From positions 1 through 39,758 of the forward strand of contig CACYHB010000015.1 of NCBI GenBank assembly GCA_902774015.1: a stretch of 39,758 nt of DNA, in the 5' to 3' direction. Numbering within the stretch: position 1 is the stretch's first letter; each line of letters begins with the position of its first letter. Both the position numbers and the translations under genes were made by a program. The notes under the pieces are model-generated. The model was not told the origin of the DNA. It was given only the letters and a program-made list of their open reading frames with translations, and made no database searches. Source of the DNA: Oscillospiraceae bacterium. Lineage in GTDB: Bacteria > Bacillota > Clostridia > Oscillospirales > Oscillospiraceae. This document shows positions 1 through 39,758 of this stretch, in pieces.

Positions 1-98
1 TCGGACGGCGGGTTATTGTACTCGAGGCGGGCCTTGCCCCCTCGAGCTCCCCCGCTGCTCTGGTTGTTGTGCTTTCAGCGTGGTTTTTTGACAGTCTC
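1..98. other. Unassigned left edge
   Basis: No convincing gene is seen. The stretch holds an imperfect inverted repeat around 21-47 (CTCGAGG facing CCCTCGAG). It is probably the 3' flank of a gene outside the window, because a strong hairpin terminator follows at 99-132. Confidence 0.3.
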
Positions 99-132
99 AA
101 AAGGGACCGTGACTCTCGTCACGGCCCCTTTT
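99..132. terminator. Bidirectional hairpin terminator
   Basis: The arms at 99-112 and 119-132 pair over 14 positions with one mismatch (AAAAGGG-A-CCGTGA against TCACGG-C-CCCTTTT). They are A-rich on one side and T-rich on the other, so the hairpin can work in both directions. It would end a rightward gene outside the window and back up the leftward DUF4317 gene. Confidence 0.7.
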
Positions 133-211
133 GCTTACAGTTTTCATAATTTACTTTACGTATTATTATTTACATATTTTTCTTAACATAATGTAATTTA
201 CATATTACAGT

Positions 212-1339
212 TTACATAATCTCAACGCTTACTCCGTTGAGCTCCACGCCGCTGTCGGCAGCGATCAGCAGATACTTTTTGCCGTCGATGACTCTGCTCT
301 CCACCAGATAGCTGTGCCTGGGGTCCACCGTGATCCTGACCTCCGGGGTCCGGATCTCCATGCGCTTGGGGCTGGTTACGTTGGCCGGGCGCAGCACCGC
401 GTCCTCTCCCAGCTCTTCCTCCCAGCGTCTGCAGAAGGCTTCGGCCTGCTCCGCAGCGGCGCCGCTGTTTTCCAGGATCTCCCCCATCTCCTGAACGGAG
501 ACCGTGAGCGGCTCCGGGTCCTTGCTCTCCCTGTGCAGCTCGATGCGCTCGCTGAGCTGTTCATGCAGGGCCTGCACCACGTCGAAACGGCAATCCTTGT
601 CCATGGCGGCGCTCAGGATCTCGTCAAAGCTCTCCTTCTGCTTCCCGGCGGACAGGGGCACGGGGGTGCGGAACACCGCGTCGATAAACTCCTGATGGAT
701 GCTGACGCTGTTTTTCGAGTAGAAGAGCGCGTTATAGATATTGGCAGACCTGTCGTCAAAAGCCGGCCAGAGAAAGCCCAGCTCCGGCGCGGTCACCACC
801 TGGCCGGCAAAGGCGCTGTGAAAGCGCTTCTCCTCCGGCTCATAGCCCAACTCCAGCTTGCCGGTCTTGACCGGGCAGATCGAGCAGAGGATATACTCAT
901 ACACGTCGCCGCGCTCGTCCTCGCTGCCGTCCTTGCCGTAATGGGGCACGTCGTAGCGGTCGCAGGCCATGAGGATCAGGTAATTCTCCTCTCCCATGTC
1001 GACGTTTTCGATCACGCTGCGGTAGAAGGCGTCCCGAAGCGCGGCGTCCTCCAGCCGGCCCTTTCGAAGCGCGGAGAGCAGGCGGTGCTCCTCGCTGTCC
1101 ATGACCTGTCTGGTGGCAAAGGAAATATCCAGCAGATTTTTGCCCAGCGCGCCGGAGAGCGCCTTCTTCAGCAGCGCCAGATATTTCTCCTGCTCCTCCC
1201 TTGTGAGGAGGCCCATGGATTCGTCCAGATCGGCAATGATCTCCTTGTTAGAGTTTACATAACACCCATATATATGCTGGATGCTGTTGTGTTCCGGGCG
1301 GATGCGCCGCCGGATCTCGCCAAGTTCCTTTTGATTCAT
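212..1339 (-). CDS. DUF4317 family protein
   Basis: This 375-aa protein matches the DUF4317 family common in Clostridia, recognisable by its N-terminus (MNQKELGEIRRRI) and overall length. The family's function is unknown. No signal peptide or membrane segment is visible, so it is probably cytosolic. The ATG at 1339 is preceded by GGGAGGA at good spacing. A promoter lies upstream (1394-1422) and an AT-rich tail follows the stop codon. It looks like a single-gene unit transcribed away from the M3 peptidase gene. Family assignment is from memory of the sequence pattern; no function is claimed. Confidence 0.8.
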   Translation of the reverse strand: MNQKELGEIRRRIRPEHNSIQHIYGCYVNSNKEIIADLDESMGLLTREEQEKYLALLKKALSGALGKNLLDISFATRQVMDSEEHRLLSALRKGRLEDAALRDAFYRSVIENVDMGEENYLILMACDRYDVPHYGKDGSEDERGDVYEYILCSICPVKTGKLELGYEPEEKRFHSAFAGQVVTAPELGFLWPAFDDRSANIYNALFYSKNSVSIHQEFIDAVFRTPVPLSAGKQKESFDEILSAAMDKDCRFDVVQALHEQLSERIELHRESKDPEPLTVSVQEMGEILENSGAAAEQAEAFCRRWEEELGEDAVLRPANVTSPKRMEIRTPEVRITVDPRHSYLVESRVIDGKKYLLIAADSGVELNGVSVEIM

Positions 1340-1393
1340 CGTTCTGTCCTCCCGCGCAGTCGGCCTTTTTCTGCGGCGGACCGCGCAGGAGGG

Positions 1394-1422
1394 ATGATAC
1401 CATATCGGGCGGAGAAAGTCAA
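1394..1422 (-). promoter_or_regulatory. Promoter for the DUF4317 gene
   Basis: Read on the minus strand, TTGACT (1417-1422) and TATCAT (1394-1399) are separated by 17 bases. This fits a housekeeping sigma promoter and lies 55 bases upstream of the start codon. Confidence 0.65.
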
Positions 1423-1437
1423 AACTTCCGCTGCGGC

Positions 1438-1466
1438 TTGCCTCTTTTGGCGCACAATGCTATACT
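1438..1466 (+). promoter_or_regulatory. Promoter for the M3 peptidase gene
   Basis: TTGCCT (1438-1443), a 17-base spacer and TATACT (1461-1466) lie 31 bases before the start codon at 1498. The -35 is weak and the -10 is good. Confidence 0.55.
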
Positions 1467-1497
1467 GTACACATCACACCATCAAAAGGAGTACTGC

Positions 1498-3183
1498 ATG
1501 AAAGTTTCCGAACTGCCCTACAGAAGAGTGGGTCTGGAAGAGGTCCGCGGCGTGATGGAGGACGTGATCGCCCGTGTTCAGAACGCGAAGAGCGCGGACG
1601 AGATCCTCTCCGCCCGCGAGGATTATCTCAGGATGCTGCGCGAGTACAACACCGCTTCCTGCCTGGCCTACACGCGCTACACGCTCAACACCGTCGACCC
1701 CTTCTACGTTGCCGAAAACGAGCACTACGACGAAATTGGCCCGGAGGTCAGCAGTCTCACCGTGCGCTATTGCGCGGCGCTGCTGGATTCCCCCTTCCGC
1801 GCCGAGCTGGAGGAGCGTCTGAGCCCCGTGCTGTTTCAGTCCATGGAGGTTTCGCGCAAGGCCATGAATGAGGCCATCGTTGGCGACATGGTGGAGGAGA
1901 ACAAGCTCGTGCGGCGCTACTCCGACCTGATGAGCGGCATGGAATTTACCTTCCGCGGCGAGAGCATGCCCCGGGCTGCGCTGATGAAATACGCCAAGGA
2001 TCCGGACCGCGCCACACGCCGGGAGTGCTACGAGGTGCTGGGCCGGGGGCTTGAAGCGCACAGGGCGGAGCTGGACGGCATCTTTGACGAGCTCGTGAAG
2101 GTTCGTGACCGGATGGCGAAAAAGCTCGGCTATCAGAATTTCATTGAGCTGGGCTACTATCGGATGGAGCGGCTCTGCTATGACAAGGAGAAGGTCGCGG
2201 CCTTCCGGGAAAACGTGCTGCGGGACGTCGTGCCCGTGGCGGCGCGGCTCCGCACAGAGAACGCAAAGCGCCTCGGCATTGAGGATTACCGCCTGTACGA
2301 CGACGGCGTCATCATCCCCGGAGGCGACCCGCGCCCGGAGGGCAAGGAGCAGATCTTTGCCGCAGCGCGGGAGATGTACCACGCCATGAGCCCCGAGACC
2401 GCGGCCTTCATCGACATGATGCTCGAAAACGAGGCCTTTGACGTGGACGCGCGCAGGAACAAGTGGGGCGGCGGCTACTGCATCGACTTTGCCAAGTACA
2501 AGCAGCCTTTTATCCTCGCGAACTTCAACGGTACCGCCGGAGACGTGGACGTGGTGACCCATGAGGCGGGCCACGCGCTCAACGCCTGGCTGATCGCCGA
2601 CAACCGCTTCGCCCTGGAGCTGCAGTGCGGCGGCATGGAGACCGCCGAGACCCACTCCATGTCCATGGAGTTCTTCGCCTGGCCCTATATGGACAGGTTC
2701 TTCGGCGCGGACGCGGAGAAATATAAGTACATGCACGCGCTGGCGTCTCTGTCCTTTATCCCCTACGGCACCATCGTGGACGCCTTCCAGCACATCGTCT
2801 ATGAGAATCCGGACATGAGCCCCGCCGAACGCAACGCGGCCTGGCTGGCGCTGGAGGCGAAATACCGGCCCTACATCGACCAGAGCGGCATCCCTTATCT
2901 GGAGCAGGGCACCCGCTGGCAGTACCAGATGCACATCTATGAATGCCCCTTCTACTACATCGACTACTGCCTGGCCCAGACGGCCGCCTTCCAGTTTTTG
3001 CTCAAAAGCCGCGAGGACTATGCCGACGCCTTCGCCCGCTATCTCCGCTTCTCAAAGCACAGCGGCGAAATGCTCTGGACGGACCTGCTGAAAGAGGCGG
3101 GCTTCCCCTCCCCCTTCGAACCGGGCGCGCTCGGAGAGCTGGCCTGCAAAGTGGAGGCGCTGCTGGATTCCCTCAAAATCTGA
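1498..3183 (+). CDS. M3 family oligoendopeptidase
   Basis: A 561-aa zinc metallopeptidase of family M3, related to PepF/thimet oligopeptidases that cleave short peptides in the cytosol. The zinc motif HEAGH is at residues 355-359. Glu384, 29 residues after the first His, sits where the third zinc ligand lies in M3 enzymes. No signal peptide is visible. The ATG at 1498 is preferred over an in-frame start at 1438 because AAAGGAG lies 8 bases upstream of it and the promoter -10 falls between the two. A hairpin terminator follows directly. Probable role is peptide turnover; the exact specificity cannot be read from the sequence. Confidence 0.9.
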   Translation: MKVSELPYRRVGLEEVRGVMEDVIARVQNAKSADEILSAREDYLRMLREYNTASCLAYTRYTLNTVDPFYVAENEHYDEIGPEVSSLTVRYCAALLDSPFRAELEERLSPVLFQSMEVSRKAMNEAIVGDMVEENKLVRRYSDLMSGMEFTFRGESMPRAALMKYAKDPDRATRRECYEVLGRGLEAHRAELDGIFDELVKVRDRMAKKLGYQNFIELGYYRMERLCYDKEKVAAFRENVLRDVVPVAARLRTENAKRLGIEDYRLYDDGVIIPGGDPRPEGKEQIFAAAREMYHAMSPETAAFIDMMLENEAFDVDARRNKWGGGYCIDFAKYKQPFILANFNGTAGDVDVVTHEAGHALNAWLIADNRFALELQCGGMETAETHSMSMEFFAWPYMDRFFGADAEKYKYMHALASLSFIPYGTIVDAFQHIVYENPDMSPAERNAAWLALEAKYRPYIDQSGIPYLEQGTRWQYQMHIYECPFYYIDYCLAQTAAFQFLLKSREDYADAFARYLRFSKHSGEMLWTDLLKEAGFPSPFEPGALGELACKVEALLDSLKI

Positions 3184-3193
3184 CAAAGAGAAA

Positions 3194-3221
3194 CGGGAGG
3201 ATCTTCCTCCCGCTTCTTTTT
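3194..3221 (+). terminator. Terminator of the M3 peptidase gene
   Basis: An 8-bp stem (CGGGAGGA with TCCTCCCG, 3194-3212) is followed by CTTCTTTTT. It starts 11 bases after the stop codon. Confidence 0.8.
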
Positions 3222-3222
3222 G

Positions 3223-3471
3223 TCAGCAGCAGGCGGAGAACTTCTGCCGGACCTGCTGGATGCTCTGGGGCTGCGCCTGCTGGGTCGTGTACCAGCCGTG
3301 CTCGCTCATCTTTTGATATATGCCGCTCTGCATGCACAGGGCGCTGTCCAGCGCGGATCGGAAGGCCTGCTGTACCGTGGGCGTGGCAGACTCGATGGAG
3401 CCATGCAGATATAAATCGCAGACCCCCTTGGTGGTCAGCAGCAGGTTTTCCATGATTTCCTTGTCGTTCAT
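3223..3471 (-). CDS. CotF-like spore coat protein
   Basis: An 82-aa protein beginning MNDKEIMENLLLTTKG, a pattern typical of the small CotF-family spore coat proteins of Clostridia. These are mostly helical and assemble in the coat during sporulation. The start at 3471 is chosen because AAGGAGG sits 8 bases upstream; an ATG two codons earlier is too close to that site. It ends with two Cys residues and has a GWYTTQQAQPQ segment near the C-terminus. It follows the 57-aa gene at 3485-3658 by 13 bases, so the two are very likely one operon. Its presence suggests the host forms spores. Confidence 0.85.
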   Translation of the reverse strand: MNDKEIMENLLLTTKGVCDLYLHGSIESATPTVQQAFRSALDSALCMQSGIYQKMSEHGWYTTQQAQPQSIQQVRQKFSACC

Positions 3472-3484
3472 CTGCATTTCCTCC

Positions 3485-3658
3485 TTACACCAGCTTGTAG
3501 AACGCGTCAAACAGCTTCTGGTTGTCGCCGATCAGCTGCTGTGCCTGCTGCTGCAGAACGGGATCTGTCAGCTGGCTTGCCGCCGCGCGGCACTGGGCCA
3601 TCAGAAACCGGGCATGCCCCAGCGCATCCTCGATATAGAGCAGTTCTTTCGGGCTCAT
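3485..3658 (-). CDS. Small spore-coat-associated protein (57 aa)
   Basis: A 57-aa reading frame beginning MSPKELLYIEDALGHARF and ending FDAFYKLV. It is predicted to be a helical hairpin rich in Gln and Ala. GAGGTGA lies upstream of the ATG at 3658. Its stop codon is 13 bases before the start of the CotF-like gene, the usual two-gene arrangement of small coat proteins in Clostridia. The length, helical composition and context suggest a coat or coat-associated protein; that role is inferred from its neighbour. Confidence 0.75.
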   Translation of the reverse strand: MSPKELLYIEDALGHARFLMAQCRAAASQLTDPVLQQQAQQLIGDNQKLFDAFYKLV

Positions 3659-3769
3659 GGCAAATCACCTCATCCTAAACGTAACCCGGGACGGCGCGCC
3701 GTCATGGGTTCGATCTTAGTTTGCGCCGGACGGCGCGGAAAAAACGCATAAAAACTTTCCTGCCGCGGA

Positions 3770-3798
3770 TTGGCAAAGCGCGCGGAATATGGTAAACT
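3770..3798 (+). promoter_or_regulatory. Promoter for the small membrane protein gene
   Basis: TTGGCA (3770-3775) and TAAACT (3793-3798) are 17 bases apart and lie about 40 bases upstream of the start at 3840. Confidence 0.5.
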
Positions 3799-3839
3799 TT
3801 TTTCAGATGCTTCTAATACTTGGGAATCGGGTGACAAAT

Positions 3840-4124
3840 ATGAAAATCGCAATTGCCGTGCTGGCCGGCGCCGTCTGGGGCGTGGTCGCGGCACTGATCA
3901 ATATGGCGATCAACCAAAAAGCGCTGGCCAAAAACACCACCCGCGCGCTGCTGGCGGCAAACATGGCGCGCACGGTGGTGGATCTTGCCTCGCTGGGCGC
4001 GGTTTTTCTGCTGCGGAAGGTGCTTCCCTTCCCTTATGAGGCCATGATGCTGGGCGTCGCCATCTCCCTGTCCGTTCTGACGGTCGTTTTCGCCTACCGC
4101 ATCGCGGGCAGACAGAAAAAATAG
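3840..4124 (+). CDS. Small integral membrane protein, unknown function
   Basis: A 94-aa protein with three likely membrane segments: residues 2-20 (IAIAVLAGAVWGVVAALI), about 38-56, and about 66-86. It ends with a basic tail (RIAGRQKK). The start at 3840 is chosen because the protein then begins directly with a membrane segment; an in-frame start at 3789 would overlap the promoter -10. The ribosome binding site is weak (GGGTGACA). Size and topology recall ATP synthase subunit I-like proteins, but no ATP synthase genes are nearby, so no function is assigned. Confidence 0.65.
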   Translation: MKIAIAVLAGAVWGVVAALINMAINQKALAKNTTRALLAANMARTVVDLASLGAVFLLRKVLPFPYEAMMLGVAISLSVLTVVFAYRIAGRQKK

Positions 4125-4146
4125 CGGGGACCGAGCGGACAGCAAA

Positions 4147-4172
4147 AAGCCTGCAGCATTCGCTGCAGGCTT
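4147..4172. terminator. Bidirectional hairpin between convergent genes
   Basis: A perfect 11-bp stem (AAGCCTGCAGC with GCTGCAGGCTT) has a 4-base loop. A-runs and T-rich tails flank it, so it can serve both the membrane protein gene and the leftward DUF4342 gene. Confidence 0.8.
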
Positions 4173-4186
4173 CTTGCTGTTTTTCC

Positions 4187-4531
4187 TTACTCGTCCTTCT
4201 TGAAGGTATCCTCGATCACGTCCCTGACGTCTTCCACAATGTCGGAGGCTTTCTCGTGGATCTTCTGGTTGTCCTCCTCGGTCAGGACGTTGACAGTCTC
4301 GCCGCTGTCCTTGACGATCTCCACGGTGCAGCCGAAGCCGACCGTAGCCAGGGCGGCGGCCAGCATCGCCCACTTGGCGGCAGTGATGCCCACAACGGCG
4401 CCCACGACGCCCACGGTAACGGGGATATCCAGGATGGTCTTCTCGCCCTTGCGCACGATCACGCGGGAGACGTTGCCCTTGGCGACCAGCTCCTTGATTT
4501 TATCCATAGCTGCATTTACATTCACGTTCAT
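4187..4531 (-). CDS. DUF4342 domain protein
   Basis: A 114-aa protein of the DUF4342 type. An N-terminal helix (DKIKELVAKGNVSRVIV) is followed by a short strand segment (KGEKTILDIPV), a hydrophobic stretch (about residues 40-68) rich in Val, Gly and Ala, and an acidic C-terminal helix. The family is unnamed and its role unknown; it may associate with membranes. The ATG at 4531 is used because AAGGAG lies 8 bases before it; a TTG two codons upstream is less likely. A promoter precedes it at 4566-4593. Confidence 0.75.
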   Translation of the reverse strand: MNVNVNAAMDKIKELVAKGNVSRVIVRKGEKTILDIPVTVGVVGAVVGITAAKWAMLAAALATVGFGCTVEIVKDSGETVNVLTEEDNQKIHEKASDIVEDVRDVIEDTFKKDE

Positions 4532-4565
4532 GTTCAAAGCTCCTTTCCAGCTTATGCTTGTCCTT

Positions 4566-4593
4566 ATTATATGCCCTTTCGCAGCCGATTCAA
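4566..4593 (-). promoter_or_regulatory. Promoter for the DUF4342 gene
   Basis: Read on the minus strand, TTGAAT (4588-4593) and a consensus TATAAT (4566-4571) are 16 bases apart, ending 34 bases before the start codon. Confidence 0.65.
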
Positions 4594-4619
4594 GTCTGAA
4601 TTGTAAACAATCCCGCCGG

Positions 4620-4648
4620 TTGAAAATCGGCTCGAAATCCTGTACAAT
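4620..4648 (+). promoter_or_regulatory. Promoter for nth
   Basis: TTGAAA (4620-4625) and TACAAT (4643-4648) are 17 bases apart, 32 bases upstream of the nth start codon. Confidence 0.7.
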
Positions 4649-4680
4649 GGCATAGACGAAAAAAGAAGGGAGAGGTTCCC

Positions 4681-5316
4681 ATGAGATCGCAGGAACAGGT
4701 CAATGAAATCGTCCGGCTGCTGCTGGAGGAGTACCCGGAGGCCAGCTGCACGCTGGATTATGACAAGGCCTATGAGCTGCTCTTTTCCGTTCGTCTGGCA
4801 GCCCAGTGCACCGACGAGCGCGTTAACCGGATCACGCCCGCCCTCTTTGCCCGCTTCCCAACCCTGGAGTCCTTTGCGGAGGCCGACGCGGCGGAGGTGG
4901 AGCAGTACGTCCACTCCTGCGGCTTTTACCGGGCCAAGGCCAGGGATATCGTCGCCTGCGCCCAGGCGCTGCTGGCCAGGCACGGCGGCCGTGTGCCCGA
5001 CACGATGGAGGAACTCACGGCGCTGCCGGGCGTAGGCCGCAAGACGGCAAACCTGATCCTGGGCGACGTGTACCGCATCCCCGGCTCCACGGTGGTGGAC
5101 ACCCACTGCATCCGGCTGGCTAACCGCATGGGTCTGGTGGACGACCAGAAGGACCCGGTCAAGATCGAGATGGCGCTGCGCAAGCTCCTGCCGCCGGAAC
5201 ATTCCTCCGATTTCTGTCACTGTCTGGTACTGCACGGCAGGACAGTATGCGACGCGCGTAAGCCCGACTGCGAGCGCTGCTGCGTGAAGCATCTGTGCCG
5301 GCATTTTTCGGGATAA
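4681..5316 (+). CDS. nth: Endonuclease III (DNA glycosylase/AP lyase)
   Basis: A 211-aa base-excision repair enzyme that removes oxidised pyrimidines from DNA and cuts the abasic site. The helix-hairpin-helix is at residues 115-124 (LPGVGRKTAN), with catalytic Lys121 in it and Asp140 in the VDTH motif. The iron-sulfur cluster ligands C190-x6-C197-x2-C200-x5-C206 have exactly the spacing of the E. coli enzyme. Length is normal for the family. An AGGGAGAGG site precedes the ATG and a good promoter lies at 4620-4648. The M32 carboxypeptidase gene follows after 103 bases with no clear terminator or promoter between, so the two may be co-transcribed. Confidence 0.95.
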   Translation: MRSQEQVNEIVRLLLEEYPEASCTLDYDKAYELLFSVRLAAQCTDERVNRITPALFARFPTLESFAEADAAEVEQYVHSCGFYRAKARDIVACAQALLARHGGRVPDTMEELTALPGVGRKTANLILGDVYRIPGSTVVDTHCIRLANRMGLVDDQKDPVKIEMALRKLLPPEHSSDFCHCLVLHGRTVCDARKPDCERCCVKHLCRHFSG

Positions 5317-5353
5317 CGAAGCAGCCTGCCCAAAAACACGCAAATGAAAGCCG

Positions 5354-5404
5354 ACCCCTCAGTCTGCTTCGCAGACAACTCCCCTTGCACAGGGAAGCCG
5401 GCAA
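5354..5404. repeat. Palindromic repeat element, host intergenic copy
   Basis: The element runs from ACCCCTCAG to about GGCAAGGA. It holds two small hairpins: AGTCTGC/GCAGACA (5361-5375) and CTCCCCTTGCACAGGGAAG. The same head (ACCCCTCnG), variable stem and tail (CTCCCCTTGCACAGGG) recur at 24961-25006, 25890-25937, 31451-31501 and 39532-39587. It fills most of the nth to M32 intergenic gap and ends just before that gene's ribosome binding site. Confidence 0.75.
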
Positions 5405-5419
5405 GGAAAGGATAATGAG

Positions 5420-6925
5420 ATGACGAATCAACAGAAATGGAAGAAGCTCTCCGCGCTGCTGGAGGAGATCGAAGCCTATGGCCGCTGCCTCGGCAAGGTG
5501 CAGTTTGATATGGAGTGCTGCGCGCCGGAGGAGGGCATCGCCCCCGCCGGAGAGGATATGGCAATCCTCGGCAAGCAGCTTCACAAGCTGACGCACGCCA
5601 AAGGCTATGAAAAGCTGCTGGTGGAGCTGCATGCGGACAGCGAGGGTCTCACGCAGGTGCAGAAGAAGGCCGTAGAACACCTCTACGACAATTATGCCCG
5701 CTCCAGAAACATCTCCGCCGCCCTGTCCTATGAGATGGACATGGCCTCCAGCCGCGCTTACGGCGACTGGCTTGCCGCCAAAAAGGCCGATGATTTTTCG
5801 CTCTTCCGGGACTCCTTCGCCGCACTCATCGGGTACACCCGCAAAGCCATCGACCTGCGGGAGGAGAAAAAAGCCAGCTACTACGACACCTGTCTGGACG
5901 ACTATGAAAAGGGCGGCAGCATCGCGCAGCTCGACGCCTTCTTCGACGCCCTCAAGGCGCGCATCGTGCCGCTGATGCAGTGTATCCGGACGGAGGGCAA
6001 GCCTATTCGGGAGGATTTTCTGACCCGCCCCGTGCCGATCCCGCAGCAGGAGGCCATGTCCCGCTATCTGCTGGAGCTGGAGGGTCTGCGCAAGAGCGCG
6101 CTGGTGCTTATGACCACCGAGCATCCCTTCACCGACCACTACGGCCCGAACGACGTGCGCGTCACCACCCACTACTACGAGGAGAACTTCATCTCCAACA
6201 TCTTCTCCACCCTGCACGAGGGCGGCCACGCGCTCTTCATGCAGAACGAGCCGAAGGAGCTTTACGAGGATCACTGCGCGGACAACATGAGCTGCGCCAT
6301 GCACGAATGCATCTCCCGCTTCTACGAAAACATCGTCGGGCGGAGTGCGGAATTCATCCATTTTGTCACGCCCAAGCTGCGTGAGCTCTCCGGCGGCAGC
6401 TTTGACGACGTGAGTGAGCAGGAGCTCTACGAGGCGGTGAACATCGCCCGGCCCGGCCTCATCCGCATGGAGGCCGATGAGCTGAGCTACTGCCTGCACA
6501 TCCTGGTGCGCTACGAGCTGGAGAAGGCCTTCGTCAACGGTGAGATCACGGTGGATGAGGTCCCCGCTCTCTGGAAAGCCAAGTACCGGGAGTATCTCGG
6601 CGTTGAGGTGCCGGACGACGCCAGGGGCTGCCTGCAGGATGTGCACTGGACCGGCGCCTACGGCTACTTCCCCTCCTACGCTCTCGGCAACGCCTACGGC
6701 GCCCAGATCCTGCGCACCATGGAGAAGGACTTCGACGTGTACGCCGCCGTCGGCGCCGGAGAGCTGTGGAAGCTCCGGGACTGGCTGACGGAGCACGTGT
6801 TCTCCATCGCTTCCCTGACGACCCCGGACGAGTGGATCCGCGCCATCACCGGCGAGGGACTCAACGTGGATTACTATCTCGACTATCTGGAAGAAAAGTT
6901 CACAAAGATCTACGATCTGAACTAA
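5420..6925 (+). CDS. M32 family metallocarboxypeptidase
   Basis: A 501-aa zinc carboxypeptidase of family M32 (Taq/Pfu carboxypeptidase type), which removes C-terminal residues from peptides in the cytosol. The zinc motif HEGGH is at residues 266-270. Glu296 in the HECISRFYEN segment corresponds to the third zinc ligand (the HES-SR-EN motif in relatives). Length is the usual ~500 aa. The start at 5420 follows AAAGGATAATGAG. It may be read through from nth; a palindromic repeat lies in the gap. Its 3' end is closed by a 16-bp perfect hairpin. Confidence 0.92.
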   Translation: MTNQQKWKKLSALLEEIEAYGRCLGKVQFDMECCAPEEGIAPAGEDMAILGKQLHKLTHAKGYEKLLVELHADSEGLTQVQKKAVEHLYDNYARSRNISAALSYEMDMASSRAYGDWLAAKKADDFSLFRDSFAALIGYTRKAIDLREEKKASYYDTCLDDYEKGGSIAQLDAFFDALKARIVPLMQCIRTEGKPIREDFLTRPVPIPQQEAMSRYLLELEGLRKSALVLMTTEHPFTDHYGPNDVRVTTHYYEENFISNIFSTLHEGGHALFMQNEPKELYEDHCADNMSCAMHECISRFYENIVGRSAEFIHFVTPKLRELSGGSFDDVSEQELYEAVNIARPGLIRMEADELSYCLHILVRYELEKAFVNGEITVDEVPALWKAKYREYLGVEVPDDARGCLQDVHWTGAYGYFPSYALGNAYGAQILRTMEKDFDVYAAVGAGELWKLRDWLTEHVFSIASLTTPDEWIRAITGEGLNVDYYLDYLEEKFTKIYDLN

Positions 6926-6934
6926 TCGATACGG

Positions 6935-6972
6935 AAAACGAACACCCGGGACAAACCCGGGTGTTCGTTTTT
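6935..6972. terminator. Strong bidirectional terminator
   Basis: A perfect 16-bp stem (6935-6950 with 6956-6971) encloses ACAAA, with four or more T on either exit. It separates the M32 gene from the leftward HAD operon. Confidence 0.9.
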
Positions 6973-6989
6973 CAGGGAGACTCTCATTC

Positions 6990-7646
6990 TTACTCCTGCG
7001 CGAGGATCCAGTCCCGCAGGCTCTCGGGCCGGTCGAAGATCCGCGCCGCGCCGGCCTCCAGGAGCTGCTGCCGGCTGCGAAAGCCCCAGCAGACGGAGGC
7101 GCATTCGATTCCGGCGTTCCGGGAAGTCAGCACGTCCACCTCCGAGTCGCCCACGTACAGGCAGCGCTCCTTTTCGATCCCCAGGCGCTCCGCGCAGGCC
7201 AGGATCATGTCCGGCCAGGGCTTGCGGCGGATGCCGTCCGTCTCCCCCAGGGCCAGGTCCAGCAGGCCGGGGAAATGCTCTTCCGCCAGGATCTTCACTG
7301 CCGGGTCCGGCTTGTTGGAGAGGATGCAGAGCCGCAGTCCCGCCTCGCGCAGATCGCGCAGCAGCCCGGCAACGCCGTCGTAGGGCCGGGTCTTGATCCG
7401 GCAGTGGGCGTCATACCAGGGCTTGTACCAGGCGAGCACCCGCTCCGTCAGCGCCTCCGGCGTCCCGGGCGGGACGGCCTGCTCCACGAGCCGGCGGGCG
7501 CCGTTTCCCACAAAGGCGCGCACCTCATCCAGGCTGCGCTCCGGCATGTCAAAGTGCCGCAGTGCGGCGTTCATCGCGTCGGTCAGATCCTCAATGGTAT
7601 TGAGCACCGTCCCGTCCATATCCAGCAGTATCGCGTCGTATCGCAT
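6990..7646 (-). CDS. HAD hydrolase, phosphoglycolate phosphatase-like
   Basis: A 218-aa HAD subfamily IA phosphatase. Motif I is DMDGT (Asp9 nucleophile, Asp11 acid/base), motif II Ser110 in LSNK, motif III Lys142 in RRKPWPD and motif IV GDSEVD (Asp167, Asp171). The helical cap lies between residues about 15 and 85. The arrangement is that of phosphoglycolate phosphatase or the related PpaX group, but the substrate cannot be fixed. The ATG at 7646 is used because GAAGGAT precedes it, 5 bases after the stop of the upstream HAD gene; the longer open frame runs antisense-like through that gene and is not real. Co-transcribed with the upstream HAD gene. Confidence 0.85.
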   Translation of the reverse strand: MRYDAILLDMDGTVLNTIEDLTDAMNAALRHFDMPERSLDEVRAFVGNGARRLVEQAVPPGTPEALTERVLAWYKPWYDAHCRIKTRPYDGVAGLLRDLREAGLRLCILSNKPDPAVKILAEEHFPGLLDLALGETDGIRRKPWPDMILACAERLGIEKERCLYVGDSEVDVLTSRNAGIECASVCWGFRSRQQLLEAGAARIFDRPESLRDWILAQE

Positions 7647-7651
7647 TGTCG

Positions 7652-8353
7652 TTATCCTTCCAGGCATTGATTCAGCAGCGAGGGCAGCTCGTCGATGCAG
7701 CGGATCACGGGCGTTCCCTCCGGTACATCGGCCTGCTCCCCCTCCCGGGCAAGGAACACGGGGCGCAGCCCGGCGGAGAGCGCCCCGCAAACGTCCTTTT
7801 CCGCATCGTCGCCGACGAAAAGGCACTCCTCCGCCCGGCAGCCCGCCTTCTCCACGCAGCAGTCAAACAGACGCCGGTCGGGCTTCTCGGCGCTGACCTC
7901 CTCGCTGGACACAAGGAAGTCCACCCGCTCCAGCAGGCCCAGGCGCTCCAGCTTCACATACTGCTGCCCGGCCGTCATGTTGGTGCCGACGCCGATGCGC
8001 AGTTCCATGCCGCGCAGGGCTTCCAACGCCTCCCGGGTGCCCGCCTCCGGCTTCACCTGCGCCATGAAGGCATCCCAGTAGCACTGCGCCATGCGCGGCG
8101 CGTGGAAGATGGGCAGTCCCTCCCCTTCCAGCAGGAGCTGATAGCGGATCAGGCGGCTGTGGATCGCGGCGGCGCTTTCTCCCGCGTGGGAGCGCAGGAC
8201 GCGGTCCGCCTGCCGGTGCAGCTCGCGGAAGCGCTCCGGGACGATGACGAATTCCTTTTCGGCGTACTCGGTCACCGCATGAAACCCCGCTGCGTGCGCC
8301 GGGTCATAGGCATACAAGGTATTGTCCAGATCGAAAATGACGGCTTTGATCAT
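7652..8353 (-). CDS. HAD hydrolase, YjjG-like
   Basis: A 233-aa HAD hydrolase with motif I FDLDNTLY (Asp8, Asp10), motif II VGTN, motif III Lys in AEKPD and motif IV GDDAEKD. The DLDNTLY form and cap size resemble YjjG-type nucleotide monophosphatases or pyrophosphatase PpaX relatives. AGAGGAAGA precedes the ATG, and a strong promoter lies at 8387-8415. First gene of a two-gene operon with the phosphoglycolate phosphatase-like gene. Both may clear damaged or excess phosphorylated metabolites; that is inference. Confidence 0.85.
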   Translation of the reverse strand: MIKAVIFDLDNTLYAYDPAHAAGFHAVTEYAEKEFVIVPERFRELHRQADRVLRSHAGESAAAIHSRLIRYQLLLEGEGLPIFHAPRMAQCYWDAFMAQVKPEAGTREALEALRGMELRIGVGTNMTAGQQYVKLERLGLLERVDFLVSSEEVSAEKPDRRLFDCCVEKAGCRAEECLFVGDDAEKDVCGALSAGLRPVFLAREGEQADVPEGTPVIRCIDELPSLLNQCLEG

Positions 8354-8386
8354 AGGCGTTCTTCCTCTTTCGGAGTGACGCCCCTG

Positions 8387-8415
8387 ATTATAGCAGAATG
8401 CTCCCCCGCTGACAA
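8387..8415 (-). promoter_or_regulatory. Promoter for the HAD operon
   Basis: Read on the minus strand, TTGTCA (8410-8415) and consensus TATAAT (8387-8392) are 17 bases apart. Its -35 is only 9 bases from the -35 of the divergent araD promoter. Confidence 0.75.
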
Positions 8416-8424
8416 TCCCCGCCC

Positions 8425-8453
8425 TTGCAAACGTGCCGGTGTGAGGCTATAAT
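8425..8453 (+). promoter_or_regulatory. Promoter for araD
   Basis: TTGCAA (8425-8430) and consensus TATAAT (8448-8453) are 17 bases apart, 29 bases upstream of the araD start. No clear AraR-type operator was recognised. Confidence 0.75.
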
Positions 8454-8482
8454 AAGGGCATCCATGGACAGGAGGGAAACAC

Positions 8483-9184
8483 ATGCTGGAAGAACTGAAA
8501 AGAAAAGTCTATGAGGCCAATATGGAGCTGCCCCGCCGGGAGCTCGTCACTTATACCTGGGGCAACGTCAGCGGGATCGACCGGGAAAAGGGCCTGTTCG
8601 TCATCAAGCCATCCGGCGTGGAGTACGACGAGCTGCGGCCCGAGGACATGGTAGTCATGGATCTGCAGGGCAATCGGGTCGAGGGCGAGCTGAACCCCTC
8701 TTCCGACACCAAAACGCATCTGGTGCTCTATAACGCCTTTCCCGAAATCGGCGGCATTGTCCACACCCACAGCCCCTATGCCGTGGGCTGGGCCCAGGCG
8801 GGGGAAGATATCCCCTGCTACGGCACCACTCACGCTGACTATTTCTACGGCCCCGTCCCCTGCGCCCGCCATCTGAGCAAGGCAGAGCTGGACGAGGACT
8901 ATGAGCTCAACACAGGCAAAATCATCGTCGAGACCTTCCGGGAGCGGGACATCAATCCCGCCTATGTCCCGGCCGTCATCTGCCACAGCCACGGCCCCTT
9001 CACCTGGGGCAAGGACGCGGCCCAGGCGGTCTACCATGCGGTGGTGCTGGAGGAGGTGGCCAAAATGGCCCTCTTCACCCGGCAGGTCAATCCCGCCGCG
9101 GCGCCTGCCCCCGCCCGCATCGTGGAAAAGCACTACCAGCGCAAGCACGGCAAGAACGCCTATTACGGGCAGGCAAAAAAGTAA
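8483..9184 (+). CDS. araD: L-ribulose-5-phosphate 4-epimerase
   Basis: A 233-aa class II aldolase-fold enzyme that converts L-ribulose 5-phosphate to D-xylulose 5-phosphate, linking L-arabinose (or related sugars) to the pentose phosphate pathway. Metal ligands are His94 and His96 (HTH) and His170 (HSHGP), and Asp75 matches the catalytic Asp; all are offset by one from the E. coli enzyme. Phosphate-binding residues lie in GNVSG and KPSG. AGGAGGG precedes the ATG. It stands alone: no araA or araB is adjacent, so it may serve a pathway encoded elsewhere. Confidence 0.93.
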   Translation: MLEELKRKVYEANMELPRRELVTYTWGNVSGIDREKGLFVIKPSGVEYDELRPEDMVVMDLQGNRVEGELNPSSDTKTHLVLYNAFPEIGGIVHTHSPYAVGWAQAGEDIPCYGTTHADYFYGPVPCARHLSKAELDEDYELNTGKIIVETFRERDINPAYVPAVICHSHGPFTWGKDAAQAVYHAVVLEEVAKMALFTRQVNPAAAPAPARIVEKHYQRKHGKNAYYGQAKK

Positions 9185-9187
9185 AAG

Positions 9188-9223
9188 CACGGGAGGCTGC
9201 GAAAATGATCGCAGCCTCCCGTG
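9188..9223. terminator. Terminator between araD and the lysozyme gene
   Basis: A perfect 15-bp stem (9188-9202 with 9209-9223) has a 6-base loop. The T-run lies on the leftward exit (GTGCTTTTAC on the minus strand), so it best serves the GH25 gene but can end both. Confidence 0.8.
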
Positions 9224-9244
9224 TTGTGAACAAGCCCGCGCTGT

Positions 9245-10120
9245 TCAGTTCCCGGTGGGATAGAAGATCAGGTTCATGTCCGCCTGGCCGGAGATCCCCG
9301 GCACCGTCTCGGTGAAGCTGTACTGCCACATGTCCACCTCGTAATAGAAGCTGGGGTAACCCATCTCCGGCAGCGCAAACCACTGCACATAGTCCTGCAT
9401 CCGCGTCAGATCGTAGCCGTAATAGCCCAGATGGCGGTTGAAGTAGATGCCCGGCGTGTAGCCGGCACGCCGTATGGTCTCACAGAATGCCACCGCGCAG
9501 TCGGACAGTGTGGCGGAGTTCCAGGCGTTGGTGCGCGCGTTCTCCGCGCCCTCCACCTTCTCCCAGTCAAAGATCACGGGCAGCGTCACGTCATAGCCGT
9601 CGATCCGCTCAATGACGAAGCGGGCCTCCTCCATGGCCTCCTGCACGTTGACGGCCTGCGAGAAGAAGTAGACGCCCACCTGCAGGCCGCTGCGCAGAGC
9701 GCCGGAGATATTGCGCTTGAACCAGGGGTCTTCGAACAGGCCTCCCTCGGTCCAGCCCCTCCGACCCACGCGGATCATGGCAAAGTCCACGCCCGAGGCC
9801 GCGACCTGGTCCCAGTCCACGTCATACTGGTGCTCCGACACGTCCACGCCCCGGATGGTGGTGTATTTGCTGCCCAGATAGGTGAGATGGCCGTTTTCTT
9901 CGCTGAAGTCCTCCCGCGTCAGAGTATTGACCGGTATCCCCTCCAGCGGCGTCATCCACACCCAGTCAAAGCCGTCATAGACGTAGACCTGCCCGGCATG
10001 GGGATCGGGCGTCTCCGGCGGCTTGGGCGGGAAGAGCTTGCCCACGATGAGCGCCACCACGAGGGCCAGAAGCAAAAGCAGGACCGCCAGTCCCACTCGA
10101 TAACGTACCGCAGTTTTCAT
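9245..10120 (-). CDS. Membrane-anchored GH25 lysozyme
   Basis: A 291-aa glycoside hydrolase of family 25, which cuts the peptidoglycan sugar backbone (N-acetylmuramidase). Residues 9-28 form a single N-terminal membrane anchor. A Pro-rich linker (31-40) follows, then the catalytic barrel from about residue 88: GVDVSEHQ (Asp93) and FDWE (Asp185, Glu187) are the family's active-site motifs. The YNPxQADxN-type ending appears as SGQADMNLIF. It probably acts outside the membrane on the host's own wall. It is next to, but separate from, the prophage and has its own promoter, so it is more likely a host wall-remodelling enzyme than a phage lysin. Confidence 0.88.
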   Translation of the reverse strand: MKTAVRYRVGLAVLLLLLALVVALIVGKLFPPKPPETPDPHAGQVYVYDGFDWVWMTPLEGIPVNTLTREDFSEENGHLTYLGSKYTTIRGVDVSEHQYDVDWDQVAASGVDFAMIRVGRRGWTEGGLFEDPWFKRNISGALRSGLQVGVYFFSQAVNVQEAMEEARFVIERIDGYDVTLPVIFDWEKVEGAENARTNAWNSATLSDCAVAFCETIRRAGYTPGIYFNRHLGYYGYDLTRMQDYVQWFALPEMGYPSFYYEVDMWQYSFTETVPGISGQADMNLIFYPTGN

Positions 10121-10155
10121 GGAAATCTCCGATGTTGCACACTAGATTTGACAGA

Positions 10156-10184
10156 ATTGTACCATATTCGCGCGTGCTTTTCAA
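10156..10184 (-). promoter_or_regulatory. Promoter for the GH25 lysozyme gene
   Basis: Read on the minus strand, TTGAAA (10179-10184) and TACAAT (10156-10161) are 17 bases apart, 35 bases upstream of the ATG. Confidence 0.7.
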
Positions 10185-10230
10185 TCCGGAGCCTGTCCGT
10201 AAAAAACTCGGAAAGGGGGAAAAAATAGTG

Positions 10231-10259
10231 TTGACAAACAGGGACGGATTTGCTATTAT
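10231..10259 (+). promoter_or_regulatory. Promoter of the tRNA operon
   Basis: Consensus TTGACA (10231-10236), a 17-base spacer and TATTAT (10254-10259) lie 17 bases upstream of tRNA-Thr. This is the strongest promoter match in the window, as expected for stable RNA. Confidence 0.85.
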
Positions 10260-10276
10260 AGTCGAGCCGGTTAAAT

Positions 10277-10352
10277 GCTGGTGTAGCTCAGTCGGTAGAG
10301 CAGCTGATTTGTAATCAGCAGGTCGGGGGTTCGAGTCCGTCCACCAGCTCCA
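10277..10352 (+). tRNA. tRNA-Thr (TGT anticodon)
   Basis: A complete 76-base cloverleaf. The acceptor stem is GCTGGTG with CACCAGC. The D arm is TAGCTCAGTCGGTAGAGC. The anticodon loop is TTTGTAA on the stem CTGA/TCAG, giving anticodon TGT. The T loop is GGTTCGAGTCC and the 3' CCA is encoded at 10350-10352. Confidence 0.95.
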
Positions 10353-10373
10353 TCGACAAACTCAATTTCATAT

Positions 10374-10458
10374 GGGGGAATTCCCGAGTGGCCAAAGGGG
10401 ACAGACTGTAAATCTGCTGGCAATGCCTTCGGTGGTTCGAATCCACCTTCCCCCACCA
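10374..10458 (+). tRNA. tRNA-Tyr (GTA anticodon)
   Basis: An 85-base class II tRNA. The acceptor stem is GGGGGAA with TTCCCCC. The anticodon loop CTGTAAA gives GTA. A long variable arm is present (GCTGGCAATGCCTTC), as in bacterial tRNA-Tyr. CCA is encoded at 10456-10458. It lies 21 bases after tRNA-Thr under the same promoter. Its 3' side marks the junction with the prophage. Confidence 0.95.
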
Positions 10459-10501
10459 AGTCCCGAAATCACAAAAAACCGCGTGATTTCGGGACTTTTT
10501 C
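10459..10501 (+). terminator. Terminator after the tRNA genes
   Basis: A perfect stem of 14-15 bp (AAGTCCCGAAATCAC with GTGATTTCGGGACTT, ending at 10497) is followed by TTTC. It abuts tRNA-Tyr. Whether it is original host sequence or arrived with the prophage end cannot be decided here. Confidence 0.85.
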
Positions 10502-10575
10502 TTTGTTTTATTCCCTTTTCTCTCTTCTTCTTCTTTTTGCATTTTGCGGCATAACGATGCAAAATGATGCATTAT

Positions 10576-10599
10576 TTGTTGTCAAAATTGTTGTCAAAA
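10576..10599. repeat. Tandem 12-base repeats, possible integrase arm sites
   Basis: TTGTTGTCAAAA occurs twice back to back (10576-10587 and 10588-10599). It lies between the tRNA terminator and the first phage terminator, where attL would be expected. Tyrosine integrases often bind short direct repeats beside the att core. No integrase or second att copy is in the window, so the role is inferred. Confidence 0.5.
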
Positions 10600-10631
10600 A
10601 GGCCGCCCGGATCGTATCAATCCGGGCGGCC
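10596..10631 (-). terminator. Terminator of the prophage edge operon
   Basis: A perfect 12-bp stem (GGCCGCCCGGAT at 10601-10612 with ATCCGGGCGGCC at 10620-10631). On the minus strand it is followed by TTTTT (10596-10600). It ends transcription of the four-gene cassette before the tRNAs. Confidence 0.9.
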
Positions 10632-10637
10632 CCGACC

Positions 10638-10949
10638 TTATGTCCCGCGGAACATGGCCTGCATGGCCTTGACCTCCGCCGCGGCCTCGATGTGCATTTC
10701 ATGGAGTATGTCCCACGCCTCCATCATGCCGGGCGGCACCACAACGCCGCTGCGCTTGGCCTCGTCGATGATCCCCACGACGGAGTTGTGCAGCACCTGC
10801 ATATGCTCCATCTCCTGCCGGGAGAGCGCATCGAATGTCCTCGCGAGTTCTGGCCGATCCTCTTTGTAATGCAGCGCGCACTTCGCGTACTTCTTCGCGT
10901 CGGCGATCTCCTCGGAGATCATGCCCGACAGCTTCTTGATGATCTCCAT
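10638..10949 (-). CDS. Small ferritin-like helical phage protein
   Basis: A 103-aa all-helical protein. Residues 13-21 (EEIADAKKY) and the E46-M-E-H49 segment resemble the helix 1 and helix 2 metal-ligand patterns of rubrerythrin/ferritin-like bundles. The last helices carry E77, H83, E84 and H86. It is about half the length of true rubrerythrin and lacks the rubredoxin domain. From memory, similar proteins recur in gut Clostridia prophages without assigned function. The start at 10949 has no good Shine-Dalgarno site and follows the stop of the previous gene by 6 bases, so it is probably translated by coupling. Last gene of the four-gene cassette. Metal binding is a hypothesis. Confidence 0.7.
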   Translation of the reverse strand: MEIIKKLSGMISEEIADAKKYAKCALHYKEDRPELARTFDALSRQEMEHMQVLHNSVVGIIDEAKRSGVVVPPGMMEAWDILHEMHIEAAAEVKAMQAMFRGT

Positions 10950-10955
10950 AAGCTA

Positions 10956-11423
10956 TCAGGCCGTCGCCGCAGCGGGATTCGCGATCCACCTGCCCATGAC
11001 GGACAGCAGGTAGGCGCTCTGATCCGCGTTGCTCTTGTCGTTCTGGAGCTTGACGATCTCGCGCAGGGCCGCGTCGTACTTGTCCTGGAGCAGCGTTGTC
11101 TTGATGTCGCAGCAACAGGCTCCCAGCTGCGAGCTGAGACCGGCAAGGCTCTGCTGGATCTGGTTGAAGCCCTGGATGACGTTGATCTGGTCAGCGGAAC
11201 GCTGCTGGCTGTTGAGCAGGTTCTGCTGCGCGATCAGCATCGAGGTCTCGTAGTTGTTGTTGGCGGAGCTCAGCAGGATATCCCGCAGCCCCGTCTGCGT
11301 GCTCTGGTTGTTGACGGCCGTCTGAATCTCGGCCGCCGTGTTGCCGCCGCCGAAGAGATTTCCGCCGCCGAAGAGGATGGCTACAATGATAATTGCGCCG
11401 ATCCAGTCCCCGAAGTTACCCAT
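10956..11423 (-). CDS. Gly-rich membrane-anchored protein with CCC motif
   Basis: A 155-aa protein of unknown function. Residues 7-20 form a hydrophobic N-terminal segment (IGAIIIVAIL), followed by GGGNLFGGGN and a long Gln/Asn-rich helical region. Three consecutive Cys lie at about 103-105 in the context GACCCDIK, and a coiled-coil-like C-terminal region follows. The CCCD motif after a Gln-rich helix recurs in many gut phage proteins that I recall as unassigned. The ATG at 11423 is used because GAGGTG lies just upstream; a GTG three codons earlier overlaps that site. Third gene of the four-gene cassette. Confidence 0.75.
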   Translation of the reverse strand: MGNFGDWIGAIIIVAILFGGGNLFGGGNTAAEIQTAVNNQSTQTGLRDILLSSANNNYETSMLIAQQNLLNSQQRSADQINVIQGFNQIQQSLAGLSSQLGACCCDIKTTLLQDKYDAALREIVKLQNDKSNADQSAYLLSVMGRWIANPAAATA

Positions 11424-11478
11424 TGTTTTCACCTCACTTTATAGATTTTTTATTTTCACCCCGGCCGGAGGGGAAAAC

Positions 11479-11742
11479 TTACTGCGTCATGGTGGAGACG
11501 ATTTGCTTGATCTTGTCCGCGATCTCATCGGCGTTCTTGCCGTGCTCCCGGCAAATGCGCTGGGCCTCGCCGTCCAGATCGTTAAGATTGATTCCGCGCA
11601 GCTCCGGGCGCGTCTGCGCCAAACTGCGCAGAAAGTCCTGCGGGCTGTCGCCCCGCATCATAGCGCCAACGGCCTGCATCAGGATATTGCCGCCTCTGCC
11701 GCCGGTCATGTTGCCGAGGAAGCTCATGAGCGAATTAGCCAT
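11479..11742 (-). CDS. 87-aa phage protein, unknown function
   Basis: A short, mostly helical protein. A Gly/Met-rich N-terminal third (MSFLGNMTGGRGGN) is followed by a helical C-terminal half containing HGKNADEIADKIKQIVSTM. No known domain is recognised. GGAGG precedes the ATG, and its first 8 bases overlap the end of the 128-aa gene, so the two are translationally coupled. Second gene of the cassette. Confidence 0.75.
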   Translation of the reverse strand: MANSLMSFLGNMTGGRGGNILMQAVGAMMRGDSPQDFLRSLAQTRPELRGINLNDLDGEAQRICREHGKNADEIADKIKQIVSTMTQ

Positions 11743-12121
11743 TGTCCTTTACCTCCTTGTTGAGAAGACTGTCCAGCTTAGACACGAGAAGGTTGAAGTC
11801 CTCCCGCGTCACGTACTTTTCCTCCATTGTGGGCTCGTATGTCACGGTGTACGGGCAGACCTTGATGCGCGCCGGATTGCCGTTTGCGTCCTTTTCCAGC
11901 CCGTAGAACACGTCTTTGCTGCTGTCCCAGACGATGTGCTTTGTGCTGGCGAGCATTTTCTGCAGGTATGCCCGCGCCCCCTCGATGCCGTCCACGCAGT
12001 CGAAGCGGCTTGCCGCTGGCTGCGCCTGCATTTCCGGCTGCTGCGCCGCTTGTACTCCGAGCATTCTGCCAAGCTGCCCGATCTGATCTTGCAGCGTCTG
12101 CGTGTAAGACTGGTCAAACAT
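11735..12121 (-). CDS. 128-aa phage protein with coiled-coil tail
   Basis: Layout: an N-terminal helix (TQTLQDQIGQLGRMLG), a Gln/Ala-rich linker (residues about 24-40), a compact predicted beta region from VDGIEGARAY to VCPYTVTYEP (about 43-95), then a C-terminal coiled coil (REDFNLLVSKLDSLLNKE). I recall the same order (GIE-A-AY, DS-x-x-x-FY, DANG) in many unassigned proteins of gut Firmicutes phages, but there is no named family I can give. GGGAGG precedes the ATG at 12121. First gene of the four-gene cassette, downstream of a possible promoter and a leader hairpin. Confidence 0.75.
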   Translation of the reverse strand: MFDQSYTQTLQDQIGQLGRMLGVQAAQQPEMQAQPAASRFDCVDGIEGARAYLQKMLASTKHIVWDSSKDVFYGLEKDANGNPARIKVCPYTVTYEPTMEEKYVTREDFNLLVSKLDSLLNKEVKDNG

Positions 12122-12144
12122 TGATCTCCCTCCCTAAAAGCATG

Positions 12145-12173
12145 GAGCCGCCTCTCGTGATGAGTGGCGGCTC
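12145..12173 (-). promoter_or_regulatory. Leader hairpin before the four-gene cassette
   Basis: GAGCCGCC (12145-12152) pairs with GGCGGCTC (12166-12173), with CTC/GAG extending the stem inward past a T-T mismatch. It lies 24 bases before the cassette's first start. It has no clean T-run on the minus-strand exit (CCATGCTTTT), so it could be a weak terminator for the HTH gene, an attenuator or an operator. The 12-base string GAGTGGCGGCTC is repeated at 12501-12512. Confidence 0.5.
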
Positions 12174-12184
12174 TAACTGTGCAT

Positions 12185-12213
12185 ATAGTACCATCAAACC
12201 GATAATTTGACGA
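12185..12213 (-). promoter_or_regulatory. Possible promoter of the four-gene cassette
   Basis: Read on the minus strand, TCGTCA (12208-12213) and TACTAT (12185-12190) are 17 bases apart in a locally AT-rich gap. Each hexamer matches consensus at four of six positions, so this is a moderate candidate. Confidence 0.4.
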
Positions 12214-12248
12214 TTCCAGCATTGTCTCTTTTGCGTCCCTTTATCGTC

Positions 12249-12455
12249 TCATTCGCCGAAAAGGATCTTTTCGCATCGCGGGACGACTCTCGCGACAGTT
12301 GACCGGGATATGCCCAAAGCCTCCCCGATATCCTCATATCCGATATCGTCGCAGAGAGACATCTTCAGGATCTGTCTGTCGCGGGCGGAGTGGATTAGCC
12401 GGTCGATTTGAGCACAAATGTGTTCGTTGTCGTAGGGCGGGCGGACTCGCTTCAT
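12249..12455 (-). CDS. Small sigma-like HTH DNA-binding protein
   Basis: A 68-aa protein whose C-terminal half is a helix-turn-helix of sigma region 4 type: YEDIGEALGISRSTVARVVPRCEKIL (about residues 39-64). The N-terminal half is a basic helix (about residues 12-30). The ATG at 12455 is used because GGAGG precedes it; the longer frame runs back through the terminator and holin gene. It sits between lysis genes and the edge cassette, flanked by two stem-loops that share a 12-base string. It could regulate the cassette or late genes. It has no visible promoter of its own, so it is read by leakage past the 12476-12510 hairpin. Confidence 0.75.
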   Translation of the reverse strand: MKRVRPPYDNEHICAQIDRLIHSARDRQILKMSLCDDIGYEDIGEALGISRSTVARVVPRCEKILFGE

Positions 12456-12470
12456 GGCAACCTCCAAATA

Positions 12471-12510
12471 AAAACGCCGCCACTGATCCCTTTGCGGGTC
12501 GAGTGGCGGC
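12471..12510 (-). terminator. Terminator after the holin gene
   Basis: GCCGCCACT (12476-12484) pairs with AGTGGCGGC (12502-12510); CCC/GGG extends the stem. On the minus strand the exit reads GTTTTTATTT. It ends the tail/lysis operon, but read-through is needed for the HTH gene directly behind it. Confidence 0.8.
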
Positions 12511-12550
12511 TCGTTTTGTTGGCGGCTCTTTGGTTGTCCCAAGCTATGGT

Positions 12551-12754
12551 CTACTTGCCTTTGTTGTATTCCGCAGTGCTGATGCCAAGCAGCGCGCCCA
12601 GGAGCGTGCACACGACAGCAGCGGTCTTGGCCACTTCGTCAGCAAACGGCCAGCCCCACACGGCGGCCAGGCCGACGTAGGCGGTGGCCAGCGCGGGGAT
12701 GCAGATCATGCAAATCCATTTGAGCACGTCATAGAGCTTGTCGGGAAGTTTCAT
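12551..12754 (-). CDS. Phage holin
   Basis: A 67-aa membrane protein with two hydrophobic segments (about 13-35 and 42-63), a short basic N-terminus (MKLPDKLYDVLK) and a charged C-terminal tail (AEYNKGK). This size and layout match the two-segment phage holins (phi LC3/phage_holin_1 type) that make holes in the cell membrane so the endolysin can reach the wall. AAGGAG precedes the ATG. It follows the 93-aa gene by 12 bases in the lysis cluster. Confidence 0.85.
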   Translation of the reverse strand: MKLPDKLYDVLKWICMICIPALATAYVGLAAVWGWPFADEVAKTAAVVCTLLGALLGISTAEYNKGK

Positions 12755-12766
12755 AGCGATCTCCTT

Positions 12767-13048
12767 TCATTTCGGCTCGTGAGCCTTTTCGTTCAGATGC
12801 TTTTCGATTTTTGCGACGGCTTCTTTTACGGGGCCGTCACAGCCCATCTCCACGAGACCTTTGAGGCAGGCCAGCACGCCGTAGGTCAGCAGCGCCTGCT
12901 CCTTCTGCATGTCGTGGATCAATTCATCTTGTTTCTTCTGTCTCTGCACGAAATCGTACCCCTTGTTATACAAGGCGATCAAAGCTCCGATAGCGCCGAT
13001 CAGGGCCGCGAAGGAGATGATCGTCTGCGCGTTGATCGTCACAGCCAT
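12767..13048 (-). CDS. Accessory membrane protein of the lysis cluster
   Basis: A 93-aa protein with one N-terminal membrane segment (about residues 10-27) and a helical cytoplasmic part (KGYDFVQRQKKQDELIHDMQKEQ), then YGVLACLKGLVEMGCDGPV. Relatives in gut phages are often mislabelled as branched-chain amino acid permeases; at this size it cannot be a transporter. Its ATG overlaps the endolysin stop (ATGA), so it is translationally coupled. It lies between endolysin and holin and may be a second holin-like or anchoring protein, as with XhlA-type partners; that is inference. Confidence 0.75.
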   Translation of the reverse strand: MAVTINAQTIISFAALIGAIGALIALYNKGYDFVQRQKKQDELIHDMQKEQALLTYGVLACLKGLVEMGCDGPVKEAVAKIEKHLNEKAHEPK

Positions 13049-13878
13049 CACGTCACCCCCAGCAGCTTGGCCCACGTAGCCGGGCCGATGATACCGTCAG
13101 CCTCAAGGCTGTTTCTGCGCTGGTATGCGTAGACGGCTCCATAGGTAGCCGGGCCAAAATCACCGTCCGCGCCGTATCTGCCGCACGAAGCGCCGCGCCC
13201 GTTGAGCAGGAACTGCGCGGCCCTGACCACCTCGCCCTTGTCTCCCTGCCGGAGCATCGGGAGGCCAGAGATTTTGCCGCCGACATTTGTGTCGGTCACA
13301 GGCGCGGGCGAATCATCCACAATGATCTCGCCCTGACCATCAGGTGTGCCAGCGGCGAATTTGGCGTAGTCTGGCAAGCCATATCCACGGATGTATGTGC
13401 CGTTCTGCTGCATCTTCCGATAGCCCACGGCGTCGCTCTTGTTGCCCTCGATCGCGGTGATGGTGCCGCCGCTGACGGCAGCGACAATGCCCACATGGTC
13501 AGAGCTGCCGACATTGTCCCCGCTGCCGGAATCCTGCCAATCATAGAAGATGATGTCGCCCGGAGCCGGGAGATACGCATCGTTCTCCACCCACCGGCCC
13601 ATAGCATTGTACTGAGCGATCATGGGATCGCAGGCGGCAGAGCTGGGGATCAGCTCAAAGGGCTTTCCGGGCAGCGCATTGGCAACGCTCACGGCCATGC
13701 CGACAGCGGAGACATAGGCCGCGCACCACGGGTCGGCATAGGTCATGCAGTAGTCTCCGGGCTTCCTAAAGCGGTTGTAGAGGTCGATGATCTCTTTGTG
13801 ACTCCCGTCGCTTTCATGCCGCCCAAGCCATGCTCGTGCTTGCGCTACGACGGCGTTTCTCAGTTCGTTTGGTGTCAT
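13048..13878 (-). CDS. Endolysin: CHAP amidase/peptidase with PG-binding domain
   Basis: A 276-aa lytic enzyme. The CHAP domain spans about residues 8-170, with catalytic Cys52 (DPWCAAYVS), His128 (SDHVGIV) and Asn146 (EGN). A linker (175-203) leads to a C-terminal peptidoglycan-binding repeat (206-274; GDKGEVVRAAQ and GDFGPATYGAV). It degrades the host wall at the end of infection, after the holin opens the membrane. No signal peptide is present, as expected for holin-dependent lysins. The ATG at 13878 has GGAGG 9 bases upstream; an ATG three codons earlier sits directly against that site. It is coupled to the 50-aa gene upstream and the 93-aa gene downstream. Confidence 0.92.
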   Translation of the reverse strand: MTPNELRNAVVAQARAWLGRHESDGSHKEIIDLYNRFRKPGDYCMTYADPWCAAYVSAVGMAVSVANALPGKPFELIPSSAACDPMIAQYNAMGRWVENDAYLPAPGDIIFYDWQDSGSGDNVGSSDHVGIVAAVSGGTITAIEGNKSDAVGYRKMQQNGTYIRGYGLPDYAKFAAGTPDGQGEIIVDDSPAPVTDTNVGGKISGLPMLRQGDKGEVVRAAQFLLNGRGASCGRYGADGDFGPATYGAVYAYQRRNSLEADGIIGPATWAKLLGVT

Positions 13879-13879
13879 G

Positions 13880-14032
13880 TCAGTCATCCTCCAAAAGCCC
13901 GCTGTGCTGCTTGTCTTCCGGCCAGAGTGTGCGCTCTGCCTCCTCATCCTCTTGCCCAGCGACGCGGCAGCATGCGGCGATAAACACGCCAAACGTGCCG
14001 CCTATGATCGTGCCGATGATAAATCCAGTCAT
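13880..14032 (-). CDS. 50-aa membrane protein, DUF3789-like
   Basis: A 50-aa protein: MTGFIIGTIIGGTFGVFIAA forms one Gly-rich membrane segment, then CC and an acidic tail (EDEEAERTLWPEDK). The pattern recalls DUF3789 mini-proteins of phages. GGGAGGT precedes the ATG at 14032. The start overlaps the previous stop (ATGA), and the stop lies one base before the endolysin start, so it is tightly coupled. It may help anchor or time lysis; no function is shown. Confidence 0.7.
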   Translation of the reverse strand: MTGFIIGTIIGGTFGVFIAACCRVAGQEDEEAERTLWPEDKQHSGLLEDD

Positions 14033-14433
14033 GTGACTACCTCCCACCCGTAAACGCCGGGTTGCCAGACATTGTTGTCCATGGTGCTGCGGTACACAGG
14101 GCCGTCAGCATCCGGGTAGCGGACCAGATCGCCAGTGTTGTAAGCGTCCTGCGCCCCTGTGGGCTGCCGCCAGACGGGGATTTCTCCGGGCTTCGCCACT
14201 TCTGTCCACAGCGCGGGAGTAGCGGGAGGCTCCCAGCCGCTCTGACTGGTATGAGCCTGTACACAGCGATACAGTATGTCACCGTAGCGGACGCGGAAAT
14301 CGGCTTCATACTCGACGCCAACCGCCCACGCCGGGAACAGCTTGACCGCCACAAGCGCGTCTGCGTCAGAGAGAGAGACAACGGCCTTTTCGAGCATTGG
14401 GCGGAGCGCCCTTGCTTCATCCTGTACGCTCAT
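14029..14433 (-). CDS. Tail-associated protein with CBM5/12-like modules
   Basis: A 134-aa protein. After a helical N-terminus (residues 1-30), two Trp/Tyr-rich stretches resemble chitin/carbohydrate-binding modules: YGDILYRCVQAHTSQSGWEP (about 50-70) and YNTGDLVRYPDADGPVYRS with NVWQPGVYGWEVV at the end (about 98-133). Such modules are common at the tips of phage tail fibres, where they may touch cell-surface glycans. The ATG overlaps the previous stop by one base and the stop overlaps the next start (ATGA). Confidence 0.75.
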   Translation of the reverse strand: MSVQDEARALRPMLEKAVVSLSDADALVAVKLFPAWAVGVEYEADFRVRYGDILYRCVQAHTSQSGWEPPATPALWTEVAKPGEIPVWRQPTGAQDAYNTGDLVRYPDADGPVYRSTMDNNVWQPGVYGWEVVT

Positions 14434-14579
14434 TACTCGCTCACCCCCATTAGAATGTCGTAGGCTTCTGCCTTGTCCTCGACAGTATGCTCATCTTCGG
14501 GAGGGACAGGGTCGGGGACTTCATAGTCCTTGTAGCGGACATTCCCGTCTCCAAGAGTTTCTTTGCAATGGATAATCAT
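14433..14579 (-). CDS. 48-aa tail-region protein, unknown function
   Basis: A small acidic protein (MIIHCKETLGDGNVRYKDY, then a Pro/Glu-rich PDPVPPEDE). Its ATG follows the upstream stop directly (TAAATG) with GAGGTGA as ribosome binding site, and its TAA shares a base with the next ATG. This tight coupling and protein-like composition support a real gene. Similar short proteins sit beside phage tail-fibre genes; the function is unknown. Confidence 0.65.
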   Translation of the reverse strand: MIIHCKETLGDGNVRYKDYEVPDPVPPEDEHTVEDKAEAYDILMGVSE

Positions 14580-15365
14580 TTAAGTCACCTCACTGGTCAA
14601 GATGGTGTCTCCGGCGGCGTAGGAAGTGCCGTTGTAGGTCGTGGCTTCGGAGGCTTTGATGATGATGGTTGCAGCGGTTGCGTTGCGTCTGTAATTCGCC
14701 AGCAAAGTATCGACATTTGCTCCCGTCGCGTAAGCGGTAATAGTCAAGGTTGCTTGAGTGCAGGCATAGAACGGTTGGTTGTTGGTAAGCGGCGCTGGAT
14801 GCCCGACAGAGCCAATCTGGACAGTTTCCAAGGTTGTACTGGACTGGAAAACAAAGTCTCCCATCGTAGTCACTACTGGAAGAAAAATATTTTTCGTGGA
14901 ATAGACCTGACGAAAGCAAGTGCTACCTATGCTCGTCGCACTTGGAAGGCTTATCGTTTGCAGACCGCTGTTATTAAAGCAGTTGTTACCGCACGAAATG
15001 ACATCTTCAAGCCCCGCTATTTCTGAGATGAACCGATTGTAAAACGCTCCATTTCCTAATGTCTGACAGTCGTGTAAAACCACTTTTGACAGGTAGCCAT
15101 ATGCATAGCCCCTAAATCCCGCCGATGCTGCGCCGAATTCGTAAACACCGCAATCTCCGTACTTGTCAACTTCGGTCATATAGCCGTTCGCGTCCCTTGT
15201 CTTAACCACAACACCGTCCGTGATGGTCGTGCCCCCGCTCGGAATCGCCTGCACGGCGCTCACAAACCCGCTCGGAAACGCAAGCGCGGCAGAAGTGCCG
15301 CCCTTGGTGCGGATCGCGTTGGCTACGGCGGTGAGGTCGGTATCGGACGCAATATAATTTGCCAT
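14580..15365 (-). CDS. Tail fibre-like protein with BspA-type LRR
   Basis: A 261-aa protein. The N-terminus (MANYIASDTDLTAVANAIR, then FPSGFVSAVQAI, residues 1-41) is a module I recognise from phage tail fibre or receptor-binding proteins. Residues about 95-190 carry BspA/LRR_5-type repeats (NCFNNSGLQTISLP, TCFRQVYSTKNIFLP, FVFQSSTTLETVQIG). The C-terminus (TAATIIIKASEATTYNGTSY) looks like a beta-rich cap. Probable role: adsorption or receptor recognition. GGGTGAG precedes the ATG, which overlaps the tailspike stop (TGATG). The LRR part is lower in GC (about 43% over 14881-15000 by hand count) than neighbouring genes. Confidence 0.8.
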   Translation of the reverse strand: MANYIASDTDLTAVANAIRTKGGTSAALAFPSGFVSAVQAIPSGGTTITDGVVVKTRDANGYMTEVDKYGDCGVYEFGAASAGFRGYAYGYLSKVVLHDCQTLGNGAFYNRFISEIAGLEDVISCGNNCFNNSGLQTISLPSATSIGSTCFRQVYSTKNIFLPVVTTMGDFVFQSSTTLETVQIGSVGHPAPLTNNQPFYACTQATLTITAYATGANVDTLLANYRRNATAATIIIKASEATTYNGTSYAAGDTILTSEVT

Positions 15366-18184
15366 CAGAAGCTCACCCCCTGTGCGCTCGGCAGCGCGAG
15401 GTTGGTCTGTGTCATAGTGCCAACCATTGCAATGCCATCGTTGTCAATCGGGTCAAGGCCGGGCAGCAGCGTGGCCTCATACAGAACCCCACCTGTGATA
15501 CCTGTCAGATGCAGTTCACCCGTGCTGGTATCGAGGCTGCTGACTGTAAAAATTACGGGATAGTTTTGCGTATCAGGCGGCACAATCAGCGCAAAATTCA
15601 TTTTTGGCTGATGTGTATAGGCAGCCATTAGATTTTGCGGAGATAGCTGGATAACTACGCCGTTATTGTTTTGGTCATAGAGTATGACAGGCACATTTAC
15701 CGCATACACTTCGCCGAGAATGTTCTCAAATGCAGATACATCTAATTGGTGTACATGGTCGGCTCTTGCGTATTCGTTCGACGCCCCAGCACTACCGGAA
15801 GAAGAAGAAATCCATTCGGGCGTAGCATCCGATGGCTGCGGTGGCTGTGTGTCAGCGTCCCGGTCGATACTCAGCACGTGGTAATACGTTGAGTAGATCA
15901 TCGTGACAGTATCGCCCGACTTGATTACCCCAGCCGTGATCGCCGCGCCCTTGTAATAGATGTCCTTCGCGCCTTTGCTGTTGATGTTCAAGGTCGCACC
16001 AGCGGGGACGGCGTTGGTGAACTTTATAGCAACGATGCCGCCAGTTGTCAGCGTGTAGCTGGACAGAGCCGCAGTTTTCGCTGCAGTCGCCTCAGCAGTC
16101 GAGCAGGTTGCGTAACCGAAACCCAACTTGACCGGGGTGTAGGTCGTGTTTGCGTCGTATCCGTACACCATGTCCCAGCAGCCGCCCGTGACGCGGGTGG
16201 CGTTGTAGACAAAAAGATAGGTGGACGCCGCCGTGAATGTCGTTGTGACGACTGCCCCGGACAGGGAATTGTAGATGGGCTTGGCCCCAAGACTGTTGAT
16301 ATTCAGCGTCACGCCGGAGGCAGACGCGACAACGCCGTTTTGGAGCCACATGCACACGCCATCCCGCAGCTCCGTGATGCCGTCCACCGTGGCGGTCATG
16401 ACCGTAGCCGTGCTGGTGCTGTCCAGATGGCCCATAGGAATGGACACGGCTTTGTCTGCCGGGCCAAGATGAGTCGCAGACGCTGCATAAGCAAGAGCCT
16501 TAATCTCTACCAGATCAGCAAGCTGCGCCGCCGTCGGAGCGTAGTCAGTATCAGCACCGCTGTGTGTCCAAACCTGAGAATAAGGCCATGCCTCGTTTTC
16601 GCATTGCACAAACGTAAGCGCTGAAATACTGGCATTGGAGTCGTTAAGCATCCACACGTCAAAATAGCGGATTGTCTCATCGCCGACCGTCTCTGTAGTT
16701 GCCTCCGTCCGATAGAATTTCAGCCCGTCAAAATCGTCTGACTCAGAGTGGATTTCCATGCTGGCGGAGTCGTTGGAGCAGACAATCGTGCCTTCTGCTT
16801 CGCCGCGATAAGACAAGTGAATCTTCGCAAAAGACTTTAATCCGGAAGTTTCCGATACGCGGGCGATCCGACGCATTGTTCCGGCAGGCAGGGCCGTATT
16901 CGCGTCAATGACAGATACGGGGCCGTCCCCCAAGTTGACGATGTCGTAGTCTTCCTGAGTGTGCAGCATTCCTGCGTTCACCGAAAATCTGGCCTGATGT
17001 GCAGCAGAAACGCTTCCGCCGATAAACATCCAGGCGTTGACCGGGTTGTTTGCATTATGCCGGACGTTAAGCCCATCGGCGCAGATAGGATTGTACTTGT
17101 GGGTGCGAAATAGCGTCACATATCTCGTGCTTGCTGTTCCGAGGATCAGCGAACAGTTTGCGAAAACGATAGTGGTAAGATTATTGTTATCGTTTTCTAC
17201 AACGTACTTGATAGAGCGACCGTTGAAATAGCACCCGCTGAAAGAATTGGTCTGCTGCTCGCTGCTGTTGGCAACGGCATTGTGAACGAACGTGTAAAGC
17301 GGAGAGTCCACCTGTGCGCCCGAAGAAACGCCGAGGGTGAAGTGACAGTTGCTAAAGAACTGCCCGCCGTGCTCAAGCTCTACTGCATAGCTGCCCCTGT
17401 TTGTCACGAGGTTGCTGAAGTTGTTGTCACCATGGAAACAGTGGATTGCGGCCCCGACATCTGCGTTGGAATAGTTGTCAATATAGCAGCTCTCGATCAT
17501 GGCCTGCGTGGAGATCGGAGTAGTCGCCCCCGGATAGCCGAGGTCGATTCCATACTCCATGTAGTTGGCAATCTTTACTCCGGTCATCACCGAGTGGTGC
17601 GCGTCTTTGATTCTCACGCCACAGCCTGCTTTTTTGTTGGCGTTGATGTAGCCGCCGACCAACTTCACGCCGCCGCGCCCTTTGTTGTCCGTTCCTGTGG
17701 TGTCGTTGTCAACTTCAACAACGGCGCGGCTGTCGGTCGTGCCGTCGTACAGGAGTGAGCCAAGCAGCACAGTCAGCGTGGAGTACCCGGAATAGACGTG
17801 GACAGTATCTGTGACGCGATAGCTGGCGTTGGCATCGAACGCAATAGTACCGGCTCTCACTTCATTGAACATGGTCTGCAGCGCCGTCGAGTCATCGGTC
17901 GTGCCATCGCCGACGGCGCCGTACATCTCAGGAGTGATGACGCTTCCCGCTCCCGGATCGCCTTTGTCGCCGTCCTGACCGTCCATTACATCAAACGCCT
18001 GCGTGCCTTCCGCATCCGTGATTGCAACTCTGTGCCCGCCAGAGATATCTGTAACGGCAACCGTAGGGCTATAACCGTCATCGCCTTTTGCGCCTTTTGG
18101 CCCCATGAGCAATGTTCCGGTCACGTCGATAATGCCGGGGTCGATTTCCACGTTCTCGACGTCAACTGTGCCTCTATGGCTCAT
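15365..18184 (-). CDS. Tailspike protein with pectate-lyase-like beta-helix
   Basis: A 939-aa tail protein. Short collagen-like Gly-x-y runs lie at residues 28-37 and 69-80. EMYGAVGDGTTDDSTAL (about 86-102) is the typical start of a phage right-handed beta-helix (pectate_lyase_3 type), which probably extends to about residue 420. The C-terminal half holds repeated LNINSxGAK modules (ASGVTLNINSLGAK, GATLNINSKGAK) and a SNEYARADHVHQ segment common in phage fibres. It probably binds or degrades surface polysaccharide. The ATG overlaps the upstream gene by 11 bases, with AAGGTG as ribosome binding site. Catalytic residues cannot be assigned by eye. Confidence 0.85.
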   Translation of the reverse strand: MSHRGTVDVENVEIDPGIIDVTGTLLMGPKGAKGDDGYSPTVAVTDISGGHRVAITDAEGTQAFDVMDGQDGDKGDPGAGSVITPEMYGAVGDGTTDDSTALQTMFNEVRAGTIAFDANASYRVTDTVHVYSGYSTLTVLLGSLLYDGTTDSRAVVEVDNDTTGTDNKGRGGVKLVGGYINANKKAGCGVRIKDAHHSVMTGVKIANYMEYGIDLGYPGATTPISTQAMIESCYIDNYSNADVGAAIHCFHGDNNFSNLVTNRGSYAVELEHGGQFFSNCHFTLGVSSGAQVDSPLYTFVHNAVANSSEQQTNSFSGCYFNGRSIKYVVENDNNNLTTIVFANCSLILGTASTRYVTLFRTHKYNPICADGLNVRHNANNPVNAWMFIGGSVSAAHQARFSVNAGMLHTQEDYDIVNLGDGPVSVIDANTALPAGTMRRIARVSETSGLKSFAKIHLSYRGEAEGTIVCSNDSASMEIHSESDDFDGLKFYRTEATTETVGDETIRYFDVWMLNDSNASISALTFVQCENEAWPYSQVWTHSGADTDYAPTAAQLADLVEIKALAYAASATHLGPADKAVSIPMGHLDSTSTATVMTATVDGITELRDGVCMWLQNGVVASASGVTLNINSLGAKPIYNSLSGAVVTTTFTAASTYLFVYNATRVTGGCWDMVYGYDANTTYTPVKLGFGYATCSTAEATAAKTAALSSYTLTTGGIVAIKFTNAVPAGATLNINSKGAKDIYYKGAAITAGVIKSGDTVTMIYSTYYHVLSIDRDADTQPPQPSDATPEWISSSSGSAGASNEYARADHVHQLDVSAFENILGEVYAVNVPVILYDQNNNGVVIQLSPQNLMAAYTHQPKMNFALIVPPDTQNYPVIFTVSSLDTSTGELHLTGITGGVLYEATLLPGLDPIDNDGIAMVGTMTQTNLALPSAQGVSF

Positions 18185-18512
18185 AGTGCATCACCTTTCT
18201 GTAGTCGTTGTCGAGCAGCTCCATCTCAATCTGGCAGATCGCGCCGCGGGTCTCATCCTCATACACCCAGTTGAGCTGCAGCGTCACGTCGCCCTCTGTA
18301 AAGCGGATCGTATCATCTTGGACGAGGCTGACAAGGATTCTGTCGTTTTCGTCTATGCTGATCCGCTCGCTCGGGATCACCTTGACGCGGCTGCCCTGCG
18401 TGATCGTGGCGAGGATCTGCTCTTCGTCCGAGAAACTCACGTTTTCCGCAAGCGTGATCCGTATTGTCGGTGTCGTCCCGATGATGATCTGCGGCACGTT
18501 GCTTTCTCCCAT
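18174..18512 (-). CDS. Baseplate-like phage protein (112 aa)
   Basis: A mostly beta-stranded 112-aa protein (PQIIIGTTPTIRITLAENV, then short alternating segments). The first strands recall the N-terminal domain of BppU-type baseplate proteins, but the match is loose. The ATG at 18512 is chosen because GGAGG lies 10 bases before it; the longer start at 18536 would place that site inside the coding region and overlap the promoter -10. First gene after the second late promoter, and coupled to the tailspike gene. Confidence 0.65.
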   Translation of the reverse strand: MGESNVPQIIIGTTPTIRITLAENVSFSDEEQILATITQGSRVKVIPSERISIDENDRILVSLVQDDTIRFTEGDVTLQLNWVYEDETRGAICQIEMELLDNDYRKVMHYEP

Positions 18513-18534
18513 GCTCTCCGCCTCCTTTTTTCGC

Positions 18535-18575
18535 ATGGTATCAAAAAAGCCCCTTCTTTTTCCATGTCCTCACAA
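18535..18575 (-). promoter_or_regulatory. Putative phage late promoter, copy 2 (tail genes)
   Basis: Read on the minus strand, a 19-base box TTGTGAGGACATGGAAAAA (18575-18557) is followed after 13 bases by TGATACCAT (18543-18535), an extended -10. The same box at the same 13-base distance from TGGTATCAT is found at 38221-38261. It lies 22 bases upstream of the start at 18512 and directly behind a terminator. Confidence 0.7.
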
Positions 18576-18602
18576 CAAAAAGCGGGAGGCTTCCCTCCCG
18601 CT
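18576..18602 (-). terminator. Terminator of the 3,110-aa gene
   Basis: AGCGGGAGG (18581-18589) pairs with CCTCCCGCT (18594-18602) around a 4-base loop. On the minus strand TTTTTGTTG follows. It separates the head/ejection operon from the tail/lysis operon. Confidence 0.85.
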
Positions 18603-18608
18603 CTTTGT

Positions 18609-21600
18609 TTACTTGTGCCAGGGCGTTTTTGCCAGCGTCTTTTCGCTGTTTCGGTACTTGAAGCGGAAGATCACGTCCTTCTGTGCCGGCGTCAGGTTCA
18701 GACCGTCGATGTAGGCGATTACCTGCTTTTGCGTGTCGTCACCCGTGAAAGCGCTGACCTGCTTCCAGTAGTTGTACCAGTCGCGTTTTCCGATCCCGCT
18801 TTCCTGTACGGAGTTGAAATACCACAGTGCTGAAGCGCCCGTGATTTCGCCCAGCGTCTCGTCCGTCCCGGCGAAGTCCAGCACGGCCACGGCCTTGTCG
18901 ATGTTCTCCTCGCTCTGGCCGCCGTACTTGGCCATCATTCGGCGCAGCTGCTGCTCGCTGATCTCTCCGTAGGTATAGGCTTCCCGGATCTCGTCATAGG
19001 CAAAGCCCGTGTCCTTCTCGCACTGCCACTTGAGCACGGCCGCGTTCGCGTCCTCCCGGCTCTGCCCGCCGTAGCGCATCCGCCTTTCCACGGCTGTGCT
19101 GTTCGTCATCTGTCCGTCCAGATAGGCTTCCTTGAGATCTCCGTACTGGATCCCGGTCACAACAAAGCAGCTCCACTCCTGCACGGTTTCCTCGGCCTCG
19201 CGCTGCCGCATCCCGCCGTATGCCTGCAGGAGCTTGACGGCCTGCGCCTTGTCGATGCTGCGTGCCTCTTTTTCTGTGCCCTGATACCATTCGCGGATCC
19301 TCGTCTTGACGGTCGAGCTGATGCTCTTCTCCGCATAGCCCAGGCTCAGCAGCTCCTTGAGCGTGCTCTGATAGCCGGCGGCGTCGTTCTTCTTCACCGC
19401 ACCCAGCAGCGCGTCATACTTTCCGGCGCCGTCAAGGCTCCACTCATACACCGTCTGCTTCGCTTCGCTCGCGTCAGCCGCGAGCCCCTGTTCGATCAGG
19501 AGCTTTTGCGCCTCCTCCTCTGTCAGGTTCCCGTCCTGCAGCGCGTATTTGATGCTCTTTTCCGGTCCCGGATCGTATGTCCTGAAGCGGTACGTACCGA
19601 CCTGGCCGGCCGTGTTGTTCCAGACCGTCTGCACCTCTCGCAGCGTGTTGCCCAGCGGCAGCCCGCTCAGCTGCGACAGCGCCTTCATCACGTTGTATAT
19701 CTTCCCGAACGTAGTCATGCGCCCGTTGTAGGTTGCGTCCGTCGGCGAGTCGATCGTCCCTGTCTGCAGCTTCACCGTCTCGGAGATGATCTCCCACGCC
19801 TTCTTGACGCTTTTGGCCCACTCCATGTCCAGACGTTGCGTCTCGAAGCCGTGCAGCATGGAGTCGATGTCCCGCAGATACGGCAGCTTGTTGTGGATCG
19901 CGAGATCGTTCCAAAGATTCCCCTCCCAGAACTCCCCGCGAAATCCCATTTTTTCCAGCCACTTTTCCGTAAAGCTCGCATACTCGTCGTCGTCCCGCAG
20001 CGCGTCGGCGATGGATTCGACGATGGCCGCCGCGGCCGCCGTCGCGGCATAAGCGAGCATCGCCCGGCCGACCGCGCCGCGCGTCTTGCGCCACGCCTGC
20101 TGCGTGCTCCCGCTCCGGCGTTTCTCCGCGCGGAAGTCGTTGTAGGCGTCGAGCACCATGTTGTAGCTCAGCGTCGGCTCTGACAGGAAGCTCGTTGCCA
20201 TCCCCGCGAAGACGCCCTTCTGCCGCATGTTCTGGCTTCTGGTCATGGTGGAGTCCATCACCTGCGTCCGGTAGATCACATCGTCAAAGCGCTGCGCGGT
20301 CGCCCGCATCAGCTCCTCGCCCCGCAGGTGCTGCTTCTCCGCGACCTCCGCCTCGCAGGCGTTCCAAAGGAAGCCCCAGGTCATCTTATCGCCCCACTCG
20401 GCAAGGAGCATGGACTTCTCGCGCACCTGGTCGGTCAGCTTGTCGTCGTGCTTGATCATCTCGCGCAGGCCGGTGTTGATGTTGGTGTCGTAGAAGCCCA
20501 TGTCCTTCCACACCGCCGTCCCGCTGTACTTCATGGCCTTGTCGCGTCCGGCCTTGTTTCCCATGCTGACGCCCTTGGCCAGATACTTCGGGTCCAGCAC
20601 CGCCGCGGCGCGCACGTAGGCGGTCGGCTGCAGCATGGCCACGCGCAGGTTGGCCGCTACTGCGGCCACCTTGTAGTTGGACAGCATCTTCGCCGCAGCC
20701 TCCTCGCCGCGGCCGCCCTCCTGCGTGCCGTTCATATCCTTCATGAACGTGATAAAGTAGCTCGTCGCGTCCTTGCCCAGCGCCCGCTCCGCCGCCTTCT
20801 GCATGCTCACGGTGGTATACTGCCCGCTCTCCTCGTTCTGCTCGCTGATCGCGTTATAGCTGTACCACTTCATCGCGTCAAGCAGCGGTAGTCCCAGCGC
20901 GTTGTATTTGGCCATGTCCGCCATGTGGTTTGCAAAGGTGTCGAAGGCGCTGCCGAGCACGATGGAATTGCTTGCGTCCCTGATCGTGTTCTTGGTAAAT
21001 CCCATGTTCAGCAGCCGGAACAGGTTGGTGCTGTCTCGGCCCGGATCCCGCAGCGCGCGGCCGCGCGGGTCGGTCTTGATCGGCCAGTAGTGCTCCTCGG
21101 TGAACTGCCGGATGCCGAAGCGCGCCATGCTTACCTCGTTGCCCCATTCGGTGCCCCGCGTGTTCATGTATTTCTGCAGCGCGTCCACGATCGCCCGGTC
21201 CCGCTCGCTCAGCACAGCCGTGATCTCCTGCAGCTCCTCCAGCGTCAGCAGGTAGTTTTCCGCCTGCGTGATCGTCTTCGTCCCGTCCTGGATATCGGAG
21301 ACGCGGATGCCGGCGCCGAGGATGTGGCCGAGCGCCTGCTCACGGCGGGACAGGGCGTAGAGCTCCATCACCTGCGCCTTGCTCATGCGCACGTTCTCCG
21401 TGCCTTCGCTGCGCAGGGCCTCGTTTCCGTCCTCCGTCTTTTCCAGCAGCCGCTTGTGGAGCTGGAAGCTGTAAATCTTCCTCTCCGCCTCGCGCACTTC
21501 CTTTGCGCTGTAGGTCTTCTCGGCAAATTCGACGATCTCCCGGCTGTTGAAGGCCATCTTGCCCCAGCCGTCCTGCAGCTCGCGGAAGATCTGCAGGCCT

Positions 21601-24600
21601 GCCGGGCCGAAGCGCTTGAAGAAGTAGTAGGGCGTCGTGTTGTCCCACTGGAGGAAGCGGCTCAGCGCGTTGTCCGCCTTGGCCCGCTCCAGCGCGTCCA
21701 GGTATTTCACGGTCTCCTCCGCGGCCGCGGAGACGGTAGCGCCCCTCTCCCCGGCCAGCAGCTCATTCTGCTGTGTGATTGCCTTGGAGAGCACCGTCAG
21801 GATGTCCTCCAGATCCTGCAGCTGCTGCAGATCCATCCGGGCCGTTACCCACGTCTTGTCGCCGTCGATGGCCGCCTGCACGCTGTCGATGTGCTTCTCC
21901 ATCACCTCCGCCAGATCCTGCGGCAGATCCATCAACATGCCCTTCCAGTCGCTCTCCGCGCCTTCCATGAAGGCAAGGTTGCTCGCCACGGCCCGCCGGA
22001 TCTCGTTCATCTGCCGGATGTACATCTGCTGCGTCTTTTCGCCCGCTCGATGGGACAAAGTGTCCACCGAGAGCAAAAACTGCCCAAGCGCTGCCTTGAA
22101 CTTCTCCGGCACATGCTTTTCCTTGCTGTTCTCGGTCAGGTATTTTGCCAGGCGGTTCGCGGCCTTCGCGATGCGGATGCGCGCCTTGTACTCCTTGTCC
22201 CGCGTGATCGAGCGCTCGCGCAGCTCGTGCACCTTTTCGCTCACCATCTGCCGCCGCAGCGCCTTTTCGTCCTGCAGTTCGGCGTAGCGGTAGCGCGCCT
22301 CGTCCTGGGCGTCGTTGAGGACCTGCTGCCGGCGCTTGTCCTTTTCTTCCAGGCGCTGACGCTGTTTTTCCGTCTCCCGCTGCAGCCGCTCCTTCATCTG
22401 CTGATACGCCCGGTCGGCCACAGTCTCGCTCTGCCTCACGTCTCCGGACAGCAGCGTGTCGATGATCTCCCCGGCCACCATCTCGGAGATCTCCCGGACT
22501 TCATAATCCCGGTACATCTCATAATAGCTCGGCTCCAGTCTCTCCAGCGCTTCAACGATCTGGTTGAGCTGATCGCTCGGCGCCGTCACGTCCCGCGGGA
22601 ACCACCGCTCGCCGAACTGGTCCCCGAGGCTCTGATACACCTCATCCAGACTCTCGCCCGTTCGGTTGAGCTTCAGCACACCCATGTGCTTTTTGCGGAA
22701 GTAGTCCAGCTCCGGCATGTCCTGCCGGATGTAGTCCGTGATCTGGATCGGCGTCCTGCGCAGATAATCCCGCACCTCCTGCCGCAGCTGCGCGTGGCTG
22801 TCCTCGGTCTCGTAGACGTTCCGCACAATCATCCGCGCGATCCTGGCCGCCCGGCGTTTCGCCTCTTCGTAAAAGCTCACGCCGGCGCCGGCGCGGTTCT
22901 GCGTCATAAAGTCGCCCAGTTCCTGCAGCATCGCGCTCACCTCGCCCACGTCGGCCTCGCTCTGATGCTCCTTCAGGAGGGCGCGTGCCACGCGGCGGAT
23001 GTCGTCCTTGCGCAGCGTCTCTTTTCCCGGCTCCGTGCGCCTGGCCTGCGCCTGCCAGTATTCAAGCAGCTCCTTCTGCGTCCGGTTCTGCTCCCGCAGA
23101 CGGCGAAGCGTCTGTGCCGCCTCGTTGGGGTTGGCGTCCCGCCAGGCGGCCGTTGCCTTCTCCAGCGCCCGTTTGATCTGCGGCATGGCTTCCATCCGCC
23201 GGAGGGCGTTCTCGGCGTTCAGGATGCTCTTCTCCGTCTTCCGGAGCTTCTCCGTGATCTTGTCCTTCTCCGTCCCCTCCGCGCTCTCAGCGGCCTCCTG
23301 TAGCCGCTGTAGGCGTCTCTGGTGCTCCTCCAGCTTCTGCGCCTTCTTGCGGTACTCCTGCAGCTCCGCGCCGCCCTGGCCGCCCTCCGCGGCCTCCAGC
23401 AGCAGCTCCCTGTCGTCCGGCATGAAATCGCGCTCCTGATAGAGCGTTCCATCGTCTCTTTCAGTATACGAAAACAGCATTTCCTCTCTCTGCTGGGCCG
23501 TGTACTGGAGTCCCCCGTCGCTTCTCGGAATTTTCTTGACAGCCGCATAAAGCTGTGCTACAGTATTGATGCCGCTTGAGGAAGGCGCGGATGGGCCGTT
23601 TGTTGCCGAACCGTTTCCGATAGCGGCGATTTCTATATCCCGAAAAACATAAACATGAGCATTGTCCAGGCTTTGAACAACTGTCCCTACAACCACCATC
23701 GTATCTCTTCCGGTTTCTTTTCCGCTTTGATCTTTTGTCACATAATCAAATGTGTTATAGACTCTATACCCGAACAGAGGTATATGCTTGTTGTCCAGAT
23801 GTGTCCGTTCAAGTCCCATCAAGTGCCCGTTTTCCAATAGCTGTTTAATATCAGGAATCATATCCAAAAGAATCTGGTATTCTTGTTGATTTGCTTTTGA
23901 TAGCGATTCTCTGATTGCGTCAGCCGACAGATTTGCATCAAGATCCATTCCATTAATATGAATCTTTGTAATCCCCGTTCCGTAGGCAGCTTGGTAGATG
24001 CTTTTCCCATTGCTGAACCATGACCCGCTTCTTTTGGGTTGGCTTCCCTTGACGATATCCGTTTTTACGATCCGAGAATTATCCTCGCGCATGGTCTTGT
24101 TGAAGCGCGCCGAAAGCGGGAAGCGATCGCCAAGTTGCTTGCTCAGCTCATCAAGCTTTTGTTTTGCGAGTTTTTCACGAATCGCATTATAATCTCTATC
24201 TTGCATCTGCGCGCCGCCCGTCTGGGCGGTGTTTTTCGTTCCCTTCCCGCTCCGGTCGTTACGGATCGCGCCGAGAAGCGCCGCGTCCCAGCGCTTCTGC
24301 AGCTCGGCGGCATGCTGCTCCATGGCCTTTGCCTCGTCGTGGTAGGCCTCCACGCCCTCGAAGGCGTCCCGGATCTTCTGCGTCCAGCCCTTCACCCAGT
24401 CGCTGATGCGCTCAAAGAGGCTCCTGTTCTCCCGGGCGAGCTGCTCGGCCACGCTGCTGCGCCGCAGCATCATCTCGCAGCCGTCGGCCACGACCTCGTC
24501 GATCGCCTGCTCCATGCTGAGCGTCCCGCTCGTGTCCCGCGCCAGCTTGTCCTCGGCCAGCTCCTTAAGGCTCCGCCCCTTCCACTCGATGAGCGTGTCC

Positions 24601-27600
24601 AGCAGGAAGCTCTTCAGCGCCTCATAGCCTTCGGCGTTATTCGCCTGGATATAGTGCGTCAGCTCGTGTGCCGCCGTCCGGATGATGGCCACACGCAGGT
24701 TGTCCCGGCTGTCCCGCATGCCGGCGTTCACGTCCAGATAGATCGTGTTGTTGAAAAAGGCGCCGTTCGCCCCGCGGAAGCGGCCCCTGCTGTCCGCCCG
24801 TGTCTGATAGAAAACGATGTTGACGCCCGTGACCTTCGCCAGCTCCTCCAGCGCCGCGATCTGCCGCTTCTGCCGGGTGGTCAGGCGCTTTTTGTCCACG
24901 GCGTCGTATTTGACGCCGTCGATCTCCGCCCCGTCGAACGTGACCCTGCCCTCGCTCTGGCTCTCCTGCGCAATGGGAGCTGTCTGCTCCGCAGACTGTG
25001 GGGTCGTTTTCTTTTCCTTTTTCTCCTTTTCCCGCTCGGCGATCCGCTGCTCCCGCTCGGCCCGGCCCATCTCAAAGGCTTGCTGGAACTGGCTTCGTTC
25101 AATATCCTGCTGAATTGCCTTCCCGGCGTCCTCCCAGGCGGCCTCCAGCGTTGCGCCGCTGCGGCTGCCGTAGATCTCGCCGATCTGCCAGGCGTCGATG
25201 TACGCGCCGAGATCCTGCCCCTCGCGGTACATGGCCATCATGGCGGGCCCGCTCTTGAGCGCCGCCATCTCCTTCACGGCGTCCTCCAGCAGCGTGTTGT
25301 ATCCGAAGTCGATCTTCGAAACGTCCACCTGCTGCGTGCTGCCGTCGGATTTGGTCACCAGCGCCTTCACGCTGCCGTCTGCCGCGCGTTCCAGCCGCGT
25401 GAAGGTTACTCTCTCCCCGTCCACGCTCACGCGCCCCTGCGTGCTTTTCAGGCCCTCTCCGCGCAGCGTGGAGCGTATGACCTCCGCCGTGTCGGAGTAC
25501 AGGCCTCCTCCCAGCCGCTCTGCGCCGATGTCGCGCACCCATTTGGGGATGCTGCCGCCCGTCATCAGCTTTTCGGCGCTTAGCTCGTGGATCAGGTGCT
25601 CGCCGAAGTGGCTGTTTTTCAGTGCTTCCTCTTCCACACGGTTCAGCTTGTCGCCCTGCACGGTCTTCGCCACAGCTTCCGCGATCAGAGACAGGTTTTT
25701 CCCCGGCTCGTTCACGCTTTCCTGCATCTCCTGCAGCCGGATCTCAACGGCGTTTTTCAGCTTGCTCCTGTCGGTCTCCTCAATGGCCTCGATCAGACGC
25801 TGCGCCTGCAGATTGGAGATCCGCCGCGTCCGGCTGTTTTTCTTCGGTTCCTCGCTCTCCCGCTCCTGCGTCTGGCTGCTCTGCTCACTCTGGCTCTCCT
25901 GTGCAAGGGGAGCTGTCTGCGCAGCAGACTGAGGGGTTGTCGTGACGGTGTCCCCCCTCTTCATCCAGTCCTGCATATCCCGGGCGATTGCCTCGGCCTC
26001 GCCCCCGGAGGCAAGGCCCTGGTCAATGAGCTGCGCGGTGTTCCCCTGATAGCGTCCCAGGCTCTCGATGCCCGACGCCATGCCGCCTGAGATGCCGCCG
26101 GAAAGGAAGCCACCCACTGCGTCGGCAGCGGCGCTCTGCAGCCATTCCTTTTCTGCTTCCTTGGCCGCCTCCTCATAGCTCATTCCCTTGGCCATGCCCA
26201 GCGCGATCTTGGTTGAGATCTCGCTCTTGTCGCCGTTGATGAGCTGGTCGGAGATCCGGTTGCAGATCGTGGTCGCCAGCTCCTCGCTGGCCTCTACGCC
26301 GGACTGCACGAGCACATTTTTCAGCAGCTTCGTGAGACTCGTCGGGCTCTTGATCGTCAGCAGCTTGTCCAGGCTCAGGACCTCGCACCCCGCCTCGGCA
26401 ATGCCGGAGGCAAAGCCGTACCACAGCGCTTTCCCGTCGTCCACGCCCCGCGCTCTTGCATCCTCAAACCCGCTCTTTGCCGCGCTGCCGAAGAACATTC
26501 CGAGCGTTGCCGTGGATCCGAAGTGGGCCGCTGCCTCTCCGGCAAGGCCGACCGCGCCGCCCAGCGCCTTGCCGGCTCCGCCCCACAGCATGCTCTGTCC
26601 GATGCTCACGCCGAGCTGGTACACGTCGCCCCAACCGAAGCTGTCAATGATTTTGCTGTCCACCGTGCCGTAGCGCTCGTTCAGCCCCTGCGATACGGCT
26701 CCGACCATGACGGTTCCGTAATCGGCAAGGCTCATGCTCTCCCGCTGAGTCACGGTCCCCCGCGCCACATATTCCGCCGCGTAGTCAAGGTAATCGGCAA
26801 GAGCCGCCGGCATCGTCAGGATGCCTGCGGCCGCGGAGGCTGCCCTGGTACCGATATTTTTATCAGCCCATTCGCCGGTCTTCTGCTCCTGCTCATAGCG
26901 CGTCTGGGCCTTGTTTCTGTCGTTGATGTACCGGCCGTATTCATAAGCCCGCTCCGGGTCCTGCGCATAGAGATAGCCGAAGGTCTTCTTCTCCTGCTCT
27001 GTCCAGTCCTCCGAGGGCTCCCGCCAGGAGCTGTCGCTGCGCAGCTGGGTCATCAGGTCGTCTTCGTATGTAAGCCCGCCGGTACCTCCGGCGTAGAATT
27101 CCGCCTCCCTCTGTGCGCGCTTCTCCTGCTGTCTGGACCTTTCCGCGGCGCTGTCCGCCGCAAACTTCCGCAGGCCCTCAGCGGCGGCGCTGCTGAAGCC
27201 CTTCGTCTCCGGCAGATCCTCATAGCGCCAGGCCTGGGCATAGCTGCCGATCCGCCTCTTGTCCGCCTCGTCCTGCCGCGCACGTTCAAGCTCTGCTTTG
27301 AGCCGCCTCGCCTCTTCTGCAGCAGCTTTGTCCTCGCCCAGATAGACGCCGTTTTCGTCCCACATGCCGGTGCTCGCCTGAAGCGTTGCATTTGCAAGCC
27401 GGTTCTCCAACTCTGTCACACGCCCGCTCGCCGCCTCAAGATCTGCATTTGCCTGCCGGTACCAGTCGTCGTAGCTTTTCCCGGCCGTTTTTGTCGCCCT
27501 GGCCGCTTTGGAGGCGCTTGCATAGCTGTTGTAATCCGCCTTGCTTTGGAACTGGCCGAAGAAGCTCTGTCTGTCAGTAAGCCCCTGCGCCAGGCTCCCG

Positions 27601-27941
27601 TAGGTGTCCGCGTAATGCTGCAGTCTGCTCTTCAGCGCGCGGTTGTCGCCCGCTTCCGCCATCGCATCCGCGATTTCCTGCTGCCGGGAGCTCACCAGGT
27701 CGGAATACCACTTGTGATTGTTGTTGTCATCCCACCTGTCGCTCTGCAGATACTTCGAGACAGCGCCAGCTCCCAGTTCAAAGCGCTTGAAGCTGTCGGC
27801 ATAATCTGATAGCGCCGCGTATTGATTTGCCAAATCCCATAGGTCGCCGCTGCGCTCGTCTTTTCTTTGACTGCGTTGGGCAGCGCCGTCCGCGCTGCCC
27901 GTAGTGCCGTATTTCTTTGCCAAATCCCATAGATTCGCCAT
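18609..27941 (-). CDS. Giant polyvalent virion protein with zinc-peptidase motif
   Basis: A 3,110-aa multidomain protein of the large polyvalent phage type, probably packaged and ejected into the host. Visible parts: a 30-aa WDLA duplication (1-60); charged helices; a Gly/Ala-rich hydrophobic region (about 365-490); a linker with a repeat-derived peptide (669-684); a second one (980-995); a metallopeptidase-like domain with HELTH at 1092-1096 and a downstream DEVVADGCE segment; a low-GC domain (about 1240-1465, possibly LPD3-like); long coiled coils (about 1480-2050); a C-terminal region recalling LPD38-type domains, ending in ~47-aa helical repeats with YGG (about 2790-3020). AAGGAG precedes the ATG. 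Enzyme activity is inferred from motifs only. Confidence 0.8.
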   Translation of the reverse strand: MANLWDLAKKYGTTGSADGAAQRSQRKDERSGDLWDLANQYAALSDYADSFKRFELGAGAVSKYLQSDRWDDNNNHKWYSDLVSSRQQEIADAMAEAGDNRALKSRLQHYADTYGSLAQGLTDRQSFFGQFQSKADYNSYASASKAARATKTAGKSYDDWYRQANADLEAASGRVTELENRLANATLQASTGMWDENGVYLGEDKAAAEEARRLKAELERARQDEADKRRIGSYAQAWRYEDLPETKGFSSAAAEGLRKFAADSAAERSRQQEKRAQREAEFYAGGTGGLTYEDDLMTQLRSDSSWREPSEDWTEQEKKTFGYLYAQDPERAYEYGRYINDRNKAQTRYEQEQKTGEWADKNIGTRAASAAAGILTMPAALADYLDYAAEYVARGTVTQRESMSLADYGTVMVGAVSQGLNERYGTVDSKIIDSFGWGDVYQLGVSIGQSMLWGGAGKALGGAVGLAGEAAAHFGSTATLGMFFGSAAKSGFEDARARGVDDGKALWYGFASGIAEAGCEVLSLDKLLTIKSPTSLTKLLKNVLVQSGVEASEELATTICNRISDQLINGDKSEISTKIALGMAKGMSYEEAAKEAEKEWLQSAAADAVGGFLSGGISGGMASGIESLGRYQGNTAQLIDQGLASGGEAEAIARDMQDWMKRGDTVTTTPQSAAQTAPLAQESQSEQSSQTQERESEEPKKNSRTRRISNLQAQRLIEAIEETDRSKLKNAVEIRLQEMQESVNEPGKNLSLIAEAVAKTVQGDKLNRVEEEALKNSHFGEHLIHELSAEKLMTGGSIPKWVRDIGAERLGGGLYSDTAEVIRSTLRGEGLKSTQGRVSVDGERVTFTRLERAADGSVKALVTKSDGSTQQVDVSKIDFGYNTLLEDAVKEMAALKSGPAMMAMYREGQDLGAYIDAWQIGEIYGSRSGATLEAAWEDAGKAIQQDIERSQFQQAFEMGRAEREQRIAEREKEKKEKKTTPQSAEQTAPIAQESQSEGRVTFDGAEIDGVKYDAVDKKRLTTRQKRQIAALEELAKVTGVNIVFYQTRADSRGRFRGANGAFFNNTIYLDVNAGMRDSRDNLRVAIIRTAAHELTHYIQANNAEGYEALKSFLLDTLIEWKGRSLKELAEDKLARDTSGTLSMEQAIDEVVADGCEMMLRRSSVAEQLARENRSLFERISDWVKGWTQKIRDAFEGVEAYHDEAKAMEQHAAELQKRWDAALLGAIRNDRSGKGTKNTAQTGGAQMQDRDYNAIREKLAKQKLDELSKQLGDRFPLSARFNKTMREDNSRIVKTDIVKGSQPKRSGSWFSNGKSIYQAAYGTGITKIHINGMDLDANLSADAIRESLSKANQQEYQILLDMIPDIKQLLENGHLMGLERTHLDNKHIPLFGYRVYNTFDYVTKDQSGKETGRDTMVVVGTVVQSLDNAHVYVFRDIEIAAIGNGSATNGPSAPSSSGINTVAQLYAAVKKIPRSDGGLQYTAQQREEMLFSYTERDDGTLYQERDFMPDDRELLLEAAEGGQGGAELQEYRKKAQKLEEHQRRLQRLQEAAESAEGTEKDKITEKLRKTEKSILNAENALRRMEAMPQIKRALEKATAAWRDANPNEAAQTLRRLREQNRTQKELLEYWQAQARRTEPGKETLRKDDIRRVARALLKEHQSEADVGEVSAMLQELGDFMTQNRAGAGVSFYEEAKRRAARIARMIVRNVYETEDSHAQLRQEVRDYLRRTPIQITDYIRQDMPELDYFRKKHMGVLKLNRTGESLDEVYQSLGDQFGERWFPRDVTAPSDQLNQIVEALERLEPSYYEMYRDYEVREISEMVAGEIIDTLLSGDVRQSETVADRAYQQMKERLQRETEKQRQRLEEKDKRRQQVLNDAQDEARYRYAELQDEKALRRQMVSEKVHELRERSITRDKEYKARIRIAKAANRLAKYLTENSKEKHVPEKFKAALGQFLLSVDTLSHRAGEKTQQMYIRQMNEIRRAVASNLAFMEGAESDWKGMLMDLPQDLAEVMEKHIDSVQAAIDGDKTWVTARMDLQQLQDLEDILTVLSKAITQQNELLAGERGATVSAAAEETVKYLDALERAKADNALSRFLQWDNTTPYYFFKRFGPAGLQIFRELQDGWGKMAFNSREIVEFAEKTYSAKEVREAERKIYSFQLHKRLLEKTEDGNEALRSEGTENVRMSKAQVMELYALSRREQALGHILGAGIRVSDIQDGTKTITQAENYLLTLEELQEITAVLSERDRAIVDALQKYMNTRGTEWGNEVSMARFGIRQFTEEHYWPIKTDPRGRALRDPGRDSTNLFRLLNMGFTKNTIRDASNSIVLGSAFDTFANHMADMAKYNALGLPLLDAMKWYSYNAISEQNEESGQYTTVSMQKAAERALGKDATSYFITFMKDMNGTQEGGRGEEAAAKMLSNYKVAAVAANLRVAMLQPTAYVRAAAVLDPKYLAKGVSMGNKAGRDKAMKYSGTAVWKDMGFYDTNINTGLREMIKHDDKLTDQVREKSMLLAEWGDKMTWGFLWNACEAEVAEKQHLRGEELMRATAQRFDDVIYRTQVMDSTMTRSQNMRQKGVFAGMATSFLSEPTLSYNMVLDAYNDFRAEKRRSGSTQQAWRKTRGAVGRAMLAYAATAAAAAIVESIADALRDDDEYASFTEKWLEKMGFRGEFWEGNLWNDLAIHNKLPYLRDIDSMLHGFETQRLDMEWAKSVKKAWEIISETVKLQTGTIDSPTDATYNGRMTTFGKIYNVMKALSQLSGLPLGNTLREVQTVWNNTAGQVGTYRFRTYDPGPEKSIKYALQDGNLTEEEAQKLLIEQGLAADASEAKQTVYEWSLDGAGKYDALLGAVKKNDAAGYQSTLKELLSLGYAEKSISSTVKTRIREWYQGTEKEARSIDKAQAVKLLQAYGGMRQREAEETVQEWSCFVVTGIQYGDLKEAYLDGQMTNSTAVERRMRYGGQSREDANAAVLKWQCEKDTGFAYDEIREAYTYGEISEQQLRRMMAKYGGQSEENIDKAVAVLDFAGTDETLGEITGASALWYFNSVQESGIGKRDWYNYWKQVSAFTGDDTQKQVIAYIDGLNLTPAQKDVIFRFKYRNSEKTLAKTPWHK
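23560..24215. other. Low-GC domain insert within the 3,110-aa gene
   Basis: A hand count gives about 40% GC over 23641-23940 (121 of 300), against about 62% in the flanking line 24361-24420. The segment encodes residues about 1243-1461, bounded by similar peptides (DRDYNAI at the start, YQERDF at the end). The fold resembles a small beta-barrel of the LPD3 kind (FGYRVYNTFDYV, VVGTVVQSLDNAHVYVFRDIEI). It looks like a domain acquired separately. Confidence 0.65.
24961..25006. repeat. Palindromic repeat element inside the 3,110-aa gene, copy B
   Basis: On the minus strand the element reads in frame as TTPQSAEQTAPIAQESQ (residues 979-995). Its DNA matches the host intergenic copy at 5354-5404 over most of its length (ACCCCxCAGTCTGC ... 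GCAGACAGCTCCC). It lies in a Lys/Glu-rich linker just before the metallopeptidase domain. Confidence 0.7.
25890..25937. repeat. Palindromic repeat element inside the 3,110-aa gene, copy A
   Basis: On the minus strand it reads in frame as TPQSAAQTAPLAQESQ (residues 669-684) and keeps both hairpins of the host copy at 5354-5404 (CAGTCTGC/GCAGAC and CTCCCCTTGCACAGG). It sits in a Gln/Ser/Glu-rich linker between two domains. Confidence 0.75.
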
Positions 27942-27951
27942 CTTGTTCTCC

Positions 27952-28971
27952 TTATCTCTGGCTCAGAACAACCGAACCCTTGCTCTTTTTAATGGTGCTT
28001 GATGCGCTGCTGTTTGCAGATCTGTCGGATAGGAACGCGGCAGCTTTTTCGTGCGCGGATGCCTTGGCAGCCTCTGTTGTTATTTTCATAAGCTCCGCTC
28101 GCTGAGTTTTTGTAATGCCATCTGTGTTTTCAATCATTTCATACAGTTGCGCTGTAGGAATTCCATCGGCTATACCCGCTTCGAGCGCCTTCTTTAGCTG
28201 TCCGTTATCACTTGTCCCATTTTTGGATGTGCCTCCGCCTCCGCTGTAGCCGCCGCTGCTTCCGGCACTGGCAGCTCCACCGTTTGCTCTTTCCCAGGCG
28301 CTGCGGAGGGCTGTCGCTGCTGCGCTGCTCATGCCTGCCGCCTTCAGTTCCGCCTCTGTCGGCTGGTACCCCGTCCCGGCGATCATCTGATACAGCTGCT
28401 TGTAGGCGTCCTGCTGGCGGCTGTAGGCCTGCTCCTCTTCCGCCTTCTGCCGGTTATAGGCGAGCTCCTCCTGCTGCTTGTCCCACGCCCGCTCATACTG
28501 CCAGTCGCTGACCTCGTCTCTGTATTTTCCGTATTCGTCCGCGGCGAGCTTCCCGGCCATGGCGTACTGCTGCTGCAGATCTGTTCCCTCATCTTTGTAC
28601 TGCTGATAGGCCTGCTGATAGAGTTCCGGGATCACGTCGTTTAGCTTTTGCAGCTGCGCGTCATAGGCCTGCTGTCCCACGGCCTGCCCGTAGGAGCTGC
28701 CGTAGCCTCCGGTCAGCGCCGCGGCCCTGCCCATCGTGTCCCGCATGGCCAGCTTGCCGCCCTGGACCGCCTTGTCCTTGTACTGCTGATACAGCGCGTT
28801 CCCATCCAGGTCGAAGCTGAACTTCTCCCGGTTCTGGATCCGGTCGTAGAGATCTGCGATCTGCTTGTCATAGGTGCCGGCATAGGTCGGCTGCGCGCCT
28901 ACGCCGTTTTTCGCCATCTCCGCCGCGGCACTATAGGCGTCTCTGTTGAGTTTTTCGTCGATCACTGCCAT
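27952..28971 (-). CDS. Internal/ejection-type phage protein (339 aa)
   Basis: A 339-aa protein, mostly helical and rich in Gln, Tyr and Ala, with long coiled-coil stretches (about 100-215) and a Gly/Ser-rich flexible part (about 238-262: SAGSSGGYSGGGG). The segment NREKFSFDLDGNALYQQYKD (about 47-66) followed by MRDTMGRAAALTGGYGSSY is one I recognise from many Clostridia prophages, always unassigned. It lies between the nozzle-like gene and the giant polyvalent gene, where short-tailed phages keep internal virion (ejection) proteins. GGAGG precedes the ATG. Confidence 0.75.
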   Translation of the reverse strand: MAVIDEKLNRDAYSAAAEMAKNGVGAQPTYAGTYDKQIADLYDRIQNREKFSFDLDGNALYQQYKDKAVQGGKLAMRDTMGRAAALTGGYGSSYGQAVGQQAYDAQLQKLNDVIPELYQQAYQQYKDEGTDLQQQYAMAGKLAADEYGKYRDEVSDWQYERAWDKQQEELAYNRQKAEEEQAYSRQQDAYKQLYQMIAGTGYQPTEAELKAAGMSSAAATALRSAWERANGGAASAGSSGGYSGGGGTSKNGTSDNGQLKKALEAGIADGIPTAQLYEMIENTDGITKTQRAELMKITTEAAKASAHEKAAAFLSDRSANSSASSTIKKSKGSVVLSQR

Positions 28972-28983
28972 GGTCTGTCCTCC

Positions 28984-30747
28984 TTAAATATCGCTGCCGA
29001 CGGCCAGGATCTTCGTGATGGAAAAGATCTTTGCCTCGCCTTTGCCCACGATCCGCAGCCGCATGTGGTCGCATCGCCGCGGCCTGATCGGCAGCATTGT
29101 CGAGCCGGTGCCCGCCTGCTTGATTTTTCCTTTCTTTTGCCACTTGCCGTCCGAGTCGTACTCGATGTAGATTTCCATCTCCGCGCCCTTTTCCATCTTC
29201 CCGCGGATGTTGTATCGGCTGACGTATTTCTTGTTGGAAAAGGCGTAGTACAGGATCCCCGTCTCCGCCATCCATCGGATCTCGGTCTCCGGCTCTCCCG
29301 CCGTTCCATTCAACGCCCAGATCTTGTCTCCCGACAGGCAGTAGAACTCGTCGTCCACCCTCGCGAAGTCCTCCGCGTGCATGTCGTCCTCGTGTAGCCA
29401 GAGGCTTCGCGTGATGTTGTATACAAAAAGGTGCCACGCGCCGCCCTTGTCCTTCATGGACAGATAGTAGCGCTGGCCGAAGGTGCCTCCCACCGCTGAA
29501 TCGTAGACCTCTTCGCCGAATGCCGCGCTTATGCCGACCGGAAAGCCTCCCTGATAGGCCACCACGTCGCTGCGGCTCTTGTAGTACAGCGTCTCGTTTA
29601 CCACCTGAAGGCTTCGGTGGCTTCCCTTCTGCACGCCGCGGCATACCATCTCGTCGATCCTGTGCGCGCCCTCGGAGGACACGCTGACGCGGTGGATGCG
29701 GTTCTCCTTAAAGAAGATTGGCTCGCCGAGGTAGTTGACCGCTCCTGTCCACTGTCCGTCGGATCCGACGCTGCCGCGCCATGAATCCGTAGACAGGCCC
29801 AGGTACTGGCTCCAGTTTTTGAAATCCCCCAGTGCGCAGCAGTAGATCTCGTTCAGGTTCTGCTCCCCGTCGTTTCCGTAGAAGCAGCCCCAGAGGCGGT
29901 TTCTGCACTCGCACACGAAGTCCATCTGCGGCACCTTTCTCTGGATTTTTACAACGTCCTGCGTCTCGTTCCCGCCGTTGTTGACGAGGCCGACGACCAC
30001 CGCGTAGTCCGCCGCGCTGTTTTCTTCTCCGCCCACGGCATAGAGGATCTTCTGTCCGTTCAGCTCGTCGAAGGAGCTTCCGCTGATCTCTACGCCGTCA
30101 TATTCCTTGAAAAGCGCCGGGAGGCTCCCCTGGGTTGTGAATCCTATCTTGGTAAAGACTTCTGTGATTTCGAGCCAGCATCCCTCGCTGCTGCTGTATT
30201 GCCGCATCGTTCTTCCGCCGTCGCCCGTGTCGATCCAGGTGTCTCCGTTTTCCGGGTCAATCGGCTCGGAATCGCCCTCGCTCCCGATTGTGTAGGCTGT
30301 CCCGTCCGCCTTGCACGGCGTATAGGTCACGGTGCCGGTGCTCTGCCAGCTCGCCTCCATGCTGCCGTAGTCCGTCGGATCCGCGGTGTTGTAGTAGACC
30401 TTGTCCGGGAAAATCACGATGTACGCGCCCATGCTGACGAGCTGCTTCTCTCCCGCGCTCAGCCCCGTGATGGACGTGGCCAGCTCGTTGACATACAGCG
30501 TTCCGTCGTCTACGTAGCACAGCGCGTCCTTTTCGATCAGGCCCTGCCCCGCCGTGAGCTCCTTGAAAAGCCCCCGCTTCTTCCTGCTGGACAGCAGCGG
30601 GTAGCTGTCGTTTGTCAGATTCCACGTGTCGAAGAACTCGCCGTCCGCTATCCGCAGGTTGTGGTTGTATCCGGCGAATACGTCCGTGATCTCTTTCGAC
30701 GTCCGGCTCCCGCTCCCGGAAACCAGATTCAACTTCGGATAATTCAT
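28984..30747 (-). CDS. Probable tail nozzle / DNA-stabilisation protein
   Basis: A 587-aa, mostly beta-stranded protein with repeated short strands typical of a beta-propeller. Segments NRLWGCFYGNDGEQNLNEIY followed by ALGDFKNW resemble the nozzle proteins of short-tailed phages (P22 gp10-like). Such a protein closes the portal channel after packaging and forms the tail tube end. The gene follows the head-tail connector by 9 bases, with GAGGTGAGGGC before the ATG, which fits that role. Assignment rests on pattern and position, not on a clear motif. Confidence 0.6.
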   Translation of the reverse strand: MNYPKLNLVSGSGSRTSKEITDVFAGYNHNLRIADGEFFDTWNLTNDSYPLLSSRKKRGLFKELTAGQGLIEKDALCYVDDGTLYVNELATSITGLSAGEKQLVSMGAYIVIFPDKVYYNTADPTDYGSMEASWQSTGTVTYTPCKADGTAYTIGSEGDSEPIDPENGDTWIDTGDGGRTMRQYSSSEGCWLEITEVFTKIGFTTQGSLPALFKEYDGVEISGSSFDELNGQKILYAVGGEENSAADYAVVVGLVNNGGNETQDVVKIQRKVPQMDFVCECRNRLWGCFYGNDGEQNLNEIYCCALGDFKNWSQYLGLSTDSWRGSVGSDGQWTGAVNYLGEPIFFKENRIHRVSVSSEGAHRIDEMVCRGVQKGSHRSLQVVNETLYYKSRSDVVAYQGGFPVGISAAFGEEVYDSAVGGTFGQRYYLSMKDKGGAWHLFVYNITRSLWLHEDDMHAEDFARVDDEFYCLSGDKIWALNGTAGEPETEIRWMAETGILYYAFSNKKYVSRYNIRGKMEKGAEMEIYIEYDSDGKWQKKGKIKQAGTGSTMLPIRPRRCDHMRLRIVGKGEAKIFSITKILAVGSDI

Positions 30748-30756
30748 GCCCTCACC

Positions 30757-31131
30757 TCAAAACCAGTTCGGCCTTGCCGTTTTCGGTTTGTGCGTCCGGT
30801 TGTACCAGTCCGCATAGGCCTGATAGGCCGCCGCGAACATCGCCATGGAGTTTGACGCCTTCTCGGTCTCGATGTTGTTGTAGTCGATCTGGTACTCGAT
30901 GTAGTAGATGTACAGCTCGTCATGCGGCGCCGGCGCGAGCAGCACGGTCGCCTCCCAGTCTGTATCCTCGTCAAACGCGGGCCGCTCGATGTCCTCGCCG
31001 CCCTCGTGCGTCAGGATGATCTCGTTGTAGATCTGATTCTCCACGCGGTTGAGCCACCGCACCATGTCTCCGCCGTCGTAGTCGCTCGGCCAGAGCCTGG
31101 TCACCTCGTCGATTGCGTCCTGTATCGTCAT
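30757..31131 (-). CDS. Head-tail connector protein
   Basis: A 124-aa mainly helical protein (MTIQDAIDEVTRLWPSDYDG, then WLNRVENQIYNEI, ending with YQAYADWYNRTHKP). Size, helical layout and position between capsid and tail genes fit the gp6/P22 gp4-type connector that binds beneath the portal. GGGAGG precedes the ATG. A hairpin lies directly upstream, which may lower its expression relative to the capsid protein. Confidence 0.75.
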   Translation of the reverse strand: MTIQDAIDEVTRLWPSDYDGGDMVRWLNRVENQIYNEIILTHEGGEDIERPAFDEDTDWEATVLLAPAPHDELYIYYIEYQIDYNNIETEKASNSMAMFAAAYQAYADWYNRTHKPKTARPNWF

Positions 31132-31151
31132 TGCATTTCCTCCCTTATGAC

Positions 31152-31188
31152 AAATGCGCCGGAGGGCTCAGCATCCCCCGGCGCATTT
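31152..31188 (-). terminator. Hairpin before the connector gene
   Basis: A perfect 11-bp stem (AAATGCGCCGG at 31152-31162 with CCGGCGCATTT at 31178-31188). The minus-strand exit (ATTTGTCATAAGG) has only a short T-run, so it is probably a partial terminator or RNA-stability hairpin inside the operon. Confidence 0.6.
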
Positions 31189-31195
31189 TGCCCGC

Positions 31196-31429
31196 TCAGC
31201 TTGCGTTGGCTTCCTCGAAGGCCAGCATGACGGCCTCCATCTCCTGCTGGTGCTGCAGCACCTCGTACACGCACTGCGGCACCTCTACCTCGACGCCGCG
31301 CTGGATGAGCCATTTCCTCTCATTCACGCGGACCCAGACGGGCTCCTTGTGCTCCTTGTCTTTCGGCAGCCGGATCCTTACGGTCTTCTCAGCTTCCGGC
31401 GCTGCCTCCGTTTTCATTTTCTCTGCCAT
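31196..31429 (-). CDS. 77-aa phage head-region protein
   Basis: A small charged protein (MAEKMKTEAAPEAEKTVRIRLPKD, then VWVRVNERKWLIQRGVEVEVP and a C-terminal helix). From memory, similar proteins sit directly after N4-gp56-type capsid genes in Clostridia phages. The central part could be a small beta-fold with a role in capsid decoration or assembly; no function is shown. AAGGAG precedes the ATG. Confidence 0.7.
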   Translation of the reverse strand: MAEKMKTEAAPEAEKTVRIRLPKDKEHKEPVWVRVNERKWLIQRGVEVEVPQCVYEVLQHQQEMEAVMLAFEEANAS

Positions 31430-31450
31430 GTGTTTCTCCTTTCCGTGAGC

Positions 31451-31501
31451 CCCCCTGCCTCCCCTGTATCAGGGGAGGTTCCCCACAGGGGCGGAGGGGT
31501 C
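31451..31501. repeat. Palindromic repeat element after the capsid gene
   Basis: On the minus strand it runs GACCCCTCCG, a variable stem (CCCCTGTGGGG), then CTCCCCTGATACAGGGGAG. It has the head and tail of the family seen at 5354 and 39532. It fills most of the gap between the capsid gene and the 77-aa gene. Confidence 0.65.
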
Positions 31502-31510
31502 ACTTTTTCC

Positions 31511-32785
31511 TTAGTTCGCGGAAGCGCCCGCGGAGAACTCGGCGGAGCAGCACTCCAGACGGATGATGCGCTCCGGGTACAGGATCTTCGCCACCTCCAT
31601 GGCCTTCCAGCCGATGGTGCTGCGCTGATCCAGCGGGTCCGTGGTGCCGCCGCTGCCCTTGGGCTTGACGATCACCTGCATGTTGTTGCCTTCCACGTCG
31701 ACGACGCCGTAGGCATCCTTCCCGCAGAACAGGCAGCTGAGCACGGCCGCGCCCTGCTTGCCGCCCTCGCCCGGATAGATGACCGCGTCGTTCGCGATGC
31801 TGCCGAAGTTTGTGCTGGCGAAGGTCAGCGTGGTTGCGGTGTTGTCGGTGATCGTCGCCACCACGCCGTTGATGTTGATCTTCCGGCCGATCAGGGCGTC
31901 CTCCGCCACGGTCGTCCCGTCGAACGTGATGCTGGTGATCGCGCCGCTGTAGCCGTCGGCATTATTGACCAGCATGGTGCCGGTGCCGAGCTTCTCGCCG
32001 GCGAAGATCTGCGCCTCCGTGGACTCGACAAAGCGCACGCCGTGCAGCTTGCCGATCTCGCCCTCGTAGATGCTCTCCGCGTCGGTGTACTTGTGCGCCT
32101 CCAGCCACTCGGGGTCCCTCGTGATCTCGTAATGGCTGTACGGGTGCAGGATGCACACATAGTCGCCGTCGATCTTAGGTACGTTGTCCGCCTTGAGCAT
32201 CGCCGCGATCTTGGCCACGAGCTTGCCGGTCAGCACGCAGGTGGTGTCCAGCTCGCCGCGGCTCGTCACGGGGGTCTCCGCGCTGCCCGGCCCCGCCGCG
32301 AGCTTCGGCGCGTACACGACGGAGGTGCCGCTGTTGATCTCGTTGCGCACCACGGTGTCCATCGTCAGGCCGCCCTGGTTGCCGATCAGCTGCGTGGTCT
32401 CCACGATCATGTTGTCGATCGCGGTCATCTCCAGCACGTCGGACAGTTCGACGTAGTAGCCGTACTGCGCGACCGTGGCCGTGATGTTCGTCACGGTCAG
32501 GGTGCCCTTGTTCGGGGTAACGCCTTCGGTCAGCGGCGTCAGCGCCTTCGGCAGGGTCTGGAACTTGCGGAACTCGATTGTCTTGCCGTTGCCCTTGGGG
32601 ATGGGCCGCTTCTGGCCGAACTGGTGGTGCACCAGGTTCGGCTTGGCGTTGTCCAGCAGGGTCTTGTCGTAAAAGGTCTTCATCTCCGGCGAGAGAGAAG
32701 ACTGGGTGGTGACCTGCGTGCCGTTCGCGTTTTCGCCCGAGAACAGCTTCAGGTTCAGTGCGATGATGTACATGGTCTTTTTCAT
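31511..32785 (-). CDS. Major capsid protein, N4-gp56 family
   Basis: A 424-aa HK97-fold capsid protein of the N4-gp56 family, recognised from segments PNLVHHQFGQKRPIPKGNGK, FRKFQTLPKALTPLTEG, YGYYVELSDVLEMTAID and WKAMEVAKILYPERIIRLE. It forms the icosahedral shell. The N-terminus has the motif LNLKLFSG (residues 10-17), which parallels LDLRLFDG in the scaffold and resembles the site cut by Prp proteases. An Ig-like insert may lie at about 270-330 (VNNADGYSGAITSITFDG, then GVVATITDNTATTLTF). AAGGAG precedes the ATG. Confidence 0.93.
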   Translation of the reverse strand: MKKTMYIIALNLKLFSGENANGTQVTTQSSLSPEMKTFYDKTLLDNAKPNLVHHQFGQKRPIPKGNGKTIEFRKFQTLPKALTPLTEGVTPNKGTLTVTNITATVAQYGYYVELSDVLEMTAIDNMIVETTQLIGNQGGLTMDTVVRNEINSGTSVVYAPKLAAGPGSAETPVTSRGELDTTCVLTGKLVAKIAAMLKADNVPKIDGDYVCILHPYSHYEITRDPEWLEAHKYTDAESIYEGEIGKLHGVRFVESTEAQIFAGEKLGTGTMLVNNADGYSGAITSITFDGTTVAEDALIGRKININGVVATITDNTATTLTFASTNFGSIANDAVIYPGEGGKQGAAVLSCLFCGKDAYGVVDVEGNNMQVIVKPKGSGGTTDPLDQRSTIGWKAMEVAKILYPERIIRLECCSAEFSAGASAN

Positions 32786-32820
32786 TTTGATCTCCTTTCA
32801 CACGTGAGGAGATCCGATCG

Positions 32821-33714
32821 CTACAGTACGATGCGTTCTCCTCGTCTGGCGCGCGCGATCAACTCGTCGCGCTCCTTTTTGGTCATGTTGTTTACGTCCC
32901 GTTTGGTGACAACGCCTGCCTGACTTCCGAGCGCCCCTTCTGCCGGGCGGCTGCGGTTTGCCTGGATCGCGCTGCCAACCTTCGCGGCCGTCTGCTGTGC
33001 GGTAAACTGCATCGCCGCCGGGATGATCTCGTCCTTGTGTACCACCTCGTAGGCCGTCCGCACGTCCACGCCCGCGTTCAGCAGCTTCTCGAAAGCCGGG
33101 TTCGCAAGCTCTGTGCTCAGCTCGTACTGGGGATACACGGCCTTGACCGCCTCGGACTCCTTTTCCCATCGGGACAGGATCCGGTTCGCTTCCTCCTGGT
33201 TGCTCATGGCGGCGAGCTTGCCCTCCAGCTCCTGGATCTGCTGTTTGTCCTTCAGCATGTTTTTGTACTGCGGGACGGTCATATCCAGCTTGGCTGCGGC
33301 TTCCTCGAAGTAGGAGCTGTCCTCCTCGATTGCCGCGGCCAGGGCGGCAAGGTCTCCCTCCTTTACGCCGTGCTTCGTCGCCAGCGTGGAGAGGATCGGC
33401 TTGGCCTCGTTGTACCGCTTCACGGTGTCCTCGGTCGCTTTCAGGCGCTTGCCGACGATGCGCTGTACCTCCTGCCCGAAGAGCTCCTTGTAGTCGCCCT
33501 CGATCATCGCGCGCCACGTCGTCGCCTTGTCTGCGCCCTGTCCTGTGCCCTCCCCGGCGGCGGGAGTGGAGACTCCCTTCTGGGCTTCTCCTTCTTTTAC
33601 GCCCGTCTGCGGCCCGGCGTCGGCCGCCTGTACGCCCGCTCCGCCTTCTCCTGCGCCTGCCGCGCCTCCGTCAAAGAGTCGCAGGTCAAGAACAAGGCTC
33701 TCAAATGTGAACAT
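32821..33714 (-). CDS. Scaffolding protein
   Basis: A 297-aa protein placed directly before the capsid gene, as scaffolds usually are. The first 60 residues are Gly/Ala-rich and disordered, preceded by the motif LDLRLFDG (residues 9-16). Long helices and coiled coil follow (about 65-230), then a basic C-terminal tail (KKERDELIARARRGERIVL), the part that usually binds capsid protein. It would guide procapsid assembly and leave before or during packaging. GGAGG precedes the ATG. Confidence 0.88.
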   Translation of the reverse strand: MFTFESLVLDLRLFDGGAAGAGEGGAGVQAADAGPQTGVKEGEAQKGVSTPAAGEGTGQGADKATTWRAMIEGDYKELFGQEVQRIVGKRLKATEDTVKRYNEAKPILSTLATKHGVKEGDLAALAAAIEEDSSYFEEAAAKLDMTVPQYKNMLKDKQQIQELEGKLAAMSNQEEANRILSRWEKESEAVKAVYPQYELSTELANPAFEKLLNAGVDVRTAYEVVHKDEIIPAAMQFTAQQTAAKVGSAIQANRSRPAEGALGSQAGVVTKRDVNNMTKKERDELIARARRGERIVL

Positions 33715-33758
33715 GGTGTTCCTCCGGCCCGTCGGTGGGCCAGCCCATAACCTGTCCG

Positions 33759-34139
33759 TCAGGTGGACGAGTCCTTTGAAAAAGCCTTTTCGGCTGTATC
33801 AAACAATGTTACCTGCACGAAATCCCTGTGGTTTCGCGCCAGCAGGTCAAGCCCGACCTCGATCACGAAAAAGCCGTAGAGCGTTTCGTCCCAGGCCTCC
33901 GCTTTCGGCTTGGCCGTGATCTGGCAGCGGCCGGGGCGCAGCACAATGTGCGGCTCCTTCTGCATCTTCTCCTCCGCGTGGAGGTACAGCAGCAGCTGCG
34001 CCAGCGTCTGCGACAGCATCGAAGCGGACGCGCATACCAGCGCCTGTCCTTCGCCTTCTCCCGCTCTGACCGCGTGCCCCGTCATCACGAGGCTGATGCT
34101 CCCGCTCTCGGCGTCTGTGGAAAACTTGGCTTTGATCAT
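33759..34139 (-). CDS. Prp-type cysteine protease, probable prohead protease
   Basis: A 126-aa homologue of the ribosomal-processing cysteine protease Prp. The catalytic pair is His22 (GHA) and Cys36 (ALVCASASMLSQTL), close to the spacing in the S. aureus enzyme. In Firmicutes Prp trims the N-terminus of ribosomal protein L27, and in phage 80alpha infection it trims capsid and scaffold proteins. Here the gene lies between portal and scaffold, the usual prohead-protease position. The residues between His and Cys are more acidic than in host enzymes (RAGEGEGQ). AAGGAGG precedes the ATG. Most likely a capsid-maturation protease rather than a ribosome enzyme; this is inference from position. Confidence 0.85.
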   Translation of the reverse strand: MIKAKFSTDAESGSISLVMTGHAVRAGEGEGQALVCASASMLSQTLAQLLLYLHAEEKMQKEPHIVLRPGRCQITAKPKAEAWDETLYGFFVIEVGLDLLARNHRDFVQVTLFDTAEKAFSKDSST

Positions 34140-34148
34140 ATGTCCTCC

Positions 34149-36068
34149 TTACATCGGCGACGTGGCCTGTGCGGTCTTTTCCTTCGCCTTCCGCGTCACG
34201 CTGCTCTCGCCCAAATCCTCCTGCGGCATGCTCGCGCTGCCCGCCGGTGCCGGCGCGCCTCCTCCCGTGGCCGCGAACTGCTGCATGAGGCTCTGCGCCG
34301 TCCTCCCCGTCGGGTCAAGCATCTGCGCCATCTGAATGGCCGTCTGCTGCGTCGCCATCAGCTGCTGGTACAGCGTGCCGTTCTGGGCGATGCGCTGCAT
34401 CACGCTGCTGCGCCGCTCGAAGTCCATCATCTCCAGGCAGGCCAGCGCGTTGTCGCTGTTCTGCGGCAGGAACATGCCGGCGTTGTAGAACTGCAGCGCC
34501 AGCTCGTTTTGCGCGAGCCGCGAGTAAGCGGACGCCTTTTCTACCTTGACCTCGATATCGAAGATCGGCAGCCGGTATCCGACCTCCACGCCCATTTCCG
34601 TAGGCGCGCCGTTGACCATCTGGCCCTGCGGCTGCGGCGTCAGCCCCTCGTTGGAGTAGGGCGTGAACTGCATGCTGCCGTCCTCGCCTGTGATCCTGAC
34701 CTGCCGCGGCACCGTGTAGCCCTGCCTGACCCGCTCGATGATCTTCAGCGAGATCTGCTCAAAGGCCCGGAAGCTGCCCTTCCCGCTGTCGCGGCTGAGC
34801 TTGCTCCCCGCCTCAAGCATGGCCGCGATCGCCGCGGCCGCCGTGGCGCCGCCCGTCGTGCCGCCGTTGGACACGTCGCGGTTGCCCGAGGTCTCCTTGA
34901 GCTCCTCGATCTTGTTGTTCAGGATCGTCACATAGATGCTCGGCAGGTTTGGCGGCTGGATCTGCCGGATGCTTTCTTCGCCCAGGCCGCCGGTCACATG
35001 CACAAGCGTCTTGGAGAAGTCCGCGAACTCCGCCTCATTTACGGCGCCGTCGATCTTGTACATGTAGCGCGGCCGCGCCCCGGCAAGCAGGCTCTGCATG
35101 ATCGCCTGGTCGGCGCGGTCGATGTACTCCTGCGCGCCCTTGTCGACGTCGATGTAGCCGAATCCACAGGGCGTCCCGTTCAGCGGGAACAGCACGTCGA
35201 ACACGAAGGGGTACTCGCCGTCCTCGTACCAGCCCGCCGCATACTCGCTCTCATTTTCGGACGCAAAAAGCGGCTCCTTCCAGCCGGACACGAACTGGCA
35301 CAGGTGCAGCACCGTCCGGCCGTCCGGCGTGCTGCGGCGGTAATACCAGTCCACCATCAGAGACTTTTCGCTGATGTCCACCGTGTCGTCGTACTGGTAG
35401 GTGGCGAGATCCATCACCTTCCCGCCAAGCTGTCCCTTGAGCTGCGGGTACTGTTCCTCCAGCTCCTCGTTGTCTCTCAGATAGGCGTAGAACACGTTGC
35501 GGCTCTGCTGAATGTCCTCGACGCCCGGCTCCCAGAACAGGTTGAGCAGGTCGATCCGTTTCACGTCCACGTCGCCGAGGCCGTGGCTCAGCGCCGGGTT
35601 CCACAGAACCGCGTATACGCCCGTGCCGTTTTTGATCTTGTCATACATGGCCCGGGAGTAAGCTTCCTCGAAGCGGCAGTTTTTCAGGATCACAGGGATC
35701 ACGGCGGAGAGCGTTTTCGCCTCCTGCTGATCTCCCTCCTCCCTCGGCAGGATGATCGGCGCCGGCGCGTTGTCCATGGCGTCCGCGTGCTTGTTTGCGA
35801 TCGCATTAAAAAGCCACCCGCTCGCTGGCTCCACCTGGTTCTTCTCGGACTTGCGCATGACCTCCCAGTGCCGGAGCTTGTACCACTTCTCGTTCTCGAT
35901 CAGCTTGTTCTCCAGGTTGGCCTTCCCGCGCTTGTACTCCTGCATCGTCTCCCAGGCCTTGCGGATCTCTTCCGCTCCCACCGGCTTCGATGTGGTGTTG
36001 AACTTGTACATCTGGTCAAGGCTCTCGGCCACGGCCGCATCGCCCTGCAGATTTTCTCTCTCATCCAT
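34149..36068 (-). CDS. Portal protein, P22-like
   Basis: A 639-aa portal protein that forms the ring through which DNA enters and leaves the capsid. Recognisable segments are WYKLRHWEVMRKSEKNQVEP, GTGVYAVLWNP, VDVKRIDLLNLFWEPGVEDI and SLLAGARPRYMYKIDG. Its length is that of P22-type portals rather than the shorter siphovirus forms. The C-terminal part has an Ala/Gln-rich barrel-like helix (about 575-625). The start overlaps the TerL stop by 8 bases, with GGAGGTG upstream. Confidence 0.9.
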   Translation of the reverse strand: MDERENLQGDAAVAESLDQMYKFNTTSKPVGAEEIRKAWETMQEYKRGKANLENKLIENEKWYKLRHWEVMRKSEKNQVEPASGWLFNAIANKHADAMDNAPAPIILPREEGDQQEAKTLSAVIPVILKNCRFEEAYSRAMYDKIKNGTGVYAVLWNPALSHGLGDVDVKRIDLLNLFWEPGVEDIQQSRNVFYAYLRDNEELEEQYPQLKGQLGGKVMDLATYQYDDTVDISEKSLMVDWYYRRSTPDGRTVLHLCQFVSGWKEPLFASENESEYAAGWYEDGEYPFVFDVLFPLNGTPCGFGYIDVDKGAQEYIDRADQAIMQSLLAGARPRYMYKIDGAVNEAEFADFSKTLVHVTGGLGEESIRQIQPPNLPSIYVTILNNKIEELKETSGNRDVSNGGTTGGATAAAAIAAMLEAGSKLSRDSGKGSFRAFEQISLKIIERVRQGYTVPRQVRITGEDGSMQFTPYSNEGLTPQPQGQMVNGAPTEMGVEVGYRLPIFDIEVKVEKASAYSRLAQNELALQFYNAGMFLPQNSDNALACLEMMDFERRSSVMQRIAQNGTLYQQLMATQQTAIQMAQMLDPTGRTAQSLMQQFAATGGGAPAPAGSASMPQEDLGESSVTRKAKEKTAQATSPM

Positions 36069-37557
36069 CCTCGATCACCTCCAGCCTCCGCGCCTTCCGC
36101 GCAGGAAGCAGATCTTCCTCCTTGATGTCCAGCGCCTGCAGCGCGGGATCTTTTGACCAGTCCTTCTTCTTGAGCTGCACGCGCGGCTCGATCGGCCGCG
36201 CCATGCAGAAATAGCGGCTTTCGTCCGCCACATGGTCCTCGCCCTCCGTGTCCAGGTCCTCCACGTTCGTCTTGTCGTATTCCAGCAGCGGGATCGTGCG
36301 GATGAAGGCCTTGCAGTTGGAAAAGACATACAGCATCGCATATCCGTTTTCGTCAAAACTCATCCGGTAATGCAGCTGCATCCACCCGGGGATCCGCGCG
36401 TGGTCTCCCTTCTCGAAAAAGACGTGGAATTTCTCCGCCGTCTCAGCGATGCTCTCTCCGTACTGGCCGTCCCAGATCGCCGGATCTGCGACGCCGCGGA
36501 TCGTCTTGCCCTTCAGCCACGGGTGGTCCCGCTCGATCTCGTGGATCTTCTCAAAGACCTTGTATTTGTCCAGCTTCAAGCCCTCGTTGGCCACGCCTGT
36601 CCAGCCGTAGTATTCCAAGATTCGGTATACCACGCTGTCCCGGTCCACGGCCCACCAGCCGCAGGAGAACGGCTTGTTGTAGCCCCAGTCGAAGCTGCGG
36701 TAGATCGTCCAGTCCGCCGGCGGTGTAAAGGGGTCGATCACGTGCGTCCAGCGCTTTTCCGCGCGCAGCTGCTCCGGCGTCTCGCGGAAGCCGTGCCGGA
36801 TCGCCTCCTGCACGTCCGGGGTCTCACGGAACTCCTCGAAGAATTGCCCCTCAAGGATCGTCCAGTCGCCCTCCAGCCACGCCTTGCGCAGCTTCGGCGG
36901 CAGGGTTTCCAGCCTCGTCAGATACTCCGGGTCTCTCTCCATCAGCGCTGGGTTGTCTGTCACAAGCGCCTGGATGAAGCTGTAGTCCTCCGGCCGCTCC
37001 CCGCGGTGGTATTCCCGGTCGATGAACAGGCGCTTGACCCAGCTGTGCCCCGGCCCGCCTGGGTTGCAGGTGTAGTAGATGCGCTTCGGGAAGCTGTTGG
37101 CGCCGCGCACGCAGGCCCGCAGCCTGTCCATGTGCTCCTCCGTCTGGTGCGTGGCCTCGTCCACGAACAGCACGTCCACCTCAAGGCCTTGGAATCGGTC
37201 TACGTCGCGGTCTGTGTCACAGTACCGGAACAGGATTCTGCTTCGGTTCGGGAAAACCAGATGCTTTTTCTGGTCGTTGTATAGCGCCACGCGCTTTTCC
37301 GCGTCCTCGTCGTAGCAGTGCAGCAGCTCGATCATCGGCTGGATGTGGTTCTCCTGCAGCTCCGGGTAAGTCCGACGCACGATCAGGATCTTGATGCCCG
37401 GCCAGCGCAGCGCGAGCAGGATCGCCTTTGCCCGCACGGCCCAGCTTTTGCCGCCGCCGCGCGCGCCGCCGTAGGCCACGTATCGGTGATTGTCGGTCAA
37501 AAAGAGCTTCTGCTTCTCGCTCACGCCGACGTCCGTCAGCACGATCTCCTGCTTCAT
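36061..37557 (-). CDS. terL: Terminase large subunit
   Basis: A 498-aa DNA-packaging motor. The N-terminal ATPase has Walker A GGARGGGKS (residues 30-38) and Walker B VDVLFVDE (127-134, Asp133/Glu134). A coupling motif (YTCNPGG) follows near residue 163. The C-terminal RNase H-like nuclease starts at about 270, with acidic residues in RSFDWGYNKP and GVADPAIWD. It cuts concatemeric phage DNA and pumps it into the procapsid through the portal. The ATG overlaps the TerS stop (ATGA). Confidence 0.95.
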   Translation of the reverse strand: MKQEIVLTDVGVSEKQKLFLTDNHRYVAYGGARGGGKSWAVRAKAILLALRWPGIKILIVRRTYPELQENHIQPMIELLHCYDEDAEKRVALYNDQKKHLVFPNRSRILFRYCDTDRDVDRFQGLEVDVLFVDEATHQTEEHMDRLRACVRGANSFPKRIYYTCNPGGPGHSWVKRLFIDREYHRGERPEDYSFIQALVTDNPALMERDPEYLTRLETLPPKLRKAWLEGDWTILEGQFFEEFRETPDVQEAIRHGFRETPEQLRAEKRWTHVIDPFTPPADWTIYRSFDWGYNKPFSCGWWAVDRDSVVYRILEYYGWTGVANEGLKLDKYKVFEKIHEIERDHPWLKGKTIRGVADPAIWDGQYGESIAETAEKFHVFFEKGDHARIPGWMQLHYRMSFDENGYAMLYVFSNCKAFIRTIPLLEYDKTNVEDLDTEGEDHVADESRYFCMARPIEPRVQLKKKDWSKDPALQALDIKEEDLLPARKARRLEVIEDG

Positions 37558-37949
37558 ACGCTGTAGTCTCCGCCGTCAAAGCCCTTGATCGTCACGCTGA
37601 TTTCCCTGTTGGCGTTTCCGCTCTCGTTTTCCACAAGCTGCCCGAAGCGCTTGAGCAGCGTCTCCGCCGCCCGCATCCGATCGCTCAGCGCCGGGTCAAG
37701 GTCGAATTGGTCCTTGATCTCGCCGCGCATGACCTTTGTCAGGAATACCAGCGTCTCCTCCAGATCCGCCGTGTGGGAAAGTTCCCGCATGCGCTCGTGG
37801 ATGAGCGCCTTGACCTCCGGTTTTCTGAGGTTTTCGTATCCCATCTGCGCGGCCGTCTTCTCGGAGTATCCGGCCATCCTGGCCGCGGCCGTCGCGTTGA
37901 GCGTGTCGCACCAGTACTTTGCAAACAGTTTCTGTCTCGCGGTCGCCAT
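37554..37949 (-). CDS. terS: Terminase small subunit
   Basis: A 131-aa DNA-recognition subunit of the terminase (Terminase_2 type). The N-terminal helix-turn-helix is ATAAARMAGYSEKTAAQMGYENLRKPEV (about 20-47). The C-terminal half is an oligomerisation coiled coil (about 65-110) followed by a short tail. It picks the packaging site and hands DNA to TerL. The ATG at 37949 is used; the GTG one codon earlier is less likely. Its start shares one base with the upstream stop (TGATG). Confidence 0.9.
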   Translation of the reverse strand: MATARQKLFAKYWCDTLNATAAARMAGYSEKTAAQMGYENLRKPEVKALIHERMRELSHTADLEETLVFLTKVMRGEIKDQFDLDPALSDRMRAAETLLKRFGQLVENESGNANREISVTIKGFDGGDYSV

Positions 37950-38191
37950 CACATCACCGCCCTGCTCTCCTCGTACCGCTCGGCCAGCAGCTTCACGACC
38001 TCGCCGAGCTTGTAGGTCTCCAGCAGCCGCGTCCTTCTGCCCGTCGCGGCGTCCCGCTCACGCAGGATGTACTTTGTCAGCACGCGGCCGTAGCGCCGGG
38101 AGAAGAACACTTTCCGGTCCAGCGTGAGATTTGCGCCGCCGCGGCAGAGCGCCGTCAGCAGCTTTTCAGCCGTCTTGTTCAGGCCCGCCAT
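37949..38191 (-). CDS. 80-aa basic protein before terS
   Basis: A small, strongly basic protein (FFSRRYGRVLTKYILRERDAA, then GRRTRLLETYKLGEVVKLL), with a helical C-terminus. It is the first gene behind late promoter copy 1 and is coupled to terS. The ATG at 38191 is chosen because GGAGG precedes it and the promoter -10 lies at 38221-38226; the longer frame would begin upstream of the transcript. It may assist TerS in DNA binding; this is inferred from position and charge. Confidence 0.7.
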   Translation of the reverse strand: MAGLNKTAEKLLTALCRGGANLTLDRKVFFSRRYGRVLTKYILRERDAATGRRTRLLETYKLGEVVKLLAERYEESRAVM

Positions 38192-38220
38192 ACGCGCCGC
38201 CTCCTTCTCTTGATGGCGGC

Positions 38221-38261
38221 ATGATACCAAATCTTGTCTGCGTTTTTCCATGTCCTCACAA
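38221..38261 (-). promoter_or_regulatory. Putative phage late promoter, copy 1 (packaging/head genes)
   Basis: Read on the minus strand, TTGTGAGGACATGGAAAAA (38261-38243), 13 bases, then TGGTATCAT (38229-38221). The box and distance are identical to copy 2 at 18535-18575. It lies 29 bases upstream of the 80-aa gene, at the start of the packaging/head operon. No normal -35 hexamer is present. Confidence 0.7.
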
Positions 38262-38275
38262 AAGGGCAGCGCGAA

Positions 38276-38304
38276 GCTCCGGGACTCACGTCTCGTCCCG
38301 GAGC
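38276..38304 (-). terminator. Hairpin around the stop of the 75-aa gene
   Basis: GCTCCGGGAC and GTCCCGGAGC pair perfectly over 10 bp, and the loop contains the TGA stop. The minus-strand exit is TTCGCGCTGCCCTTTTG, with the T-run about 12 bases from the stem, so it is a weak terminator or RNA-stability element just before late promoter copy 1. Confidence 0.55.
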
Positions 38305-38513
38305 ATTTTGTATATCGGGCATTCCTCAAAGCCGAAGCTGTCGCAGTAGTCCTCCCGGTATTCCCGGTACGCCTTGCGGTATTTGCCGAAGTTGAGCGAC
38401 AGCGTCATGCTCCGGCAGAATCCCTCGCAGCTGATCCTCCTGTTCTTCTCGTCGCCCCGAAGGAAAAACGGGCACTTCGCGTAGACCTGTCTGTAGTCGT
38501 CGTTCGCCGGCAT
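38286..38513 (-). CDS. 75-aa Cys-containing phage protein
   Basis: A 75-aa protein with Cys residues in CPFF, SCEGFCRS, DYCD and ECPIY, spaced in a way that could bind a metal, followed by KMLRDET. It appears to be a small zinc-ribbon-like or structural-Cys protein; I recall it as an unassigned gene beside the terminase in Clostridia phages. GGAGGGA precedes the ATG. It lies 11 bases after the HUH gene and probably shares its transcript. The stop codon is inside a hairpin loop. Confidence 0.7.
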   Translation of the reverse strand: MPANDDYRQVYAKCPFFLRGDEKNRRISCEGFCRSMTLSLNFGKYRKAYREYREDYCDSFGFEECPIYKMLRDET

Positions 38514-38524
38514 GGTGTCCCTCC

Positions 38525-39343
38525 TCAGCTGTCCGTCTCCCGGATCTGCGCCAGGTATTCCTCGTCGCTCTTCCTCTTCCTGCCCCGCTTCGGCAGGATC
38601 ACCGTGCTGCCCCTCACCCGCGGCGCCGTCTGCGCCAGGGCGCGGATGTAGCTTCCGACCACGCGGCCGTCCTCGTTGTAGCTCGGCTCGCCGTCCACCA
38701 CCGCGGTATCCGGCAGCGGGACGATGCCCTCCACCTCGCTGACCTCCACCGGCTCCGTGTAGATGGGCTTCTCCATTCCCTTCGCCGTCCGGTATTTCTT
38801 CTTCCCCGGCTCAAGGCCGTGCACGTTGTCCAGCAGGTACGCCGCGAGCTTCGTCAGGTCTCCCGGGCTGTTGACCCGCAGCGCGTAGAACTCCCCCTCC
38901 GGCCAGAGGCTGGCCAGCGCGTCGATGGATCCCGGCGAAAGAATGACGTGGTGATGAAGCCGCTCCTCCCTCTGATGCTTCGGGCTCCAGTTGGCTGTCA
39001 CCGCGAAGTAGCGCAGCCCCTCACCGGTCGCGTTCCTGTGCGCCGCTCTGGCCCCGCGCAGGAATTTGTCCATGTCCTTCTCCGCTTCCTCGCGGGAGGC
39101 GGGCAGGCGGGCGGAACTGTACTTGAAGGTCACGAACAGAAAGCCGTCCATGAAATTTGCATTGAGCGTGCGGGCGGCTCTCTTCACCGCCTCCTTTTCG
39201 TTCAGCGCGATCTTCTTCATGGTGCTGCTCCCCGCGACACGGGTTCCTCTCTTTTTCTTCCCCTCTGCTCGACAAGGCATCCAGCAGCGCCTTGTCTCGA
39301 TGACCCTGCCTGAGATGATGTGGTATTCCATTGCCTTCTTCAT
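38525..39343 (-). CDS. HUH-type rolling-circle Rep-like protein
   Basis: A 272-aa protein resembling the REP_ORF2-G2P group of replication-associated proteins. The core runs FLFVTFKYSSARLP (about 68-81), GLRYFAVTANWS (109-120) and RLHHHVIL (128-135), the last holding the HUH-type His cluster (130-132). Tyr169 in KLAAYLLDN is a candidate nucleophile. A following basic stretch (KKKYRTAKGMEKP) is a degenerate version of the SRNLKKP-like motif I associate with the group. GAGGAAG precedes the ATG at 39343. It lies next to a perfect 12-bp hairpin (39388-39415). It may nick DNA to start replication or mobilisation; activity is inferred. Confidence 0.75.
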   Translation of the reverse strand: MKKAMEYHIISGRVIETRRCWMPCRAEGKKKRGTRVAGSSTMKKIALNEKEAVKRAARTLNANFMDGFLFVTFKYSSARLPASREEAEKDMDKFLRGARAAHRNATGEGLRYFAVTANWSPKHQREERLHHHVILSPGSIDALASLWPEGEFYALRVNSPGDLTKLAAYLLDNVHGLEPGKKKYRTAKGMEKPIYTEPVEVSEVEGIVPLPDTAVVDGEPSYNEDGRVVGSYIRALAQTAPRVRGSTVILPKRGRKRKSDEEYLAQIRETDS

Positions 39344-39387
39344 TCCTCTCTTCCTCTCGTCGGAACGTTAGACCATAAAAGGTCATC

Positions 39388-39415
39388 ATAAGAACGCGCA
39401 CGCGCGCGTTCTTAT
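39388..39415. promoter_or_regulatory. Perfect hairpin upstream of the HUH gene
   Basis: ATAAGAACGCGC (39388-39399) and GCGCGTTCTTAT (39404-39415) pair over 12 bp around a 4-base loop, 45 bases before the HUH start. A smaller inverted repeat (GACC-ATAAAA-GGTC, 39371-39384) is adjacent. It could be an operator, terminator or nick site; no T-run follows on the minus strand. Confidence 0.55.
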
Positions 39416-39423
39416 TTAATAGT

Positions 39424-39459
39424 AGATCCTCCCGTCATCCTGAGCGCGGCAAAGGATCT
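39424..39459. repeat. Interspersed repeat GTCATCCTGAGCG...AAAGGATCT
   Basis: AGATCCT (39424-39430) faces AGGATCT (39453-39459) around GTCATCCTGAGCGCGGCAA. The core GTCATCCTGAGCG followed by AAGGATCT is a repeat I recognise from many bacterial genomes, usually intergenic. It is not specific to this phage. Confidence 0.6.
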
Positions 39460-39482
39460 CATCATTCATTGATAAGGTGCAA

Positions 39483-39530
39483 GGGGCTCTCCCCGAAGCG
39501 TTCCCGCCGGAGCGTTTCGGGCAGGGCCCC
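39483..39530. repeat. Complex palindrome in the repeat-rich gap
   Basis: Outer arms GGGGC/GCCCC (39483-39487, 39526-39530) and inner arms CCCGAAGCG/CGTTTCGGG (39492-39500, 39513-39521) form a nested stem. It adjoins the palindromic element at 39532-39587. Confidence 0.55.
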
Positions 39531-39531
39531 T

Positions 39532-39587
39532 CCTTGCCTCCCCTGTGCAAGGGGAGGTATCCGGTACTCAAACCGGACGGAGGGGTT
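39532..39587. repeat. Palindromic repeat element, prophage intergenic copy
   Basis: On the minus strand: ACCCCTCCGTCCGG, a stem (CCGGTTTGAGTACCGG), then CTCCCCTTGCACAGGGGAG and GGCAAGGA. Head, tail and even the trailing GGCAAGGA match the host copy at 5354-5404; only the middle stem differs. Confidence 0.75.
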
Positions 39588-39593
39588 GTGTTC

Positions 39594-39758
39594 TTAGGTC
39601 AGCAGCGCCTTGAGCGCCTGCAGCTCTCTCTCGTTGAGCTCGGTGCTGCCGATCACGATAGACCAGCCGGCCGGGATCTCGATACACCGGGCGCTCTGCG
39701 GTGCCATGCCGAAAGCCACGCCCTCGCCGTCCGCGCAGAATTTCATCGCCCACTTTCG
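39594..39758 (-). CDS. Small phage protein, 5' end uncertain or outside window
   Basis: An open frame reaching the window edge encodes 54 residues ending SIVIGSTELNERELQALKALLT. A possible ATG lies at 39746 (MKFCADGEGVAFG) but has no good ribosome binding site, so the gene may extend past 39758. The composition is protein-like and the stop is followed by the repeat-rich gap. Function unknown. Confidence 0.55.
   Translation of the reverse strand, partial: RKWAMKFCADGEGVAFGMAPQSARCIEIPAGWSIVIGSTELNERELQALKALLT

Follow-up and report, generated by a model that had tools for sequence, protein, structure and literature searches.

Two sites, A and B, in the window analyzed here (the whole stretch of DNA, 39,758 nucleotides of an Oscillospiraceae contig) are probably late promoters of a prophage, each with a private box that would be bound by a phage activator, most likely the small four-cysteine protein p75. 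When the window was searched for the box with up to three mismatches, these two sites were the only matches, and 0 of 100 dinucleotide shuffles gave two; the same search of the whole genome from which the window comes likewise returned sites A and B only. The boxes agree at 19 of 19 bases, lie on the same strand, and are both 13 bases from an extended -10, with TANNNT 16 nt past the box at each site. As claimed in a sequence-only reading of this DNA, the 13-base spacers differ (by direct reading they agree at 3 of 13 positions), a hairpin lies immediately upstream of each site, and each site precedes a late operon (Table 1). Site B stands before the packaging and head genes, in the order 80-aa gene, TerS, TerL, portal, and capsid, and site A, whose box starts 34 nt beyond the stop of the giant gene, stands before the tail and lysis genes. 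The early region of the prophage, between the window end at 39758 and contig C27, is absent from the contig.

Table 1. Features at and around the two putative late promoters, in minus-strand order
Feature	Position	Strand	Basis or remark
Rep, replication initiation protein, upstream of p75	38525..39343	-	phrog_3584
p75, 75 aa, candidate late activator	38286..38513	-	C14, C29, C57, C65
Hairpin, 10-bp stem, overlaps p75 end, before site B	38276..38304	-	Direct reading
Site B box, same as site A box	38243..38261	-	Window search
Site B 13-base spacer	38230..38242	-	Window search
Site B extended -10, TGGTATCAT	38221..38229	-	Start predicted at ~38214
80-aa gene, first downstream of site B	37949..38191	-	ATG 38191
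TerS, small terminase	37554..37952	-	
TerL, large terminase	36061..37557	-	Query for finding relatives
P22-type portal	34149..36068	-	
Major capsid protein	31511..32785	-	
Giant gene, 3110 aa	18609..27941	-	
Hairpin at giant gene end, just before site A	18581..18602	-	
Site A box, TTGTGAGGACATGGAAAAA	18557..18575	-	Window search
Site A 13-base spacer	18544..18556	-	Direct reading
Site A extended -10, TGATACCAT	18535..18543	-	Start predicted at ~18528
112-aa gene, first downstream of site A	18174..18512	-	ATG 18512; phrog_15594
Remaining site A operon: 939-aa protein, LRR, CBM5/12, CHAP endolysin	13048..18184	-	

The further claim that neither site has a normal -35 stood for site A, where no TTGACA-like -35 was scored, and has to be qualified for site B, where a weak -35-like TGGAAA lies inside the box. 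There the promoter scan reports TGGAAA-18-TATCAT, at 9/12 and with TG, and this score lends some weight to the explanation that the sites are ordinary weak host promoters, with TGGAAA serving as a poor -35 at an 18-nt spacing and box identity stemming from recent duplication or gene conversion. We consider this explanation very improbable, as site A has no such score, the spacers have little in common whereas the box and its spacing are retained, and relatives keep the distance from box to -10 with boxes in which no TTGACA-like hexamer is seen by eye.

Comparison with related phages places the two sites into a wider context. Elsewhere in the collections searched, the exact 19-base box gave only chance matches within genes, and a repeat search (14 exact bases plus TGNTA) left the window pair as the only promoter-like pair. 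The suggestion that the box would be found at the same sites in related prophages therefore failed for the literal sequence and held for the layout: relatives with the same terminase each carry a box of another sequence at the two corresponding positions, common within each phage. Because the box diverges between phages, a literal search of relatives is misleading, and such searches can falsely suggest that a promoter is not conserved. A box that differs between phages yet is matched within each phage is what a phage-specific reader would predict.

The pairing of boxes was scored in 14 phages, the window prophage included, with G011, G012, and G015, for which no stretch after the giant gene was defined, serving as comparison only; where homology to the giant gene of the window was not listed, the largest late-strand ORF was taken as the giant gene. 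In 10 of the 14, the best match to the region after the giant gene is the pre-TerS region from the same phage, ahead of any of 16 others, and the summed score of 181 was reached in 0 of 20,000 permutations (mean 136.2, maximum 168.5). A further box pair, in G007, was missed in this test owing to the shortness of the stretch compared. At least ten relatives seem to use late promoters with a tag of their own, as the window prophage would. Several pairs were also found by an unbiased search of gap pairs, whose counts are not used here because the other-strand gap control is poor, those gaps being mostly coding.

The spacing between box and -10 is mostly constant within a phage. Each of 12 phages has 2 to 5 box sites (the second site of G004 is weak). 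Of the 33 own-strand hits, 24 served to define the boxes, which leaves 9 extra hits on the own strand versus 1 on the opposite strand. Four of the 33 are flagged as lying inside an ORF of more than 150 aa: G005 12267 is in an LRR gene, G006 28461 and G007 36093 are in apparent 5' extensions of the next gene, and the fourth is G015 17108. Among the 32 of 34 hits used (G005 12267 was left out, as was G010 7233 on the opposite strand), the distance from box to TANNNT is the same at all sites in 6 of 12 phages (shuffles, mean 0.12 and maximum 3) and is common to at least two sites for 22 of 32 sites (mean 0.72 and maximum 7), values reached in 0 of 5,000 shuffles. The recurring two-site layout, with an own box and near-fixed spacing in each relative, supports the original proposal that the sites are a pair of late promoters specific to the phage, each with a box for an activator.

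It could also be speculated that the box is an RNA or DNA site and not a promoter element, that is, a terminator arm, an antitermination site, or a site for TerS packaging or recombination. In all 10 relatives tested, the box downstream of the giant gene makes up the 5' arm of a strong hairpin (z -2.5 to -6.3), and the box forms such an arm also at the pre-TerS copy of G001 (z -2.2), at three further sites of G006, and at one site of G015. However, a strong hairpin including the box was found neither at the two window copies nor at the pre-TerS copies of 10 of the 11 relatives folded (G004 being counted although it has only a weak box there), so that the hairpin does not explain the shared box sequence. 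The near-constant distance to TANNNT, followed by a ribosome-binding site and start codon, fits a promoter, the number of sites per phage likewise counts against a role of this kind, and we judge it to be very improbable. As for the separate hairpins upstream of the window sites, the one before site A has a terminator-like score on the plus strand and reads, on the minus strand, as a stem followed by TTTTGTTG (direct reading), and the one before site B received no score in the terminator scan.

If the sites are promoters with an activator box, the best candidate for the reader of the box is p75. Of 45 non-redundant relatives whose available sequence extends 5 kb or more upstream, 41 encode this protein, and its four cysteines, spaced CX14CX27CX7C in the window protein, are invariant at positions 14, 29, 57, and 65 (window numbering) in 69 of 69 aligned sequences; it is probably zinc binding. 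Searches of Pfam, PHROGs, and NCBIfam gave no convincing family for it, the sole match of a Pfam scan to E 10 with four p75 proteins (three of them typed) being ET-module at 0.096 for the protein of the window. Profiles phrog_36 and TIGR01636 matched none of six p75 proteins scanned, and tblastn with two p75 queries gave no match in the phages collection. A first structure model from 26 sequences (pLDDT 56) was discarded; a second from 69 sequences (pLDDT 83) has no Foldseek match in the PDB at E <= 0.001 and matches two uncharacterised phage proteins in BFVD at that threshold. At a net charge of +1, the protein is not particularly basic, and this charge and the absence of a PDB match were counted against p75 as a DNA binder. 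Its position also counts against it in six host-genus prophages (G036 and others) and L027, where p75 adjoins TerS without a promoter-sized gap.

The sequence of p75 is associated with that of the box. With TerL similarity allowed for, p75 similarity correlates with box similarity in 20 phages whose promoters were chosen by eye (partial rho 0.37, p 0.0024) and in a repeat with automatic promoter calls (partial rho 0.33, p 0.0003, n=42). TerL similarity likewise predicts the box, and common descent therefore accounts for part of the correlation. Of 7 phages picked by p75 type, 5 carry the GGATAGARAA box that resembles that of the window, compared with 2 of 63 others; the p75 pattern was drawn up with L013 and L036 already known, and without the phages seen earlier the figures are 4 of 6 versus 1 of 62 (p 9e-5). 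The misses are L310 and L243, the former being scored so despite a near variant, GGGATAGATATT with TTGGTACGAT. In the half that ends at the second cysteine, the window p75 is nearest to the predicted type (top 8 of 68), and the other half is not near it (L036 at rank 46 and L013 at rank 51, of 68). A strict box-promoter pattern precedes TerS in 30 of 69 p75 phages, against 1 of 69 on the opposite strand, a weak control in view of the G-rich coding strand, and is found also in 5 of 21 phages for which no p75 is available, L225 included. Overall, the sequence of p75 predicts the box of its phage.

Linkage alone could produce such an association if the boxes are activator sites read by another phage protein (RinA/ArpU-like, a sigma factor, or an early protein), p75 being only linked. 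The early region missing from the contig could encode such a regulator, and weak phrog_36 matches occur in three p75 phages (G004, G014, and G015). Yet phrog_36, which covers sigma and RinA-like proteins broadly and finds matches in 12 of 14 control genomes too, has none in nine further phages (G001, G002, G003, G005, G006, G007, G009, G010, and G012). Moreover, the p75 type predicts the box even where p75 is not next to the promoter, as in L013 with p75 about 4.9 kb upstream of TerL (4.9 to 7 kb in L013 and L036), and we regard another reader as unlikely. The sequence-only reading had left open an activator or a sigma factor; the activator is preferred because the -10s look host-type and none of 26 related records has a sigma-profile match above the curated cut-off, with weak matches in 8 of the 26. 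No DUF1492 was found in the genome of the window itself.

A RinA/ArpU-like gene does replace p75 in three of the four relatives that lack it, and by this search none of the 45 has both genes. The RinA-like search used two seeds only, which are themselves two of the three RinA-type phages and are included in the p value for exclusivity, so that L290 is the sole independent case. We take the genes of L037 and L290 to be ArpU/RinA-like from weak phrog_36 matches to G008 and mutual similarity; the L019 gene matches phrog_36 and TIGR01636, the latter below cut-off. No second box was found in G008 and G016, the two of these three RinA-type phages for which the giant gene is available.

Among known systems, the middle promoters of T4 have a MotA box in place of the -35 at a fixed distance from a host-type -10, an arrangement like that proposed for the window sites; the MotA box and protein are not known to be related to the box and p75 described here. 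The RinA/ArpU/Ltr activators resemble p75 in that its gene lies directly upstream of pre-terminase site B (38261-38221) and in that three relatives bear such a gene where others have p75. Ltrs, however, are about 130 aa and generally bind four imperfect repeats, whereas p75 has only 75 aa and each window site has a single box copy. RinA/Ltr promoters are described as yielding a single late transcript (phage phi13 has further late starts), in contrast to the two or more late promoters proposed here. According to PMC3931495, phage P2 has several late promoters with one common activator site, consensus TGT-N12-ACA, and a small four-cysteine activator with the Ogr motif CX2CX22CX4C. A small four-cysteine protein and 2 to 5 putative promoters with one site recall this arrangement of Ogr/Delta, the C4 zinc-finger activators. 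The differences are that boxes vary between phages here, that p75 has no Ogr match in Pfam, that its cysteine spacing departs from the Ogr motif, and that the window box reads TGT-N4-ACA (direct reading) instead of the P2 consensus. The system may thus belong with Gram-positive phage late activators, possibly with an Ogr-like mode of action.

We consider it probable that host RNA polymerase recognizes the host-type extended -10 at both sites, where the private box, one copy per promoter at a fixed distance, would stand in for a good -35. A phage activator from the early phase, most likely p75 encoded directly upstream of site B, would bind the box, so that site B drives the packaging and head genes and site A restarts transcription past the giant gene for the tail and lysis genes. 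Whether the widespread, unnamed four-cysteine family of about 75 aa forms a new class of late activator, with boxes that co-diverge with it as lock and key and insulate phages from one another, and with the box at one of the two conserved positions folded, in the relatives tested, into the hairpin that terminates the giant gene, the same bases closing one operon and opening another, we hold to be evenly balanced. If true, the reading would give a function and a test for one of the commonest unnamed genes in this podovirus family, would show promoter and activator changing together as positions stay fixed, and would offer dozens of natural activator and box pairs as a source of recognition rules. 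Among the loci scanned, TGTCA tandem repeats occur only in the L017-L020 phage, whose counterpart of the 80-aa gene downstream of site B is 41% identical to it when compared using a frame two codons longer.

The box TTGTGAGGACATGGAAAAA occurs twice in the window, at 18575-18557 (site A, after a giant gene) and 38261-38243 (site B, before the gene for the small terminase, TerS), both on the minus strand, and at each site 13 bases separate it from an extended -10, TGATACCAT at site A and TGGTATCAT at site B. The pair described in the sequence-only reading, which took it for paired phage late promoters, is therefore borne out. As two matches with at most 3 mismatches arose in none of 100 shuffles of the window, and no third copy was found at that stringency in the whole genome of origin, chance is an unlikely cause of the pair.

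As far as searched, the exact box is private to this phage, although the searched collections may lack the records closest to that genome. It had no exact match in viral contigs, the relatives collected first gave two matches at 4 mismatches (both within ORFs) and none nearer, and among 102 genomes of the genus a match at 2 mismatches was present in three besides its own, every one inside genes. Patterns combining box and -10 had no match in genome contigs, matched only the phage's own two sites in the genus, and in viral contigs matched a single place, in coding frame, on a contig without matches to the large terminase (TerL) or to p75, a four-cysteine protein of 75 amino acids that we propose as the late activator reading the box. 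Taken literally, the proposed check for the box in related prophages returns only gene-internal matches and would refute the idea.

Unlike the exact box, the two-site arrangement is not private to the phage of the window. A TerL search of viral contigs yielded 196 related stretches (80 were kept), and matches were present in 28 of 60 genomes, that of the window included. Many of these relatives present the same anatomy before TerS, namely terminator, G-rich box, about 20 bases, -10, ribosome-binding site and start, and when they are read whole, the phage's own box returns directly after the giant gene. This second box starts 6-12 nt past the giant-gene stop in G001, G002, G003, G005, G006, G007, G009, G010, and G014. 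In G004 it overlaps the stop, and in the window its start is 34 nt beyond the stop; the exception is G015, none of whose four sites lies at that position. In a comparison of the stretches that follow the giant gene (14 phages) with those that precede TerS (17 phages), a phage's own pre-TerS stretch was the best match in 10 of 14, the others being G004, G007, G008, and G016; none of 20,000 permutations reached the summed score of 181 (their maximum was 168.5). The common stretch of G013 is the -10 region and not a box, and G007 has its box pair further upstream than the stretch compared. Scanned with their own boxes, 12 phages had 33 late-strand matches against 1 on the opposite strand; as 24 of the 33 serve to define the boxes, the independent part of the scan is 9 against 1. 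Both G003 and G006 (pieces L120-L122 and L128-L130) hold five box sites, not two, and more operons would seem to share the box there.

The spacing between box and -10, previously read as constant, is strict in 6 of 12 phages, where TANNNT stands at one common distance from the box at every site used; for the family it is a tendency. The distance is shared within the phage at 22 of 32 sites and varies from 14 to 21 between phages, and 5,000 shuffles never attained such sharing. Deviations comprise G002 (distances differing by one base), G015 (19, 20, 20, 19), one of five sites in each of G003 and G006, the weak TerS-side box of G004, which is without TANNNT, and the TerS copy of G014, with GATAAT at 19. 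In the RinA/ArpU-type loci L019 (6915-6935) and L290 (gap before the packaging genes), the -10 overlaps or precedes a near-palindrome, ATGRTATCAT, and the TGRTAYCA of the window is of the same form.

It is conceivable that the shared box sequence reflects a hairpin rather than a promoter element. Each of the ten boxes folded from the position after the giant gene forms a hairpin with the sequence immediately 3' to it (-14 to -23 kcal/mol, z -2.5 to -6.3), and relatives appear, from these predicted folds, to reuse the box there as the 5' arm of a hairpin. Before TerS, a hairpin was predicted for 1 of 11 copies of relatives (G001, z -2.2), and folding gave no strong hairpin with the box for the other ten or for either window copy; a hairpin does not, therefore, explain the shared sequence. 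Further sites fold well (three of G006, one of G015), not well (three of G003, one of G015), or to an intermediate degree (one more of G015, z -1.9).

No early gene in the set is commoner than that of the p75 family: BLAST clustering places it in 30 of 43 phages and an HMM in 39 of 54 loci, and of 45 non-redundant phages whose upstream sequence extends for 5 kb or more, 41 have it. Three of the four without it (L017, L037, and L290) carry a RinA/ArpU-like gene at most 1.8 kb upstream of TerL, and the p75 and RinA/ArpU searches found neither gene in the fourth, L225. The nearest relative of the window in the 80-aa gene and TerS is L017, which comes second to L031 for Rep, and in the slot matching p75 and box L017 has a gene resembling RinA and another promoter-like sequence, in which TGTCAGTGA in tandem accompanies TGCTATAAT (as seen in L019, the twin of L017). 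The regulator-swapped G008 and G016, for which the giant gene is available, have no box after it. In L027 and six host-genus prophages (L143, L145, L148, L146, L141, and L139), p75 abuts TerS without a promoter-sized gap, so its role may be another or an additional one. In these six prophages a very short stretch parts p75 from an upstream region that, by eye, resembles a repressor region.

Comparison across phages suggests that box and p75 change together, with descent being part of the cause. Their similarities correlate among 20 phages (rho 0.50), also with TerL allowed for (0.37, p 0.0024), and the partial value for 42 phages with automatic promoter finding is 0.33 (p 0.0003). As TerL also correlates with the box (0.55 for 20 phages, 0.29 for 42), descent explains part of the correlation. 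For p75 of the pattern GSYxQ...CPFYK.DDG.RRITC, the box GGATAGARAA was predicted; it was found in 5 of 7 phages with this pattern against 2 of 63 others with p75, and one of those two, L036, has a p75 of the same type by eye that the pattern missed. Without L036 and L013, both previously seen, the counts are 4 of 6 against 1 of 62. Up to its second cysteine, the p75 of the window is nearest to the GSYxQ type (the type takes the top 8 of 68), and the remaining half is not; the box nearest to that of the window in the 20-phage comparison is that of L013. The window's TerL is not especially close to GSYxQ-type phages (0.51-0.59; nearest phage, 0.64).

Scans of four to six members assigned p75 to no Pfam, NCBIfam, or convincing PHROGs family, and its family profile had no match to PDB sequences below E 0.1. 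The model of the window's p75 (pLDDT 83; three strands, three helices) had no Foldseek match in PDB at E <= 0.001 and matched two uncharacterised phage proteins in BFVD. None of 69 sequences lacks any of the four cysteines, and such invariance suggests a metal site. Among known systems, Ogr of P2, an activator with a C4 zinc finger, serves four late promoters (PMC3931495). In Staphylococcus phages, RinA/Ltr proteins bind repeats, and their genes lie upstream of the late promoter (PMC13123087). By the sequence criteria tested, p75 belongs with neither Ogr nor RinA/Ltr; by analogy, the p75/box system may nevertheless work like them. The literature searched, in which subscription papers are thinly covered, holds no account of p75 or these boxes.

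The window, 39,758 bases long, is contig C15 in its entirety and belongs to a draft genome of 2.78 Mb; a prophage with a P22-type portal and minus-strand late genes spans it from about 10.46 kb rightwards. Its early region is absent from this contig. Contig C27 of the same genome is probably the other end of the prophage, as window 10406-10459 recurs there at 1920-1973, next to an integrase gene (L157:806-1900). The two copies agree exactly over 54 bases, which in the window form the 3' end of the tRNA-Tyr gene, and are probably the two attachment sites of the prophage. The last 159 bases of the window (39600-39758) match the end of C27 at 97% identity, so that one repeated coding piece closes both contigs.

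Prophage genes of the window, with the late genes in their order after p75
Feature	Position	Strand	Remark
Rep	38525-39343	minus	
p75	38286-38513	minus	directly upstream of site B
80-aa gene		minus	
TerS		minus	
TerL		minus	
Portal		minus	
Prp protease		minus	
phrog_13908 protein		minus	
Capsid		minus	
Internal virion protein		minus	
Giant gene		minus	3110 aa
112-aa gene		minus	
939-aa protein		minus	
LRR		minus	
CBM		minus	
CHAP endolysin		minus	

The same genome holds a second, divergent relative of the phage (L138, contig C4), with a TerL 65% identical. Among the relatives, TerL matches with an in-frame stop (L087, L088, and L093) carry one TAG each in G047 and G056 and one TAA in G051, which may reflect decay or recoding.
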